Positions 1 through 64,000 of a stretch of 64,000 nucleotides of DNA are shown one piece after another. The position numbers and the translations under genes are program-made. Source of the DNA: Anadara kagoshimensis. Its lineage: Eukaryota; Mollusca; Bivalvia; Arcoida; Arcidae. The stretch lies in assembly GCA_021292105.1 (NCBI GenBank), contig CM037857.1, forward strand, positions 29,498,371-29,562,370. Direction: 5' to 3'. Every line of letters starts with the position of its first letter. The first letter of the stretch is position 1. The notes under the pieces were generated by a model. The model worked only from the letters and a program-made list of their open reading frames with translations, was not told the origin of the DNA and did no database searches.

Positions 1-1582
1 AAATAAAACAAAACTCAAACACGAGACAAAATAAAACATCTTAAACAAAGCGAAAAAAAAACAAAATTCAAACAAGACGAGACAAAATAAACAAAACTCA
101 AACACGAGACAAATAAAACAAAACTCAAACAAGACGAGACAAAATAAAACACCTCAAACAAAGCGAAAAAAATAAACAAAACTAAAATAAAACGAGCCAA
201 AATAAAACAAGACGAGACAAAATAAAACAAAACTAAAACAAGACGAGCCAAAATAAAACAAAACTCAAACAAGACGAGACAAAATAAAACAAAACTAAAA
301 CAAGACGAGACAAAATAAAACAAAACTCAAACAAAGCGAAAAAAATAAACAAAACTCAAACAAGACGAGACAAAATAAAACAAAACTCAAACAAAGCGAA
401 AAAATAAACAAGACGAGACAAAATAAAACAAAACTCAAACAAAGCGAAAAAAATAAACAAAACTCAAACAAGACGAGACAAAATAAAACATCTCAAACAA
501 GACGAGACAAAAAAAACCAAGACTCAATCAAGACGAAAAAAATAAACAAAACTCAAACAAGACGAGGCAAAATAAACAAAACTCAAACAAGACGAGACAA
601 AATAAAACAAAACTAAAACAAGACGAGCCAAAATAAAACAAAACTCAAACAAGACGAGACAAAATAAAACAAAACTAAAACAAGACGAGCCAAAATAAAA
701 CAAAACTCAAACAAGACGAGACAAAAAAAACATCTCAAACAAAGCGAGAAAAAATAAAACAAAACTAAAACAAGACGAGCCAAAATAAAACAAAACTCAA
801 ACAAGACAGACAAAATAAACAAGACGAGACAAAATAAAACAAAACTCAAACAAAGCGAAAAAAATAAACAAAACTCAAACAAGACGAGACAAAATAAAAA
901 AGACGAGACAATATAAAACAAAACTCAAACAAAGCGAAAAAATAAACAAGACGAGACAAAATAAAACAAAACTCAAACAAAGCGAAAAAAATAAACAAAA
1001 CTCAAACAAGACGAGACAAAATAAAACATCTCAAACAAGACGAGACAAAAAAAACCAAGACTCAATCAAGACGAAAAAAATAAACAAAACTCAAACAAGA
1101 CGAGACAAAATAAAACAAAACTAAAACAAGACGAGCCAAAATAAAACAAAACTCAAACAAGACGAGACAAATAAAACAAAACTAAAACAAGACGAGCCAA
1201 AATAAAACAAAACTCAAACAAGACGAGACAAAAAAACATCTCAAACAAAGCGAGACAAAATAAAACAAGACGAGCCAAAATAAAACAAAACTCAAACAAG
1301 ACGAGACAAAAAAACATCTCAAACAAAGCGAGAAAAAATAAAACAAAACTAAAACAAGACGAGACAAAATAAAACAAAACTCAAACAAAGCGAAAAAATA
1401 AACAAGACGAGACAAAATAAAACAAAACTCAAACAAAGCTAAAAAAATAAACAAAACTCAAACAAGACGAGACAAAATAAAACATCTCAAACAAGACGAG
1501 ACAAAAAAAACCAAGACTCAATCAAGACGAAAAAAATAAACAAAACTCAAACAAGACGAGGCAAAATAAACAAAAATCAAAC
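1..1582. repeat. AT-rich minisatellite, ~31-bp unit, cut by the window edge
   Basis: Tandem, imperfect units built from AAACAAAACTCAAACAAG followed by ACGAGAC, with variants carrying AAAGCGAAAAA. A rarer variant (CCAAGACTCAATCAAGACG) recurs near 512, 1050 and 1506, so there is higher-order structure of roughly 0.45-0.54 kb. The array ends near 1582. The minus strand is open only because the units lack stop codons there; the F/L/V/C-rich frames are not genes. Confidence 0.9.
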
Positions 1583-2005
1583 ATGAGTAAGTTAAAGCAT
1601 TTTTTCCAGTGTTGTGACTATAGGTATTCGGGGATTCATAACCAAACAATGAAGACATTATAGACAAGCGTTGGTGACACCCAAATAAATAAATACATAA
1701 ATAATTAAATAATTAATATACCGTGGAAATAGGATTATCATTAAAAATTACCTTACCTCCAAAAAATCTTCTTTTGTCCCTCTGCTGTTTACCAAATAAA
1801 TAAAAAAAAATATGCAAAGGAAAAAATGATAATCATTAAAAATCTCCTTACCTTCAATAAATCTTTTTTTGTCTCTCTGTTGTTAACCAAATCACAATTT
1901 TACATCGTCAATTAGACGGCACTGACATTTATTTTCTCCGAGTGTTATCGTATACATGTAGATACTGATGCAAATGAAAGTCTCTCCAAAATCAAAATTG
2001 TATTG
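1583..2005. other. Intergenic; short tandem duplication
   Basis: No gene seen. A segment at about 1731-1800 (ATTATCATTAAAAATTACC ... CTCTGCTGTT) is repeated in altered form at about 1828-1892. Confidence 0.5.
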
Positions 2006-2229
2006 AACAGTACAGGCCAGTCGAAAGTTTAACACTGAGCTAAGGAAAAGAGAATTGAAGCAGTGGCCTAGAGATGGATAACTAGAGGCCGAAAACCTGC
2101 CGAGAGATATGCAGCAGTTGCCGAAATGATATTGAGATATATTATTAAGTAACAAAAGACCGAGATTAGCTGTCTTTTCGGCACTAATCCGTTAGTTAAG
2201 TGTTAAACTTTCGACAGGTCTGTACAGTA
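2006..2229. mobile_element. MITE family A, copy 1 (TA target, CAGTACAG ends)
   Basis: The left end reads CAGTACAGGCCAGTCG then AAAGTTTAACACT; the right end is its inverse (AGTGTTAAACTTTCGACAG then GTCTGTACTG type). Family A recurs at 22263, 33036 and 40441, as a split copy at 2308/4529, and as the right flank of the 36-bp satellite. TA dinucleotides border the best copies, so a Tc1/mariner-type mobiliser is likely. No coding capacity. Confidence 0.8.
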
Positions 2230-2307
2230 TAAAAGCACATGGTTTGTCAGCGGTTTAATGGAATATAACATTTATATCTGAAGCTGTTGAATCAGCACGA
2301 CCTAAAG

Positions 2308-2370
2308 TACAGCCCTGTCGAAAGTTTAACACTAAACTAACGAATTAGTGCCTAATCGGCACCTCATCTT
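2308..2370. mobile_element. MITE family A, left half of a split copy
   Basis: AGTACAGCCCTGTCGAAAG then TTTAACACTAAACTAACG aligns with the left end of other family A copies, then stops. The matching right half is at 4440-4529, so about 2.07 kb of later insertions separate the halves. Confidence 0.6.
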
Positions 2371-2393
2371 AATTGTTGTCAAATGTTGCTTAA

Positions 2394-3636
2394 GGTAGTT
2401 CCATACTTTACAAATCGCCTGAAAACATATATTGAAATTTTGATATGTTGTACATGGGCATAAACAATTCAACATGCCAAAATTTCAGGGCAGGTATTCG
2501 ACTTGTTTAAGAAGTTCTGAAGCGCCACCTGGTGGCCATTTTCACGACATAAATGATCAAAGTATAACTACTGTTATCAACAAATAAGCTTTAATAATTT
2601 TTTGTCATGCTTAGAAACCAAAAGTCTCTTGCATTTAAATTAACCATAATGTCATGGAGATTATTTGGACCAATGGAATTTTACTTCCGGTCACGTGGTA
2701 TTTCCTACAGCGCCACCTATAAAGAGAGGAGATTAAATTTCCGGAAAACTAAAAGAAACACCCTTTCGTTAATTTGTAGATTTTAAAAAAACTAAGTCGA
2801 ATACGACCCCTGTTTTCAGATATATTACACATGAATATATAAGTTTGATTTTCGGAAACAAAAAATAGGGGGTCGTCAAGCTACTTTTTTCATAAAATTG
2901 CATCAAAATCCTGAAACAAGAAAAAAAGCCTTATTCCTTACGTAAGAAGTTACCAATAATGTCTAGTATACTTTTATGAACTCAAAGTTTGGTATTAACA
3001 AATAAACAAAACACTGATTGTGAGCTATTTGGCTGTGCAAAAAAAACCAATTTGAATTTCATATGGTCTGTCACTCATAGAAACCCATAGCAACCGTTAC
3101 CCAACACAGATCAGTTAAAGTGGAAAGGGAATTCGTATACATTGACGAAGCGTTCTTGATTCTAGGCCGCTGAATGAAACGCAAATACAAGAGCATAGTA
3201 AATAAACTGCTATAATTTGACACCGAGAAAAATTATCATACAGTATGTTTATTGAAGAATCGTCAGTTTGTGTCCTACTATTTGTATATAAAATCACCGA
3301 AAAAACAAACATAAAGCGGCATTTAAAATACCGTCTTCAAAATTTAAACAATGCACTCAAATCTTTCAATTATTTAGGTTAGTACTCTCAACAGTGTAGA
3401 TCTACCTTATTTCCGTTATGTACAATATACGTTTTCTTTTTAAAAATAGAGCACAGAATTGATATTGTGAACTCTAATCTTTTGTGAATGCTGAATGATA
3501 GCATAACATCGTTCCCGCCATAATTCTGTAGGCGCCGAAGACCACACATTCGTGACGTCATAGATAAAAAAGACGTAAAATCTGACATTTCGACCGTACG
3601 CACAAAACGACGACGTCACCATGGTATGGAACTACC
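2394..3636. mobile_element. TTAA-flanked inverted-repeat element, 1.24 kb
   Basis: TTAA (2390-2393) then GGTAGTTCCATAC on the left; GTATGGAACTACC then TTAA (3637-3640) on the right. The 13-bp inverted ends and TTAA duplication suggest a piggyBac-type non-autonomous element, although the GG start is not the usual CCC. No transposase frame is visible inside. Confidence 0.6.
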
Positions 3637-3679
3637 TTAACGTCGCACCAGCAATTTTTTAGTTATTCGCGGCGAGAAC

Positions 3680-3975
3680 TACTTTATTAATCTCTATGAC
3701 TTAATCTGAAACATGTGAAGTGCGAATGTGTTTTATATTCTACCTTGTACCAGCTCACGCTCAGGACTATTTCACCGAATCAGTATGCCGCAGACAAGCG
3801 CACCACTCTCCCAGTCACATTATACTGACACCAGGTGAATCAGTAAAAGCCAACGGCAAAGGAAAATTAACTTTCCCACATGTGGTCTGAGCACGACTCG
3901 AACTCACAACGGCGAGAAACCCTGGATCTGTAGACTGACGTCTTATCCATTAGACCATCGTGGCCTCTGGCAGCT
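3680..3975 (-). mobile_element. tRNA-derived SINE copy
   Basis: On the minus strand the 5' end has a box A-like TGGTCTAATGG and a box B-like GAGTTCGAGTC with tRNA-like spacing, followed by a body ending near 3690. The body without the tRNA head recurs at 10025-10212. The long trailing body and dispersed homologues argue for a SINE rather than a tRNA gene. Confidence 0.6.
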
Positions 3976-4439
3976 CATCTCAGCCCCTCGTCAGTTATAA
4001 ATCTAGGAACCTGCTATCTATCTCTGGGGCAGCATTTTTTCGACCACTTGCTATCCATATCTCGACTAGTTCAGGGATTTTTCTGGGTATCCACAGGGTC
4101 CGGTAAAGGGACCCATCCCCAATGCAAAAAACATACATTTTTCCCAATTTTGTAGTAAAAAATTCCCAATTAGCTACGTTTATCAATTTTTTGAAAAAAT
4201 AAAAATCACAAGATCATCAAAATCATATTCGGTGGATATCTCTCTCTGATAACGATTTCGCTCTATATTAACCCACATTTTGCCAGATGATTTATATAGA
4301 GACAAAAGAGACAAAACCGATATAATTTGTTCAATTACCAGTATTCTAGTGGTCTAGAATTTCTAATATGTTGTGATTTTTCCCAAAATTACATTTTTGT
4401 TGAGCATTTTCCCAATTTCATCCCAAGGTCTTTTTCCCA
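3976..4439. other. Intergenic, no gene recognised
   Basis: AT-rich, with scattered TTTTTCCCAA words on both strands that may be remains of an old repeat. Nothing coding is supported. Confidence 0.4.
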
Positions 4440-4529
4440 AAAAGTTCAGAAAAATTACAGCAGTCGACTGCCGAGTTTCGACCCCTGTTCGTAATCTCAG
4501 TGTTAAACTTTTGACAGGTCTGTACTGTA
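4440..4529. mobile_element. MITE family A, right half of the split copy
   Basis: Ends with CAGTGTTAAACTTTTGACAG then GTCTGTACTGTA, the family A right terminus, and pairs with the left half at 2308-2370. Confidence 0.6.
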
Positions 4530-4649
4530 TTTTTTCGATTTTTTGTTACTTCATACGTTCAAAGGTCTAACCAACCCAATTGAACAAAATATATGTGAAA
4601 TTGAAAACAATCAAATCTGATAAAATTCAAACATGGATCAGTATGAAGT

Positions 4650-5430
4650 AAAGCCGAGTTAAATTCTTTATAATCACGACTGCAATTTATATCTCGGTAG
4701 GGATTATCACACAACAAAGTGATTCTCACACTGAAATAATTTTATAATGGATGAAATTTAGAAATCTGACTCTAACAAAATCGTTTTAGACTGAATTATA
4801 ACATGATTTTATGTCCATATTTAGCTTTAAAGTTTCCAGTTGCGGTATCCAGTGTATGGGTTAATAAGCTATGTCCATTACAAAATCGTTCGATTGATTT
4901 AGAATTACATTTAGAGATTTCAACGTGAACTTCTTGATATTAAAATGGGGTTTGCCAGAATAGGTATCACGAACGTCTACCTTCTAGTTCCATATGTCAT
5001 AAAAGAGGGATGAACGTTGGTCGCATTTCAGAGCTTTTGTATCATGTGATACCCCTAACGTTTATTTTATCATATATAGAATCAAATCGGTTGACGTTTT
5101 CCCGTAAAACGACACAAGTGCATTTCTAATTTTCTCCGCAAACATTAAGGGTTATTGATCATGTGGTATATTGTTGACTAAAAAGTTGTAACAAGAACAC
5201 ACAAATTCAAAACAAACATACTAATCCATGTCCGAATCACAATCCAGAAGCAAAGTAAAAACTTTGGAACTGACAAGTTAGGTTAGACACGTGAACTTCC
5301 ACCAGGGAAGTGAGGCCGGGTGCTCTTATTATAATAGGAATAGAAGTTCCAACAAGGAATAACGGTGGTGTATTTGTTTCACAGTTAATGCGCTTAGAAA
5401 GAGTTTGGACATGAATAAGTAGATTTGTTT
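4650..5430 (+). repeat. Dispersed repeat D, copy 1
   Basis: Contains CAAAGTAAAAACTTTGGAAC, then ACACGTGAACTTCCACC and GAAGTGAGGCCGGGTGCTC. Related stretches occur at 6610-6870, 8170-9430 (interrupted) and, inverted, at 19955-20065. The GGGTTATTGATCATGTGGTA portion also has distant relatives at 42475-42670 and 53765-53960. Confidence 0.6.
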
Positions 5431-6149
5431 TTGATTTCCACTACAGGGACTTTATAAAACTATTTACAAATAAATCATTAACGAATCAGGGATATTGAAA
5501 ACCTATAAGCTTATCAAGGCCCTCAAAATGTTTCATGGCGGTCATTACAATATTGTGAGAACACGCTACAAAAATTAAAATGAAATGGAATATAACAAAA
5601 AAGCAACAACAATAAACACAGATTGAACATTTTTCCATAAAATTATGAAAATAGCAAAATATTCATTTCTAGTTATAATAACTTTTCGAAGATTTAAAAT
5701 AAAATCTTCGAGGTGCCAATAAACATGATAAAAGTTTTGCAATGCCAATTCCAATGAGAGATTGAGTTGTAAAGATCCGAATCTTGATTGGATCATGTTT
5801 TATATATCCATGGACCGCGGAGGCTGGGAGGTTTATGCATTAGCCTCAAACTCAAGGCGTCCCGTCCCATCACTGGTTGCCTCGGTATCAATATAATAGA
5901 CTAAGTGGCCTGCAAAATTGTGGGTATGTGTTAAGTGCACTAGCACTATAAACTATAATGATGGTCTTAGTACAAAGCATATCAGAAATATTTGCAACAA
6001 CCCATGCACCAAATAAACCTGTGTTTAGATTTATTTTTGAGATATATGAAATTTTTTTTGTCTTGAATAACGATATATTGCTGAAATGACGTAAGACAAC
6101 ATTCACAGAACCCACCAATATATCGTCATTTGTATATTTTACATCTCTT
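5431..6149. other. Intergenic, no gene recognised
   Basis: AT-rich sequence. Short frames on the minus strand show no domain or codon pattern that would support a gene. Confidence 0.4.
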
Positions 6150-6480
6150 GCCCAAGTAGTAGCACCACTTCGGGAGCTAAATCGTATGTGGAAGGTCGTT
6201 GACTGGGGTTTGGCCGAGACTTGAAAAGGTAGTGACTATTCTTTTGTAAAGCACTCGGCAACTAAAACGGGAGTCAAGGGGTATGCATGAAGATACCATA
6301 AAACCGATGTCCTGTGTCACGACAGGCGTGGCACTTTAGAGGATTATCCCTGCACATTGTCCTGAGCGCATTGCAAAGGTCAATATCTCTGTCATTTCAT
6401 CTATAGCTGATGACATCTCGATATAAGTGATTTTTGACTGGGACATTAAACCCTTTCAATCAATCAATAAACTGCCCAAG
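6150..6480 (+). mobile_element. SINE copy with molluscan-type 3' end
   Basis: The body contains GTGTCACGACAGGCGTGGCAC and CACATTGTCCTGAGCGCATT. The 3' end reads ATAGCTGATGACATCTCG, ATATAAGTGA, GACTGGGACATTAAAC, then CAATCAATC repeats. A close relative lies at 58975-59325. Confidence 0.7.
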
Positions 6481-6609
6481 TAGTTGTAGAACCAAAATGA
6501 TTGACTTCAGTTTTAGCAGTATAATTGTGAACAGTATTGTGAAACTGATACTAATCATTTTTGGTTTTGTTGGAATCTTGTATCAGCGGGAAGTAGATTT
6601 GTCAAGTTT

Positions 6610-6870
6610 TTTATAATCACGTTTATAATTATTTCTCTGTGGGTATAACTGTATAACAAAGCAATTTCATACTGATGTAATTTTACAATAATTATTACTC
6701 AGATATCAAATTCTAACAAAGCCATTTTTTACTGCATTAAAACATGATTTGACGCCAAGGCTTTAATATCAAACGTCTGGATTAATCAGCCGTGTCCATG
6801 TCCATTTGAAATCAATCGATAGCTTTCATTCGAGTCAAGATTATTACACTTATATTGGGACGGTGAATTG
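6610..6870 (+). repeat. Dispersed repeat D, copy 2 (partial)
   Basis: Aligns loosely with 4670-4960: shared words include AAATTCTAACAAAGCCATTT and AACATGATTT, with the same order of blocks. Confidence 0.45.
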
Positions 6871-7342
6871 GCAAAAAATTACCTATACATTGCATATGGA
6901 GGGGTCTTTAATGTTAGCGTTTCTGCTAACTTACTGTTTCGAAAGACTCCGAGTTCTCTAAATGTTGCGTTCTTGACGATAGAACAACCAATACCTTTTT
7001 TCGTCTTGTTTGTTACTGTTTTATAGACTTGGTTGCCTATGATACATATTTTTCTTGCTTTATTTATATGTTAACGACATCAAGTTCGTCCGATATAATT
7101 TAGTTAGTACCATAATCAAGACAGTCGAGAGCATAGTGTTAAAATTTGAAATGGGACGAAATGGCATGTTGTGGCGATTTTTTTTTTATTTAAAAGGTTT
7201 TGCATGGGACGTTTGCGAGATTTTGTTACTATTATATTCCCGGAATCGTCATTGTATATCACTGTTTAACGTCGTGAATTTGACAAATCATTTCTTTTAC
7301 ATAATATTGTATGGTATGAAGTATCAGAAAACAGTTCCTGGT
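6871..7342. other. Intergenic, no gene recognised
   Basis: A 122-residue frame runs from 7055 into the GT repeat, but has no recognisable domain and ends in poly-(CV) encoded by the microsatellite. Confidence 0.4.
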
Positions 7343-7345
7343 TTT

Positions 7346-7391
<46 letters not shown>

Positions 7392-7428
7392 TCGGTTTTT
7401 CTGTTGTTTTGCTTCGGCATTAGTATTT

Positions 7429-7482
<54 letters not shown>

Positions 7483-7520
7483 TCGGTTTTTCTGTTGTTT
7501 TGCTTCGGCATTAGTATTTT
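7343..7520 (+). repeat. Duplicated (GT)n microsatellite plus flank
   Basis: Two long GT runs (about 7348-7386 and 7432-7477) are each followed by the same ~45-bp flank starting TAAAATTCGGTTTTTCTG. A GT run plus its flank was tandemly duplicated as a unit. Confidence 0.9.
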
Positions 7521-8028
7521 GGCTAATGAGAATAAAACGGAGTTTAATTTTTTCATTCCTACATCCTTATTTACGGACTCTAGAGTCCTAAAAACCCTTT
7601 TTTTGGTGGTGACGTGTCGGTCTCCATTTTATTTTCTAAAATTCTATTTTGGATTTTTTCTGATAAATAGAACTAAACTCAGTTATACAAAATAAAAAAC
7701 TTAACAAAAAAGTCCTTTGCAATTAAAAAAACTTAACAAAAAAGTCCTTTGCAATAAATCATTATCTCGCATTAATATTACGTGTACATTGCTAGGTTCT
7801 GCTGAACGACGGTGTTAATGGATAGGGTTTTCATCAAAAGTTATCAAAAATGCATAAGCAGGCTTTATGTTAAATCCTCAAAAATCTACACAAAATAACC
7901 ATATATCTGTAATATAATCCGGGAAATTTGAGAATACCAAAATTATTACCGCTTATGTTGTAAATAATTTACAGAGCCAATCCCATCATAAATAGATAAG
8001 ATCATTTTTATGAAATATTGATTTTTTT

Positions 8029-8086
8029 AATTTAATCATAAAATACATCCAAAAATGGTATATTGAATGTATTTTATGATTAAATT
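8029..8086. repeat. Perfect 20-bp-arm hairpin
   Basis: Arms 8029-8048 and 8067-8086 are exact inverses (AATTTAATCATAAAATACAT), with an 18-bp loop. Possibly the stub of a small foldback element. Confidence 0.8.
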
Positions 8087-8169
8087 TTAAAAAATGGTAT
8101 ATGACAGAAATATCTTCATTGGCTTAAAATGCGTATCATGGTTTATGATAAATATCATAATTTATTGAA

Positions 8170-8388
8170 GCCCGTGCAAAATGACCATATTTGGCTTTGA
8201 GCACGTGGCCAGTTTCTTCCGGAACAATTTCTACTGCGTGTTGTTATAATTTCTTTTACAATCGACGTCAACAGGCTGTTTGTCGTGTAAAACTTGCTTT
8301 CAATCATAAACAAATATACCAATGCATGTCCAAAACAAATTTCTTAAGCAAAGTAAAAAAAAAACAACTTTGAAACTTGCAAATTATG
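8170..8388 (+). repeat. Dispersed repeat D, copy 3, left part
   Basis: CAATGCATGTCC, AAGCAAAGTAAAAAA and AACTTGCAAATTATGTTAA match copy 1 at 5225-5285. The copy resumes at 9389 (ACACGTGAACTTCACCTGG), so the palindromic element between is an insertion. Confidence 0.6.
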
Positions 8389-9388
8389 TTAAGGGTAATA
8401 TAAGTAGGAAAATGCAAGTGAAAAGCATTTGGTTGAAAAGCATAAAAGAGAGGTATAATTATGAAATTACCTACACAAGTGTGAAGATTTATAAATAAAA
8501 ATAAGATAGGAATTGATAATTTAAGAGTTTATAAAATATTTGTTGCATTTTTTAAAGAAAATTGTGCAAAAATACACGTGTTGGGGAAAAAAGCTTACAC
8601 CTTGTATAACGAATTAATTTTAAAAAATGAAAAGATATTAAGATAGTCAACGTTATAGAGCAGTGCAAAGGGGCCAGAGTTTGTTAAAGAAATACAAGGT
8701 TTTTTGAAAATTCGACAATTTACGGTTGAGGTTATCTACGATTTATTTTCCTTTTAAAAATGCGTGTACCAGGCGTGATATTTATATTCTAAGGCCACTT
8801 ATAATCCAAAATACAACAGGTCACTAAAAGTGCACGGACACACAATACTGTTCTGTTTGAATTGAGGTGAATATTGTTTGGTTTGAACAATGCTGAACTT
8901 TATAAAGCCGAATATGCATCAACAATAATCAAGTAATATATAAACTTAGCTTTTATAATCCTTCCTTGGATCGTTGGTAGCCTTAGAATATGAACTATCA
9001 CGCCTGGTACACGCATTTTTAAAAGGAAAACAAATCATAGAAAACCTCCACCGTAAATTGTCGAGTTTTCAAAAACCTCGTATTTCTTTAACAAACTCTG
9101 TCCTCTTTGCACTGCTCTATGATGTTGACTATCTTAATATTTTTTCATTTTTTAAAATTAATTCGTTATACAAGATGTAAGCTTTTTTCCCCCCAACACG
9201 TGTATTTTTGCACAATTTTCTTTAAAAAATGCAACAAATATTTTATAAACTCTTAAATTATCAATTCCTACTTTATTTTTATTTATAAATCTTCACACTT
9301 GTGTAGGTAGTTGCTTAATTATATCCCTCTTTCATGCATTTTAACCAAATGGTTTTCACTTGAATTTTCCTACTTACATTACCCTTAA
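8389..9388. mobile_element. 1-kb palindromic TTAA-flanked element
   Basis: Left TTAAGGGTAATATAAGTAGG is mirrored at the right end (CCTACTTACATTACCCTTAA). The two ~370-400-bp arms are near inverses throughout. The centre (8756-9020) is a family C MITE with ends AAAATGCGTGTACCAGGCG. Repeat D resumes exactly on either side, so TTAA is the target duplication. Three 60-70-residue frames inside are not genes. Confidence 0.75.
8756..9020. mobile_element. MITE family C core, copy 1
   Basis: Inverted ends AATGCGTGTACCAGGCGTGA / TCACGCCTGGTACACGCATT and the inner word AATATTGTTTG match copy 2 at 28818-29053. Confidence 0.7.
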
Positions 9389-10024
9389 ACACGTGAACTT
9401 CACCTGGAAAGTGAGGTCTGGTCCTCCTGCAAGGTATAGCAACATCTCTTGTAAGTGCACGTAAAGCAGAACCGTTTTAGGAGAAGTGATTAACAAATAA
9501 TAATAATAATAATAATAATAATTAATTTTTTTTTTTTTTTAAAAACCCATGTTTTTTAAATTTAATGCAATTACATATGTTACCTAATGATAGATAAATG
9601 ATGTTATTATGATTTTTGCCGACCATTGATCGGTAATTTTTTTATTTTTACTTATTTATTTATCTATTTGCTTTTTTTGTATAATCTTCAACACATGTTT
9701 TGTTTTTATTCATTGGACGCTACACATTTTTGGGCGTCGTATATAGCAAAATCCATCTTGCCACAGATGACCAAAATGTCGTATAACATTCATCATTTTA
9801 AAGATTGTTTTTTTTTTAAAAATGGTTACAGAGTAATATTAGGTAACATATCTAGTAACATCTAATTCAAAGCCGGTTTATATATGAAAGTAGCACGGAA
9901 TTTCTCCTCCTGAGAACTGCTGCTTTACCCCCCCCCCCCCCCCTCCCCCTCCGATTTAGATGTAAGCAAATGTTGTTGTAATGTTGTTTCAAGCAGCATC
10001 ACTATTTTTTCAGCTTATCACAAT
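9389..10024. other. Repeat D tail, then low-complexity sequence
   Basis: 9389-9430 is the right part of repeat D copy 3. Then a (TAA)n tract and poly-T near 9501-9540, and a poly-C run at about 9929-9943. A short inverted pair around ATATGTTACCTAAT (9575) and ATTAGGTAACATAT (9838) hints at a small MITE. No gene. Confidence 0.5.
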
Positions 10025-10212
10025 AAGAGCCAGTTTATTAATCTCTAAGAACACGTTTATTTATCCGCGAGGTGTGCGAGTGTTTTATGGTTTGTCTTGT
10101 ACCAGAGCACACTCATGGCAACTTTAAGGTGCTTAATAAAAAATCAGTACACCGCAGACAAGCATTCCACTCACCCGGTCCGTTTATTCTGACATCAGGA
10201 GAACCAGTCGAT
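10025..10212 (-). mobile_element. SINE body fragment
   Basis: Shares TTGTACCAG, CACACTCATGG, CGCAGACAAGC and TCTGACATCAGG with the SINE body at 3685-3850, but lacks the tRNA-like head. Confidence 0.5.
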
Positions 10213-10583
10213 ACTCTGTCCTCGTGTAAGCAAATGAAAACAAAACTATATTTCCTATAGAAGTTGTATTGACTATTTCTGAACTTTTGACTTATCTGAG
10301 TAAATATGTAAATATTAAAAACCTATATCAATCAGTACTGGTGCATTAAATGACAATTGTTGCCACATTTAAACGGTCATCATTATCATCCGTAAACAAG
10401 CTTATTTACGAGTAAAAATGGTAAAAATTGATAAATACACTTGGGTCTTGTTTTCACAAAATCATGTGAGTAGCATTTATAAGTGGACCTTTTCACCCGA
10501 ATATTGACATACGGTATAGACACTCAGTTTATCATTGCACTCACTGCCACGATATACACAAGGACACATAGTGACTAAAAAAC
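10213..10583. other. Unique-looking left flank of the satellite
   Basis: AT-rich, no gene seen. No family A left terminus is found next to the array, unlike the right side. Confidence 0.5.
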
Positions 10584-13500
10584 TGCCGAGATAGCCGAGA
10601 TGAGCTGCCGATATATTGCTATCGAGATAGCCGAGATGAGCTGCCGATATATTGCTATCGAGATAGCCGAGATGAGCTGCCGATATATTGCTATCGAGAT
10701 AGCCGAGATGAGCTGCCGATGTATTGCTATCGAGATAGCCGAGATGAGCTGCCGATATATTGCTATCGAGATAGCCGACATGAGCTACCGATATATTGCT
10801 ATCGAGATAGTAGACATGAGCTACCGATATATTGCTATCGAGATAGCCGAGATGAGCTACCGATATATTGCTATCGAGATAGCCGAGATGAGCTTCCGAT
10901 ATATTGCTATCGAGATAGCCGAGATGAGCTACCGATATATTGCTATCGAGATAGCCGAGATGAGCTACCGATATATTGCTATCGAGATAGCCGAGATGAG
11001 CTACCGATATATTGCTATCGAGATAGCCGAGATGAGCTGCCGATATATTGCTATCGAGATAGCCGAGATGAGCTACCGATATATTGCTATCGAGATAGCC
11101 GAGATGAGCTGCCGATATATTGCTATCGAGATAGCAGACATGAGCTACCGATATATTGCTATCGAGATAGCCGAGATGAGCTACCGATATATTGCTATCG
11201 AGATAGCCGAGATGAGCTACCGATATATTGCTATCGAGATAGCCGAGATGAGCTGCCGATGTATTGCTATCGAGATAGCCGAGATGAGCTGCCGATATAT
11301 TGCTATCGAGATAGCCGACATGAGCTACCGATATATTGCTATCGAGATAGCCCAGATGAGCTACCGATATATTGCTATCGAGATAGCCGAGATGAGCTAC
11401 CGATATATTGCTATCGAGATAGCCGAGATGAGCTACCGATATATTGCTATCGAGATAGCCGAGATGAGCTTCCGATATATTGCTATCGAGATAGCCGAGA
11501 TGAGCTGCCGATATATTGCTATCGAGATAGCAGACATGAGCTACCGATATATTGCTATCGAGATAGCCGAGATGAGCTGCCGATATATTGCTATCGAGAT
11601 AGCCGAGATGAGCTGCCGATATATTGCTATCGAGATAGCCGAGATGAGCTGCCGATATATTGCTATCGAGATAGTCCAGATGAGCTACCGATATATTGCT
11701 ATCGAGATAGCCGAGATGAGCTGCCGATATATTGCTATCGAGAAAGCCCAGATGAGCTGCCGATATATTGCTATCGAGATAGCCCAGATGAGCTGCCGAT
11801 ATATTGCTATCGAGATAGCCGAGATGAGCTACCGATATATTGCTATCGAGATAGCCGAGATGAGCTACCGATATATTGCTATCGAGATAGCCGAGATGAG
11901 CTACCGATATATTGCTATCGAGATAGCCGAGATGAGCTACCGATATATTGCTATCGAGATAGCCGAGATGAGCTGCCGATATATTGCTATCGAGATAGCA
12001 GACATGAGCTACCGATATATTGCCATCGAGATGAGCTACCGATATATTGCTATCGAGATAGCCCAGATGAGCTGCCGATATATTGCTATCGAGATAGCCG
12101 AGATGAGCTGCCGATATATTGCTATCGAGATAGCCGAGATGAGCTACCGATATATTGCTATCGAGATAGCCGAGATGAGCTACCGATATATTGCTATCGA
12201 GATAGCCGAGATGAGCTGCCGATATATTGCTATCGAGATAGCAGACATGAGCTACCGATATATTGCTATCGAGATGAGCTACCGATATATTGCTATCGAG
12301 ATAGCCCAGATGAGCTGCCGATATATTGCTATCGAGATAGCCGAAATGAGCTGCCGATATATTGCTATCGAGATAGCAGACATGAGCTACCGATATATTG
12401 CTATCGAGATAGCCGAGATGAGCTGCCGATATATTGCTATCGAGATAGCCGAGATATTGCTATCGAGATAGCCGAGATGAGCTGCCGATATATTGCTATC
12501 GAGATAGTCCAGATGAGCTACCGATATATTGCTATCGAGATAGCCGAGATGAGCTGCCGATATATTGCTATCGAGAAAGCCCAGATGAGCTGCCGATATA
12601 TTGCTATCGAGATAGCCCAGATGAGCTGCCGATATATTGCTATCGAGATAGCCCAGATGAGCTACCGATATATTGCTATCGAGATAGCCGAGATGAGCTA
12701 CCGATATATTGCTATCGAGATAGCCGAGATGAGCTACCGATATATTGCTATCGAGATAGCCGAGATGAGCTGCCGATATATTGCTATCGAGATAGCAGAC
12801 ATGAGCTACCGATATATTGCTATCGAGATGAGCTACCGATATATTGCTATCGAGATAGCCCAGATGAGCTGCCGATATATTGCTATCGAGATAGCCGAGA
12901 TGAGCTGCCGATATATTGCTATCGAGATAGCCGAGATGAGCTACCGATATATTGCTATCGAGATAGCCGAGATGAGCTACCGATATATTGCTATCGAGAT
13001 AGCCGAGATGAGCTGCCGATATATTGCTATCGAGATAGCAGACATGAGCTACCGATATATTGCTATCGAGATGAGCTACCGATATATTGCTATCGAGATA
13101 GCCCAGATGAGCTGCCGATATATTGCTATCGAGATAGCCGAAATGAGCTGCCGATATATTGCTATCGAGATAGCCGAGATGAGCTACCGATATATTGCTA
13201 TCGAGATAGCCGAGATGAGCTACCGATATATTGCTATCGAGATAGCCGAGATGAGCTGCCGATATATTGCTATCGAGATAGCAGACATGAGCTACCGATA
13301 TATTGCTATCGAGATAGCCGAGATGAGCTGCCGATATATTACTATCGAGATAGCCGAGATGAGCTGCCGATGTATTGCTATCGAGATAGCCGAGATGAGC
13401 TGCCGATATATTGCTATCGAGATAGCCGACATGAGCTACCGATATATTGCTATCGAGATAGTAGACATGAGCTACCGATATATTGCTATCGAGATAGCCG

Positions 13501-16500
13501 AGATGAGCTACCGATATATTGCTATCGAGATAGCCGAGATGAGCTTCCGATATATTGCTATCGAGATAGCCGAGATGAGCTACCGATATATTGCTATCGA
13601 GATAGCCGAGATGAGCTACCGATATATTGCTATCGAGATAGCCGAGATGAGCTACCGATATATTGCTATCGAGATAGCCGAGATGAGCTGCCGATATATT
13701 GCTATCGAGATAGCCGAGATGAGCTACCGATATATTGCTATCGAGATAGCCGAGATGAGCTGCCGATATATTGCTATCGAGATAGCAGACATGAGCTACC
13801 GATATATTGCTATCGAGATAGCCGGGATGAGCTACCGATATATTGCTATCGAGATAGCCGAGATGAGCTACCGATATATTGCTATCGAGATAGCCGAGAT
13901 GAGCTGCCGATGTATTGCTATCGAGATAGCCGACATGAGCTACCGATATATTGCTATCGAGATAGCAGACATGAGCTACCGATATATTGCTATCGAGATA
14001 GCCGAGATGAGCTACCGATATATTGCTATCGAGATAGCCGAGATGAGCTACCGATATATTGCTATCGAGATAGCCGAGATGAGCTACCGATATATTGCTA
14101 TCGAGATAGCCGAGATGAGCTACCGATATATTGCTATCGAGATAGCCGAGATGAGCTGCCGATATATTGCTATCGAGATAGCAGACATGAGCTACCGATA
14201 TATTGCTATCGAGATGAGCTACCGATATATTGCTATCGAGATAGCCCAGATGAGCTGCCGATATATTGCTATCGAGATAGCCGAAATGAGCTGCCGATAT
14301 ATTGCTATCGAGATAGCAGACATGAGCTTCCGATATATTGCTATCGAGATAGCCGAGATGAGCTACCGATATATTGCTATCGAGATAGCCGAGATGAGCT
14401 ACCGATATATTGCTATCGAGATAGCCGAGATGAGCTACCGATATATTGCTATCGAGATAGCCGAGATGAGCTGCCGATATATTGCTATCGAGATAGCCGA
14501 GATGAGCTACCGATATATTGCTATCGAGATAGCCGAGATGAGCTGCCGATATATTGCTATCGAGATAGCAGACATGAGCTACCGATATATTGCTATCGAG
14601 ATAGCCGAGATGAGCTACCGATATATTGCTATCGAGATAGCCGAGATGAGCTTCCGATATATTGCTATCGAGATAGCCGAGATTAGCTACCGATATATTG
14701 CTATCGAGATAGCCGAGATGAGCTGCCGATATATTGCTATCGAGATAGCCGAGATGAGCTGCCGATATATTGCTATCGAGATAGCCGAGATGAGCTGCCG
14801 ATATATTGCTATCGAGATAGTCCAGATGAGCTACCGATATATTGCTATCGAGATAGCCGAGATGAGCTGCCGATATATTGCTATCGAGAAAGCCCAGATG
14901 AGCTGCCGATATATTGCTATCGAGATAGCCGAGATGAGCTACCGATATATGCTATCGAGATAGCCCAGATGAGCTGCCGATATATTGCTATCGAGATAGC
15001 CCAGATGAGCTACCGATATATTGCTATCGAGATAGCCGAGATGAGCTACCGATATATTGCTATCGAGATAGCCGAGATGAGCTGCCGATATATTGCTATC
15101 GAGAAAGCCGAGATGAGCTGCCGATATATTGCTATCGAGATAGCCCAGATGAGCTGCCGATATATTGCTATCGAGATAGCCGAGATGAGCTGCCGATATA
15201 TTGCTATCGAGATAGCCGAGATGAGCTGCCGATATATTGCTATCGAGATAGTCCAGATGAGCTACCGATATATTGCTATCGAGATAGCCGAGATGAGCTG
15301 CCGATATATTGCTATCGAGAAAGCCCAGATGAGCTGCCGATATATTGCTATCGAGATAGCCGAGATGAGCTACCGATATATTGCTATCGAGATAGCCCAG
15401 ATGAGCTGCCGATATATTGCTATCGAGATAGCCCAGATGAGCTACCGATATATTGCTATCGAGATAGCCGAGATGAGCTACCGATATATTGCTATCGAGA
15501 TAGCCGAGATGAGCTACCGATATATTGCTATCGAGATAGCCGAGATGAGCTTCCGATATATTGCTATCGAGATAGCCGAGATGAGCTGCCGATATATTGC
15601 TATCGAGATAGCAGACATGAGCTACCGATATATTGCTATCGAGATAGCCGAGATGAGCTGCCGATATATTGCTATCGAGATAGCCGAGATGAGCTGCCGA
15701 TATATTGCTATCGAGATAGCCGAGATGAGCTGCCGATATATTGCTATCGAGATAGTCCAGATGAGCTACCGATATATTGCTATCGAGATAGCCGAGATGA
15801 GCTGCCGATATATTGCTATCGAGACCCAGATGAGCTGCCGATATATTGCTATCGAGATAGCCCAGATGAGCTGCCGATATATTGCTATCGAGATAGCCGA
15901 GATGAGCTACCGATATATTGCTATCGAGATAGCCGAGATGAGCTACCGATATATTGCTATCGAGATAGCCGAGATGAGCTACCGATATATTGCTATCGAG
16001 ATAGCCGAGATGAGCTACCGATATATTGCTATCGAGATAGCCGAGATGAGCTACCGATATATTGCTATCGAGATAGCCGAGATGAGCTGCCGATATATTG
16101 CTATCGAGATAGCAGATGATCATACTATCGAGATAGCAGACTGAGCTACCGATATATTGCTATCGAGATGAGCTACCGATATATTGCTATCGAGATAGCC
16201 CAGATGAGCTGCCGATATATTGCTATCGAGATAGCCGAGATGAGCTGCCGATATATTGCTATCGAGATAGCCGAGATGAGCTACCGATATATTGCTATCG
16301 AGATAGCCGAGATGAGCTACCGATATATTGCTATCGAGATAGCCGAGATGAGCTGCCGATATATTGCTATCGAGATAGCAGACATGAGCTACCGATATAT
16401 TGCTATCGAGATGAGCTACCGATATATTGCTATCGAGATAGCCCAGATGAGCTGCCGATATATTGCTATCGAGATAGCCGAAATGAGCTGCCGATATATT

Positions 16501-17427
16501 GCTATCGAGATAGCAGACATGAGCTACCGATATATTGCTATAGAGATAGCCGAGATGAGCTGCCGATATATTGCTATCGAGATAGCCGAGATATTGCTAT
16601 CGAGATAGCCGAGATGAGCTGCCGATATATTGCTATCGAGATAGTCCAGATGAGCTACCGATATATTGCTATCGAGATAGCCGAGATGAGCTGCCGATAT
16701 ATTGCTATCGAGAAAGCCCAGATGAGCTGCCGATATATTGCTATCGAGATAGCCCAGATGAGCTGCCGATATATTGCTATCGAGATAGCCCAGATGAGCT
16801 ACCGATATATTGCTATCGAGATAGCCGAGATGAGCTACCGATATATTGCTATCGAGATAGCCGAGATGAGCTACCGATATATTGCTATCGAGATAGCCGA
16901 GATGAGCTGCCGATATATTGCTATCGAGATAGCAGACATGAGCTACCGATATATTGCTATCGAGATGAGCTACCGATATATTGCTATCGAGATAGCCCAG
17001 ATGAGCTGCCGATATATTGCTATCGAGATAGCCGAGATGAGCTGCCGATATATTGCTATCGAGATAGCCGAGATGAGCTACCGATATATTGCTATCGAGA
17101 TAGCCGAGATGAGCTACCGATATATTGCTATCGAGATAGCCGAGATGAGCTACCGATATATTGCTATCGAGATAGCAGACATGAGCTACCGATATATTGC
17201 TATCGAGATGAGCTACCGATATATTGCTATCGAGATAGCCCAGATGAGCTGCCGATATATTGCTATCGAGATAGCTGAGATGAGCTACCGATATAATTCT
17301 ATCGAGTTAGCCGAGATGAGCTACCGATATAATTCTATCGAGATAGCCGATATGAGCTACCGATATAATTCTATCGAGATAGCCGAGATGAGCTGCCGAT
17401 ATATTTCTATCGAGATAGCCGGTTAGA
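10584..17427. repeat. Large 36-bp satellite array, ~190 units
   Basis: The unit is GAGATAGCCGAGATGAGCT + RCCGATATATTGCTATC (R is mostly A or G, rarely T). Most units are exactly 36 bp; 24-bp variants lack GAGATAGCCGA-type sequence (for example 12025, 12272, 12827, 14212, 16162). Because 36 and 24 are multiples of three, two plus-strand frames and one minus-strand frame stay open for kilobases, giving 12-residue repeats such as MSYRYIAIEIAE. I regard these as repeat artefacts. Units become divergent after 17280 (ATATAATTCTATCG). Confidence 0.97.
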
Positions 17428-17488
17428 ACTGCCGATTCGTTGCTCATTCGTTAGTTTAGGTTTAACTTTCAACAGGTTTGACTGTATA
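17428..17488. mobile_element. MITE family A right terminus abutting the satellite
   Basis: CATTCGTTAGTTTAGG then TTTAACTTTCAACAG, GTTTGACTGTA matches the right end of family A. The array therefore lies inside what was a family A copy. Confidence 0.7.
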
Positions 17489-17546
17489 TCCAAGTCTCTT
17501 ATCTGGACACAGCGAGGACGTAGCTCCATTAGTTTCATATACCATC

Positions 17547-17985
17547 GAACACATGACAACATTTTTGCAATGTTACTTCTAGATATCGTGAACCCATGAC
17601 ACCAATGCTGCCTCTATCTTGAACACATGCCAACATTTCTGTAATGCCACTTGCATCTTGGACACATGGCAACATTTTTGCAATGCCGCTCTCATCTTGA
17701 ACACATGGCAACATTTTTGAAATGTTATTTCCACCTCGAACACATGACAGCATTTTTGCAACACTGTTTCAATCTTGGACACATGACAACATTTTTGAAA
17801 TGCCGGTTTTATCTTGGACATATGACAACATTTTTGCAATGTTATTTCCATCTTGAACAAATGACAACATTTTTGAAATGCCGCTTTTATCTTGGACACA
17901 GACAACATTTTTGAAATGCCGCTTTTATCTTGGACACAGACAACATTTTTGAAATACCGCTTTTATCTTGGACACATGACGCTGC
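17547..17985. repeat. 39-bp minisatellite, ~11 units
   Basis: The unit is GAACACATGACAACATTTTT + GAAATGCCGCTTTTATCTT with variation. Two units near 17900-17940 lost a few bases (ACACAGACAAC). Open frames across it on both strands are by-products. Confidence 0.9.
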
Positions 17986-19020
17986 TTCGATATTTAACAT
18001 AATGTTTAATTATAAATGTTGCATATTGTGTATTTAATCGCATTTGGTACTTCCATAACAGCCTTGAACTTTGAACACATGCCATTTTGTATGTCAATGT
18101 TATTTCTATTTTTTGTAGATACCGTAGATTATTATTATTATTATCAATAAACTTCTAAACCATTCCGCTGTTATTAAATATTAATAGATGGTGTTGCGTA
18201 TCATTCTTTTAAGTTCTAAAAATAACATCAACAGGTAATGACGCATTTTATTTCAAGCTCCCAAACAATTTCGATAGAGAATCAATCCGTTCACAATATT
18301 TGTCAAAATCTAAATAAAATAATATAAAATTTTCTATAAAATTAATTAATTGTTGTAGATACAAGATGAAGGCCAATGTTTACAAAATGTTAATTAAAAT
18401 AAAAAAGATGCGATCTTCATTTCAAACTAAATGTGGATTGCCATAAAATATTTTCGATAAAATTAAATACCTTGTTGATGAATTATTCGTTGGGAAGGGT
18501 TTGACGTTTTATTGGTCTGTCAATAATAGGACTGAAAGAATCGGAAAGATAATTTATTATAAACAATTAACCAATTTAAATGCGTATACAAAATGTTGAT
18601 GCGAGATATTGGCGGGAAATTGAAGCGAAAGTCGATTTTATCGCCCGCACTGGCCCGTGTGAAAGTAATGATAACAATAGGCATATCAAATTCTAGGCAA
18701 TATCGTTGAATGATAAAACATTTTAAATTAAAATCACCAATATTGTTAAGTGTTTTGAATTGACACCTAGAAACACGCCCAATTGTTGGTGCCATATATC
18801 GTTTATTATTGATGTTTCTACACAATGCTAACTTTTATTTCCAAAAAGGGTATGATTTATTTTCATACGTTAATGACATTGATGAGACACAGCATTTATT
18901 TATTTAAAGATTAACTATCGAATAAAAGGGCCTTCAATCGCTCACCTGCGGTAATCGTTATTGTGATACTTTATTACGTTCCAGTCAAGAATATTTTACC
19001 TTTTTTTTTTTTTTTTGAAA
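17986..19020. other. Intergenic, no gene recognised
   Basis: AT-rich. A 101-residue minus-strand frame at 18520-18825 shows no recognisable family. Confidence 0.4.
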
Positions 19021-19024
19021 AAGG

Positions 19025-19195
19025 AAACAGGCTATATATGCGACAGACCGTCGCTTTTCCTGTGACTTCCTACACGCAGAGTGTTTGGCAAACAGCCTCT
19101 ACCAAGTCTGGGTCAAACCTGGCCTGGATTTGAACCCAAACCTAGCACATACAGAGCGAACACAACCAATTGAGCTACCGTCGTGGTTATTGTAA
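19025..19195 (-). mobile_element. tRNA-derived SINE copy
   Basis: Minus strand: box A-like TAGCTCAATTGG, box B-like GGGTTCAAATCC, then a body containing GGTTTGACCCAGACTTGG. The poly-T on the plus strand at 19003-19016 is its A-rich tail or an adjacent tract. Confidence 0.65.
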
Positions 19196-19268
19196 TTAAT
19201 AAGATTTCCTAGAGAGAAAGCCATCGAACTCCAGCAAGCAAACTGACAAACTATGTACACTATAGCTA

Positions 19269-19717
19269 CTACTGTGCATAAAGGCTATTTTGAACATGGA
19301 ATATTGTAAATAACATTTTAATAAAGAATCGCTTAGAAAAATTAACAGTGCAATTTATTCATTATTTAGAGACCTAACTAAAATTTATTTTTATCAATGT
19401 TGCACGCTTTGGTTAACGTCTGTATATAGAAATAAAAATCATGTTTGAGACAAAAAATGTATTCCAGCTAACCATTTGTGCCCCATTTCAAATGAATGTT
19501 GGGTAAAAATATGCCTTTCACCTGCGTGATTGAATTAAGAAAATTCACACCTGGACGACCCGCATGTAACCAAAAGACAATGAGGTACCTAATGGGAGTG
19601 TTTATACTTAACCATTTTGATTTTATTGAAAAAATGCAAAATTTATGGTATGTACACACTCATATAGACTGATTTAAAAGAAAACATTTTTTCCAAAATA
19701 GCCTTTATGCACAGTAG
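19269..19717. mobile_element. MITE-like element with 23-bp exact inverted ends
   Basis: CTACTGTGCATAAAGGCTAT + TTT at 19269-19291 is exactly inverted at 19695-19717. The 449-bp interior is non-coding. Confidence 0.75.
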
Positions 19718-19954
19718 GGTGGTATTCGAACCTTGGCGGTTGGGCACTGTGATCCGTAGTTTTTTACTACCAGGTCACCAAGACCCAGTCATTATCTCAG
19801 AAGAAAAAGCTAATTAAAACGACAACAACACATTTCCTAGCCGTCATCACAATACTATTTTTAAGTTTGATGTCTCTATGTCCAGGATTGACCTGGATAT
19901 ATTTGACATCATAGTTTCATGTTCCTTTCACTCATTTGATTACACACGTGGCGA

Positions 19955-20065
19955 ATGTAGCTATCTAAACAGGAAGTGCTTATCCTTCCGGGGCACCCGG
20001 CCTCACTTCCCTTTTTAACTTGTCAGTTTCAAGTTTTTACTTTGCTTTGGACATAGGTTAGTATG
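19955..20065 (-). repeat. Dispersed repeat D, copy 4 (inverted)
   Basis: GGGGCACCCGGCCTCACTTC, then CAAGTTTTTACTTTGCTTTG is the reverse complement of 5240-5325. Confidence 0.6.
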
Positions 20066-20329
20066 CTTATTTTTAACTATTAGATAACTATTTATTGTGT
20101 ACGTACCATTTTGAAGTAATAAATTTGAATTTTCAATTACTTAATAAATAAAATTTATTAATATTAAACTTAAAGTTTAGAATGGGTAATATACCTGTCA
20201 AAAATGAACGATTAAAGAATGGTTTGAAAAATGGTTGTTGATCGGATAAGAAAAATAGCAAATAATGAAAACAAAATAGCATGTTATATTCAGTTTGATT
20301 AAAGCTGTTCATCTATTCGGTAACTATGT

Positions 20330-21275
20330 AGACTAGACCAAAAAATTACTAACCTTATGTGTATTGAAATGAGACTAGGTTCAACGGAAGATTAGCGAAG
20401 TACTAAATACTAATGTCATGCGTATTAAACGAGACTAGATTCTGCGGAAGCCTAGGAATTTTTTTTATTTGAAACGTATTAAAATGAGACAATTTTCTCC
20501 GGAAGACTTGACAAAAAAATCCTAATCTTATGCGTATTAAAAACGAGACTAGGTTCTTTGGAAGACTATGGAGATTTTTTTACTCTTCTTAAGAGAATTA
20601 AAATGAGACCCGGTTCTATTTAAGACAAGTGTATCAAAATGAGATTAATAGAATCTTTCACCGGTAACAGTGTAAGACAGAGATAGATCTCAAACGAGGG
20701 TGAATATTTTCCTGTCAAGAACGAACTTTAGCTTAAGCTTTAGTTTTCCCCTAGTCTTTCGAAGAACCTAGTCTAAAGCGTATTAAAATGAGACTGGGTT
20801 CTCTGGAAGACTAGGCAAATTTCTCTGAAAAACTAGTCAGATTTTTAAGTATCTCAAGCATATTAAAATGAGACTAGGTTGACCAGAGGACTGGGCAATC
20901 TATTTTACTAATCTTAAACGTACTAAAATGAGACTAGGTTTTCCGGAAGACTGGGCAAATTTCTCCGGTTAACTAGTCATACTTGTAGTTATTTCAAGCG
21001 CACTAAAATGAGACTAGGTTCACGGAAAAGCCAGGCAATATATTTTGCTATTCTTAAACATTTTAAAATGAGACTAGAATCTCCTGAAAATTAATGAGAT
21101 TTTTAGTTATCTCAAGCGTACTTAAGTGAAACTAGGTTCTCTGGAAGACTAGATTTTCTCCGAAAAATTAGTCAGAATTGTAGTTATCTCCAGCGTACTT
21201 AAATGAGACTAGGTTTTCCGGAAGGCTAGGGAAATATTTTTACTAATCTCATGCGTGTTAAAATAAGACAGCTAG
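20330..21275. repeat. Degenerate ~60-bp tandem array
   Basis: Repeats of CGTATTAAAATGAGACTAGG followed by TTCTCCGGAAGACTAGG and AT-rich filler, about 14-15 units. It lies directly downstream of the B4GALT7 stop codon. Confidence 0.85.
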
Positions 21276-21289
21276 GATGAATTTATCGT

Positions 21290-21496
21290 TTAGCTTCCGT
21301 CCGGTTTTAAAGTTTTTATAAGTCCCTTTTGTATATACTTTTGGTGTTCCTCGGGTTTTACGCACCATGGAGTGTCTTTCGGGTTACACGACAACTTTAC
21401 GTTAATTATATTCACTGGGGCATCGCCTATTTTAATCAGGTATCTTCCCAACACCTCATATTTTAAATTATTGAGTCCTGTTCTGTCATGCCGTTG
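21290..21496 (-). CDS. B4GALT7: B4GALT7 exon 5 (C-terminal, with stop)
   Basis: Codes for residues 257-324. It contains TGLNNLKYEVLG and GDAPVNIINVKLSCN, then TPWC, the same order as the C-terminus of vertebrate B4GALT7 (GGLNTVKYHV..., TPWC). The acceptor is TTCTTCACAG; the frame joins exon 4 at phase 0 and ends in TAA at 21290-21292. The tail after TPWC is about 22 residues longer than I recall for the human protein and ends LKPDGS. Confidence 0.9.
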   Translation of the reverse strand, partial: QRHDRTGLNNLKYEVLGRYLIKIGDAPVNIINVKLSCNPKDTPWCVKPEEHQKYIQKGLIKTLKPDGS

Positions 21497-22110
21497 CTGT
21501 GAAGAAAAACAAAGACAACATATATAATTATAGATAAAGAATCTGCTAGTTACGGCGGCATAAGGATGACACGAAAAATATTTTATATCGCATTGCTACG
21601 GGAACGTCATTCCGTGATCAAGCGAACGTCATTGTATGCTCTCGCGAAAATTATCGCATGCTTACGTAAATAATTTTTACGAGCACGCAAAAACTATATC
21701 GTGAACAAACAAAAATTGCGAATAAGACATAAAGATAAAAAATATAATTTCGTGTACCACCGTACTCATATCATCATTGTCATGTGCTGATTTTGAATGC
21801 ATTATTTTAATTTAAAAAAAAATCAAAATCAGCACATGACGTCACATACAAAAACATGTATAAAAACGAACAGAAGAGATAAAGAAAATAAAAGGGATAA
21901 TAGACGCGATAATGTTGGATACAGTGGAATGGATTTTAAGCATTTTTTTTTTGAAAAATTTAAAAAAAAAAGTACTCTTTTGATAAAATGCTTAAAATCC
22001 ATTCCCCGGGTACCTGTGAAATATATATAGGTAAAGAGGAATTAAGAAAGTTTAACTACATTGTATTTGACACCAATTCGAAAGTGTAATGTACATGTAT
22101 ATATGCTTAC
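21497..22110 (-). other. B4GALT7 intron 4, with two strong hairpins
   Basis: Contains one inverted pair around GTCATGTGCTGATTTTGA (about 21779-21796 with 21822-21840) and another around GGAATGGATTTTAAGCATTT (about 21927-21947 with 21986-22006). They are probably small foldback elements. No exon seen here. Confidence 0.6.
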
Positions 22111-22215
22111 TTTATTTTGTGTAAAATATCTGATATCATCTCTTGGTCTTAATCTGTCATCATGGATGTGACGAAATGTAAGATTTCCCGTTTTTATTCC
22201 TACATGTCTATATAC
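22111..22215 (-). CDS. B4GALT7: B4GALT7 exon 4
   Basis: Codes for residues 222-256, exactly 35 codons, phase 0 at both ends (acceptor TTATTTACAG, donor GTAAGC). It contains GNLTFRHIHDD. The His-X-His pair (residues 237 and 239) corresponds to the metal- and acceptor-binding HLH of B4GALT7. Confidence 0.92.
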
Positions 22216-22262
22216 CTGTAAATAAAATAAATAACCAGAATTGGGATACAACTGATGATACA

Positions 22263-22463
22263 TACAGTACAGACCTGTCGAAAGTTAAACACTGCGAACA
22301 ATATCGAAATTCGTCTGCCGAGAGGTGGATAGCAAGTGATCGAAATGCTTCAGAGGTTTAGATAACAGCTACCGAAATGTTTCTAATGAAGAACCGAGTA
22401 GAGTTGCCGCTTTGGCGCTAATTCAATTGCTTGGTGTTAAACTTTCGACAGGTCTGTACTGTA
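22263..22463. mobile_element. MITE family A, copy 2, in B4GALT7 intron 3
   Basis: TA-CAGTACAGACCTGTCG on the left and the exact inverse CGACAGGTCTGTACTG-TA on the right. The interior word AGCTACCGAAATGTTTC (from 22367) closely resembles the 36-bp satellite unit. Confidence 0.9.
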
Positions 22464-22774
22464 GATGGGCGTTACTGAGTATTCTGAGAACAACAGCTAA
22501 TACTTACGCGTCAAACTTTTTATGTAAAAGCTTCATATCTTCAAGAAAAAATACAGATCTTTCAAAAACTGCAATTTTGAGTACAACATGTATTTTGAAA
22601 GTATTTGACCTGATCGAAAAGTATCAAAGAATTCTGGCTTTAGACCGTGGTAGATATCGCATCATGAGTTTGGAATATCGTTTCTGTCCTACTTTATACG
22701 TGTTATTAACATTCAAGTTTTACGAAGGGCATTAGACAACACACAAACTAAATTGTTTACACGTAAATACATAC

Positions 22775-22858
22775 TTTAAGTCGATTCATTCTGATTCGTA
22801 ATCCAAAGTCGTCGTCTTCGGCTCCCCATCCCCAGTATCTGTTCGAAAAACCATTAAG
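22775..22858 (-). CDS. B4GALT7: B4GALT7 exon 3
   Basis: Codes for residues 194-221, 28 codons, phase 0 at both ends (acceptor TTTTTGGCAG, donor GTATGT). It carries NGFSNRYWGWGAEDDDFG, the family's WGWG-x-EDDD sugar-nucleotide and acceptor-site signature. Confidence 0.95.
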
Positions 22859-22914
22859 CTGCCAAAAAGTTAATATTAATTAATAAGTATTTAATAGTAT
22901 GTCATCGTTTTCAG

Positions 22915-22997
22915 CTGTCTTATAGCTGGTGACGTCTTGATATAATTTATATATCCTTGACTGGGACATCAAACCGCATTCAATCGATCAATCATAA
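22915..22997 (+). mobile_element. SINE 3' end fragment
   Basis: TATAGCTGGTGACGTCTTG, then TTGACTGGGACATCAAAC and CAATCGATCAATC match the 3' end of the SINEs at 6400-6480 and 59260-59320. Confidence 0.65.
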
Positions 22998-23201
22998 GAA
23001 ACTATATTACTGTAGCATATATATACGAGAAGTCAGAAAGTTCATTGAACAGCGTATTCAGCCAAGCGTAACACACATTTTCTTTACTTATTTAGACAAT
23101 ACAACATTCCGCCATTTTAAACAGTTTATTTGTCAAAACATATTTGTGTAATTCTCAAAAGCATTGAAAGTTAGTGACCATCAAGCAATGATGGAAAATT
23201 A

Positions 23202-24230
23202 AAATGTTGAGTTTAGGGCAGTAATAAAGTTCCTCACAGTAGAGGGATCAAATGCCAAAGAAATTCACCGGCGAATGGCCGAGGTGTACGGTGACAGTGG
23301 TCCTGCCTATTCCACAGTGGCAAAATGGTCACCTAAACTTAAACGTGGGCACACCTCACTGAAGGATGACCCACGGTCAGGTCGACCAGCTGATGCCATC
23401 ACAAAGGAACTTGTCATGTCTGTGAAGACCCTCATCATGAATGATCATCAAATTAGGATTGATGACATAGCTAGGGAGTGTGACATTTCACATGGACGTG
23501 TATACACGGTTATCCACGAGCATCTTGGGATGTCAAAAGTATCCGCAAGATGGGTCCCCAGAAACCTTAATGTGCGGGATCGCTTCCAAAGACTCCAGTC
23601 AAGTCGGGAGCTTCTTGGCATTTATAATGATAACCCGGAGAGCTTCAATTTACGTTTAGTAACTGGTGATGAAACATGGATTCATCATTGGGACCCAGAA
23701 ACCGAAAAAGAGTCCATGCAATGGAAGCACCTGGCTCCACCAAAGAAAATTCAAAAACCCAACCATCAGCTGGCAAAGTCATGGCCATTGTGTTTTGGGA
23801 TTCTAAGGGTGTTCTGTTAATCAATTATAAACCTGCTGGAATCTCTATCACTGGGGCTTACTATGCTGATCTAATGAAGCAGCTGAAAGCTGACATTAAA
23901 TTAAAAAGGAGGGGAAAGTTGAGCCGAGGGGTATTGCTTCTACACGACAATGCTCCTGTGCACAAGTCAAGGATTGCACAAGCAGCGATTCGTGAATGCA
24001 AGTTCGAGCAACTTAATCACCCACCCTACAGTCTCGATTTGGCACCCAGTGATTATTTCCTATTTAGAAATTTGAAATCCCATTTACGGGGAATCAGATT
24101 TCCTTATGATGATGCCACAGAGGCATGGTTTCAGGACCAAACCAAAGACTTCTATTTCAAAGGTATAGACAGTCTGAAAGAAAAGTGGGCTAAGTGCATT
24201 GGGGTAAATGGTACAAAAGCCTATTAGGCT
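23202..24230 (+). pseudogene. Mariner transposase, frameshifted
   Basis: DD34D transposase of the Tc1/mariner superfamily. The helix-turn-helix half starts upstream of the first usable ATG (FRAVIKFLTVEG at about 23211) and continues through SGRPADAIT. Catalytic Asp motifs are VTGDETWIHH, LLLHDNAPVHKS and SLDLAPSDYFLF, with 34 residues between the second and third Asp. One frameshift near 23750-23765 moves the frame between KKIQKP and TQPSAGKVMA. An in-frame TAA sits near the expected start. The last codons (DYIEK then stop) lie at 25340-25356, beyond the foldback insertion, which instead supplies an early stop at about 24225. Not functional as it stands. Confidence 0.9.
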
Positions 24231-25330
24231 CATGAATAAAAAAAATTAAAAGGCGTAATAACGCGAAATAAAGACGTTATAATGCGAAAAAAGGCGTTAC
24301 AACGCCTTTAGAAAGGCGTAATAACGCGAAATAAAGGCGTAATAACGCGAATCGAAAGGCGTTATAATGCCTTTATAAAGGCGTTATAACGCGAATTGAA
24401 AGGCATTATAACGCGAATTAAAAGGCGTAATAACGCGAAGTGAAAGGCGTTATAATGCCTTTTTGTCTATATATAGAGCAGTCACTTCCCTGGAGAATGT
24501 TAACAACCCTCACCACAAACAGATTGGTTTTAGTTTAAATAGCTTAAGGCAACTGCAGATCTATTCATACTAAGATGTCACAAATGTCATTTAATCATTG
24601 TTAAAATGTTAGTGATTGATAATTGGACAGAAACTTTTTAATAAATAGCCATGTGTACATTGTCAATGTTTATCAATGTTTATATTTCAGATTACTTAAA
24701 AGATTTCCATCCCCATATATAAAATGATACTCTTTATGAAAAAACAACTCTTTAACATTGAAAAGAAACCTTTCTTTCTGTTTTACTGACATAGTATGTT
24801 CATTTCAGTGCAGGATCGGATGATGTGCAGTTTTTTTTTAATTTTCATAGAATAAATACATATAAAACAGCTTATTACATTACATATAGTTGTGCAGGAA
24901 ACACACACACACACACTTTTAATATGTATGTAAAGTGGGGGGGGGAGGTTTGAGATTAAACCCCAGGACCTCCACATCATTATGGAAGGCATCTTAACTT
25001 TGCGTTAATAAGCCTTTATTTCGCGTTATAACGCCTTTCAATTCGTGTTATTACGCCTTTATTTCGCGTTAATACGCCTTTATTTCGCGTTATAACGCCT
25101 TTCAATTCGCGTTATTACGCCTTTATTTCGCGTTAATACGCCTTTATTTCGCGTTATAACGCCTTTCAATTCGCATTATAACGCCTTTATTTCGCGTTAT
25201 AACGCCTTTCAATTCGCGTTATTACGCCTTTCTAAAGGCGTTATAACGCCTTTTTTCGCATTATAACGCCTTTATTTCGCGTTATTACGCCTTTTAATAT
25301 TTTTTTTATTCATGAGCTTAATAGGCTTTC
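24212..25330. mobile_element. Foldback element with GGCGTTATAACGC arms, inserted in mariner
   Basis: Left end AAAGCCTATTAGGCTCATG is inverted at the right end (CATGAGCTTAATAGGCTTT). Arms of about 260 and 320 bp consist of tandem ~20-bp units of AAAGGCGTTATAACGCGAAT type. The centre (about 24480-25000) is unrelated and non-coding. Flanking GTAAATGG (24204-24211) and GTAAAATGG (25331-25339) look like the target duplication. Superfamily unknown; 8-9 bp suits hAT or MULE. Confidence 0.85.
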
Positions 25331-26024
25331 GTAAAATGGGGACTATATTGAAAAATAATAATAACATGTATGAATTGTTGCGGCAATATATACCCCGTTC
25401 TATGAACTTTTTGACCTCCCCTCGCATATGCTAGACACAGTTAGTTAAGCCAGGGACCAGTTGCACAGAAGATGATTAAAATCAATGTTTTGTTAAGGTT
25501 TAGCGACGCATACAGATTCCCTGTTACGAGTGAAAAATATTAATCTCACAGTGTGGGAACGGAAGTTGAGTCAAACTGTACAGTTGTCGGTAGCTCTGTT
25601 TATCGAAGCGAGGAATGAAAACAGTGGAGTCAAACGTAAGTAAAAATACGTAAAATTGTTGTTGTTATGAAGTGTTGTGAGATTTTTCATAGGTACATGG
25701 ATCTCACTATGTTAATGCAAGTTTTAATTATCCAACATATTTTGTGAAAAATCAAGCCTAAAACTTTTAATCGTTTGTTGAACATGATAGATCACAGCGG
25801 AATTGTCATGAATTCACGATTTATTCTCAATTTTCTCTATATTACTATTCTATTTAATACCATTCTGAAGACAGTTTGCAAGCCATGAATGTTAAAAATA
25901 ACTTGTGACTTATTACAGTACTTAGAAGTTTGGAGAAAACTTCAAAACACGATTTTATTGGACTGTGTGGTTTTCTGTTTACTGTACAGGTAGCTCACAT
26001 TTTATGACATTGTACTGTACAGGT

Positions 26025-28653
26025 TTTCCAGTGTTATGCACCTACTAACGATGCAGATGAAGAAGACAAAGATGCTTTTTACGAACAACTGCAAAGAGAA
26101 TTAGACAACACGCCAGACCATGATATCAAGATCATCATGGGAGATATGAATGCTAAAGTAGGAGCAGATAATGAACTCTACAATAGGGCATTGGGGCACC
26201 ATGGTTGCGGTATCATGAATGAGAATGGGCATAGGCTTGCAGAGTTTTGTACCACCAACAACTATGTGATCGGAAGAACTCTATTCCCCCACCGAGACAT
26301 TCATAAGTTGACATGGCATTCACCAAACATGAGAGATCAAAACCAAATTGACCACATCATGATAAATGGTAAATGGAGGAGATCATTGCTTGATGTGAGG
26401 GTTAAGAGAGGCGCTGATGTTGGTAGTGATCACCACCTGGTAACAGTATCTATCAAACTAAAACTGCGCAACACACAAGGAAAGCGTACAACAAGGAAGA
26501 GATTTGATGTGGACAAACTCAGAGATATCAAGACAAGGCATGAGTTCAACATCACACTCAAAAATAAGTTTAGCATTCTACAAAACCTACAATCAGAAAA
26601 CAAGATAACATCAGTTGATGAAAAATGGAAAGAAATTTGTAACATCTACACTGAAGCTAGCGAAAAGTGCATTGGCTACAAACCAAAACAAAAGAACAAA
26701 GAATGGATAACACCTAACACTTGGAAAATGATTGAAACAAGAAAATGCACCAAAAAGAAAATACTTGAAGCCAAATCACTGAGACTTAAGGAGAAACATC
26801 AACAAGATTACAGTGAAATTCAGAAACAAGTGAAAAAAGCTGTACGTACAGATAGAAGAACATACATAGATGCCTTAGCAACAAAAGCAGAAGAGGCAGC
26901 CAACAAAGGGGAACAAGGAAATCTATACAAAATAACAAAAGTAATATGTGGGAAAAACAGACCATCACCAAACCTTCCCATCAAAGACAAACAAGGAAAG
27001 CTGATAACATCAGAGAATGAAATGGAGGAACGGTGGACAGAACATTTTAAGGAGATCTTAAACAGACCACCTCCAATCCATGAACCTGAAATCAGTGAAC
27101 CCGAATCAGAGTTGAATATCAACACCAATCCACCAGACGTTCCAGAAATTACAGCAGCCATACAGTGTTTAAAAAATGGAAAATCTCCTGGGAGTGACAA
27201 TTTAAATGCTGAACTATTCAAGACGGACCCACTCTTTACAGCTACCATCCTCCAACCAACCTTCAAAGAAATCTGGGAAAGTAAGACCATACCAGATCAA
27301 TGGAATCACGGAGTCATCATTAAGATACCAAAAAAAGGAAATTTAAATGACTGTAATAACTGGCGTGGAATAACACTTCTCTCCATTCCAAGTAAAATCA
27401 TGGCTAAAATTATCATCAGAAGAATAGCCAAAGCAGTAGATGTCAAACTACGGAAGGAACAAGCAGGGTTCAGACCAGGACGAGGATGTATCGACCAAAT
27501 ATTCGCACTGAGAAACATCATTGAACAGTGTACGGAATGGCAGCGACAACTTTATCTGAACTTCATCGATTTTGAAAAGGCCTTTGACAGCATTCATAGA
27601 AACAGTCTCTGGAGAATTGTGCGTTCGTACGGCATCCCCCAACATCTTATAGACATAATCAAGAGTTTCTACGTCAACTTCAGATGCAAAGTTGGAAACT
27701 CAAGCATCGAGTTTGGTGTCAAAACTGGAGTTCGCCAAGGTTGTGTAATGTCATCAACGCTCTTCATCATAGCCATCGACTGGGTCATGAGGAACACAAC
27801 ATCAGACATCCCAAGAGGCATCAGATGGGGAACGTTCACAACACTTGAAGACTTGGACTTTGCCGATGATATTGTCCTGTTTTCCCACTCCCATCAACAC
27901 ATCCAAGACAAAACACATAGGCTCCACGAGTATGCTGGAAACATTGGACTGAAGATCAATGCTAAGAAAACTGAAGTCATGACCCTAAATGTGAATAACC
28001 CACAAGGAATTAAAATGGACAATCACATCCTCCCATTTACAAACAACTTTACTTATTTAGGGAGTATTGTCACAACAGATGGTGGAGCAGACAGGGACAT
28101 TCAGCAGAGACTAGCCAAAGCCAGAGCAGCATTTAAGAACTTGCAAGCTGTGTGGAAATCCAGCCAATATACCAACAGGACAAAGCTCAAATTGTACAAA
28201 AGCTGCATCATACCAATTCTTTTGTACGGTTCAGAGTGCTGGAGAATGACAGCGAATGACCTTAACAAACTGTCAACTTTCCACACCAAATCCCTGAGAA
28301 GAATCCTAAAAGTATTTTGGCCAAACACCATCTCAAATCAGGACCTTCTCAGCAGATGCGACCAGGAAGATATGGCCACCATCATCACCAGGAGACGATG
28401 GATCTGGATTGGCCACATACTCAGAAGGGACCCTGAATCCATCATAAAGACAACCCTCTTCTGGACACCAGAAGGAAAAAGGAAGAGAGGAAAACCAAAA
28501 GTTACCTGGCGGCGAACAGTGGAAGAAGAGATGAAAGAGCAACAGAGAAGCTGGGGCACTCTACAGAAGCTAGCCAGTGACAGACAGGGATGGAGAGCCC
28601 TCGTTACTGCCCTATACGCCAAAGGCGTCACGGGCAATAAAACAAAAACAAAC
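26025..28653 (+). mobile_element. 5'-truncated RTE-like LINE inside transposon X
   Basis: Flanked by an 11-bp direct repeat ACTGTACAGGT (26014-26024 and 28654-28664). This lies within X's own repeated motif, so it both marks the insertion and reconstructs an intact motif when removed. The 5' end begins inside the endonuclease domain; the 3' end is AATAAAACAAAAACAAAC. Confidence 0.8.
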
Positions 28654-28755
28654 ACTGTACAGGTAGCTCGCAACTGGCATTCAAATTCAAAGTATAGAAA
28701 GTATAAGGAACGCTTTCATTTAATAGAAATGCATGTATCACGATTAATTTTTTGA
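26137..28755 (+). CDS. Endonuclease-reverse transcriptase fragment of RTE-like LINE
   Basis: The open frame really extends upstream to about 26028 (QCYAPTND) without a start codon, so this is a 5'-truncated polyprotein. The first ~110 residues are the C-terminal half of an apurinic-type endonuclease (IIMGDMNAKVG, SDHHLV). Reverse transcriptase motifs follow: GKSPGSDNLNAELFK, EQAGFRPGRGC, FIDFEKAFDSIHR, GVRQGCVMSSTLF and LDFADDIVLF (FADD active site). The C-terminal region has RRRWIWIGHILRRDP and GKRKRGKPKVTWRRTVEEE, typical of RTE and related non-LTR elements. The final ~35 residues read through the element's end into transposon X. The frame is intact, so the insertion is probably recent. Confidence 0.88.
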   Translation: MGDMNAKVGADNELYNRALGHHGCGIMNENGHRLAEFCTTNNYVIGRTLFPHRDIHKLTWHSPNMRDQNQIDHIMINGKWRRSLLDVRVKRGADVGSDHHLVTVSIKLKLRNTQGKRTTRKRFDVDKLRDIKTRHEFNITLKNKFSILQNLQSENKITSVDEKWKEICNIYTEASEKCIGYKPKQKNKEWITPNTWKMIETRKCTKKKILEAKSLRLKEKHQQDYSEIQKQVKKAVRTDRRTYIDALATKAEEAANKGEQGNLYKITKVICGKNRPSPNLPIKDKQGKLITSENEMEERWTEHFKEILNRPPPIHEPEISEPESELNINTNPPDVPEITAAIQCLKNGKSPGSDNLNAELFKTDPLFTATILQPTFKEIWESKTIPDQWNHGVIIKIPKKGNLNDCNNWRGITLLSIPSKIMAKIIIRRIAKAVDVKLRKEQAGFRPGRGCIDQIFALRNIIEQCTEWQRQLYLNFIDFEKAFDSIHRNSLWRIVRSYGIPQHLIDIIKSFYVNFRCKVGNSSIEFGVKTGVRQGCVMSSTLFIIAIDWVMRNTTSDIPRGIRWGTFTTLEDLDFADDIVLFSHSHQHIQDKTHRLHEYAGNIGLKINAKKTEVMTLNVNNPQGIKMDNHILPFTNNFTYLGSIVTTDGGADRDIQQRLAKARAAFKNLQAVWKSSQYTNRTKLKLYKSCIIPILLYGSECWRMTANDLNKLSTFHTKSLRRILKVFWPNTISNQDLLSRCDQEDMATIITRRRWIWIGHILRRDPESIIKTTLFWTPEGKRKRGKPKVTWRRTVEEEMKEQQRSWGTLQKLASDRQGWRALVTALYAKGVTGNKTKTNTVQVARNWHSNSKYRKYKERFHLIEMHVSRLIF

Positions 28756-28817
28756 AAAAAACCAGGTTTGATTTTTTATATTTGGGTTTCAGGGGTATAA
28801 ACGTAGGGTTGCTATCT

Positions 28818-29053
28818 AAAATGCGTGTATCAGGCGTGACATTCATATTCTAAGGTTTTCAACGATCTAAAATGCATCAACTGATCAAGTCATAAAAAAG
28901 ACATGGTCAGACAATACTTTTCTATATAAATTAAGGCGAATATTGTTTATTATGAACAATATACAACTGAATACTATTATGTCTCTAAACTAGTAAAAGG
29001 ATATAGATATAATCATAGAATGTGAAGAATCACGCCTGGGTAACGCATTTTTA
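28818..29053. mobile_element. MITE family C, copy 2
   Basis: AAAATGCGTGTATCAGGCG, then TGACATTCATATTCTAAGG, inverted at 29017-29053 (TCACGCCTGGGTAACGCATT). Same family as the core of the palindromic element at 8756-9020. Confidence 0.75.
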
Positions 29054-29099
29054 GAAGGCTCTATGGCATAAATTGTCTAAATATCATAAAGCCTCAAAT

Positions 29100-30470
29100 T
29101 TGTTTAAAACAAAATAAACAATGTTACGCTCTAGACTGTTCATTTGGCCATTGATTGGTAAATATCGTTCAGCTTTCATACCTTAACCTGTTTTTCCGCG
29201 ATGGAACTCATTATGGTTGTTAAAATGCACAATTTAACATCTTTCATAATGATGCAACACAGAAAAGACCATTGTAACTTAATTCTCATGGTCCAGTGAT
29301 TTTCTTTGATAATATAAAGTTTAACAGGACAATTTTGCTGAAACTTGATTTGCAAGTACAACTTCAGATGCTTTATGTATTTCAACACAAAGTAATTCAT
29401 TGTGACAAATTACATGACCCAGTGACTTTTTAGATGATTTTTAAAGTAATAAAACAATTCTTATGAAACCCGATTTTAGGTACAATTTGGAATGTTTTAC
29501 ATATGACAACACAAAGTTGGTCTTTGTGACCTAGTTTTTCATGGTCATGTGATTTTGTTCGATAACTTTTATAGTAGTTTGATGATTTTGATCAACATTG
29601 ATCGCATATCAAGTCAAAGAAATTTATAAAGTTGCAGAGGATGAATGTCAAAGTCTTCTACATGCAACAATAATGTTTTCAATTAAAGTTAGTTATGTTG
29701 CATTTTGCATTTTCATGAAGGTTGTAGTAAATAGTAAAACATTTAACACGTCTGGTTATTAATGTGCAAATGAAAAAGGTCATAATTATATAGCATCTGT
29801 GCAGAAAAAATAACAATTTCCGGAAGTTGTTACACTTTCATCTTCATTCAAATAACATTCATCATTGCAACTATTAACACTATCAATGATTTTCTAATGT
29901 AAACGTTTGCCACCATTGGGGGTGGTGACTTACCCAGCGATTGAGCCCTGCTACAACGCCGCTTGAATGTCTAGTTCCAAAACAGTTTTAGATATGAAAA
30001 TATTAAGGAATTTTTTCCTCTGCTGAAACTTATTAATCCCTTTAATACGGAGTCCAGAACATATAACTCAGATGATTCGTTTGGTATAAGAATTGTGTTG
30101 TCTTTCTCGTATTCCCTTGGGATGATGTGGAAATTCTTAATTCGAATATCGCCTTGGTTGAGGTCTGTTTAATTAAATTTAAGTTCCAAATCCTTGTGAA
30201 ATATTATACAATGGTCGTCAACCTCAGAAAAAATTATTTTTGCTTTACTTTTGCATTATAAACAATGGAATCGTTTCGGTGTTCTTTTAACATCTGAAAT
30301 TGAGAAAATGTTGGAATAAATATATACTATTGCAACATTTTCTTAATTTTAGATGTTATATAATAAATACATGTATATATATAAATATATGAAAATGTTG
30401 CAAAAAATTTAAATAAACCAGAATTGTCTAAAGGAGACTAATACCCCACCCCACAGAAAAATAAGAATAA
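29100..30470. other. Interior of transposon X, non-coding
   Basis: AT-rich. 29200-29600 has loosely repeated blocks with ACAACACAAAG, TCATGGTC and TGTGACC words, suggesting an old ~115-bp direct repeat. No frame resembles a Transib or RAG1-like transposase. Confidence 0.5.
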
Positions 30471-30479
30471 AAGTATCAT

Positions 30480-30870
30480 TACAGCGGACACGATATTGTG
30501 ACGGAAAAACTAAAATTTGACCTCTTGACCTTATGCATCACATTGTCTCATGTTGGTTTACGTTTGTTTTAAGTTTGATCAAAATCCATCGATAGACGTG
30601 AAAGATATGGTGCGGGCACGATATTGTGACGTAAAAACTAATATTTGACCTCATGACATTGACCTTTGACCTATGTTCATAAATCGGTACCCGACACATC
30701 GGCTCATGTTGTTTTACATCTGTGCCAGGTTTGATCAAAATCTATTGATAGACATGGAAGATATGGAGCGGATACGATATTGAGACCGACAACCAGACGG
30801 ATGGACGGACGGACGAATAGACGGGCGGGCAGACAGGGTGATTTCTATATACCCCCTGAACTTCGTTTGC
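30480..30870. repeat. Dispersed repeat with GGACGGACGG motif
   Basis: CACGATATTGTGAC, TTTGATCAAAATCCATCGAT, then GGATGGACGGACGGACG and ATACCCCCTGAACTTCG. Related copies at 31500-31835 and 53185-53460. A common bivalve-type interspersed repeat; it is imperfectly duplicated within itself (about 30490-30620 and 30625-30770). Confidence 0.6.
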
Positions 30871-31499
30871 GAGGGTATAATAATGCATTAAACCTTGAAT
30901 TATTATTTGTTTTAATTTTGAGCTACCTGTACAGAAAAATTACATATATTTAGAGCTACCTGTACAGTATTTTTCGAGCGACCTGTACAGTAAACAATCT
31001 CCAAGGTGCAACGAAAAATCTTATTTATAACAATAACCATTTAAAGGAGGGTGATATCATCTTAATATATGTGTAACTTTATATTCAAAGTTGTCTCAAG
31101 TATTGTTTGTTACACTAGAAAATTCATCACTCTAGAGAATTTACGCATTTTTCGCTACAAGTCGATGTATTTTATCTCACTGTCTCGTGTTCAAGTGTTA
31201 TTATTGTCGTGTGTATAAAGATATAAGTGACACCGAATTCTTAAAATGGTAAATAATTTTCATCGTCAAATTTCTCCATTTAAATTTCTATCCAGATCTT
31301 ACAGTATATGCTTAATACAAGTTAAAAAGTAACCACCAACCGTTTCGGACATAATGTTTTTATTTCGTCTTTCGCTGCAATGAACAGAGCTACCGAAAAC
31401 TGTACAGTTTGACTCAACTTCCGTTCCCACACAGTGAATCTTTATTCTGGTTTATTTGGGTTTTCTATGGATATAATTAAGAGTAATTCACTGTCACAA

Positions 31500-31835
31500 A
31501 CAGAATGGCTTGAACAGTAGAAAAATGTACATGTGCAATGGACTGTGACTGTGACAGTCAACACAATGAAGAATGCGTACGGTACAGTACAAACTAGAAC
31601 TGTCTCTTGAGAGCCAAATTCCCCGACCCAAACATTTAATGCTTTCCTGCGACCTTGACTTTCCTATATAACCTTGTTTCAAGGTCATGATGCACCTTTA
31701 GATCATGAAGATTATTCATGCGAAGTTTTTTAGAGTCGTTCAAAGCAAGTATGCATTATGGTCTGGACACGATTTTACATGGACAGACGGACATGGCGTT
31801 CCTATATGTCCCCATCAAACTAGTTGGGGGGATAT
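31500..31835. repeat. Second dispersed GGAC-type repeat
   Basis: Shares AACTAGAACTGTCTCTTGAG with 53190, then CTTTCCTATATAACCTTG, GGACAGACGGACATGG and a TTGGGGGGATATAAT-type end. Confidence 0.55.
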
Positions 31836-32172
31836 AATTAAGAATAGAGATAACCAATGAAGATAAGAACAGAACTCATATTGAGATCACTGATTACTGA
31901 CTTCGGACGGGCACTGGTAAAAATGATTAATGGTGAGACTGTAATAATACCAAAACATCGCCCAGAAGCAAGATTCGGTGTTTCGGTTTTGCTTGATGTG
32001 GGCTCATTTTCATGACACATTTTATATTTCGTATGTACGCTTTTCCCGTTAAAATGTCAATAAATTAATTTTCAACATACTTTTTGCATTTGAAATCCCT
32101 GATAAATGATTAATTATTTATGTCCATTAATTTGGCAGGTAGTAATACTGTTTCACCGTTTCATTAATTTAC

Positions 32173-32398
32173 CTCACGAAACTGTTCATTTCTGATAATC
32201 AGGATTCCACCAATAAAAGAAAAGTAATGGTTACGTGGATGTATGTCTGGTGACGACACGTGGAATGGTCCTTTTTCCGGATACGGATATGTGATATCGG
32301 TATTATTCGGGATCGTGTCAACATCATGCATGCATATATGGTCACAGTCGGATCGGCTCTCTAGGTAGCCAATGTTGATTAGGGCACCCCTGTTAAAC
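32173..32398 (-). CDS. B4GALT7: B4GALT7 exon 2
   Basis: Codes for residues 118-193. It enters in phase 2 (completing Arg118, acceptor TTTACACCAG) and leaves in phase 0 (donor GTAAAT). It begins FNRGALINIGYLES and contains the metal-binding DVD motif in MHDVDTIP (residues 143-145), then EKGPFHVSSPDIHP and FIGGILI. The spacing and wording match B4GALT7 much better than B4GALT1-6. Confidence 0.95.
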
Positions 32399-32499
32399 CT
32401 GGTGTAAAATTAAAGCAACGAAAATTAAACGTACATGATATAGTCCACGCAATATAAAGCTGGATCACCCTTGCCAAAGAAATTCAAAGTAAATATTAA

Positions 32500-32740
32500 G
32501 AGTGAAACCCATGACCACTGAGTTTTTAGGACTCTATGTGCGTTCTGTTGACCAATTATAAACCTGCTTAAAACTGTATCATTTGAATTTACCATGCATA
32601 TCTAAAGAACCACATAGGATTGGGGGAAGGTTGAGCCAAGGTGTAGTGCTTCTTTAGGACAAAGTTTCTGTGCGCTAGTCAAGAAATTCAAAAGCTGATA
32701 TTCGCGAATATTAAAACAACTAAATTACTAATACCCATCC
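32500..32740 (+). pseudogene. Decayed mariner transposase relic in B4GALT7 intron 1
   Basis: Blocks matching the mariner at 23795-24030 in order: GTGCGTTCTGTTGACCAATT then ATAAACCTGCT, GGAAGGTTGAGCCAAGGTGT, AGTGCTTCTT and GTGCGCTAGTCAAG. Heavily mutated and not translatable. Confidence 0.65.
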
Positions 32741-32744
32741 AAGA

Positions 32745-32900
32745 ATCTAACTTTAGAGTACACCCCCTAGGGAACCATTAAACGTGACCTTTAAGTATAT
32801 AAGTCCCTTATAATATATAGGTTCAAATAATGTGAATAAAGAGCAATTGGAATAAAATTTACTGGCTTTTAAAAGCAGTTACAGGAGGCTGACCAAGACA
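32745..32900. mobile_element. MITE family B remnant
   Basis: Contains GGGAACCATTAAACGTGACC, ATATAGGTTCAAATAATGTG and TTACTGGCTTTTAAAAGCAG, in the order of intact family B copies at 34226, 46613 and 49109. Confidence 0.6.
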
Positions 32901-33035
32901 AATTAAAGATCTGGGTACATCAAAATAATTAAGGACATCCACTAATTTCATTAACCCCTAACCACCCCATCCCCATTCCGCAAACGACGCTTGGTGATGG
33001 TTTTAAATGAATAACCCTACCTGCTAAATACCTTC

Positions 33036-33252
33036 TACAGTACAGACCAGTCGAAAGTTTAACACTGAGCTAATAAAAAGGAGTCGAGGCTAGGCTGCGA
33101 GTGGCTGAGATGTAGATACCATGTGTACGAAATGCTGCGAAAGCGACAGATAACAGTTTCCGAAATATTGGGAGCCAGGGGCTATTCTTAGCTGTCGATT
33201 TGGTGTTAATTCACTAGCTCAGTGTTAAACTTTCGACAGGCCCGTACTGTAC
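33036..33252. mobile_element. MITE family A, copy 3, in B4GALT7 intron 1
   Basis: TA-CAGTACAGACCAGTCG on the left; GTTAAACTTTCGACAGGC then CCGTACTG-TA on the right. Confidence 0.85.
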
Positions 33253-33570
33253 GTCTATTAATGGACTTTTACCAAACTTGGCACAACTATAAACCAACAT
33301 GCCCTCGAGACAATGTGCAGCATACCAAATTTAGGTTCCCATATCGAGTATGGTATACAACTGGCAGTTCTAGTTCATACTACATGCATGATATTTATTG
33401 CTTATGGAGAGCGCTCCGTCACCGTGCCAGATCAACGCTATTTCTAAGAACTTAACCTCAAAGTGCAAAAGCCCATGTCAAATATGGATAAAAGTACCGA
33501 AATCGGTAATATGACACGTGTACAGTTGTAAATTATATTTGTACTGAATAAAAAGTTCATAAAAAATTAC

Positions 33571-33923
33571 CGGAAGTTGTCGCCCTGATTGATGACGTAG
33601 AAGGCATGACGTATTTTTCGTTTGTTTAGATAACTGTGCATGAATGGCGCAAACTCAATCAGTGCCTCGATTCTATCCCGGAACGGAACGACTATGGCCA
33701 TTTTGTGGGGACCCCAGCTCTTTTCATCTTTAATATCATTCAATTTACTCATCCGAATGCTTTCCTTAAAATTAATTTTATCTGCATCGTCGGTTTCATT
33801 GCACACATTCGGACAGGTGTTTCCGACAGGTATATGCATTCGTATCGATATTACAAATACTAATATCCATATTCCTAGCCACAACAGACATTTTCGTTGT
33901 CTGTAGCTAACATACAAGAACAT
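33571..33923 (-). CDS. B4GALT7: B4GALT7 exon 1: xylosylprotein beta-1,4-galactosyltransferase
   Basis: First exon of a 324-residue protein (human B4GALT7 is 327). The enzyme transfers galactose from UDP-Gal to xylose on proteoglycan cores in the Golgi, the second step of the glycosaminoglycan linker. The chosen ATG at 33921-33923 gives a short basic tail (YRQRK), a signal-anchor at residues 12-27 (LLWLGIWILVFVISI) and a luminal stem with one NET sequon (42-44). The frame is open further upstream but contains no ATG before a stop. The catalytic domain begins WGPHKMAIVVPFRDR (70-84) and runs to YVINQGDNFR. The donor CCG-GTAATT splits codon 118. Later exons carry DVD, WGWG-x-EDDD and HIH. All five junctions are in phase, with no stop or missing motif, so the gene looks functional. 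Confidence 0.93.
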
Positions 33924-34225
33924 ATTAATGACGCTACAAATCTCCAAAGACACAGATGACGTCACTATATCATCCAAATGAGCAACACCGGTCGGTTCTC
34001 AGCTGGCTGTGTATAATCATAAATCCCTCCTCAATTTCGCCACCATTAATTCGAAGATTAGAACGTAACATTACTTTTATTTGATGTTTTCAAGCACCTG
34101 GAACAGAAAATGATAACAACCTATGTATAATGGTTCCGTTTTTCTCGGGGTATACGGAAAAATCCAAAAATAACGGGACCCGGTTTATTTTTCCTTTTTA
34201 AATTTTGTCTGTAAATTGATTATAC
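33924..34225. other. Presumed 5' flank of B4GALT7
   Basis: On the minus strand a tiny upstream ATG-ATA-TAG frame lies just before the in-frame region (about 33971-33973). No TATA box or initiator can be assigned with confidence. Confidence 0.4.
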
Positions 34226-34401
34226 AGTCAAACCTGTCTATGAAGGCCACCCAAGGGAACCAGTAAAAGTGGCCTTTATGGGCAGGTGGCCTTTATATAC
34301 AGGTTCCAACAATATGAATAAACAATCTGGATACAATTCTACTGGCCTTTATAAGCAGGTGGTCCTTATATAGAGGTGACATTTAAGGCAGGTTGGACTG
34401 T
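34226..34401. mobile_element. MITE family B, copy 1
   Basis: TA-CAGTCAAACCTGTCTATG on the left, GGCAGGTTGGACTG-TA on the right. The interior has CCACCCAAGGGAACCAGTAA, ATATACAGGTTCCAAC and CTACTGGCCTTTATAAGCAG. About 176 bp, same family at 46613 and 49109. Confidence 0.9.
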
Positions 34402-35229
34402 ATTTGGTTTTTAGCTGAATCGGCCGTGATTCAGGCATATCCGCACAGCAACAAAATACCACATACTTTTAAAAATCCATACTTTTTGCAATTTATGCAT
34501 GTACATTACGAAAAAATGGTAGTTGCTGTTTTAATTGATAAAAACAAATATGAAAATTCCTTTGCATTTTTGTCAAAAGACCTCCCTCAGTATTGTAACT
34601 TGCCCCTAAAAATTCAGAGCAAACTAAGCTTAAATACGACTACGGAGACCTATGCCAGAGGAAAAAAATCGGTTTTTCTGATTCTTAAATTTCCACCACC
34701 TAAACTGGCCGCCTTGTTGCAAGTAAAAAACCTGTGATTATTGGGTAAAACCACATTACTTCACGCTACTCAAAAATATTTCACCGTTTAACGAATGGAA
34801 GCATTTGATTTATCAATTTTAATTTTATTCATGGCACCAGTCTAATATGATCTCATTTTACATTTTGTAATAATAATAATAATAAATAAATAAATAAATA
34901 AATAAAACTTAAAGATAAGCAAATAAATAAAAAAGTAAAACTTACCCATTTTCGACCATTATAAGTTTCAATATTTTATTTTAGTTAACCAGTCGTTATC
35001 ATTTTTACGATCAAAGTGACCATGTGGACCGATGACGTCATAAAAGTCGACAACGTCGCACAGAATAAAATTTTACCTGCGGTCACGTTTGAAGTACACT
35101 AAAACTATAATGAATATCCAATTAGAAACATTGCTGTAAGCTAAAATTTCATTGAAAATTTAAACGCCATATGGGGTTATGTGCTGTACGTGTGTTTCAT
35201 CAATTCGCGTTGTTTGCTAAACTAAGCGA
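34402..35229. other. Intergenic; microsatellites
   Basis: A 114-residue plus-strand frame (34393-34737) starts inside the MITE terminus and has no recognisable domain. (TAA)n/(AAAT)n tract at about 34868-34908. Confidence 0.5.
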
Positions 35230-36200
35230 CATTACGGGAACAACTAAATTTTACATGCGAAAAACGTAATAATACGAGTCGAAAATACGAAAATAACGAA
35301 ATTCTTTAATATTATAATGTAAGTCAATAAGACGGAAAGAACTAAATTTTACATGTGAAAAAACGTAAAAATGTAAGTCGGAAAGACATAAAAAACAACT
35401 AAATTTTACATGTGAAAAATAACGTAATAATGTCAGTCGGAAAGAAGAGAACAACTTAATTTTACATGTTAAAAATACCCAATAATGTAAGTCTAAAAAT
35501 TCGGAACAACTAAATTTTATATGTGAAAAATAAAGCAATAACGTGAGTCGAAAAGACGGGAACAACTATTTTACATGTGAAAAATATCGTAATAACGTAA
35601 GTCTAAAAGACGGGAACAGTGAAATTTTACATACGAAAAACGTAATAATGTAAGTCAAAAAGACGGCAAAACTGAATTTTACATGTAAAAAAAGACAATA
35701 ACGTAATGTAAGTAAAAAGACGGGAACAACTAATTTTACATGTGAAAAATATCGTAATAATGTTAGTCTAAAAGACGGAAACAGTGAAATTTTACATACG
35801 AAAAACGTAATAATGTAAGTCTAAAAGACGGCAAAACTTAATTTTACATGTAAAAAAAGCAATAACGTAATGTAAGTAAAAAAGAAGGGAACAACTAAAT
35901 TTTACATTGAAAAATATCGTAATAATGTCTAAAAGACGGGAAAGCTAAATTTCACATGTGAAAAACGTAATAATGCAGACGGGAACAACTAGATTTTACA
36001 TGTGAAAAAAGCAAAATACGGGAACAACTAAATTTTACATGTGAAAAAAAGGAATAACGTAACTTAAGTTGAAATGACGGACACAACTTAATTTTACATG
36101 TGAAAAATAACGCAATAATGTATAAGTCGAAAAGACGGGGACAACTAAAGTTTAAATGTGAAAAACGCAATAAGTAAGTCTAAAAGACGGAAAATTTAAT
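35230..36200. repeat. Degenerate ~55-bp tandem array
   Basis: Units of GGGAACAACTAAATTTTACA + TGTGAAAAATAACGTAATAA + TGTAAGTCGAAAAGAC, about 17 copies with many indels. Open frames rich in FSHVKFSC on the minus strand come from the unit. Confidence 0.9.
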
Positions 36201-36336
36201 AGCGTAAATAACAAAAGAACATAACTGGAAAAAGACAAAAACAATTAGGCGAAAAAATGAAGTAACTTGAAGACAAAATGTTTATTCAATAGCCTTGTCA
36301 AATTACGTTAACGTCGTCCCAGGACGGCAATACAGT

Positions 36337-36778
36337 ACATAGAGGATCTTGCATGAGTGTTTTTATTAAACGAGTTGAATAATTTTTATGCAACGAGCCT
36401 TGGCGAGTTGACACACTGTTTGTTGGTTCTAATTCAAGCTGTTATTTTTGTACTTTTCTTCTAAAAAGAAGATACATTGTATTTAAATTGAAAATGTTTG
36501 TTTTGTTTTTGTATCCTGCAGACAGAATATTGTTTACCTTTAATATTTCAGCAGAATTACTTTTGGCGCATGTACACAGTTACGTGAGCTTGTTGTGTTT
36601 CGGCCAATCAGCTGTTTTCTTATAATGAGAAGACAAGTTTTAAATCTACGAAAAACCCGTTTTTTATGGGATTATATAATAATAGAATCTTGCATTCGTG
36701 TTTATGTAATATTGAACTTATTAAACTCGTTGAATAATAAATTCAATATTACATAAGCACTCATGCAAGATCCTCTAT
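36337..36778. mobile_element. MITE with TAGAGGATCTTGCATGAGTG ends
   Basis: Left TAGAGGATCTTGCATGAGTG and right CACTCATGCAAGATCCTCTA are exact inverses. An inner inverted pair around AATATTGAA lies near the right end (36708-36750). Confidence 0.85.
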
Positions 36779-36984
36779 TTATTGACATGGTGAGGAGAAA
36801 TTACAAAGAATATTAAGACTATTGTTAAACAAGAGTAAAGCCTTTAGGATAATAGTACAAGTTGTTAGCGCTAACGCCCAGTTCTTTGTATGAAAGAAGT
36901 TTTCTACAAAAAAAAAAGTGTCCGTGCGTCACGGTTGCCTTATATGTGCATGTTTGGCTACGAGTTCTATATCCAAATTTTAGG

Positions 36985-37075
36985 ACTTGATTGATTGATT
37001 GATTGATTGGTGTTTTATGCCCCATCAAAAATATTTCACTTACTAAAGAGTATATCGAGATGCCATCAGCTATTG
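36985..37075 (-). mobile_element. SINE 3' end fragment
   Basis: GATTGATTGATTGATTGG, TGTTTTATGCCCCATCAA and ATATTTCACTTA then TATCGAGATGCCATCAGCTA is the inverse of the SINE 3' ends elsewhere. Confidence 0.6.
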
Positions 37076-37191
37076 GAAACTTGGGCAGAAATTTCTATCT
37101 CTGCAGTGCGCCCATGTGACATTGTGAAACGGAACATCGATTTTATGGTATCTTCCGAAGATTTTAAAGCGCTTGTCTGCAATTTTATTGA

Positions 37192-40100
37192 AGTATAGTG
37201 CGGCAAGTTTGACCTGGCCGTTTGACCTTTAATAAATATTAAAACAGAGATATCCATTGTGTAGTCCAACTAATCAGCCCACTAAACCCCCATTTTAATT
37301 TTTTGACTTTTTGGAGGTTTGTGGTCTGACAGCTTCCATTATTGAATTCTTGAAATTTCTGGCGAAAACGGCAGAAACGAAAACACGCGTCGATAATTTC
37401 CATTATTTCCTTACCTCGCTCTTGTTGACAACATGGAACACTTCCTAAAACATTATTCTACCGATCCATGCTTAATTTTTAAATAAAATCCATCGATATC
37501 GGTAGAAATACAAGGTTTTCTATGTCTCTTCAGCTCTCTGTCACTTTTACATCGTGAAGACATTACTAATTTGCATTGACCAATCAGATCGCGCGTTGCA
37601 TTTGGATGGTGAAACTCGCAGTTCTATCTTTAGAAAGCACATGGCGATGTTTATTTACATTAACGATTCGCATTATTAATGGTGTTTAATACATATACTT
37701 ACAAAAGGTAACATTGCAATGTATTATTTATATGTAGACTTTCAAATAGAGTAGTCTCAATCTTCTCTATATATTTTTATATTCTTGACCCCTCTCATTT
37801 TTCTGAACTAGTATCCTAGAAATATTATTCCAGTAATTTTGGAGAGAAAAAATTAAGCACCACACTGTATATATGTATGTTCACGCAAAATACAGTTAAA
37901 ATTGAACCCTATGACAAAATTTACAGTGTGGTCGGGATGAATATAAGAGAATTACTTTTAATGACCTTGCGGACAAGTACTCTTGTGTTGAACTTTATAT
38001 ATTACAATTGGTTTAAAAACTTATAATTCTACGGTCTACAAAATATTGGACAAAACTTGACAGCATTTCAGGAGAACATGCAAGTCCCAGATATGATAGA
38101 ATATTACCTAATTTGAAAGAAAAAATAATTTAGATCATAGGCGTAGGAGGGTTTTTAATATTGGTGTGGGGGGCAAACCGAAGCTATGTCTATGCCGTGC
38201 CACAGGTACGACCTCGTGCCATACGGGCACGAGGCGGGGAGAGTATGGGTGCTAAACCCCTCGCATAGGTGGGGGTCCAGGGGGCCTTCCCCGGAAAATT
38301 TTCAAAACTAACCCCTGTCTAGACGCATCTTTGATGTATTTTGCAGCGTTTTGATAGGTTAAAATATTGTGATATCAAGGCAAGCTTAAAAATAATAACC
38401 GTATGACACAAGTTCCATAATCAACCCTCTCATTGGAGATGGATATGGGGGTACCCCAGAAAATTTTGCAGCGTTCTGAGTGAGAGACTGAAAAGCAGTG
38501 AAATATTAAGACAAAATTGTACAAATAACTGCATGACATAATGAAGTCCAATGATTAATTTTCAAACGTACGGTACTCAACTCACGACTTCTGGCTACAT
38601 GGAGATTAAGAAGGTTTGGTGCCATATAAATAAACTAATTAACCACACCAATCTACATTTACCTTTGATGTACATCATTAAGATGGGCCATGGGCCTAGC
38701 ATTGATATAATTCTCAAACCCCCCCCCCCTTCCAAAAATCCTGGATCCGCCCCTGCCATTGGAGATGCTGTGAGCCGTTTCTAAGGGTGAATTTCAAGAC
38801 GCCCTTTTAATTAAATACAAGTATAATGATGGAATTGATAATTGATTGGTTACCAGATGGACATTTCCTGTTAAAGCTCTTGGTTTTTTTTTTTAGCACT
38901 TACACTATAAACATAAACTATGGTACAAAATTTCACACAATATATTGCGGGGGCCTGCCCCCCCCCCCCCCCCTCCCCCTGCTCCTAAGCCTATGTAGTG
39001 TAGATATAAACGAGAAAAAACATGAGAAATCTTCACTGCAATTAGTACACATGTCGTCACATGGTATTGATAAAAATAAAATAACTAATATAATATGTTT
39101 TACGCGTGAAAACATCATTAATAATGCGAATCGTTAATGTAAATAAACATCGCCATGTGCTTTCTAAAGATAGAACTGCGAGTTTCACCATCCAAATGCA
39201 ACGCGCGATCTGATTGGTCAATGCAAATTAGTAATGTCTTCACAATGTGAAAGTGACACAGAGCTGAATAGCCCGAGATTCCTCTGGCCCGAATTTTTTT
39301 TTTTTTTTTTTTATCAATTTCGGGCCAGAGATCGGGCTTCATTATTTTACATAACGTGATGCCGTTGAAATCCTACGGCAGGGTAAGATTTAATTTGGCG
39401 GATATGTTCACTTTATTTTCACGGGCATTGGGTAATGAACCAGTCAGATCGCTTACTTGAACCTTTATTCACAAGAATCCATCGAAAAAACTACGTGGCA
39501 ACTCCGTTTTATATCCATTCCAGCCATATAAATCCAACACATCCTTCATCATCTCGCCATTTTTTATGTTATGATATTCAAATAACGCGAGATCTCGCGG
39601 GTTAAAGTCTCCCTTTTCAGATACACAAGTGTTGGATTTATATGGCTGGAATGGATATAAAACGGAGTTGCAACGTAGTTTTTTCGATGGATTCTTGTGA
39701 ATAAAGGTTCAGGTAAGCGATCTGACTGGTTCATTACCCAATGCCCGTGAAAATAAAGTGAACATATCCGCCAAATTAAATCTTTCCCTGCCGTAGGATT
39801 TCAACGGCATCACGTTATGTAAAATAATGAAGCCCGATCTCTGGCCCGAAATTGATAAAAAAAAAAAAAAAAATTTCGGGCCAGAGGAATCTCGGGCTAA
39901 GAGCTGAAGAGACAGAAAACCTTGTATTTCTACCGATATCGATGGATTTTAATTAAAAATTAAGCATGGATCGGTAGAATAATGTTTTAGGAAGTGTTCC
40001 ATGTTGTCAACAAGAGCGAGGTAAGGAAATACTGGAAATTATCGACGCGTGTTTTCGTTTCTGCCGTTTTCGCCAGAAATTTCAAGAATTCAATAGGCCC

Positions 40101-40268
40101 TAATGGAAGCTGTCAGACCACAAACCTCCAAAAAGTCAAAAAATTAAAATGGGGGTTTAGTGGGCTGATTAGTCGGACTATGTCGTACCCAAATAACACA
40201 GTCCATTAGCCCAATCTAATATTCAAATATAAGGTCAAACGACCAGGTAAATCTTGACGCACTATACT
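37192..40268. mobile_element. 3-kb element with ~490-bp inverted ends
   Basis: The left arm starts AGTATAGTGCGGCAAG and continues through CACTAAACCCCCATTTTAAT, AACACGCGTCGATAATTTCC and AAGCACATGGCGATGTTTAT to about 37680. The right arm is its inverse from about 39118 to 40268, interrupted by a 631-bp nested element. The middle (37690-39115) is non-coding, with poly-C tracts near 38719 and 38959. No transposase seen; no clear target duplication found. Confidence 0.8.
39269..39899. mobile_element. Nested palindromic element with 9-bp duplication
   Basis: Starts TAGCCCGAGATTCCTCTGG and ends with the inverse; two ~270-bp arms are near perfect inverses around a short centre near 39570-39610. AGAGCTGAA flanks both sides (39260-39268 and 39900-39908). 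The undisturbed sister arm at about 37537-37552 shows the same target word once, proving the insertion. Confidence 0.9.
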
Positions 40269-40440
40269 ATGGCTATAACTGGCTGAACGGTCCAGAGAGC
40301 CGAAAAGCCTATAGTGGTTTCTACAGACAGCTAACAGATTCAATGAGGTCAGTTGTTAGCGGTAAATAAAAAAATGAGTACAAGTTTGTAAACATCTTCA
40401 GCTCCACAATTTCTGCATTTATTTCTTTGTGCATTGCTGG

Positions 40441-40632
40441 CCCTTCGAAAGTTTAACTGTAAGCTAACGAATTGATGCCGAATCTACAGCTCATCTCGGT
40501 CCCTTTATTTTGACAGCTTTTCGTCAGCTGCCCTATATCTTCTTGACTATATAAGCTATCAATTTTAGGCCTTTCGGTTGCTAAGTTTCGACTCCTTTTC
40601 GTTAAGTGAGTGTTAAAGTTTTGGCACCATAA
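40441..40632. mobile_element. MITE family A, degenerate copy 4
   Basis: Left TTCGAAAGTTTAACTGTAAG then CTAACGAATTGATGCCG; right AGTGAGTGTTAAAGTTTTGG. The interior has CAGCTCATCTCGG, the inverse of a word found in the 36-bp satellite. Confidence 0.65.
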
Positions 40633-40674
40633 AGAACCCTGCTGTATAATGCCATCAGGACAAAGGCAAAATTT

Positions 40675-40835
40675 CTGCACCTTCACCTATAGCTGGCTAC
40701 GTAAAGATGTAAGGAAAATTTTTTGACCGAGACGTTAAACATGATTACTCAACTCAGCTCCTATATCTGGCAATGTCTCGATATAAGTGAAATATACTTG
40801 ACTGGGATGTCAAACACCATTACTCAACTCTTATA
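40675..40835 (+). mobile_element. Two SINE 3' ends in tandem
   Basis: CCTATAGCTGGCTACG ... GACCGAGACGTTAAAC and then CCTATATCTGGCAATGTCTCG ... TTGACTGGGATGTCAAAC, each followed by ATTACTCAACTC. Confidence 0.6.
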
Positions 40836-41129
40836 ATGTTTTGTTGTATCATGAAGGGACTCTTAGACTATCCTGCTTGCATCTTTCGTGCACAATGAAA
40901 TTGCGAATTCTTAATTGTAATTGCTCTCTTTGTATGGTCAGAGCTTGTTCTTGACGACTCTCGGCCTCAAATTATATTTGAACAGAACAATAAATTCTAA
41001 AGAACACTATCCCAAGTTTGGTTGGAATTATCCATCTAGTTGTCTAATATTCCCTAGTACTTCATTCGGTTGTGTAAACAGTGCCGGTCATCACGCTTAT
41101 TTTTGAATCTCGCTCGGCAAATCCAAGTT

Positions 41130-41350
41130 CGAGAAAGTTTGTCAGTGTGCTTTTTTAAGGCTGTTGGTTTTTTCTAAGCACATTTTTTCATCCACAATCA
41201 ACAACCAAACAAATGACCATATAAGTGATAGGACTTCTTGACTGGACTTGCCAAAAGTCAGTGGTTTTCTTTAGTTCTTGCTTTTCTCCATCATCCAAGA
41301 ACTGACTGTCTAGATTTAAGTGTTTGGAATGAAATCACCATTGCTCCATT
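41130..41350 (+). mobile_element. SINE-like fragment
   Basis: AAAAGTCAGTGGTTTTCTTT then CTTTTCTCCATC recurs at 52665 (AAAAGTCAGTGGTTTTCTCC). Confidence 0.45.
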
Positions 41351-41539
41351 CAGTTGTATAAAACCAGACAAACAATAATTAGTTTATAACAAAGAGGCAC
41401 TTTTAATTGATCACAGACAGAAGATTCCATATATGCATAAACAATGTAGGTATATTGTAAAATAAAATACTTAATGCATTTGAAAGTCTTAACCAAAATA
41501 TAAAATATGTCAGCATGTAACACTATATCATCACAGAAA

Positions 41540-42012
41540 GTAAAGATAAATACATCAACCCTGTCTTAAAGACCACCTTTATACAAAGGCCACCTGCTTT
41601 TAAAGGCAATGATTTTGTTACAATTTTAAAAACTACCTTCTGCCGTTTAAATTGGGAAAATTTGAAGTTCTGAAATACAGAAAACTTATTATGACATGCT
41701 TGCAATAGCTTAGGATCCTTATTGAAAAAAGCATCTAACATTTTGTGAGTAAGGACTACTAGATATAATTTGCTTGTATATAAATGTTGTTTTGAAATTT
41801 TAGTGGTCATTTTGGGAAATTTTAGTCATATTTTCCTAGGGGAAAAAACCTTTATTCGGTAGTAATTTTAGGCAAACAAAATCACTGAAAGGCCAGCAAA
41901 ATTTCACCTCAAGTGTTATTTGAACCTGTATATTAGGTTCACCTGTCCATGAAAACCACCTTTACTGGTTCCCTTATGTTATTGTGGCCTATATAGACAT
42001 GTTAAACTGTAA
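41540..42012. mobile_element. MITE family B remnants
   Basis: CCCTGTCTTAAAGACCACC and CACCTGCTTTTAAAGGCA at the left; GGTTCACCTGTCCATGAAAA then CCACCTTTACTGGTTCCC at the right. Probably one or two decayed copies. Confidence 0.45.
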
Positions 42013-43337
42013 CAAAACAACTTCAAAAACTAACTTCATTTGCCATGAATAAGTAAAAAAAAATGGAAAGACTTGTCACAAGTAATTGGCAATATATGAA
42101 ATTACTCAAAATTTTATCATTTTCTGTGAAATATGCGATTTTCACTGTCAAAGCCAGAGTGACTCCTACTTTCAAGTTATCCATGGTATTATATTGGAAA
42201 ACAATTTTCAAGTCTTCAAATTTCTAATATAATTGATGGATCGCCAGCCATGGTCACAATGTTCTGACAAGGGTCTGGCATTCTTGAATTACACACAAAA
42301 AGGATGAAAACTTGGCCTGAATTGTGCCATGTATTGATGTCACTGACACTAGTACGTCTTTAGTTGTGTTGACGCTGCTTTGGTACCAAGATGGCAGCCA
42401 GCATCGGCACATAAAAGGCATGGCCGGCAATTGGTCAATTTGAGTAGTAACATTAGTATGATCCTTTTAAATGGGGCTCACCTCTGTAAAACTGGATACC
42501 CCCTAAACTTTGTGCAAAACAATTATTTCCATTGGATAAGGAATCATGTCAGTTAATATTTTCAATAAAAACAAAGGTATTCTGGGAATTTGTGATGTAA
42601 ACATTTTCCAAAATGTCCTGGCCAAACCTTAAGGGTTGTTAATCAAGTGATACAGACAAGAAACCCATTTCTTAATTCATTTTCCCATCATTACATACAT
42701 ATTGGTGTACACCATGGCCTTAAAATACCAATTAATAATAATACAACTCATTAAATTTATAATGCTTGATGAATAATAGTGCAGGATATCTTAGTTCCTT
42801 TAAAACCTTCATTAAGGTCAGCACATATACTTTTTTAATCAACAACACATAGATTTTTCTAAATACATAGTCTTTAAGGTCCAATATTCATTTATTTCCA
42901 TACAAATGAAATATTAGGGTATTTAAACACATGAAGCTTATAATTGATAGAGGTTGTTGAGCTCTTTTTACAAGCTTAAGCGTGTTAAAAATTGTGTTCT
43001 TGTGGAACTCTTTTTGTAATTTAAGTAAATTGAACACTACATATGCATTCTTCAACTAAATTTAAGTGTTCCATATTAACCACATGTATATGATTTGATT
43101 CAATTACCAAAATAATTTGATTCCACAAGTCAAATTTTACACACACACACATACACACACACACACACACACACCTTCAATTCTATGAATGTGATGAAAT
43201 TTCTTGTCCCAACGCTGCATGGTTCCTTGTGTATCTGTGAGTGGAGATCCCAGATCTTAAAGATCTATCGGTAGTAATATAAATTTAAAAAAAAAAATTA
43301 AATAATTTTCAAAATCATAATTAGTAATTAAACAACA
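42013..43337. other. Intergenic; dispersed repeat and (CA)n
   Basis: 42475-42670 resembles 53765-53960 and part of repeat D (AAGGGTTGTTAATCAAGTGA). A (CA)n tract is at 43138-43172. No gene recognised. Confidence 0.5.
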
Positions 43338-44085
43338 ATTGTTCAACAAAAATTCTACAAAACCATTGGGTAATTCATTGTAACCATGGTTACAAAGGAA
43401 AGGCTATGGATGAAAATATGGATTTCCAAATAAAAAAATTAAACATTCAATATGACCATGGTAACAAAGGCTTGGTTATGGATGAAAAGATTATCCAAAT
43501 AAAAAATTAAACATTCAATATGACCATGGTAACAAAGGCTTGGTTATGGATGAAAAGATGAATTTCCAATTTAAAAAATTAATCATTCAGTGTAACCATG
43601 GTAACAAAGGCTATGTTATGGATGAAAATATGGATTTCCAAAAAAATAAAATTAATAAACATTCAATATAACCATGGTAACAAAAGCTATAGTTTATAGA
43701 TGAAAATAAGGATTTCCAAACTAAAAAAAATTAAGCAGTCAATATAACCATGGTAACAATGGCTTGGTTATGGATAAAAGTATGGATTTCCAAAATAAAA
43801 CAAATAATTATTCAATATAACCATGGTAACAAAGGCTAGGTTACAGATGAAAATATATATTTCCAAAATTTAAAAAAAATTAAGCAGTCAACATGACCAT
43901 GGTAACTGATGCTATAGGTTATGGAAGATAAAATATGGATTTCCAAATAAAAATAATTAAACATTCAATATAAACATGGTAAAAAAGGTTAGTTTATGTA
44001 TAAAAATATGAATTTCCAAATAAAAAAAATTAAACATTTAATATAACCATAGTAGCAAAGTCTTGGTTATGGATGAAAATATGGG
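43338..44085. repeat. ~67-bp minisatellite, ~11 units
   Basis: Units contain ACCATGGTAACAAAGGCTTG, TTATGGATGAAAATATGG, ATTTCCAAATAAAAAAATTA and AACATTCAATAT. Confidence 0.9.
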
Positions 44086-44560
44086 GTGCAATTCTGAGGA
44101 ATTTGATAAGAAAAAAAATGATTAAAATTACAAAGGGGCACAACTCTGAAAAATTTAATAGAAAAAACATGTTTAAAATTACAAAGGGACACAACTCTGA
44201 AAACTTTGATAAGAACAAACATGATTAAAATTACAAAGGGACACAACTCTGAGAAATTTGATAAGAAAAAACATGATTAAAATTACAAAGGGGCACAACT
44301 CTGGAAATAGAAAAGATAAACAGGAATAAAATTTTAAAGGGTCACAACTGAGAAATTTAATAAGAAAAACCATGACAAAAATTAAAAAGGGGCACAACTT
44401 TGGAAAATTTGATGAGAAAAACATGATTATAATTACAAAGGGGCACAACTCTGAAAAATTTAATAGAAAAAAACACGATTATAATTACAAAGGGGAACAA
44501 CTCTAAAAAATTTAATAGAAAAAAAACATGATCATAATTTCAAAGGGACAAATTTGCACA
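44086..44560. repeat. ~55-bp minisatellite, ~8-9 units
   Basis: Units contain AATTACAAAGGGGCACAACT, CTGAAAAATTTGATAAG and AAAAAACATGATTAA. It abuts the preceding array with no gap. Minus-strand frames across it are repeat artefacts. Confidence 0.9.
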
Positions 44561-45859
44561 GAGTTACCCCACTCTTCTGGTGCATAAAATGTCATATCCT
44601 TGTAATCATCATTTAAATCATGTTTTTTTTTAAAAAAATCTTCTACTTGTGTTGAAGAAATAGGACAGACAAACTATTAAAAATGGACAGGGATATTGAC
44701 AAACACATGGTCGGAGAGACAATACCTTATCATAATATGTTCAGTTTTGGAAAAAAACTAACAAATTAGCATAAATTAAATTACTGAAATACTTTTTGTG
44801 TATTTGTAAACTTAAATTATATAAAATTTAAATATACACACACACACACACATACACATTTGACTTTATCAATATTTGAAGAAAAAAGTTAGGAAAATGA
44901 AGTTACAAATCAATGTTATTTAATTATAGGAAGGTTAGCAAGGCTGTAACTGCAATCTGAGAAATTTTACAGGACTAATTTTGAAAAGTGTGAAATTTCA
45001 ACAAAATGATTGTTACACATTTATATGTGTGTTATGGAATAAACATGTTATCGTGTGCAATTTAAAAAAAAAAATAAATACATGTAAATGTGTATCCAAA
45101 ATGACTGGGTTAAGAATCTTGATTTTTATGCGAGGACATTATCAAACAGAAAAACTAATGGTAACTTTTTAGGTACAGTGGTGTTATTTATGTTTGAAAC
45201 ACAACAACAAAGAAACAAAATGTCAAGAAAATTGCAATACTGAACAACAATTTCAAATTATTGTTTCAATACTGCAGGGTTCTACGCTTGATTTTAAATT
45301 AGTTTCAAGAGACATTTATCTGTAACCGAGAATCTCAAAGATACACATTTTAGACATGCCACATTAAAAAATTCTGAGGAAAGTTGTGTGTAATGTTAAA
45401 CACATGTGATACTTAATATATTTTGAGGAGAGTTAAATTTAGTTTTAAACACATGATGTGGAGGGTTCTGTTCAATTTTAGACATGTGATGTTAAAAAAT
45501 TCTGAGGTGACTTCTCTCATTGTGAAAAATGCTTACCATGACACAGTATCAACCTATGAAAAGATATACTATTACATTAATGCATAACATATCAATTAAT
45601 AGCTTAAGGGTTTCCATATATTTGAACCTTGATATAACGCCCCAGCCATGGATAATTTTGTAACCTCCCTTTTTCCTACACTACATGTATTTTCTATCCC
45701 CAAAATTAATTTCTTCTACGTTTTTTCTCTTATAGGTCTTCCTCGATTTATTGCCAAACACTAATGATCGAGGTTTTACTGGATATCAAAATATCACAAA
45801 TAAATATTTCCTACCTCTCACTAAATTCTGTGAATTTCATTTGACGATGCTGGTCACTA
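44561..45859. other. Intergenic, no gene recognised
   Basis: AT-rich, with a (CA)n tract at about 44835-44860. 45360-45500 has a few loose copies of ATTCTGAGGAAAG-type and ACACATGTGATG-type words. Confidence 0.4.
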
Positions 45860-46004
45860 GTGACCTAATATAATCCATATCGGATCAGGCCTGTTTATAT
45901 CTAGTCAGTATGAGAGTTATTTCCCCTGACCAACATCAACGCCGCACGCCTCGACCTCACCCGATATGGAACTTACTGACCCTGTATAAACAATATTAGG
46001 TCAC
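45860..46004. mobile_element. Small MITE, GTGACCTAATAT ends
   Basis: GTGACCTAATAT at 45860 is inverted at 45993-46004 (ATATTAGGTCAC). Inner inverted words include CCATATCGG / CCGATATGG. 145 bp. Confidence 0.75.
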
Positions 46005-46404
46005 CAACAGACTGTGTAACTAAAAAATTTTTTCAATGTAAATGATCTTATCACAGAGATTTAAAAAAAAATTACAACACTGATATACCGGTAATGTAGG
46101 AGGGTTATAAACACCAGCATTTAATAAACAACTAATTTATTCCATGTGGCTGGTGGTCTGATCAAACTTTCAGCATTTATGTGCCTTCATCAGGTTCTTA
46201 TGTTGATGTTTGTAAATACCTTCCTACATACTGTCTCTCAACAGATAACATCCAAATCCTACAGGATCTATTTGATGACAAATACAGCACCACCTAGCCA
46301 AAGTGGAGCATTGGGACCTTATACTTATAACTAGCTATAACATAAGAAACATAACAGAAGAGGGGTGTCATTCTTGCTCTTTCTGAATAATGCTTGTAAC
46401 TTAA

Positions 46405-46434
46405 CAATTATATATATATACATGTATATATATA

Positions 46435-46484
<50 letters not shown>

Positions 46485-46490
46485 GTATAT
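46405..46490. repeat. (TA)n microsatellite
   Basis: A long uninterrupted TA run preceded by an AATTATATATATATACATG inverted segment. Confidence 0.9.
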
Positions 46491-46612
46491 AAATACAGTT
46501 GACTTATTTTATTTTGTGCTGTCCAATTTTCATGGTTAAAGAAGACAAAACAGCATTTCATTGGGTGATAAATTCAGAATTTTTGCTTACTATTTTCGGT
46601 AAGTGTGTAATA

Positions 46613-46792
46613 TACAGTCAACCCTGTCTATAAAGATCACCTGAGGGAATCAGTAAAAGTGGCTTGAATGGGCAGGTAGCCCTTATATAAAGGGTCAAAT
46701 AACATGAATAGGGAGCAAGATGAAATTTTATCTTACCTTTAAAAGCAGGTGACATTTATATACTGGTGACATATAAGGCAGGTTTGACTGTA
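46613..46792. mobile_element. MITE family B, copy 2
   Basis: TA-CAGTCAACCCTGTCTATA on the left and GGCAGGTTTGACTG-TA on the right. Confidence 0.85.
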
Positions 46793-48039
46793 TAGTATCG
46801 GTACTGTTTTGTAAATTCATGGATCAGAAAAATAAAAAAACCCCGAAAATTGGGGTACCACAAAAATAAATTATTTAAAAGTAAGACACCATTAAATTAA
46901 AGCCATGATAATAATTATTAAAACAAGATGATGGTGACAAATGCCACCCATGTATGAATGCTTCATTTTTTAGAGATTGTGACATAAACTTAACATTGGA
47001 CATTGACACAGACATGACAGGGCATGAAAAAATTCTTTTGATATTTCATGACATTGGACATTGAGGCAGAAGCTTGGGGCATTCTTTTACATTTTAAGCA
47101 GGTGAGCAAGATGCAGTTAATTTTAACAACAAATATCTAAAAATGTCATATACCACTATGAGAACAAGCAAAGTCAGTAAATTAGGGTCCTCCATCAGCA
47201 GGTCCTTTTTTGTGATTTGCACTTAATGTTCAAAGGGCCATAACTCCCAGAAAAATGAGCAAACCAACTCTGGTTAATGAAATGCTCATCTTCTATCAAT
47301 ATTGGTGCTTGGCATGAGTTTCATAAAATATTGCTAAATAATTTTAGAGAATTACTCCAGGCAAGAAGTGTCTGAGATGGACCCCAGTATAAGACCCCTA
47401 ATGTATTTTTGGGATTAAATGGTGGCTTTACTATGTGGCTACTTACACACAGAATATTATATAAGGCTAACAAGGAAATGTTACACCAAACACTTTGGTT
47501 ACTTTGGACTGGTTAGAGCCTGGAATTGGGGAAAAAAGTCATGTTTAGCGCCATTTTTGGGGAAAATTGAGTGTGACAATAAAACAAAGTCAATAATTTA
47601 GGATCCCCTACCAGTAGGTATTTTGGAGGGATTTCCACTTTCAGAAAATGGGCAAACCAACTCCGGTTCATCATGTTCATGATAGTATAAACATCACCAA
47701 TCAAATTAGCATGACATTCACAATAAAGAAAAAAGGACTTGTTTTGATAAATAGTGAAAAAGGCATACAAAGATAACAAAGTGCAGAAATGAATTTGAAA
47801 ATCCGTTGTTGGATATTCAGGATTTTAAAAGAATTTTTTTTATTAATTCTGATATTTTAAAGATTAAACTTAAAAAGAATGTGTAGTATTCATGATTTAA
47901 AAATAAATGTGAATGTATTGCAGTGTGCATAAATAAACTTAAATATCATGTGACAAATTACACTTGGAAATTGTATTAAATTTGCAAGTTACAGGAAATA
48001 GAAACATGGTAGAATGAATAAATGGATTTAAAAATCAAA
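46793..48039. other. 3' flank of ANKRD53-like gene; dispersed repeat
   Basis: 47165-47400 (TTTTTTGTGATTTGCACTTA, GGGCCATAACTCCC) is repeated at 51340-51545 and partly at 47590-47680. It is an interspersed repeat of unknown type. No exon is supported. Confidence 0.55.
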
Positions 48040-49004
48040 TCACATCACAAATATATTACCAAAATTTAAATCATATTCTTCACCTTTGATATTTGGAAAT
48101 CGTGCTGGTTTCTTCATCCGATTTAACATACTTACAACGTTTTCTTTCTGCTTAGAGCTATTCCGCCAATTGGAGCTCACAGAGCTGGATTTGTCGGAGC
48201 GTGGGGTTGTTATCGATCCTTTATCAATTGTCGTAGCCTGTCTGAAAAGACTTTGTCGAAACAATGCCGAGGTCAAATCACTACCAAGATGGAGGGGTAT
48301 CTCAGGTCGTCCTTTCAGATCAATATCGTATTTCTTCTTTTTATCTACGTCATATATATGTTTAGGTTTAAAGTACACAGGTCGTTCCTTTAGGGTCGGG
48401 TCCTTAGACATAACTCTGTTGATAACTTCCTGTGGTAGATCAGCAGGTCTTTCGCTTATTTTTTTCACCTTCTTGGTTTCTGCGTCTTCGTCTGTGACAT
48501 ATATAGCGGGTCCGTGTTTTCCATCGTAATATTTCGGGGCAGTGTCGACTTGAGGCATAATTGTATACATGTCCCTAGGATAATCATCTGTAAGATTGGG
48601 AACATATTCTCTCTGGGGAACTTTGAGAGGAATTTTCCAAGTATTTGGGTTTGTGTATGTGGCTGTTTTGGCCCTTTCTTTGGACATCCTCCTTACTGGA
48701 CTTTGTGGAGCCCCTGGCTCTTTATAAAGATCTGTTCCCTCTCTTAAATGAAATCGTGATCTGTAATCGGGCTCTACTGATGTTGAAGATTTTTCATCAA
48801 GATTCAGATAAATTTTAGATGAACCATCATCTTTTCTTTGGTCTTTCTTTGATGTAAACTCCCCTGAAGGTTTTGCTGTTTTGCTGTTTGGTTTGTATAA
48901 GGAATCTTTCTTTTCATCTTTTTTCTCGTTTTCCTTTCCTTTTGGACCAGTTGATGACTGCTGAAGTTTCCTTTTCTCCAGCCATTCTTGGAAGGCTTTC
49001 TCTC
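48040..49004 (-). CDS. ANKRD53: ANKRD53-like exon 5 (C-terminal tail)
   Basis: Codes for residues 231-551 after splitting a Gly codon at the acceptor (TTATTTTTCAG). It begins EKAFQEWLEKRK, continuing the helix from exon 4. It then becomes a charged, low-complexity tail rich in Lys, Ser and Asp, with a proline-containing segment (MYTIMPQVDTAPKYYDGKHG). It closes with a basic stretch (NRMKKPARFPNIKGEEYD) and a stop at 48040-48042. A possible donor (TTTTG-GTAATA) lies 14-20 bases before the stop, so a further downstream exon is possible. The tail aligns only weakly with what I know of vertebrate ANKRD53, which is also long and poorly conserved here. Confidence 0.8.
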
Positions 49005-49108
49005 CTGAAAAATAAATATATAAAAATTTATTTGAAATGAAGACTAGTATTAAAATCATTTTGTCAAATTTCATTCATAGACTTGAAATATGGTTGTTTT
49101 TTACAGTA

Positions 49109-49289
49109 CAATCAAACCTGTCTATAAAGGCAACAAAAGGGAACCAGTAAATTTGACCTTTATGGGCAGGTGGCCTTTATATACAGGTTCAAGTAATATG
49201 GATAAAGAACAATTGGGTTACAATTCTACTGGCCTTTATAAGCAGGTGGCCTTTATATAGAGGTGGCCTTTAAGGCAAGTTGGACTGTA
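49109..49289. mobile_element. MITE family B, copy 3, in ANKRD53-like intron 4
   Basis: TA-CAATCAAACCTGTCTATA type left end and GGCAAGTTGGACTG-TA right end. The interior GGGAACCAGTAAATTTGACC and CTACTGGCCTTTATAAGCAG match copy 1. Confidence 0.85.
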
Positions 49290-49854
49290 TTTGAAAGTGA
49301 TATCATAACTTAAGGATCTTAATGTATGTATCATGGTAGTTTTTATTGGAAAACAAATTTCCTTAGCATTTTTCAAAATTGTGGAAAAAAATATATAATT
49401 TTTGAAAAATATATTTTTCAAGATAAAAACACTATTTTAGCTGGAAAACACTCAACTTTAGCAGAATGATGTTTTCAACAATTAAATTTTGTGAATATTT
49501 TCAGTCTGTAATGGTACGACCAGGTATAAACATGTGTGATACAAGACCTGTTCAATTTATAACATGGGACTTTTGATTTACACCAGGGGTCAGTTGTTCA
49601 AAGCCTGATTAGTTTAATTAATTTATTAGTCAAAATTTGAATTTTGTATAATTTCAGATATATTGTGAACTTTTTGTTGAAATGTTGAAAATGAAAAAAA
49701 TTCCATCACACTAAAGCACATTGTAATAAAACTACTGATTCGATAATGATATTTTGATTTTATTTACACTTTAAATTTCTGATAATCATTGATTTTTAAA
49801 CTACTATTTATTTAGCCTATTTCGGAGAACGCAAGATCGCAAAATATTTTATGA

Positions 49855-50464
49855 ATTTCAATATGACAGGTACAAATCAATGATTCTTTTACTTACATGA
49901 GCCGAGTCATTACTAAAAATTCCTGTTTCGGCTCCATCCTTGCTTTATATATCATTTTATGCGACAAAATATAACCTGGGTGGGTGTTTACAATGGTAAT
50001 TTGTTTTACGAAATGGCGGGGTTCTTTGTGTTACGTAATATGACGAAAGAGTTGACTATTTACGTAGGTTAGTGCAGCTTAAGAACGAATTGATGTTTGT
50101 GCAACTGGGATGATCAAAATTGATTTTATAAAGTAATAAAGTATAAAGTCAACTACCTTTCTGCATTTTCAAACTTTTGAAAAAATTGACATAAATTCAA
50201 ACTTTTAAACTCGACTCGACCTTTGAGCTACCCTTCATTGTACCCCTTGCACCTACGTAAAGAATAAATTCTTCCGTCATCATTACATCACATGAAAGAC
50301 ACCGCAATTTTGTCAAAATTTTTACCATTGTAAACACCTATCCATTAAGTTTTGGTGTATTAAAGGAGTTATAATGTATGGTCTAGATCGAAATTAGGAT
50401 TGTAAGTAACGACTTGGCTCATGTAAGTAAATGATTAATTGATTTGTAACTGTGTCATTCAAAT
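49855..50464. mobile_element. Palindromic MITE, ~610 bp, in ANKRD53-like intron 4
   Basis: Left TACAAATCAATGATTC then TTTTACTTACATGAGCCGAG is inverted at 50415-50450 (CTTGGCTCATGTAAGTAAAT then GATTAATTGATTTGTA). Inner words GGTGTTTACAATGGTAA / TTACCATTGTAAACACC also pair. Confidence 0.8.
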
Positions 50465-50634
50465 CTTTGAAATATTAGCGTTGTTCCTTTCTCTTTAGCA
50501 GAGTAAACGGACAGTAAGATTAAAAATGAAGAGCTGTGCCTTTCATCAAATTTGGCATGCGCCATCCTATCTTGCATTACCCCTTGAAATACCATGAGCA
50601 GAAATATTATTATTTAAATAAATAAAATTCTAAC

Positions 50635-50774
50635 CTTGAAATTCTTGTGCAGCTTTATACTCTTCTTCATCCTCCATTTGTTTCATAAGCTGCTGCATTT
50701 TTAACTTTTTGAGATGACCCATTTCCTTAGCAACATGATCTTTGTCCTGGTGCCACATTTCTGCAGCTAATATC
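50635..50774 (-). CDS. ANKRD53: ANKRD53-like exon 4
   Basis: Codes for residues 184-230. It enters with one base completing Arg and leaves with one base of a Gly codon (donor GTTAGA). The sequence ILAAEMWHQDKDHVAKEM and MKQMEDEEEYKAAQEF form a highly charged helix right after the last ankyrin repeat. Vertebrate ANKRD53 has the same arrangement (an AMWKKDKKDFAREM-type helix), which is the main reason for choosing this family over other ankyrin proteins. Confidence 0.88.
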
Positions 50775-50839
50775 CTAAAATTAAAAAGAAAAAAATGTAT
50801 TTAATAAGGTTATCATGATATACAACATTTGTACCATGA

Positions 50840-50920
50840 AATAAGCATTCATTGAAGGGGTTTTACATCCCAGTCAAGAATATTTCACTTATATCAAGCT
50901 GTCAGTGTAATTTTATCATC
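50840..50920 (-). mobile_element. SINE 3' end fragment
   Basis: TTTTACATCCCAGTCAAGAA, then TATTTCACTTATATCAAG is the inverse of the SINE 3' end. Confidence 0.55.
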
Positions 50921-51603
50921 TTTCATCATGCTTTATTTCATCAAATGCTAAGCATACAACATTACCTCAATCCATTGCCATCATCATTTATTCAGTCAAT
51001 GTTTGGTGTTGTGAAGGAGGTTGGTAATAAATCAAGAGCGTTTTATAGAACAAACAGATTTTGGGGTTTCAAAATAATGTGGCTATATGTGAGGTTTTAC
51101 AGTTTTCAAGGGGCATTATAATGAGGTTTTACTGTATATGTATATTCTTGCAATCCTGGACTGGGAAACTGGACGATATCGCAACAATTATGAATACTTA
51201 ACCACTCTAGAAGGCGTTCAATATTTGTAACCTCAAGGATTATATCAGATTACCCAGTCCTGATCCTCACTGCATGGGTAATGTGAAACAATTCTTCTAT
51301 CCTTCTTGCAATCAAATAAACAAACAAATTCAGTGAATAAGGATCCCCTACCAGCAGGTTTTCTTTTTGTGATTTGCACTTATGTTCAAAAGGCCATTAC
51401 CCCCAGGAAAATAAGCAAACTGACTCTGGTAAATGATGTGTGCATCTCCTATCTTTGTTGATGCTTTGCACCAAGTTTCGTGAAATAGTGCTTCACAGTT
51501 TTGGAAAATTAGCGCAGACAAGAATTTCTGATGGACAAAAACTCAATAAGGTAAGGTGAGGGATATTAAAGTAGTCACATATAAATCATATTAAATATGC
51601 TAC

Positions 51604-51768
51604 CTTGCACACTTTTTATGGCCCCAGAGTTTAGCAAGGTCCAGTGGTGAATGTCCTCTGCAATCTTTCAAGTCAATTTTAGCACCGACTTCAATTAGTA
51701 ATTTTAGACATTGGACATGTCCTTCTGATGCTGCCTGGTGGATTGGTGTTATCCCATCATTGTTTGGA
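51604..51768 (-). CDS. ANKRD53: ANKRD53-like exon 3 (ankyrin repeats)
   Basis: Codes for residues 129-184. It begins PNNDGITPIHQAASEGHVQC (one ankyrin repeat, about 131-163) and continues with GHSPLDLAKLWGHKKCA, a second, terminal repeat. Acceptor AATTTTGTAG and donor AAG-GTAGCA. Phases join both neighbouring exons without a stop. Confidence 0.9.
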
Positions 51769-53475
51769 CTACAAAATTTTAAAAGTTAAGTTTTCTATTT
51801 CCTCATTTATAGGTTTATTATTTTCCAAATAATTTTCGTTGGTCTGTTTGATTTCTCTTAGAATTCTTTGTTTTTTACTAACTCCTTTTTTCTTTTTTAC
51901 ATGCAATTATCATATAAAGACTAAAATCTAATTACACATTTAATTTTACATGCATGCACACATATTACACATGTATGTATATTGTTGTTATTTAAATTTT
52001 TGGGAAGAAGTGGCCATGAAAATTGAACCTAAATTTATGTCATAATAACTTCTTAACCTGATATTCAACCAATACTTCAGTAGAAGTTCAGTGATTGATT
52101 GACTGGTTGATCAGTAGATGATTGATTGATTAGTTCATTGTTTGATTGATCAATTTTCATTTAATCAAATCAATATTTCAGTAATTGGCTGATCCATGAA
52201 TTGATCAATTGCATATAAATATCATGGACTGATAAAGAAAACTATTCACTGTTTTTTCGAATTTTTTTTTTTAAAAAAACCCACTCATAACAAAATTGAA
52301 ATGAATAGATTTGAAAAATGGTAAAATTAAGAGAATTCTGTAAAATTTAATTTTAATATTACATTTTATTTAAAATAAGCATGTATGACTTTCTAGTCTA
52401 AGTTTGAAACACTACATCCCCAATGTCATAAGGGAGCATTGGTCTGACGGGTCTAAAGCAAGTACTTACAAATCAAAACCCTTCTCACAGCCTAATATAG
52501 AAATTCTAACTAAGGCTGTGAGAAGGGTTGTGATCTGTCATCTGGCGACCAAGGAGGTGCGTTTAGGGGTGAAAATTTTCCTTTTTTACTTTTCAACAAT
52601 GAATGACATTGTCAGATTTTTTGGCTAGAATACTGCTAGGAAAGATCCTAGTATTGGAGATTCCCAAAAGTCAGTGGTTTTCTCCAGGTTCTCCAGTTTT
52701 CTCTGCCATTCTAAAACTGATCAACTCAATATAGGTGAAAGAATCTTAACAGGGACGTAAAACACTTATATTCCTCCACTCTGATCAAAAATAGCAAAAC
52801 AATTAAATGTTTTTCATTATCATCTATATGGAAATTGTCTGCACAAACTGTGAAAAAATGGACCATTTTCCATCAACAATAGGCCTGTATTTGTCTCATG
52901 AGATATTACAGAAAAATATGTGGACTGTCAAAACCCTCTGCAGGGATGACGCTTAACTATTTTGAGTTAGGGGCCCAGCTCACTTTTGATGAGAAGTTGC
53001 AATAGCAATACAATGCATAAACAAAAATCTTTAAAACTTTGCAGGCCAAGACAAATTTCTGGGGTCATGGGCTGCTTGTTTATCTCAATCCCTGCTTAGT
53101 CCGAGGGATAATTACTTTTTGGAAAGCCTCAAGATGCTTTTAGCCATAATTGAGTATTCTCATCAAAATCTTTAGTTTGAATTATTTCAACTAGAACTGT
53201 CTCTTGAGAGCCAAATACCCCCACCCCCAACATTGACCTCCTGCCTTGACCTTCAATTTATGCACATAAATTTGGTATGCGACACATCATCTCATGTTGG
53301 TTTACATTTGTACTAAGTTTGATCAATATCCATCCATAGACATGGAAAATATGAAGCAGACACGAAATTGGGACAGATGGATTGATGCCTATATACCCTC
53401 CCCTCCCCCCCCCCCCAAAAAAAAACTTCATTTGCAGGGGGTGGGGTGATGGTGGTATAAAATAAATACACATAC
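51769..53475 (-). other. ANKRD53-like intron 2; SINE fragment, hairpin, dispersed repeat
   Basis: Holds a TTGATTGA-rich tract (52080-52230), a strong hairpin (52481-52529), a SINE-like piece (52655-52785) and a GGAC-type dispersed repeat (53185-53460) with a poly-C run near 53405. No exon seen. Confidence 0.6.
52481..52529. repeat. Perfect 15-17-bp stem hairpin
   Basis: ACCCTTCTCACAGCCT is mirrored by AGGCTGTGAGAAGGGT, with a ~19-base AT-rich loop. Function unknown; may be a tiny foldback element. Confidence 0.8.
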
Positions 53476-53675
53476 ACTGAAGGGTCGGCACTTTTGTTTA
53501 ACAGATAAGTCAGACACTGTAATGCTCTTTTTCCAGTTTGGTTACTGATACAAAGATGAACTGCTCGCCATCCTGTTGTACTTGGTAGATTTATGTTTAT
53601 TTTGTATTTCTCCAGTAAAAGTTTCAGACACTCTAATCTGCCATGGATAGCTGCAAGGTGTAATGCTGCTAGACC
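53476..53675 (-). CDS. ANKRD53: ANKRD53-like exon 2 (ankyrin repeats)
   Basis: Codes for residues 63-129. GLAALHLAAIHGRLECLKLL is a canonical ankyrin repeat, followed by a variant repeat (GWRAVHLCISNQTGKRALQC, LTYLLNKSADPS). The insertion within the second repeat parallels the vertebrate protein (TPLHLVIHRDN... YYLLEKGAD). The donor TCAGT-GTATGT is fixed by the need to complete the Val codon with exon 3; a GTGTAT two bases earlier would break the frame. Confidence 0.92.
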
Positions 53676-54110
53676 CTATATTATATAAAAGGTACAACAA
53701 TTTTAATATACATGTACAGTAATAATTTCTTTAAATCAACAATAATGTCAATTTATTAACAGGGGTCACTACTGTACCACCTGATTCTTTCTAACGTTTG
53801 TGTGGAACACCAATGAATATTGAATCACATCATGTTTTCTCCTAAAAATGACATTATTCTGGAAACTTGTGACATTAACAGTTTCCAAAACATATTTCGC
53901 ACAAATGTAAAGAGGTATTGATCAAGTATGTGGTACAGTGGCGACCCAATTCCTTGTTTTTATAATATAGCATTAAATAAAAAGTATAATTTTTATTATC
54001 TCTTGATAGTATATTTATGGGCTGCTATATATATAGTAACTTAGTTGGTGCCTAGAGTAAAAACAATATCCCTAAATCTAGCTACAGTCAAACCTACCAG
54101 TAGTCTACAG

Positions 54111-54309
54111 AACAGTTTACACTATATGTCAAGACATATATGACTTGTCATACATGGCAAAACAGTCAGTGTAAAGTGGAGACATGTATCATTTTTTACA
54201 TATATCTTGTCAGATGAAGTAGAACTTGTTCTTATTTGGTATGTAAAACATAGGTAACAGAGAAAATCACTCATGGCAAGTCATATATGTCTTGACAAAC
54301 AGTGTAATC
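54111..54309. mobile_element. MITE, ~200 bp, TGTCAAGACATATATGACTTG ends
   Basis: Left GTCAAGACATATATGACTTG then TCATACATGG is inverted at about 54272-54300 (CAAGTCATATATGTCTTGAC). Outer ACAGTTTACACT / AGTGTAATCTG words extend the pairing. Confidence 0.75.
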
Positions 54310-54964
54310 TGGCCTGTAAATAGATCTGAGTACTATATTTACAATCATTCAATTGCTCATGAATACAGTGTGGGTCATGACCTCTGATTACGTAACATAT
54401 AACAACACAATGACGTTAATGAATGACATTGTATTACATCATGCATTTTTGTACAGCGTGAACAAAGTGAACACGTACATTGGTATCGCTTTCTTCCAAG
54501 ATATCGAGCTTCTTTGCTATGAAATTATAAGATATGAGTACACCTGGAAATAGTGCGCCTGGTAAATGAGCGTGAAAGAAGTATGTCTGTTTTATCGTGA
54601 GATATGTATTCTGAGACGGGTAATGCATTTGGTTACATATGCACATTTGGAATAAATTTTCGGAATACATTTCAGAATCTAGTAAAATATTGCGACGGGA
54701 TGCATCTAATAATTTCTGCAATTTGGCGAACTGATCTCATGTTTACAATAAAAAGTAGTTCGAGAAGTTTGCGTCCTACGATGTAAATTCATAACTTTTT
54801 AAGAAATGAACAGCAACGGCAGGTTGTTTAATTAATTCTTCGTGAAATCTACGAAAATTTATTTTGAAGGTTATGATAACGTATTTTGATGTTGAGGCAA
54901 TTGTGTCATATTTTAAAATGTTTATCGATTAGATTTTACTTTCGTGAAAGGGAGATAATTCGTA

Positions 54965-55372
54965 CAGTGTTGTATGCAAATTTTAAATACAGTCGTTTTG
55001 CCAGTTCCGAACAGGGTTTCATATAAGCGCTGCTGCAGACGTCATCCACAAGCAGAGGAAATAAAATTTATGTGGTGTAATAATACAAATGTTTACTGAT
55101 TCCAAAATATCGACACCTGTCCTCAAAAACACGTGGTAGTATGTTTTCTTGAAAAAAGCATTTCCGTGATCACGATTTGTTTACATCGTTAAACTAGGTC
55201 ACTAACAATCTGTCGTACATTTAGGAAGCGGTTGAAGAAACAGCAAATTGAGAAAGTTATTTTGCGATTCCTTTAATTGAACGGGATTGAAATTTTAGAT
55301 TATTCGGTAGTAAAAATTCGGAACTGGTAAAACAACTAAATGATCCAGTTTATGCATACAACCGCTAGAATG
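54965..55372. mobile_element. Inverted-repeat element, ~400 bp
   Basis: GTTGTATGCAAA and CGTTTTGCCAGTTCCGAA at the left pair with TTCGGAACTGGTAAAAC and TTTATGCATACAAC at the right. Confidence 0.65.
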
Positions 55373-55559
55373 TACCCCCTCATAGCGACGGTAGGATCTG
55401 CAAAACTCTACTTTCTCTATCCGAAATGACAAAACGATCGGGTACAACTTTTTTAAATTTTAATTACCGATTGTCTTTTTCATATATTTATGAAATTAAT
55501 TTTTTCTACCATTTAATTCAGCAATACATGGTTTGGTACATAAAAATTTGTTTCTTTTT

Positions 55560-55640
55560 CCAAAAAAAAAAAAAACCATCTGTCGGACTATATGCATAGA
55601 TCGACGACACCCCCCCCCCCCCCCCCCCCCCCCCCCGAAT
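55560..55640. repeat. Homopolymer cluster (A and C runs)
   Basis: A run of A's at about 55562-55575 and a C run at about 55610-55636. The open frames here (poly-Pro/poly-Gly) come from the C run. Confidence 0.9.
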
Positions 55641-56074
55641 TTTTGGTTATATTCTGTCTTGCCACAACACAATTTTCCCAACTACGCTGTACAACAGCAC
55701 GACAGTGCTATGTTTTAATTGGTCAGCATTCAAGCCAAGTCCCAGCATTTCTGTCCTTATTTGGATAAGTTTGTCCCATATGTTTGTCGGAATCTTGAAT
55801 AAACTAAATTATTGTAGCGATAATTTTACATTTTTGATATCGTAACAATATTTTTTATTATTATATAGCAATATATGCATCCCATAGAAATTAAAGGATA
55901 AATCCTGAGGTGTTAGCATGCAATATATACTAATATTTGCATGCAAACTTTGTTGCAGTCCTAGGTTTCCCGAATCAATTTTTCATATTGCAAGCTTTGT
56001 CACATGACGCTGTCATTTATGACGTCATACGATATTGTTACATGGCTGATGATGTCATGATTGTGTTATTGTTG

Positions 56075-56120
56075 TATTGCACTAGTTCTTATATCCATAT
56101 ACAAGAACTAGTGCAATATT
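56075..56120. repeat. Hairpin around ACTAGTTCTTATAT
   Basis: ATTGCACTAGTTCTTATAT and ATACAAGAACTAGTGCAAT form an almost perfect stem with a very short loop. Confidence 0.8.
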
Positions 56121-56199
56121 TATGTATTGTAAGAAAAAATGGTATTTTGAGATGAAATGCTAGTGGGAAGTAAACGAAATTTATTTTGCTATATAATAA

Positions 56200-56325
56200 A
56201 AGGGTTATTGAACTGATATTGTGAAATATTGTCCAGAGTTGACTTGACATTTGCACGAGCTTGCGAGTGCAAATTTCGAGTCAACGAGGGACAATATTTC
56301 ACAATATCAGTTCAATAACCCTATA
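56200..56325. mobile_element. Small palindromic MITE, ~125 bp
   Basis: GGGTTATTGAACTGATATTG, TGAAATATTGTCC is inverted at 56290-56322 (GGACAATATTTCACAATATC). Inner arms around TTGACTCGAAATTTGCACTC pair less well. Confidence 0.8.
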
Positions 56326-56715
56326 TGATTGTAAATATAAGAAATAACATTCTATTTGAGTGTATTCATTCAATATAATGAATGAGAGTCAGGAATAGCA
56401 TATTCAACATGATCTGTAGATGCTACAAAGACCTACTTTCTACTTGATGTTGATGCTCCAAAAAGGGCACAAGAAACCCCAAATATTAAATATTGCTCGT
56501 TGAAGATCAGGTTATTTTAAAAATGGAATTATTTCTGTCATCACTTCCTTTATTATTGATGATATTGGGCCATGGGATTCACGGCCTAATATTATCAATA
56601 AGGAGGGCAGTTGGTGACAGAAAAAAATTGATCTAGTTATTTGATAGGCCAAATCTGCATTGTTTTGGAATGATATAATAATTGTATTATAGTAAAAGGT
56701 GTGATGGACCAGTGT

Positions 56716-59700
56716 CACAGTATGTAAACTCCGGTGTACGTCTTCCGGAAGCTGGGATCGTCGAAGCGATCGTGTGATGTTGATAGTCTCAATGACTGAA
56801 GTTTAGAGGTATGTAAACGCTCAAAATTAAATTGTCAAGTCTTGGATACCATTTATAATTTTGGTTACTGAAGTCAGTAACACTTAGACATTACAATTTG
56901 CCCGCAAATATCACCATATAATGTCAAAAAACACAATTGATCATCGACAGCCAAGGAAAAGTCACCAACCTCCTTGGCGTAAGATTGAATTTTACCTTAA
57001 TTTAAAGCCGATCTTACCGTTTTATAAGGTAATTGGAACAAAGAAACATCAAAGAGTTTGAATACAAATCGCATATGCAAGATATACGTTTAAATATTTA
57101 ACTACAACAAGTATTATTTTTTACCCGGTGTACGATTAGCTGCAACTCTTGCAAAATCATAACAACCGCCTAGCTGGGATTTTAGTGTACATTAGCTGCA
57201 TTTATGTGAACATCTCTTCATACATATATTTGTGTTTGGTGTTGTTGTAAAACATAGTAAAATTAATTTTGTTCTCTGACAAAACGTTGCTTCGTGTTAA
57301 CTTGTTTAAAGAATTGGTTTTTCGTTGCATTTTCAACTTGAAAGAAGTTATTTTTAAGAATCCCAGTATTTTTCTTGCGAAATATGCAAATTTACTTCAA
57401 AATACAAACCCAACTTGGACCACCATCTGTAGATTCACAATAATTCAACAACCCGGCCATCTTATGGATATCAGTCGATTATCGTGTACATTATCGGAGT
57501 CAAAATCTTGTGAATCAACTATTTAGTGAATAAACCTTTCATTGCATTTAAGTCATCTCCTCCAAAACTACCTGGCCAAATTTGATGAAACTTAATGACA
57601 ATCATGCCTTGGTGAAGGGCTTTCTGGTTTGCACAAATGAGGGAGTTATGTCTCCTTTGGGTCCTATAAGGGAAATAGTAAAAATCTTTTCCTCTAAAGA
57701 TACAAGAGATTCATGTGTAGCATACTTAGGACATGTAGTAATCGTAGCTATAGGGCTTAAAATGGGGAAATGACAAGGTTCTTGAAGGGGAAATTGCTAA
57801 ACTACTATATTTGTCAGTGCATGATCTAGAAAACTATCAACTTTTTGTATAGGCATGTATATTAAAATATTGTAGGTATTAGCCTTAAGGTCATTATCGG
57901 CATGAACGGCAATGATCTCATTTGCATATCCGCCATGACAGTCCGCTATGAATAATGTCTTACTGAAGGGAAATAAAAGCGAAAGAAAACAAGTTCTTTT
58001 AAAAAAAGTCGATAACTCCGAACTTTCACTACACACATACATGATACCCGTAATGTTTATTTGTTAGTTTCATATCAAAATACAGGTTCCTCGGCGTGTT
58101 TAAATTTCGAAGCGTAAAGTGTGGTTGTCCTCTATATTTTCTCTTACAAAGCCAAAAAGTTCATAAGTTTTAATCTCGCCATTCTAAATACACAATCGGA
58201 AAACCAAAAGTGCCGAGGGCACATTCGATTCAATGATTTACAACCGTTAAAGATATGGAGTATTTGTTTCTGAACATTTATATATGCTTGGTTCCCAGAT
58301 AATTTGAAAATCTCGTATTTTCAGTAAATTCCACAAAGGGGGATTGAACTTATTTTTAAAATTCTAATAATAAAAAATTCCCCTTTAAAATTTTGTGGTA
58401 TTTTCTTTGTTTAGGGAGCATTTTCTTGTTACACCGTAGTTAACGTCATTTAAAAAAGGGGGGGATAATTTCATTACAGATAATCAGGGCCTTCGCGATT
58501 AAAAACGTCTGCTACGACGTCACAAAATATCTGTCTGGAAAACTCTAAACTTTTTGTATATGTATGGTTTTGGCGTTATCTACAATGGCGAAGTTCATTG
58601 GATCAAAGGTCAAGGTCATAGATGTGTAAGAATACTGAAAGGGCTTAGTTTTTTGCCTTTGTACTTTTTAATAGCTGTTCATACATTTATTGTAGCTAGA
58701 CCTTAAATATTTAGAAGTATACGGTAGCATTTTAGGATAAGTAATAATAAATTTGGAAATATCCTTACATTAGGTCCTATCTCTTGAAAATTAAAACAGT
58801 CCCTGTAATTTATGTGATTGTCCATTGACTTTCTACACGAGATATGACATATCCTGAGGTGAGCGTTAATGTCCTTGGTCCCCTGTTTATTTATCTATAA
58901 TCGGTTATTTTTATTTTATTTTTGTCGATTGATTTAAAAAGAAAGGAATGATTTATAGGTTCTGCTACTACCAACAACACGCTCTTTTCAATATATACGA
59001 TAGTTCAGTTTGTAATGCGGTTGGTGTAGGAGGTCGTGGGTTCGGAATCCGGCCTGGGTCTGACCAAGTCTTAAAAATAGGTAGTAAATACTCAATGTAC
59101 TCGGCATGTAGAAATGAAAGTCGCCGATTCATTCGAAAAAGACCTTAAAATCCGTTCCTTCATATCATAGCAGGCGTGACACCGTAAAGAACTCTTCCTA
59201 CACATTGTCCTTAGCGCACTGCAAAGGTCAATTTTTTATGGCTTCACATATAGCTGGCGACGTCTCCATATAAGTGAAATATTATTAACTTTTACGTCAA
59301 ACTGCATCTAATCAATCAATCTATTCATAAATAAAATGTATATTAAATGGCACCATATCCTTGATATTAGCATAAAGTTGTGAAGGGGTTTTCTCAACCG
59401 ATTATCTAAGAAAAATGTGAAAAATAGCAATAAATTGTACAATTTTCTGTACAGCTAGGCGTACATATTTTTCCACTAAAATCCCAGCTAGGCGTTCATG
59501 TTTTCATCAGCTAGGCGTACACTATCTGGAATCACCAGCGTGAAATTAAATCAGAATTTCTTCTAAACTGTCGCGTTTTGGGATAAAGGGATACGTCACC
59601 TTTGATCGTAACACTTGGTTTCTTAAATCAAATGCATTAAATGTGGTATTTATTATATCTTTATGCTCGGGAAATATAATTTATTTGACTTCTTTAAAAA

Positions 59701-59956
59701 TATCATTGATAAGTTGAATGATTAACAATCATTTTCTTCAAACTGAAACAATAAATGTTACCGACTGTATTCAAAACTAACTACGCTGTTATCCGCGATC
59801 AGTTTGAGTGTAATTGTTGCAGTGAAAGTATACAAGAAAACTTACTAGCAGCCAATATACTGTCACAGGACGACAGTGGAACCATTACTGTTGGCTTTTT
59901 CTTCGCTTCGACGATCCCAGCTTCCGGAAGACGTACACCAGAGTTTACATACTGTG
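56716..59956. mobile_element. Transposon Y: Transib-like ends, 5-bp duplication
   Basis: Left CACAGTATGTAAACTCCGG, right inverted (GAGTTTACATACTGTG). Inverted ends extend ~50 bp through GTGTACGTCTTCCGGAAGC and TGGGATCGTCGAAGCGA. AGTGT flanks both sides (56711-56715 and 59957-59961). A 21-bp exact inner inverted pair (CGCCTAGCTGGGATTTTAGT + G, at 57167-57187 and 59474-59494) lies beside TGTAC-N4-AGCT motifs. The 3.24-kb interior has a SINE at 58975-59325 and no transposase frame. It sits in intron 1 of the ANKRD53-like gene. Confidence 0.8.
58975..59325 (+). mobile_element. SINE copy inside transposon Y
   Basis: Box B-like GGGTTCGGAATCC, body with CAGGCGTGACACCGTAAAG and CACATTGTCCTTAGCGCAC, 3' end ATAGCTGGCGACGTCTCC then ATCAATCAATC. 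Same family as 6150-6480. Confidence 0.75.
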
Positions 59957-60336
59957 AGTGTACTGAGGCTGAGTTAGTCAGGGTGTTGTATAATATATAT
60001 AGGTCTATATAGATATACTTGATTGATTTAGGATGGACTTCCCTATTCTCGCAGTACTTACAGTAAATCGGCCATGCTGAAAACGAAAATTAAGAAACCT
60101 TCATGATTTTATAATGACTGCCCAACTTTCTGGTCTGGATCTTTAAATTTAGCCTTGTGACATAATGCTCATTTTTCATCCAAGAGAAACTATCAGTGTT
60201 CAATTAATACTGTGTCAGGGCACTCAGTAAGGAAGAGGATTTTTCAGGTGTTTCCTTCCTGTTGTTACACACCAACAGCCTAAAATCAAATTATCTCCGA
60301 CTATAATCATATATCATGATATATTTATTAACTTAC

Positions 60337-60522
60337 ATTTTTATCAAAATTTATCTGTCCCTTAGCTTCCCTCAAACTTTGTTTTAGCCATTCAACATCA
60401 CCAATGGCAGCTGCCATAAATTCGTCATCAGCAATCTTTTTGTCATTTGGTAGACGAGTTCTTCTTTTCCTTTGTGGTTTAGCGGAATCGGAACCCGTTT
60501 GTGTTTTTTCCGTTTCTGACAT
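60337..60522 (-). CDS. ANKRD53: ANKRD53-like exon 1: ankyrin repeat protein
   Basis: First exon (residues 1-62) of a ~551-residue, five-exon protein (human ANKRD53 is 530). The ATG at 60520-60522 opens a polar, basic leader (KPQRKRRTRLPNDKK), then the first half-ankyrin FMAAAIGDVEWLKQSL, strikingly like the FAAAVGNVEWLRFCL of vertebrate ANKRD53. The donor AAT-GTAAGT leaves phase 0 into exon 2. The whole protein is leader, four to five ankyrin units (about 34-185), charged helix (about 186-245), disordered tail. No signal peptide or membrane segment. In vertebrates ANKRD53 has been linked to spindle and chromosome alignment; the role here is inferred by similarity only. Confidence 0.88.
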
Positions 60523-61780
60523 TTTTTCTGAATAAGTAGAATGATCTACTAAAATATATTTAAATAGTGTTTCGTTTCATGAACCGAATTCAACAACTTT
60601 GGATTCCATTAATGGACACAGTCACGTATAATGCTAAAATAATCACTCCGAGTCCCCATAATTTATGACCTAGGCCGCCATGTTGTTTGGAACAGGTGCT
60701 CTAAGTAACCACCTTCTTGTTTTGTCCTGTAGTTTCGTTATTTATCGGTGCGTACTTTTCGTACATCAAGATGTCCGACTAATGTTCTATTCTTTTATCT
60801 CGGGATTACCTATCTTTTCACCATAGCATCCACTTCGTGTATGTAATGATTTCAAGAATATAACTATCACACAATAAATAAAAATGCGAATATATAGACC
60901 TTTCAGCAGTCCAGAGAAAATATACAATTTCTAGTTCGAACCTGCAGTAATAAATAGACTGAGTATCCGCCTTAAGATGGTAAGTATATTGCTGCAATAT
61001 TATTAATTTAATAATAACCGTTACCAAAGTAAAGCGGAAAATTCGGCCTATTTACAAATCTTGAACTTTTTTATAACTTCTTAGCTATGCAGTGTCATTA
61101 GAATAGTATACAGCAAAATGCTTATTTCAACTGGTAGTATCTTATATATATATGCGTGATGTGTATTAATTACCGTAGTAACGTGAGTAAATGGTAATGT
61201 ATGGGATTCTGATGGGAACAATTTTGACTGTTTTTTCACAAGAAAATCGGCATTAGACAATATCTTCTTGAAGACTGGACAAAATCACTTGATAATCAAA
61301 ACCTATAGACAATCTTTATATATTATATCTAGATTTTCAAAAACGTCCGACTCCGTGCCGCACCAAAGACTCTTTTCAAAAACTACAAAGTATGGTAAAA
61401 CAGATAATACTTCCACTGTATTAAAGACTTTATTACAGGACGGCAAGGTTAGTCTCACTTAGCATACATTTTAAAAACCATAGTCTCACTTAGCATACAT
61501 TTAAAAATCACCAATTTTACCTGAGACATGTACACCTGCTATAGTCCATTTCCTAATATGCATAATTATCACATAGTCAAATTTTAGTCTTTTTTTAAAA
61601 AGCAACAAAAAATAAAAATTAAAGAACATAAAATAATTATAATAATAAGTTAATAATAAATAAATTTCAAAGAAATTCATTCATTCATTCATTCATAATA
61701 AAGAAAACCCAGTAAAAGAATAAATAAATAAATAAATAAGAAATATAAATAATTTAATCAGTTAATTAATAAAAACAGTA
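60523..61780. other. 5' flank of ANKRD53-like gene and intergenic
   Basis: The probable promoter region of the gene lies here but no core element can be assigned. A short tandem duplication TAGTCTCACTTAGCATACAT occurs at about 61448-61500. No gene recognised. Confidence 0.45.
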
Positions 61781-61785
61781 AATAA

Positions 61786-64000
61786 AACGAGTACTAATGT
61801 AATGATAGATGCATCATTACAAATAAGGCGCCCAAACGAATAAAAATCAAGAATTTTAAACTTGTAATATTCTTTTCATTTTGAGATTTAATTTTATATA
61901 TAGAAGTAGTACATGAATCCAATTGGTTGAAATTCAAACAATAGGCAAAGTTGATTGACATCACCTATACCCAATATCACAACCTGTTGTTTTGATGAGC
62001 TAATGATGTGTTGATTTTAAATTAATCCAAGCATTTACCCATGTAATGTCATATTGATAACTAAATGCAGCTACTCTATTGAATTGAATAATAAATCATG
62101 CCCCAGGGATAACTGACCATTAGTGTTGCTTATAAAAAATATTTAACTTGAGAGCTTTTGGACATGGATCAGTGCTAACTTAAGTATCCTTGACAATAAA
62201 AATTCCTGCTTATTGTTTTAATTCTTAATAGCAACCATCCCATGAAGAAAACTATAGTTTGAGGATAGGGATCGCAAAGTTAGTACCTAGACCTACCTGT
62301 CCCCACCTCCTACTGGAATGACAATATGGGTTTACTTTAGTATCAGTCTATTCAACTTTTCATAAAGAATAAGAAAATATATATGTTAGGGGTGGGATCT
62401 CAACTGTTCAAAAGTTAGTACCCAGCCCCGCCTGTCCCCACCCTCCTCTGGAATAACGTCATTGGTATTTCTGCAGTATCACTCTATTCAACTTTTAAAA
62501 CAGAACTGCAAAATATATAGTTTCAGGGTGGGGATATCAACCATTTAAAAGTTAGTACCAAGCCCTGCCCATCCCCACCCTCCATCAGGAATGACCCCAT
62601 GGGATTTTCTTTAGTATCACTCTATTCAACTTTTCATGTAGAACCAGAAAATATATAGTTTATTGGTGGGGATCTCAACCGTTTAAAAGTTAGCCCACTG
62701 CCCCGCCCACCCTTATCCCTCCCTGATACCCCCGGGAACATCTTGTGATACAGACTTGTACATCTCGAGACACTGATCATGAATATATATGGTTTTATAG
62801 TACAAAATAAAGTATAAATGGCAAAATTGATCATTATTGTTTTTAAAACCCCGCCCTTTTGCCCTGCCCCTAATAACCCCATGGGCATTTTGGCTCGGCC
62901 TCTGGGAAAGAAGATGGGTATCAACCTTCATGTGAAGTTTGGTTAAGATTGGACCAACGGTCTTTGAGAAATTGGTTGGACAAGTTCATGGCTGGAAGAA
63001 GAAGAAGAGGAAGAATAATAATAATAACGAGTACTAATGTAATGATGGATGCATCATTACAAATAAGGCGCCCAAACGAATAAAAATCAAACCCTGTATT
63101 CGGAACACATATTATGACTTGTACTTTTGTTGCTTTTTCCATTTCCATGGCAACGGCTGAAAATTTTAACCTTTAAAAATTCTACATACAATAGAAAAAC
63201 TGTTGAGAAATTTTAAACTTGTAATGTTCTTTTCATTTTTAGATTTAATTTTATATAGAGAAGTAGTACATGAATCCAATTGGTTGAAATTCAAACAATA
63301 GGCAAAGTTGATTGACATCACCTATACCCAATATCACAAACCATTGTTTTGATGAGCTAATGATGTGTTGCCAAGCATTTATCCATATAATGTCATATTC
63401 ATAACTAAATGCAGCTACTCTATCGAATTGAATAATAAATCATGCCCCAGGGATAACTGACCATTAGTGTTGCTTATAAAAAGATTTATCTTGAGAGCTT
63501 TTAGACATGGATCAGTGGTTACTTAAGTATCCTTGACAATGAAAATTCATGCTTATTGTTTTAATTCTTAAACAAAATGATAGCAACCAGCTCATGAAGA
63601 AAACTGTAGTTTGAGGGTGGGGATCTCAAAGTTAGTACCTAGACCTACCTGTCTCCACCCTCCTATTGGAATGCCCATATGGGTTTACTTTAGTATCAAT
63701 CTATTCAACTTTTCATAAAGAATAAGAAAATATATATGTTAGGGGTGGGGATCTCAACTGATCAAAAGTTAGTACCCAGCCCCGCCTGTCCCTGCCCTCC
63801 TCTGGAAAACGCCATGGGCATTTCTTTAGTATCACTCTATTCAACTTTTAAAACAGAACCGGAAAATATATAGTTTCAGGGTGGGATATCAACCATTTAA
63901 AAGTTAGTACCAAGCCCCGCCCGTCCCCACCCTTCATAGGGAATGACCCCATGGGATTTTCTTAAGTATCATTCTATTCAACTTTTTATGTAGAACCAGA
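61786..64000 (+). repeat. 1.24-kb direct duplication with inner ~120-bp repeats
   Basis: GAGTACTAATGTAATGAT at 61788 recurs at 63030, and about 900 bp of sequence follows in the same order (CCAATTGGTTGAAATTCAAA, CATGCCCCAGGGATAACTGA). Each copy carries ~120-bp tandem units with TAGTATCACTCTATTCAACT and AAAAGTTAGTACC ... CCCCACCCTCC. The second copy is cut by the window edge. Open frames here are not genes. Confidence 0.9.

Follow-up and report, generated by a model that had tools for sequence, protein, structure and literature searches.

Subterminal arrays of putative transposase-binding sites in transposon families of the bivalve Anadara kagoshimensis

The window analysed here comprises 64,000 bp of the Anadara kagoshimensis genome (contig CM037857.1, positions 29,498,371 to 29,562,370) and holds two elements, X and Y, each bounded by a 5-bp TSD. 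The features of X, by window position, are as follows.

25547..31436, plus strand: element X, 3250 bp without the nested RTE
25542-25546 and 31437-31441: TSD AATCT
25547..25611, plus strand: left terminus, CACAGTG - 23 bp - TGTAC - N10 - AGCT - N7 - TCGAAGCGA
25983..25995, plus strand: left inner site 1, TGTAC-N4-AGCT
26016..26024, plus strand: left inner site 2, 33 bp inward, interrupted by the RTE; the portion here falls within the duplicated 11 bp
26025..28653, plus strand: RTE-like (non-LTR) insertion with RVT_1 and endonuclease domains and an 11-bp duplication
28656..28668, plus strand: complete copy of left inner site 2 beyond the RTE
30064..30285 (contig 29528434-29528655), minus strand: decayed zinc-finger ORF remnant, 78% to residues 1-74 of the ORF in L055, 2 stops
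30921..30933, minus strand: right inner site 3 (innermost)
30954..30966, minus strand: right inner site 2, 33 bp from site 3
30977..30989, minus strand: right inner site 1, TGTAC-N4-CGCT, 23 bp from site 2
31372..31436, minus strand: right terminus, CACTGTG - 23 bp - TGTAC - N10 - AGCT, final block diverged (TTGCAGCGA)

Element Y has a comparable layout.

56716..59956, plus strand: element Y, 3241 bp
56711-56715 and 59957-59961: TSD AGTGT
56716..56769, plus strand: left terminus, CACAGTA - 12 bp - TGTAC - N10 - AGCT - N7 - TCGAAGCGA
57129..57141, plus strand: left inner site 1
57168..57175, plus strand: left inner site 2, half-site GCCTAGCT, its AGCT 34 bp from that of site 1
57186..57197, plus strand: left inner site 3, N3 in the window copy
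59453..59465, minus strand: right inner site 3 (innermost)
59486..59498, minus strand: right inner site 2, TGAAC-N4-AGCT, 33 bp from site 3
59509..59521, minus strand: right inner site 1, 23 bp from site 2
59903..59956, minus strand: right terminus, layout as at the left

The motif copies that the first-pass annotation had listed in X and Y are present as it had located them. TGTAC-N4-AGCT occurs eight times in the window: seven are inner sites of X and Y, the eighth lies in the RTE (26838, minus strand) and is unrelated to them, and none falls outside the two elements. In 200 dinucleotide shuffles of the window minus its satellite the motif appeared 0.23 times on average (maximum 2). TGTAC-N10-AGCT is found four times, once at each terminus of X and Y (shuffles: mean 0.245, maximum 3). 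These shuffles rule out a chance origin of the copies. The inner site equals the outer site with 6 bp less between its halves, and inner and outer sites of a family carry the same family-specific letters. Counted from outside, the gaps of the right array are 23,33 in X as in Y, and the first gap of the left arrays is 33 bp in X and 34 bp in Y. The left array of Y, at about 34,23, has only a half-site in the middle, a layout seen in all eight Y left ends retrieved (window copy included); four of the eight have site 3 in the N4 form. Each right array contains one deviant site, TGTAC-N4-CGCT in X and TGAAC-N4-AGCT in Y. The proposal that both elements keep a common motif and geometry thus holds, and more tightly than first noted.

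The same annotation had described the outer sequences of X and Y as different, which is half right: they have diverged, but they are not simply different. Both families share the arrangement CACAGTR - spacer - TGTAC-N10-AGCT - TCGAAGCGA. The register TGTAC-N6-CGG-N-AGCT-N7-TCGAAGCGA gave three exact matches in the two elements and none in 100 shuffles, and the best 35-mer shared by the outer ends has 24 identities, compared with at most 23 in 1000 letter shuffles. To judge by these matches, the outer ends are diverged homologues. Around the arrays, ungapped identity between X and Y is near chance level (109/336, 106/358, 80/300 and 71/300). Within X and within Y, comparison of the left with the right end gave matches at the terminus and the arrays and only 10-bp matches elsewhere; a decayed long TIR was rejected on this ground. 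The similar lengths of X and Y are a coincidence, since X copies span 2.1 to 4.3 kb (leaving out L057, whose end lies past the stretch). The RTE-like insertion is a later event outside the end architecture. No Pfam match above cut-off was found among the ORFs scanned inside the elements (10 of 22 in Y and 7 of the 21 listed for 28660-31436). The zinc-finger remnant of X surfaced only through comparison of X copies; for its version in L055, Pfam gave no match at E up to 5, the PDB nothing convincing and the viral contigs no relative.

Across the genome (1.115 Gb), the left spacing of 33 bp is present in 40/40 X copies and the right spacing of 23,33 in 34/40. The left-site constancy is partly built in, because the copies were ranked by left-end likeness. 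They are 96–99% alike across the left end, and conservation among copies alone therefore shows little. The left inner sites have diverged less than their surroundings (0.0029 vs 0.0223, permutation P 0.0044); the right inner sites have not (0.0248 vs 0.0261, P 0.47). Shared variants are present in 0/85 inner-site columns within X. The sites occupy fixed rather than random positions in X copies, and the motif is not common around them: the flanks of 39 copies (91.9 kb) hold two inner motifs, both belonging to another Y copy. The left tip is CACAGTGTG in 38/40 copies; the right tip is CACAGTGTG in 20/40, CACTGTGTG in 17/40 and something else in 3/40. The TSD is exactly 5 bp in 33 copies, 6 bp in three and absent in four.

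A third family, Z, was detected via its outer end and has inner spacings of 24,34 and 32; the termini of X, Y and Z are homologous. One gene-bearing element was traced to both ends. It is 8,261 bp long, with Z-type ends, spacings of 24,34 and 33, and a 5-bp TSD. Inner sites of the form TGTAC-N4-AG are present within this element and at one Z end, and N3 sites at the other Z end. The element carries a zinc-finger ORF, an ORF that matches YqaJ and, weakly, RNase H, and an antisense ORF with six C2H2 fingers. ORF1 and ORF2 are read in different frames; ORF3 overlaps ORF2 but uses another frame. The large gene begins shortly inside the three-site array. PF09588 (YqaJ) scored 31.0, 35.9 and 37.7 bits (cut-off 22), and PF21787 (P/THAP9-like RNase H) scored 19.2 and 20.1 bits, below its cut-off of 24.6, with no match in the homologue L074. 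Pfam scans at E up to 1 detected no hAT-type domain in the large ORFs. The antisense C2H2 protein alone matched zf-BED, at 28.2 bits (cut-off 20.6), and it scored 62.4 for zf-C2H2. The profile of the encoded protein (A1), compared by sequence only with PDB chains at E up to 10, returned only lambda-exonuclease-type chains; the chain set presumably includes RAG and Transib chains. These matches suggest that the element, probably an autonomous member of the group, encodes a YqaJ-type nuclease that includes a probable RNase-H-like transposase core.

The spacer between heptamer and TGTAC is 12 bp in 75 and 23 bp in 20 of the 100 listed among 1,129 matches; the reversed control gave 18 matches. Both ends carry the same spacer in X, Y, Z and the gene-bearing element. 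The end patterns had no match in the genome contig collection or in viral contigs. The viral contigs held 13 inner-pair stretches, mostly of repetitive, collagen-like sequence, with nothing resembling X/Y ends in the letters inspected.

We consider it likely that X and Y represent non-autonomous families within a single group of cut-and-paste DNA transposons. Their ends would combine bipartite sites for the transposase with an inner array for assembly, much as in Sleeping Beauty and Hermes. The family-specific letters common to inner and outer sites make transposase binding the preferred reading of both, and we regard them as putative transposase-binding sites. Each end would be tripartite: a CACAGTR tip serving as the cutting point, then, after a spacer of 12 or 23 bp, the outer bipartite site TGTAC-N10-AGCT and, some 400 bp deeper in the element, an array of two to three shortened TGTAC-N4-AGCT sites spaced by about 23 and 33 bp. 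Both site classes would be bound by a protein that the element itself encodes, most likely its transposase; the inner array would recruit and multimerize it, and the resulting complex would bridge the two ends. Of the two classes, the outer site alone, which has the longer gap and adjoins the CAC tip, would be offered for cutting. The gap order may tell the ends apart, with 23–24 bp first where the large gene starts and 32–34 bp first at the other end, and ORF1 and ORF2 may act as one protein.

Inner arrays might instead be host-factor sites, or a promoter or enhancer of the transposase gene, with no part in synapsis. The start of the large gene shortly inside the three-site array would fit such a role, and for Hermes auxiliary transposase binding at inner subterminal sites was judged unlikely (excerpt of PMC10368747). 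We nevertheless find this explanation unlikely: inverted arrays stand at both ends, including the one without a gene start, the inner site mirrors the terminal one down to its family-specific letters, and X and Y retain arrays although no intact transposase gene was found in either. Plain common descent of X, Y and Z, with arrays inherited without present function, would account for the homologous termini and the likeness of X copies at the left end. It appears improbable given that motif and spacing persist where the sequence of X and Y around the arrays is near chance level, and that inner-site columns lack shared variants within X.

It is similarly improbable that X and Y are Transib/RAG-like transposons. 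CACAGTG is the consensus RSS heptamer (excerpt of PMC8289069), the TSDs are 5 bp and the spacers are 12 and 23 bp, and RAG, Transib and ProtoRAG likewise have a second conserved block at a fixed spacer from a CACAGTG-like tip. However, there is no 12/23 pairing in X, Y, Z or the gene-bearing element, because both ends of each element have the same spacer. The protostome RAGL TIR consensus, CACTWMCAAACKTYKBB (excerpt of PMC7204232), differs by eye from the X and Y tips, for example at their G in position 5. No sequence relation to the encoded protein was detected either: Pfam gave YqaJ and a weak TNP-like RNase H, and among PDB chains at E up to 10 A1 hit none but those of lambda-exonuclease type. 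Subterminal arrays go unmentioned in the excerpts consulted on these systems.

The general principle of several transposase sites at graded positions is already known from Sleeping Beauty and Hermes. Sleeping Beauty (Tc1/mariner, IR/DR) has two transposase-site classes per end, the outer a few bp longer, and an extra half-site at one end; its inner sites are proposed to nucleate assembly (excerpt of PMC7827188). X and Y likewise carry outer (N10) and inner (N4) copies of one site at both ends, and Y has a half-site at its left end. In Sleeping Beauty, however, the outer site is 2 bp longer, one inner site lies in a TIR of ~220 bp and the target is TA, whereas in X and Y the outer site is 6 bp longer, two to three inner sites lie ~400 bp further inward, the similar termini span ~55–75 bp and the TSD is 5 bp. 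Hermes (hAT) resembles X and Y in its unlike left and right ends of ~450 bp with short repeated sites, which a multimeric transposase recognizes through its zinc-finger domains (excerpt of PMC10368747), but it has numerous irregular sites clustered at the tip, its target is 8 bp, and the large ORFs of the gene-bearing element have no hAT match. Galileo, a member of the P element superfamily, has multiple transposase-domain sites in long TIRs (excerpt of PMC3688188). Autonomous ISL2EU (PHIS) elements also bring a YqaJ exonuclease domain (excerpt of PMC4482050), as a separate ORF and with an AT dinucleotide TSD; in the gene-bearing element YqaJ is in frame with the RNase-H-like match and the TSD is 5 bp. 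Long direct repeats mark the termini of KolobokP, which abounds in bivalves (excerpt of PMC9587614); such repeats were not seen in X/Y-type elements. The TNP-like RNase H match, sub-threshold, recalls the P element superfamily. P elements have an 8-bp TSD and a THAP domain, whereas the gene-bearing element has a zinc finger, YqaJ and a 5-bp TSD.

In the open-access papers searched, we recognized no description of such ends, which is consistent with their having been called undescribed. The group could conceivably represent an undescribed superfamily of animal DNA transposons, although we hold this to be doubtful: it would unite YqaJ and an RNase-H-like core in one protein, RSS-like CACAGTG tips, a 12- or 23-bp spacer and ends labelled by inner gap order (23 then 33 versus 33 first). 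If true, a code based on spacing, of a kind with the 12/23 rule, would have been invented independently. One genome holds several non-autonomous families together with a gene-bearing candidate partner, and a sharply defined cis-code of outer N10 site, inner N4 array, 23/33 spacing and 12- or 23-bp tip spacer. Should gap order set left and right, these elements would offer a comparison case for the origin of rules of synapsis like 12/23, which may here lie outside the RAG lineage.

The array varies: it deviates at 6/40 X right ends, includes a half-site at the Y left end and has N3 sites at one Z end. Unrelated tandem satellites of 37 bp and 19 bp contain the core motif as well and account for 80 of 100 listed pairs. 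From X and Y alone, whose TSDs are both A...T, a 3-bp TSD with TCAC tips could be read; this was rejected, as 17 of the 33 exact 5-bp TSDs of X copies are not A...T. These 33 favour A in first (24/33) and T in last position (21/33).

When the window is scanned for inverted repeats that begin with CAC and are accompanied by a matching duplication of at least 3 bp, two elements, X and Y, are the only results; each represents a transposon family that is probably non-autonomous:

25547–31436, element X, CAC-initiated inverted repeats with matching duplication
56716–59956, element Y, CAC-initiated inverted repeats with matching duplication

X is interrupted by an RTE-like insertion that duplicated 11 bp, and measures 3250 bp without it. 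The motif copies that the first-pass annotation had named in X and Y are present in the sequence. The inner site, TGTAC-N4-AGCT, occurs eight times in the window (200 shuffles: mean 0.23, maximum 2). Seven of these are inner sites of X or Y and one lies within the RTE; none was found outside X and Y in the whole window.

The inner sites follow a recurrent order of gaps. In the window copy of X, complete sites start 437 and 470 bp from the left tip and 448, 471 and 504 bp from the right tip. The right inner sites of Y are likewise spaced 23,33 (bp between successive sites, from the outside inward), and the left AGCT boxes of its window copy are 34 and 22 bp apart. The Y left half-site is kept in all eight fetched left ends, the window copy included; in four of them the third left site has the N4 form, which by arithmetic gives gaps of 34 and 23. 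The common geometry proposed for the two families is thus borne out: right ends read 23,33, and left ends start with 33 or 34. The sequence surrounding the inner sites is unlike between X and Y, with 109/336, 106/358, 80/300 and 71/300 identical positions in ungapped comparisons.

The outer ends are also shared. TGTAC-N6-CGG-N-AGCT-N7-TCGAAGCGA is exact at three of the four X and Y termini and common to both families. The inner site equals the outer site minus 6 bp between its halves, and has letters specific to the family (CTGTACAG...GTAGCTC for X and GTGTACG...AGCTG for Y). A spacer of 23 bp in X and 12 bp in Y separates TGTAC from the 7-bp tip.

Searching the 1.115-Gb source assembly, probably that of a bivalve mollusc, gave 40 scored matches each for the left ends of X (566 first-look candidates) and Y (376 candidates). 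The X sample comprised 39 fetched elements and the window copy; 33 have a 5-bp TSD, three a 6-bp TSD (L035, L045, L047) and four none (L026, L032, L039 and L057, the last cut by the stretch end). Left spacing is 33 in 40/40 copies, a constancy that is partly built in because the 40 are those closest to a left query containing the first left site. The right result is unaffected by this ranking: 34/40 copies have 23,33, and the other six have 23 alone (two copies) or, in one copy each, 23,32, 22,33, 33 alone and no array (L039, which also lacks a TSD). Interior deletions among the first 20 fetched copies never reach into the first 600 bp, and 19 of these copies keep the right array. Variants shared by at least four X copies fall in 0 of 85 inner-site columns versus 47 of 845 others. 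Divergence at the left inner sites is below that of their surroundings (P 0.0044); at the right inner sites it is not (P 0.47, L039 and L057 dropped). An insertion inside the X copy of L057 holds a 160-aa open frame (1915–2394, +).

The 91.9 kb of sequence flanking 39 X copies contain four matches to the outer site, TGTAC-N10-AGCT: two belong to Y copies (L025, L058), one has no CAC tip (L045), and one belongs to a third family, Z (L051). The second Y copy from these flanks (TSD TTAGT) retains 33 at its right end and, by eye, has apparently lost one 23-bp unit. In L058 (565–5401), an X copy with TSD ATATT sits within a Y copy, so that X inserted later than that Y. Around position 5109 (+) of L025, a degenerate block, TGTAG-N10-AGTC-N7-TCGAAGCGA, stands in the same register, the stretch ending within it; this is possibly a fourth, decayed family.

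Family Z gives a further test of the geometry. By eye, its tip resembles that of X minus 11 bp between tip and TGTAC. In a 3740-bp copy in L061 (TSD GTGGA), the inner TGTAC sites lie at 401, 425 and 459 of the first end (spacing 24,34) and at 423 and 455 of the second (spacing 32). At the first end they have the form TGTAC-N4-AGT, at the second TGTAC-N3-AG; the AGCT half therefore varies and the spacing persists.

Genome-wide, CACAGT-N{11,28}-TGTAC-N10-AGCT has 1,129 matches versus 18 for the reversed pattern. Among 100 matches listed, in contig order and irrespective of length, the heptamer is followed by a spacer of 12 (75), 23 (20), 22 (3), 13 (1) or 15 (1); by eye these copies are mostly ends of X, Y and Z, a small number of families, so the two peaks do not represent a hundred independent events. 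Nor do they constitute a 12/23 rule, since both ends of one element have equal spacers. TGTAC-NNN-TAGCT pairs number 1,063 versus 30 for the reversed pattern. By hand count, 20 of 100 listed pairs lie outside satellites, spaced 23 (9), 33 (8), 32 (1), 24 (1) and 29 (1); the other 80 lie within unrelated tandem satellites of 37-bp and 19-bp units, which may supply much of the total. Satellites with this pattern and without evident transposon link occur at G000:C1:38222644–38225690, 38643141–38644855 and 44801674–44801876.

A remnant reading frame, open for up to 129 aa and with residues arranged as CxxC...H...H, is present in several X copies. Used as a query against the genome, it yielded 258 candidates, of which 150 were scored, and 150 matches; one match falls in a 446-aa frame at C5:1818412 (39% identity, E 8.4e-14). 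This frame, a zinc-finger ORF, is encoded in a gene-bearing element:

L071 and adjoining L072, 8,261 bp, Z-type ends with 12-bp spacers, flanking TSDs both AGGAT

Its inner sites lie at 414, 438 and 472 (24,34) and at 401 and 434 (33). An 816-aa ORF matches YqaJ (31.0 bits, cut-off 22) and, below the cut-off of 24.6, TNP-like RNase H N (19.2 bits); it is overlapped by a third frame, and the genome contains 35 pieces that match this 816-aa ORF. An antisense ORF of 220 aa, encoding six C2H2 fingers (L072 1832–2491, −), runs convergent to the large gene, an orientation likewise described for RAG1L and RAG2L. In the homologue L073, an ORF1-like region (so judged by eye, and lacking the zinc finger) and an ORF2-like region share one 1101-aa frame.

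Anatomically, X-, Y- and Z-type ends are multi-site transposon ends. In Sleeping Beauty (PMC7827188), the outer sites exceed the inner ones in length, one end has an additional half-site, and the inner sites are proposed to nucleate assembly; in Hermes (PMC10368747), the two ends, ~450 bp each, are unlike, and a single oligomer places several of its zinc-finger domains on one end. Extending this logic by analogy, we infer that the inner array would load a multimer of a putative binding protein, for which the zinc-finger ORF, the large ORF and the antisense C2H2 protein are candidates, and that the outer site with the CAC tip would be the part that is cut. Gap order may distinguish the two ends: in the gene-bearing element the start of the large gene falls inside the end with gaps 24,34, and the X remnant lies about 1.1–1.5 kb from the 23,33 end, reading away from it.

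CAC tips and 5-bp TSDs recall Transib/RAG, and membership of that group is still possible, but a three-sequence profile of the encoded protein showed no such relation among PDB entries, returning only lambda-type exonucleases (best E 0.011). The ends also depart from the protostome RAGL TIR consensus given in PMC7204232. ISL2EU, as described in PMC4482050, differs in having YqaJ as a separate ORF and AT duplications. The RNase-H match, although below cut-off, hints at P-like transposases. Judged from sequence, the elements are provisionally placed in none of these groups. No description of such ends was found among the open-access papers searched, and a named superfamily may already exist.

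Elsewhere in the window, a Mariner/Mos1-like transposase occupies two overlapping frames at 23203–24227 (+), the first matching HTH_48, and a long tandem satellite at 10477–17430 has several open frames on both strands. Perfect 24-bp inverted repeats at 39269–39899 and 39334–39835, with flanking duplications of 9 bp and 4 bp, are perhaps a fold-back element.
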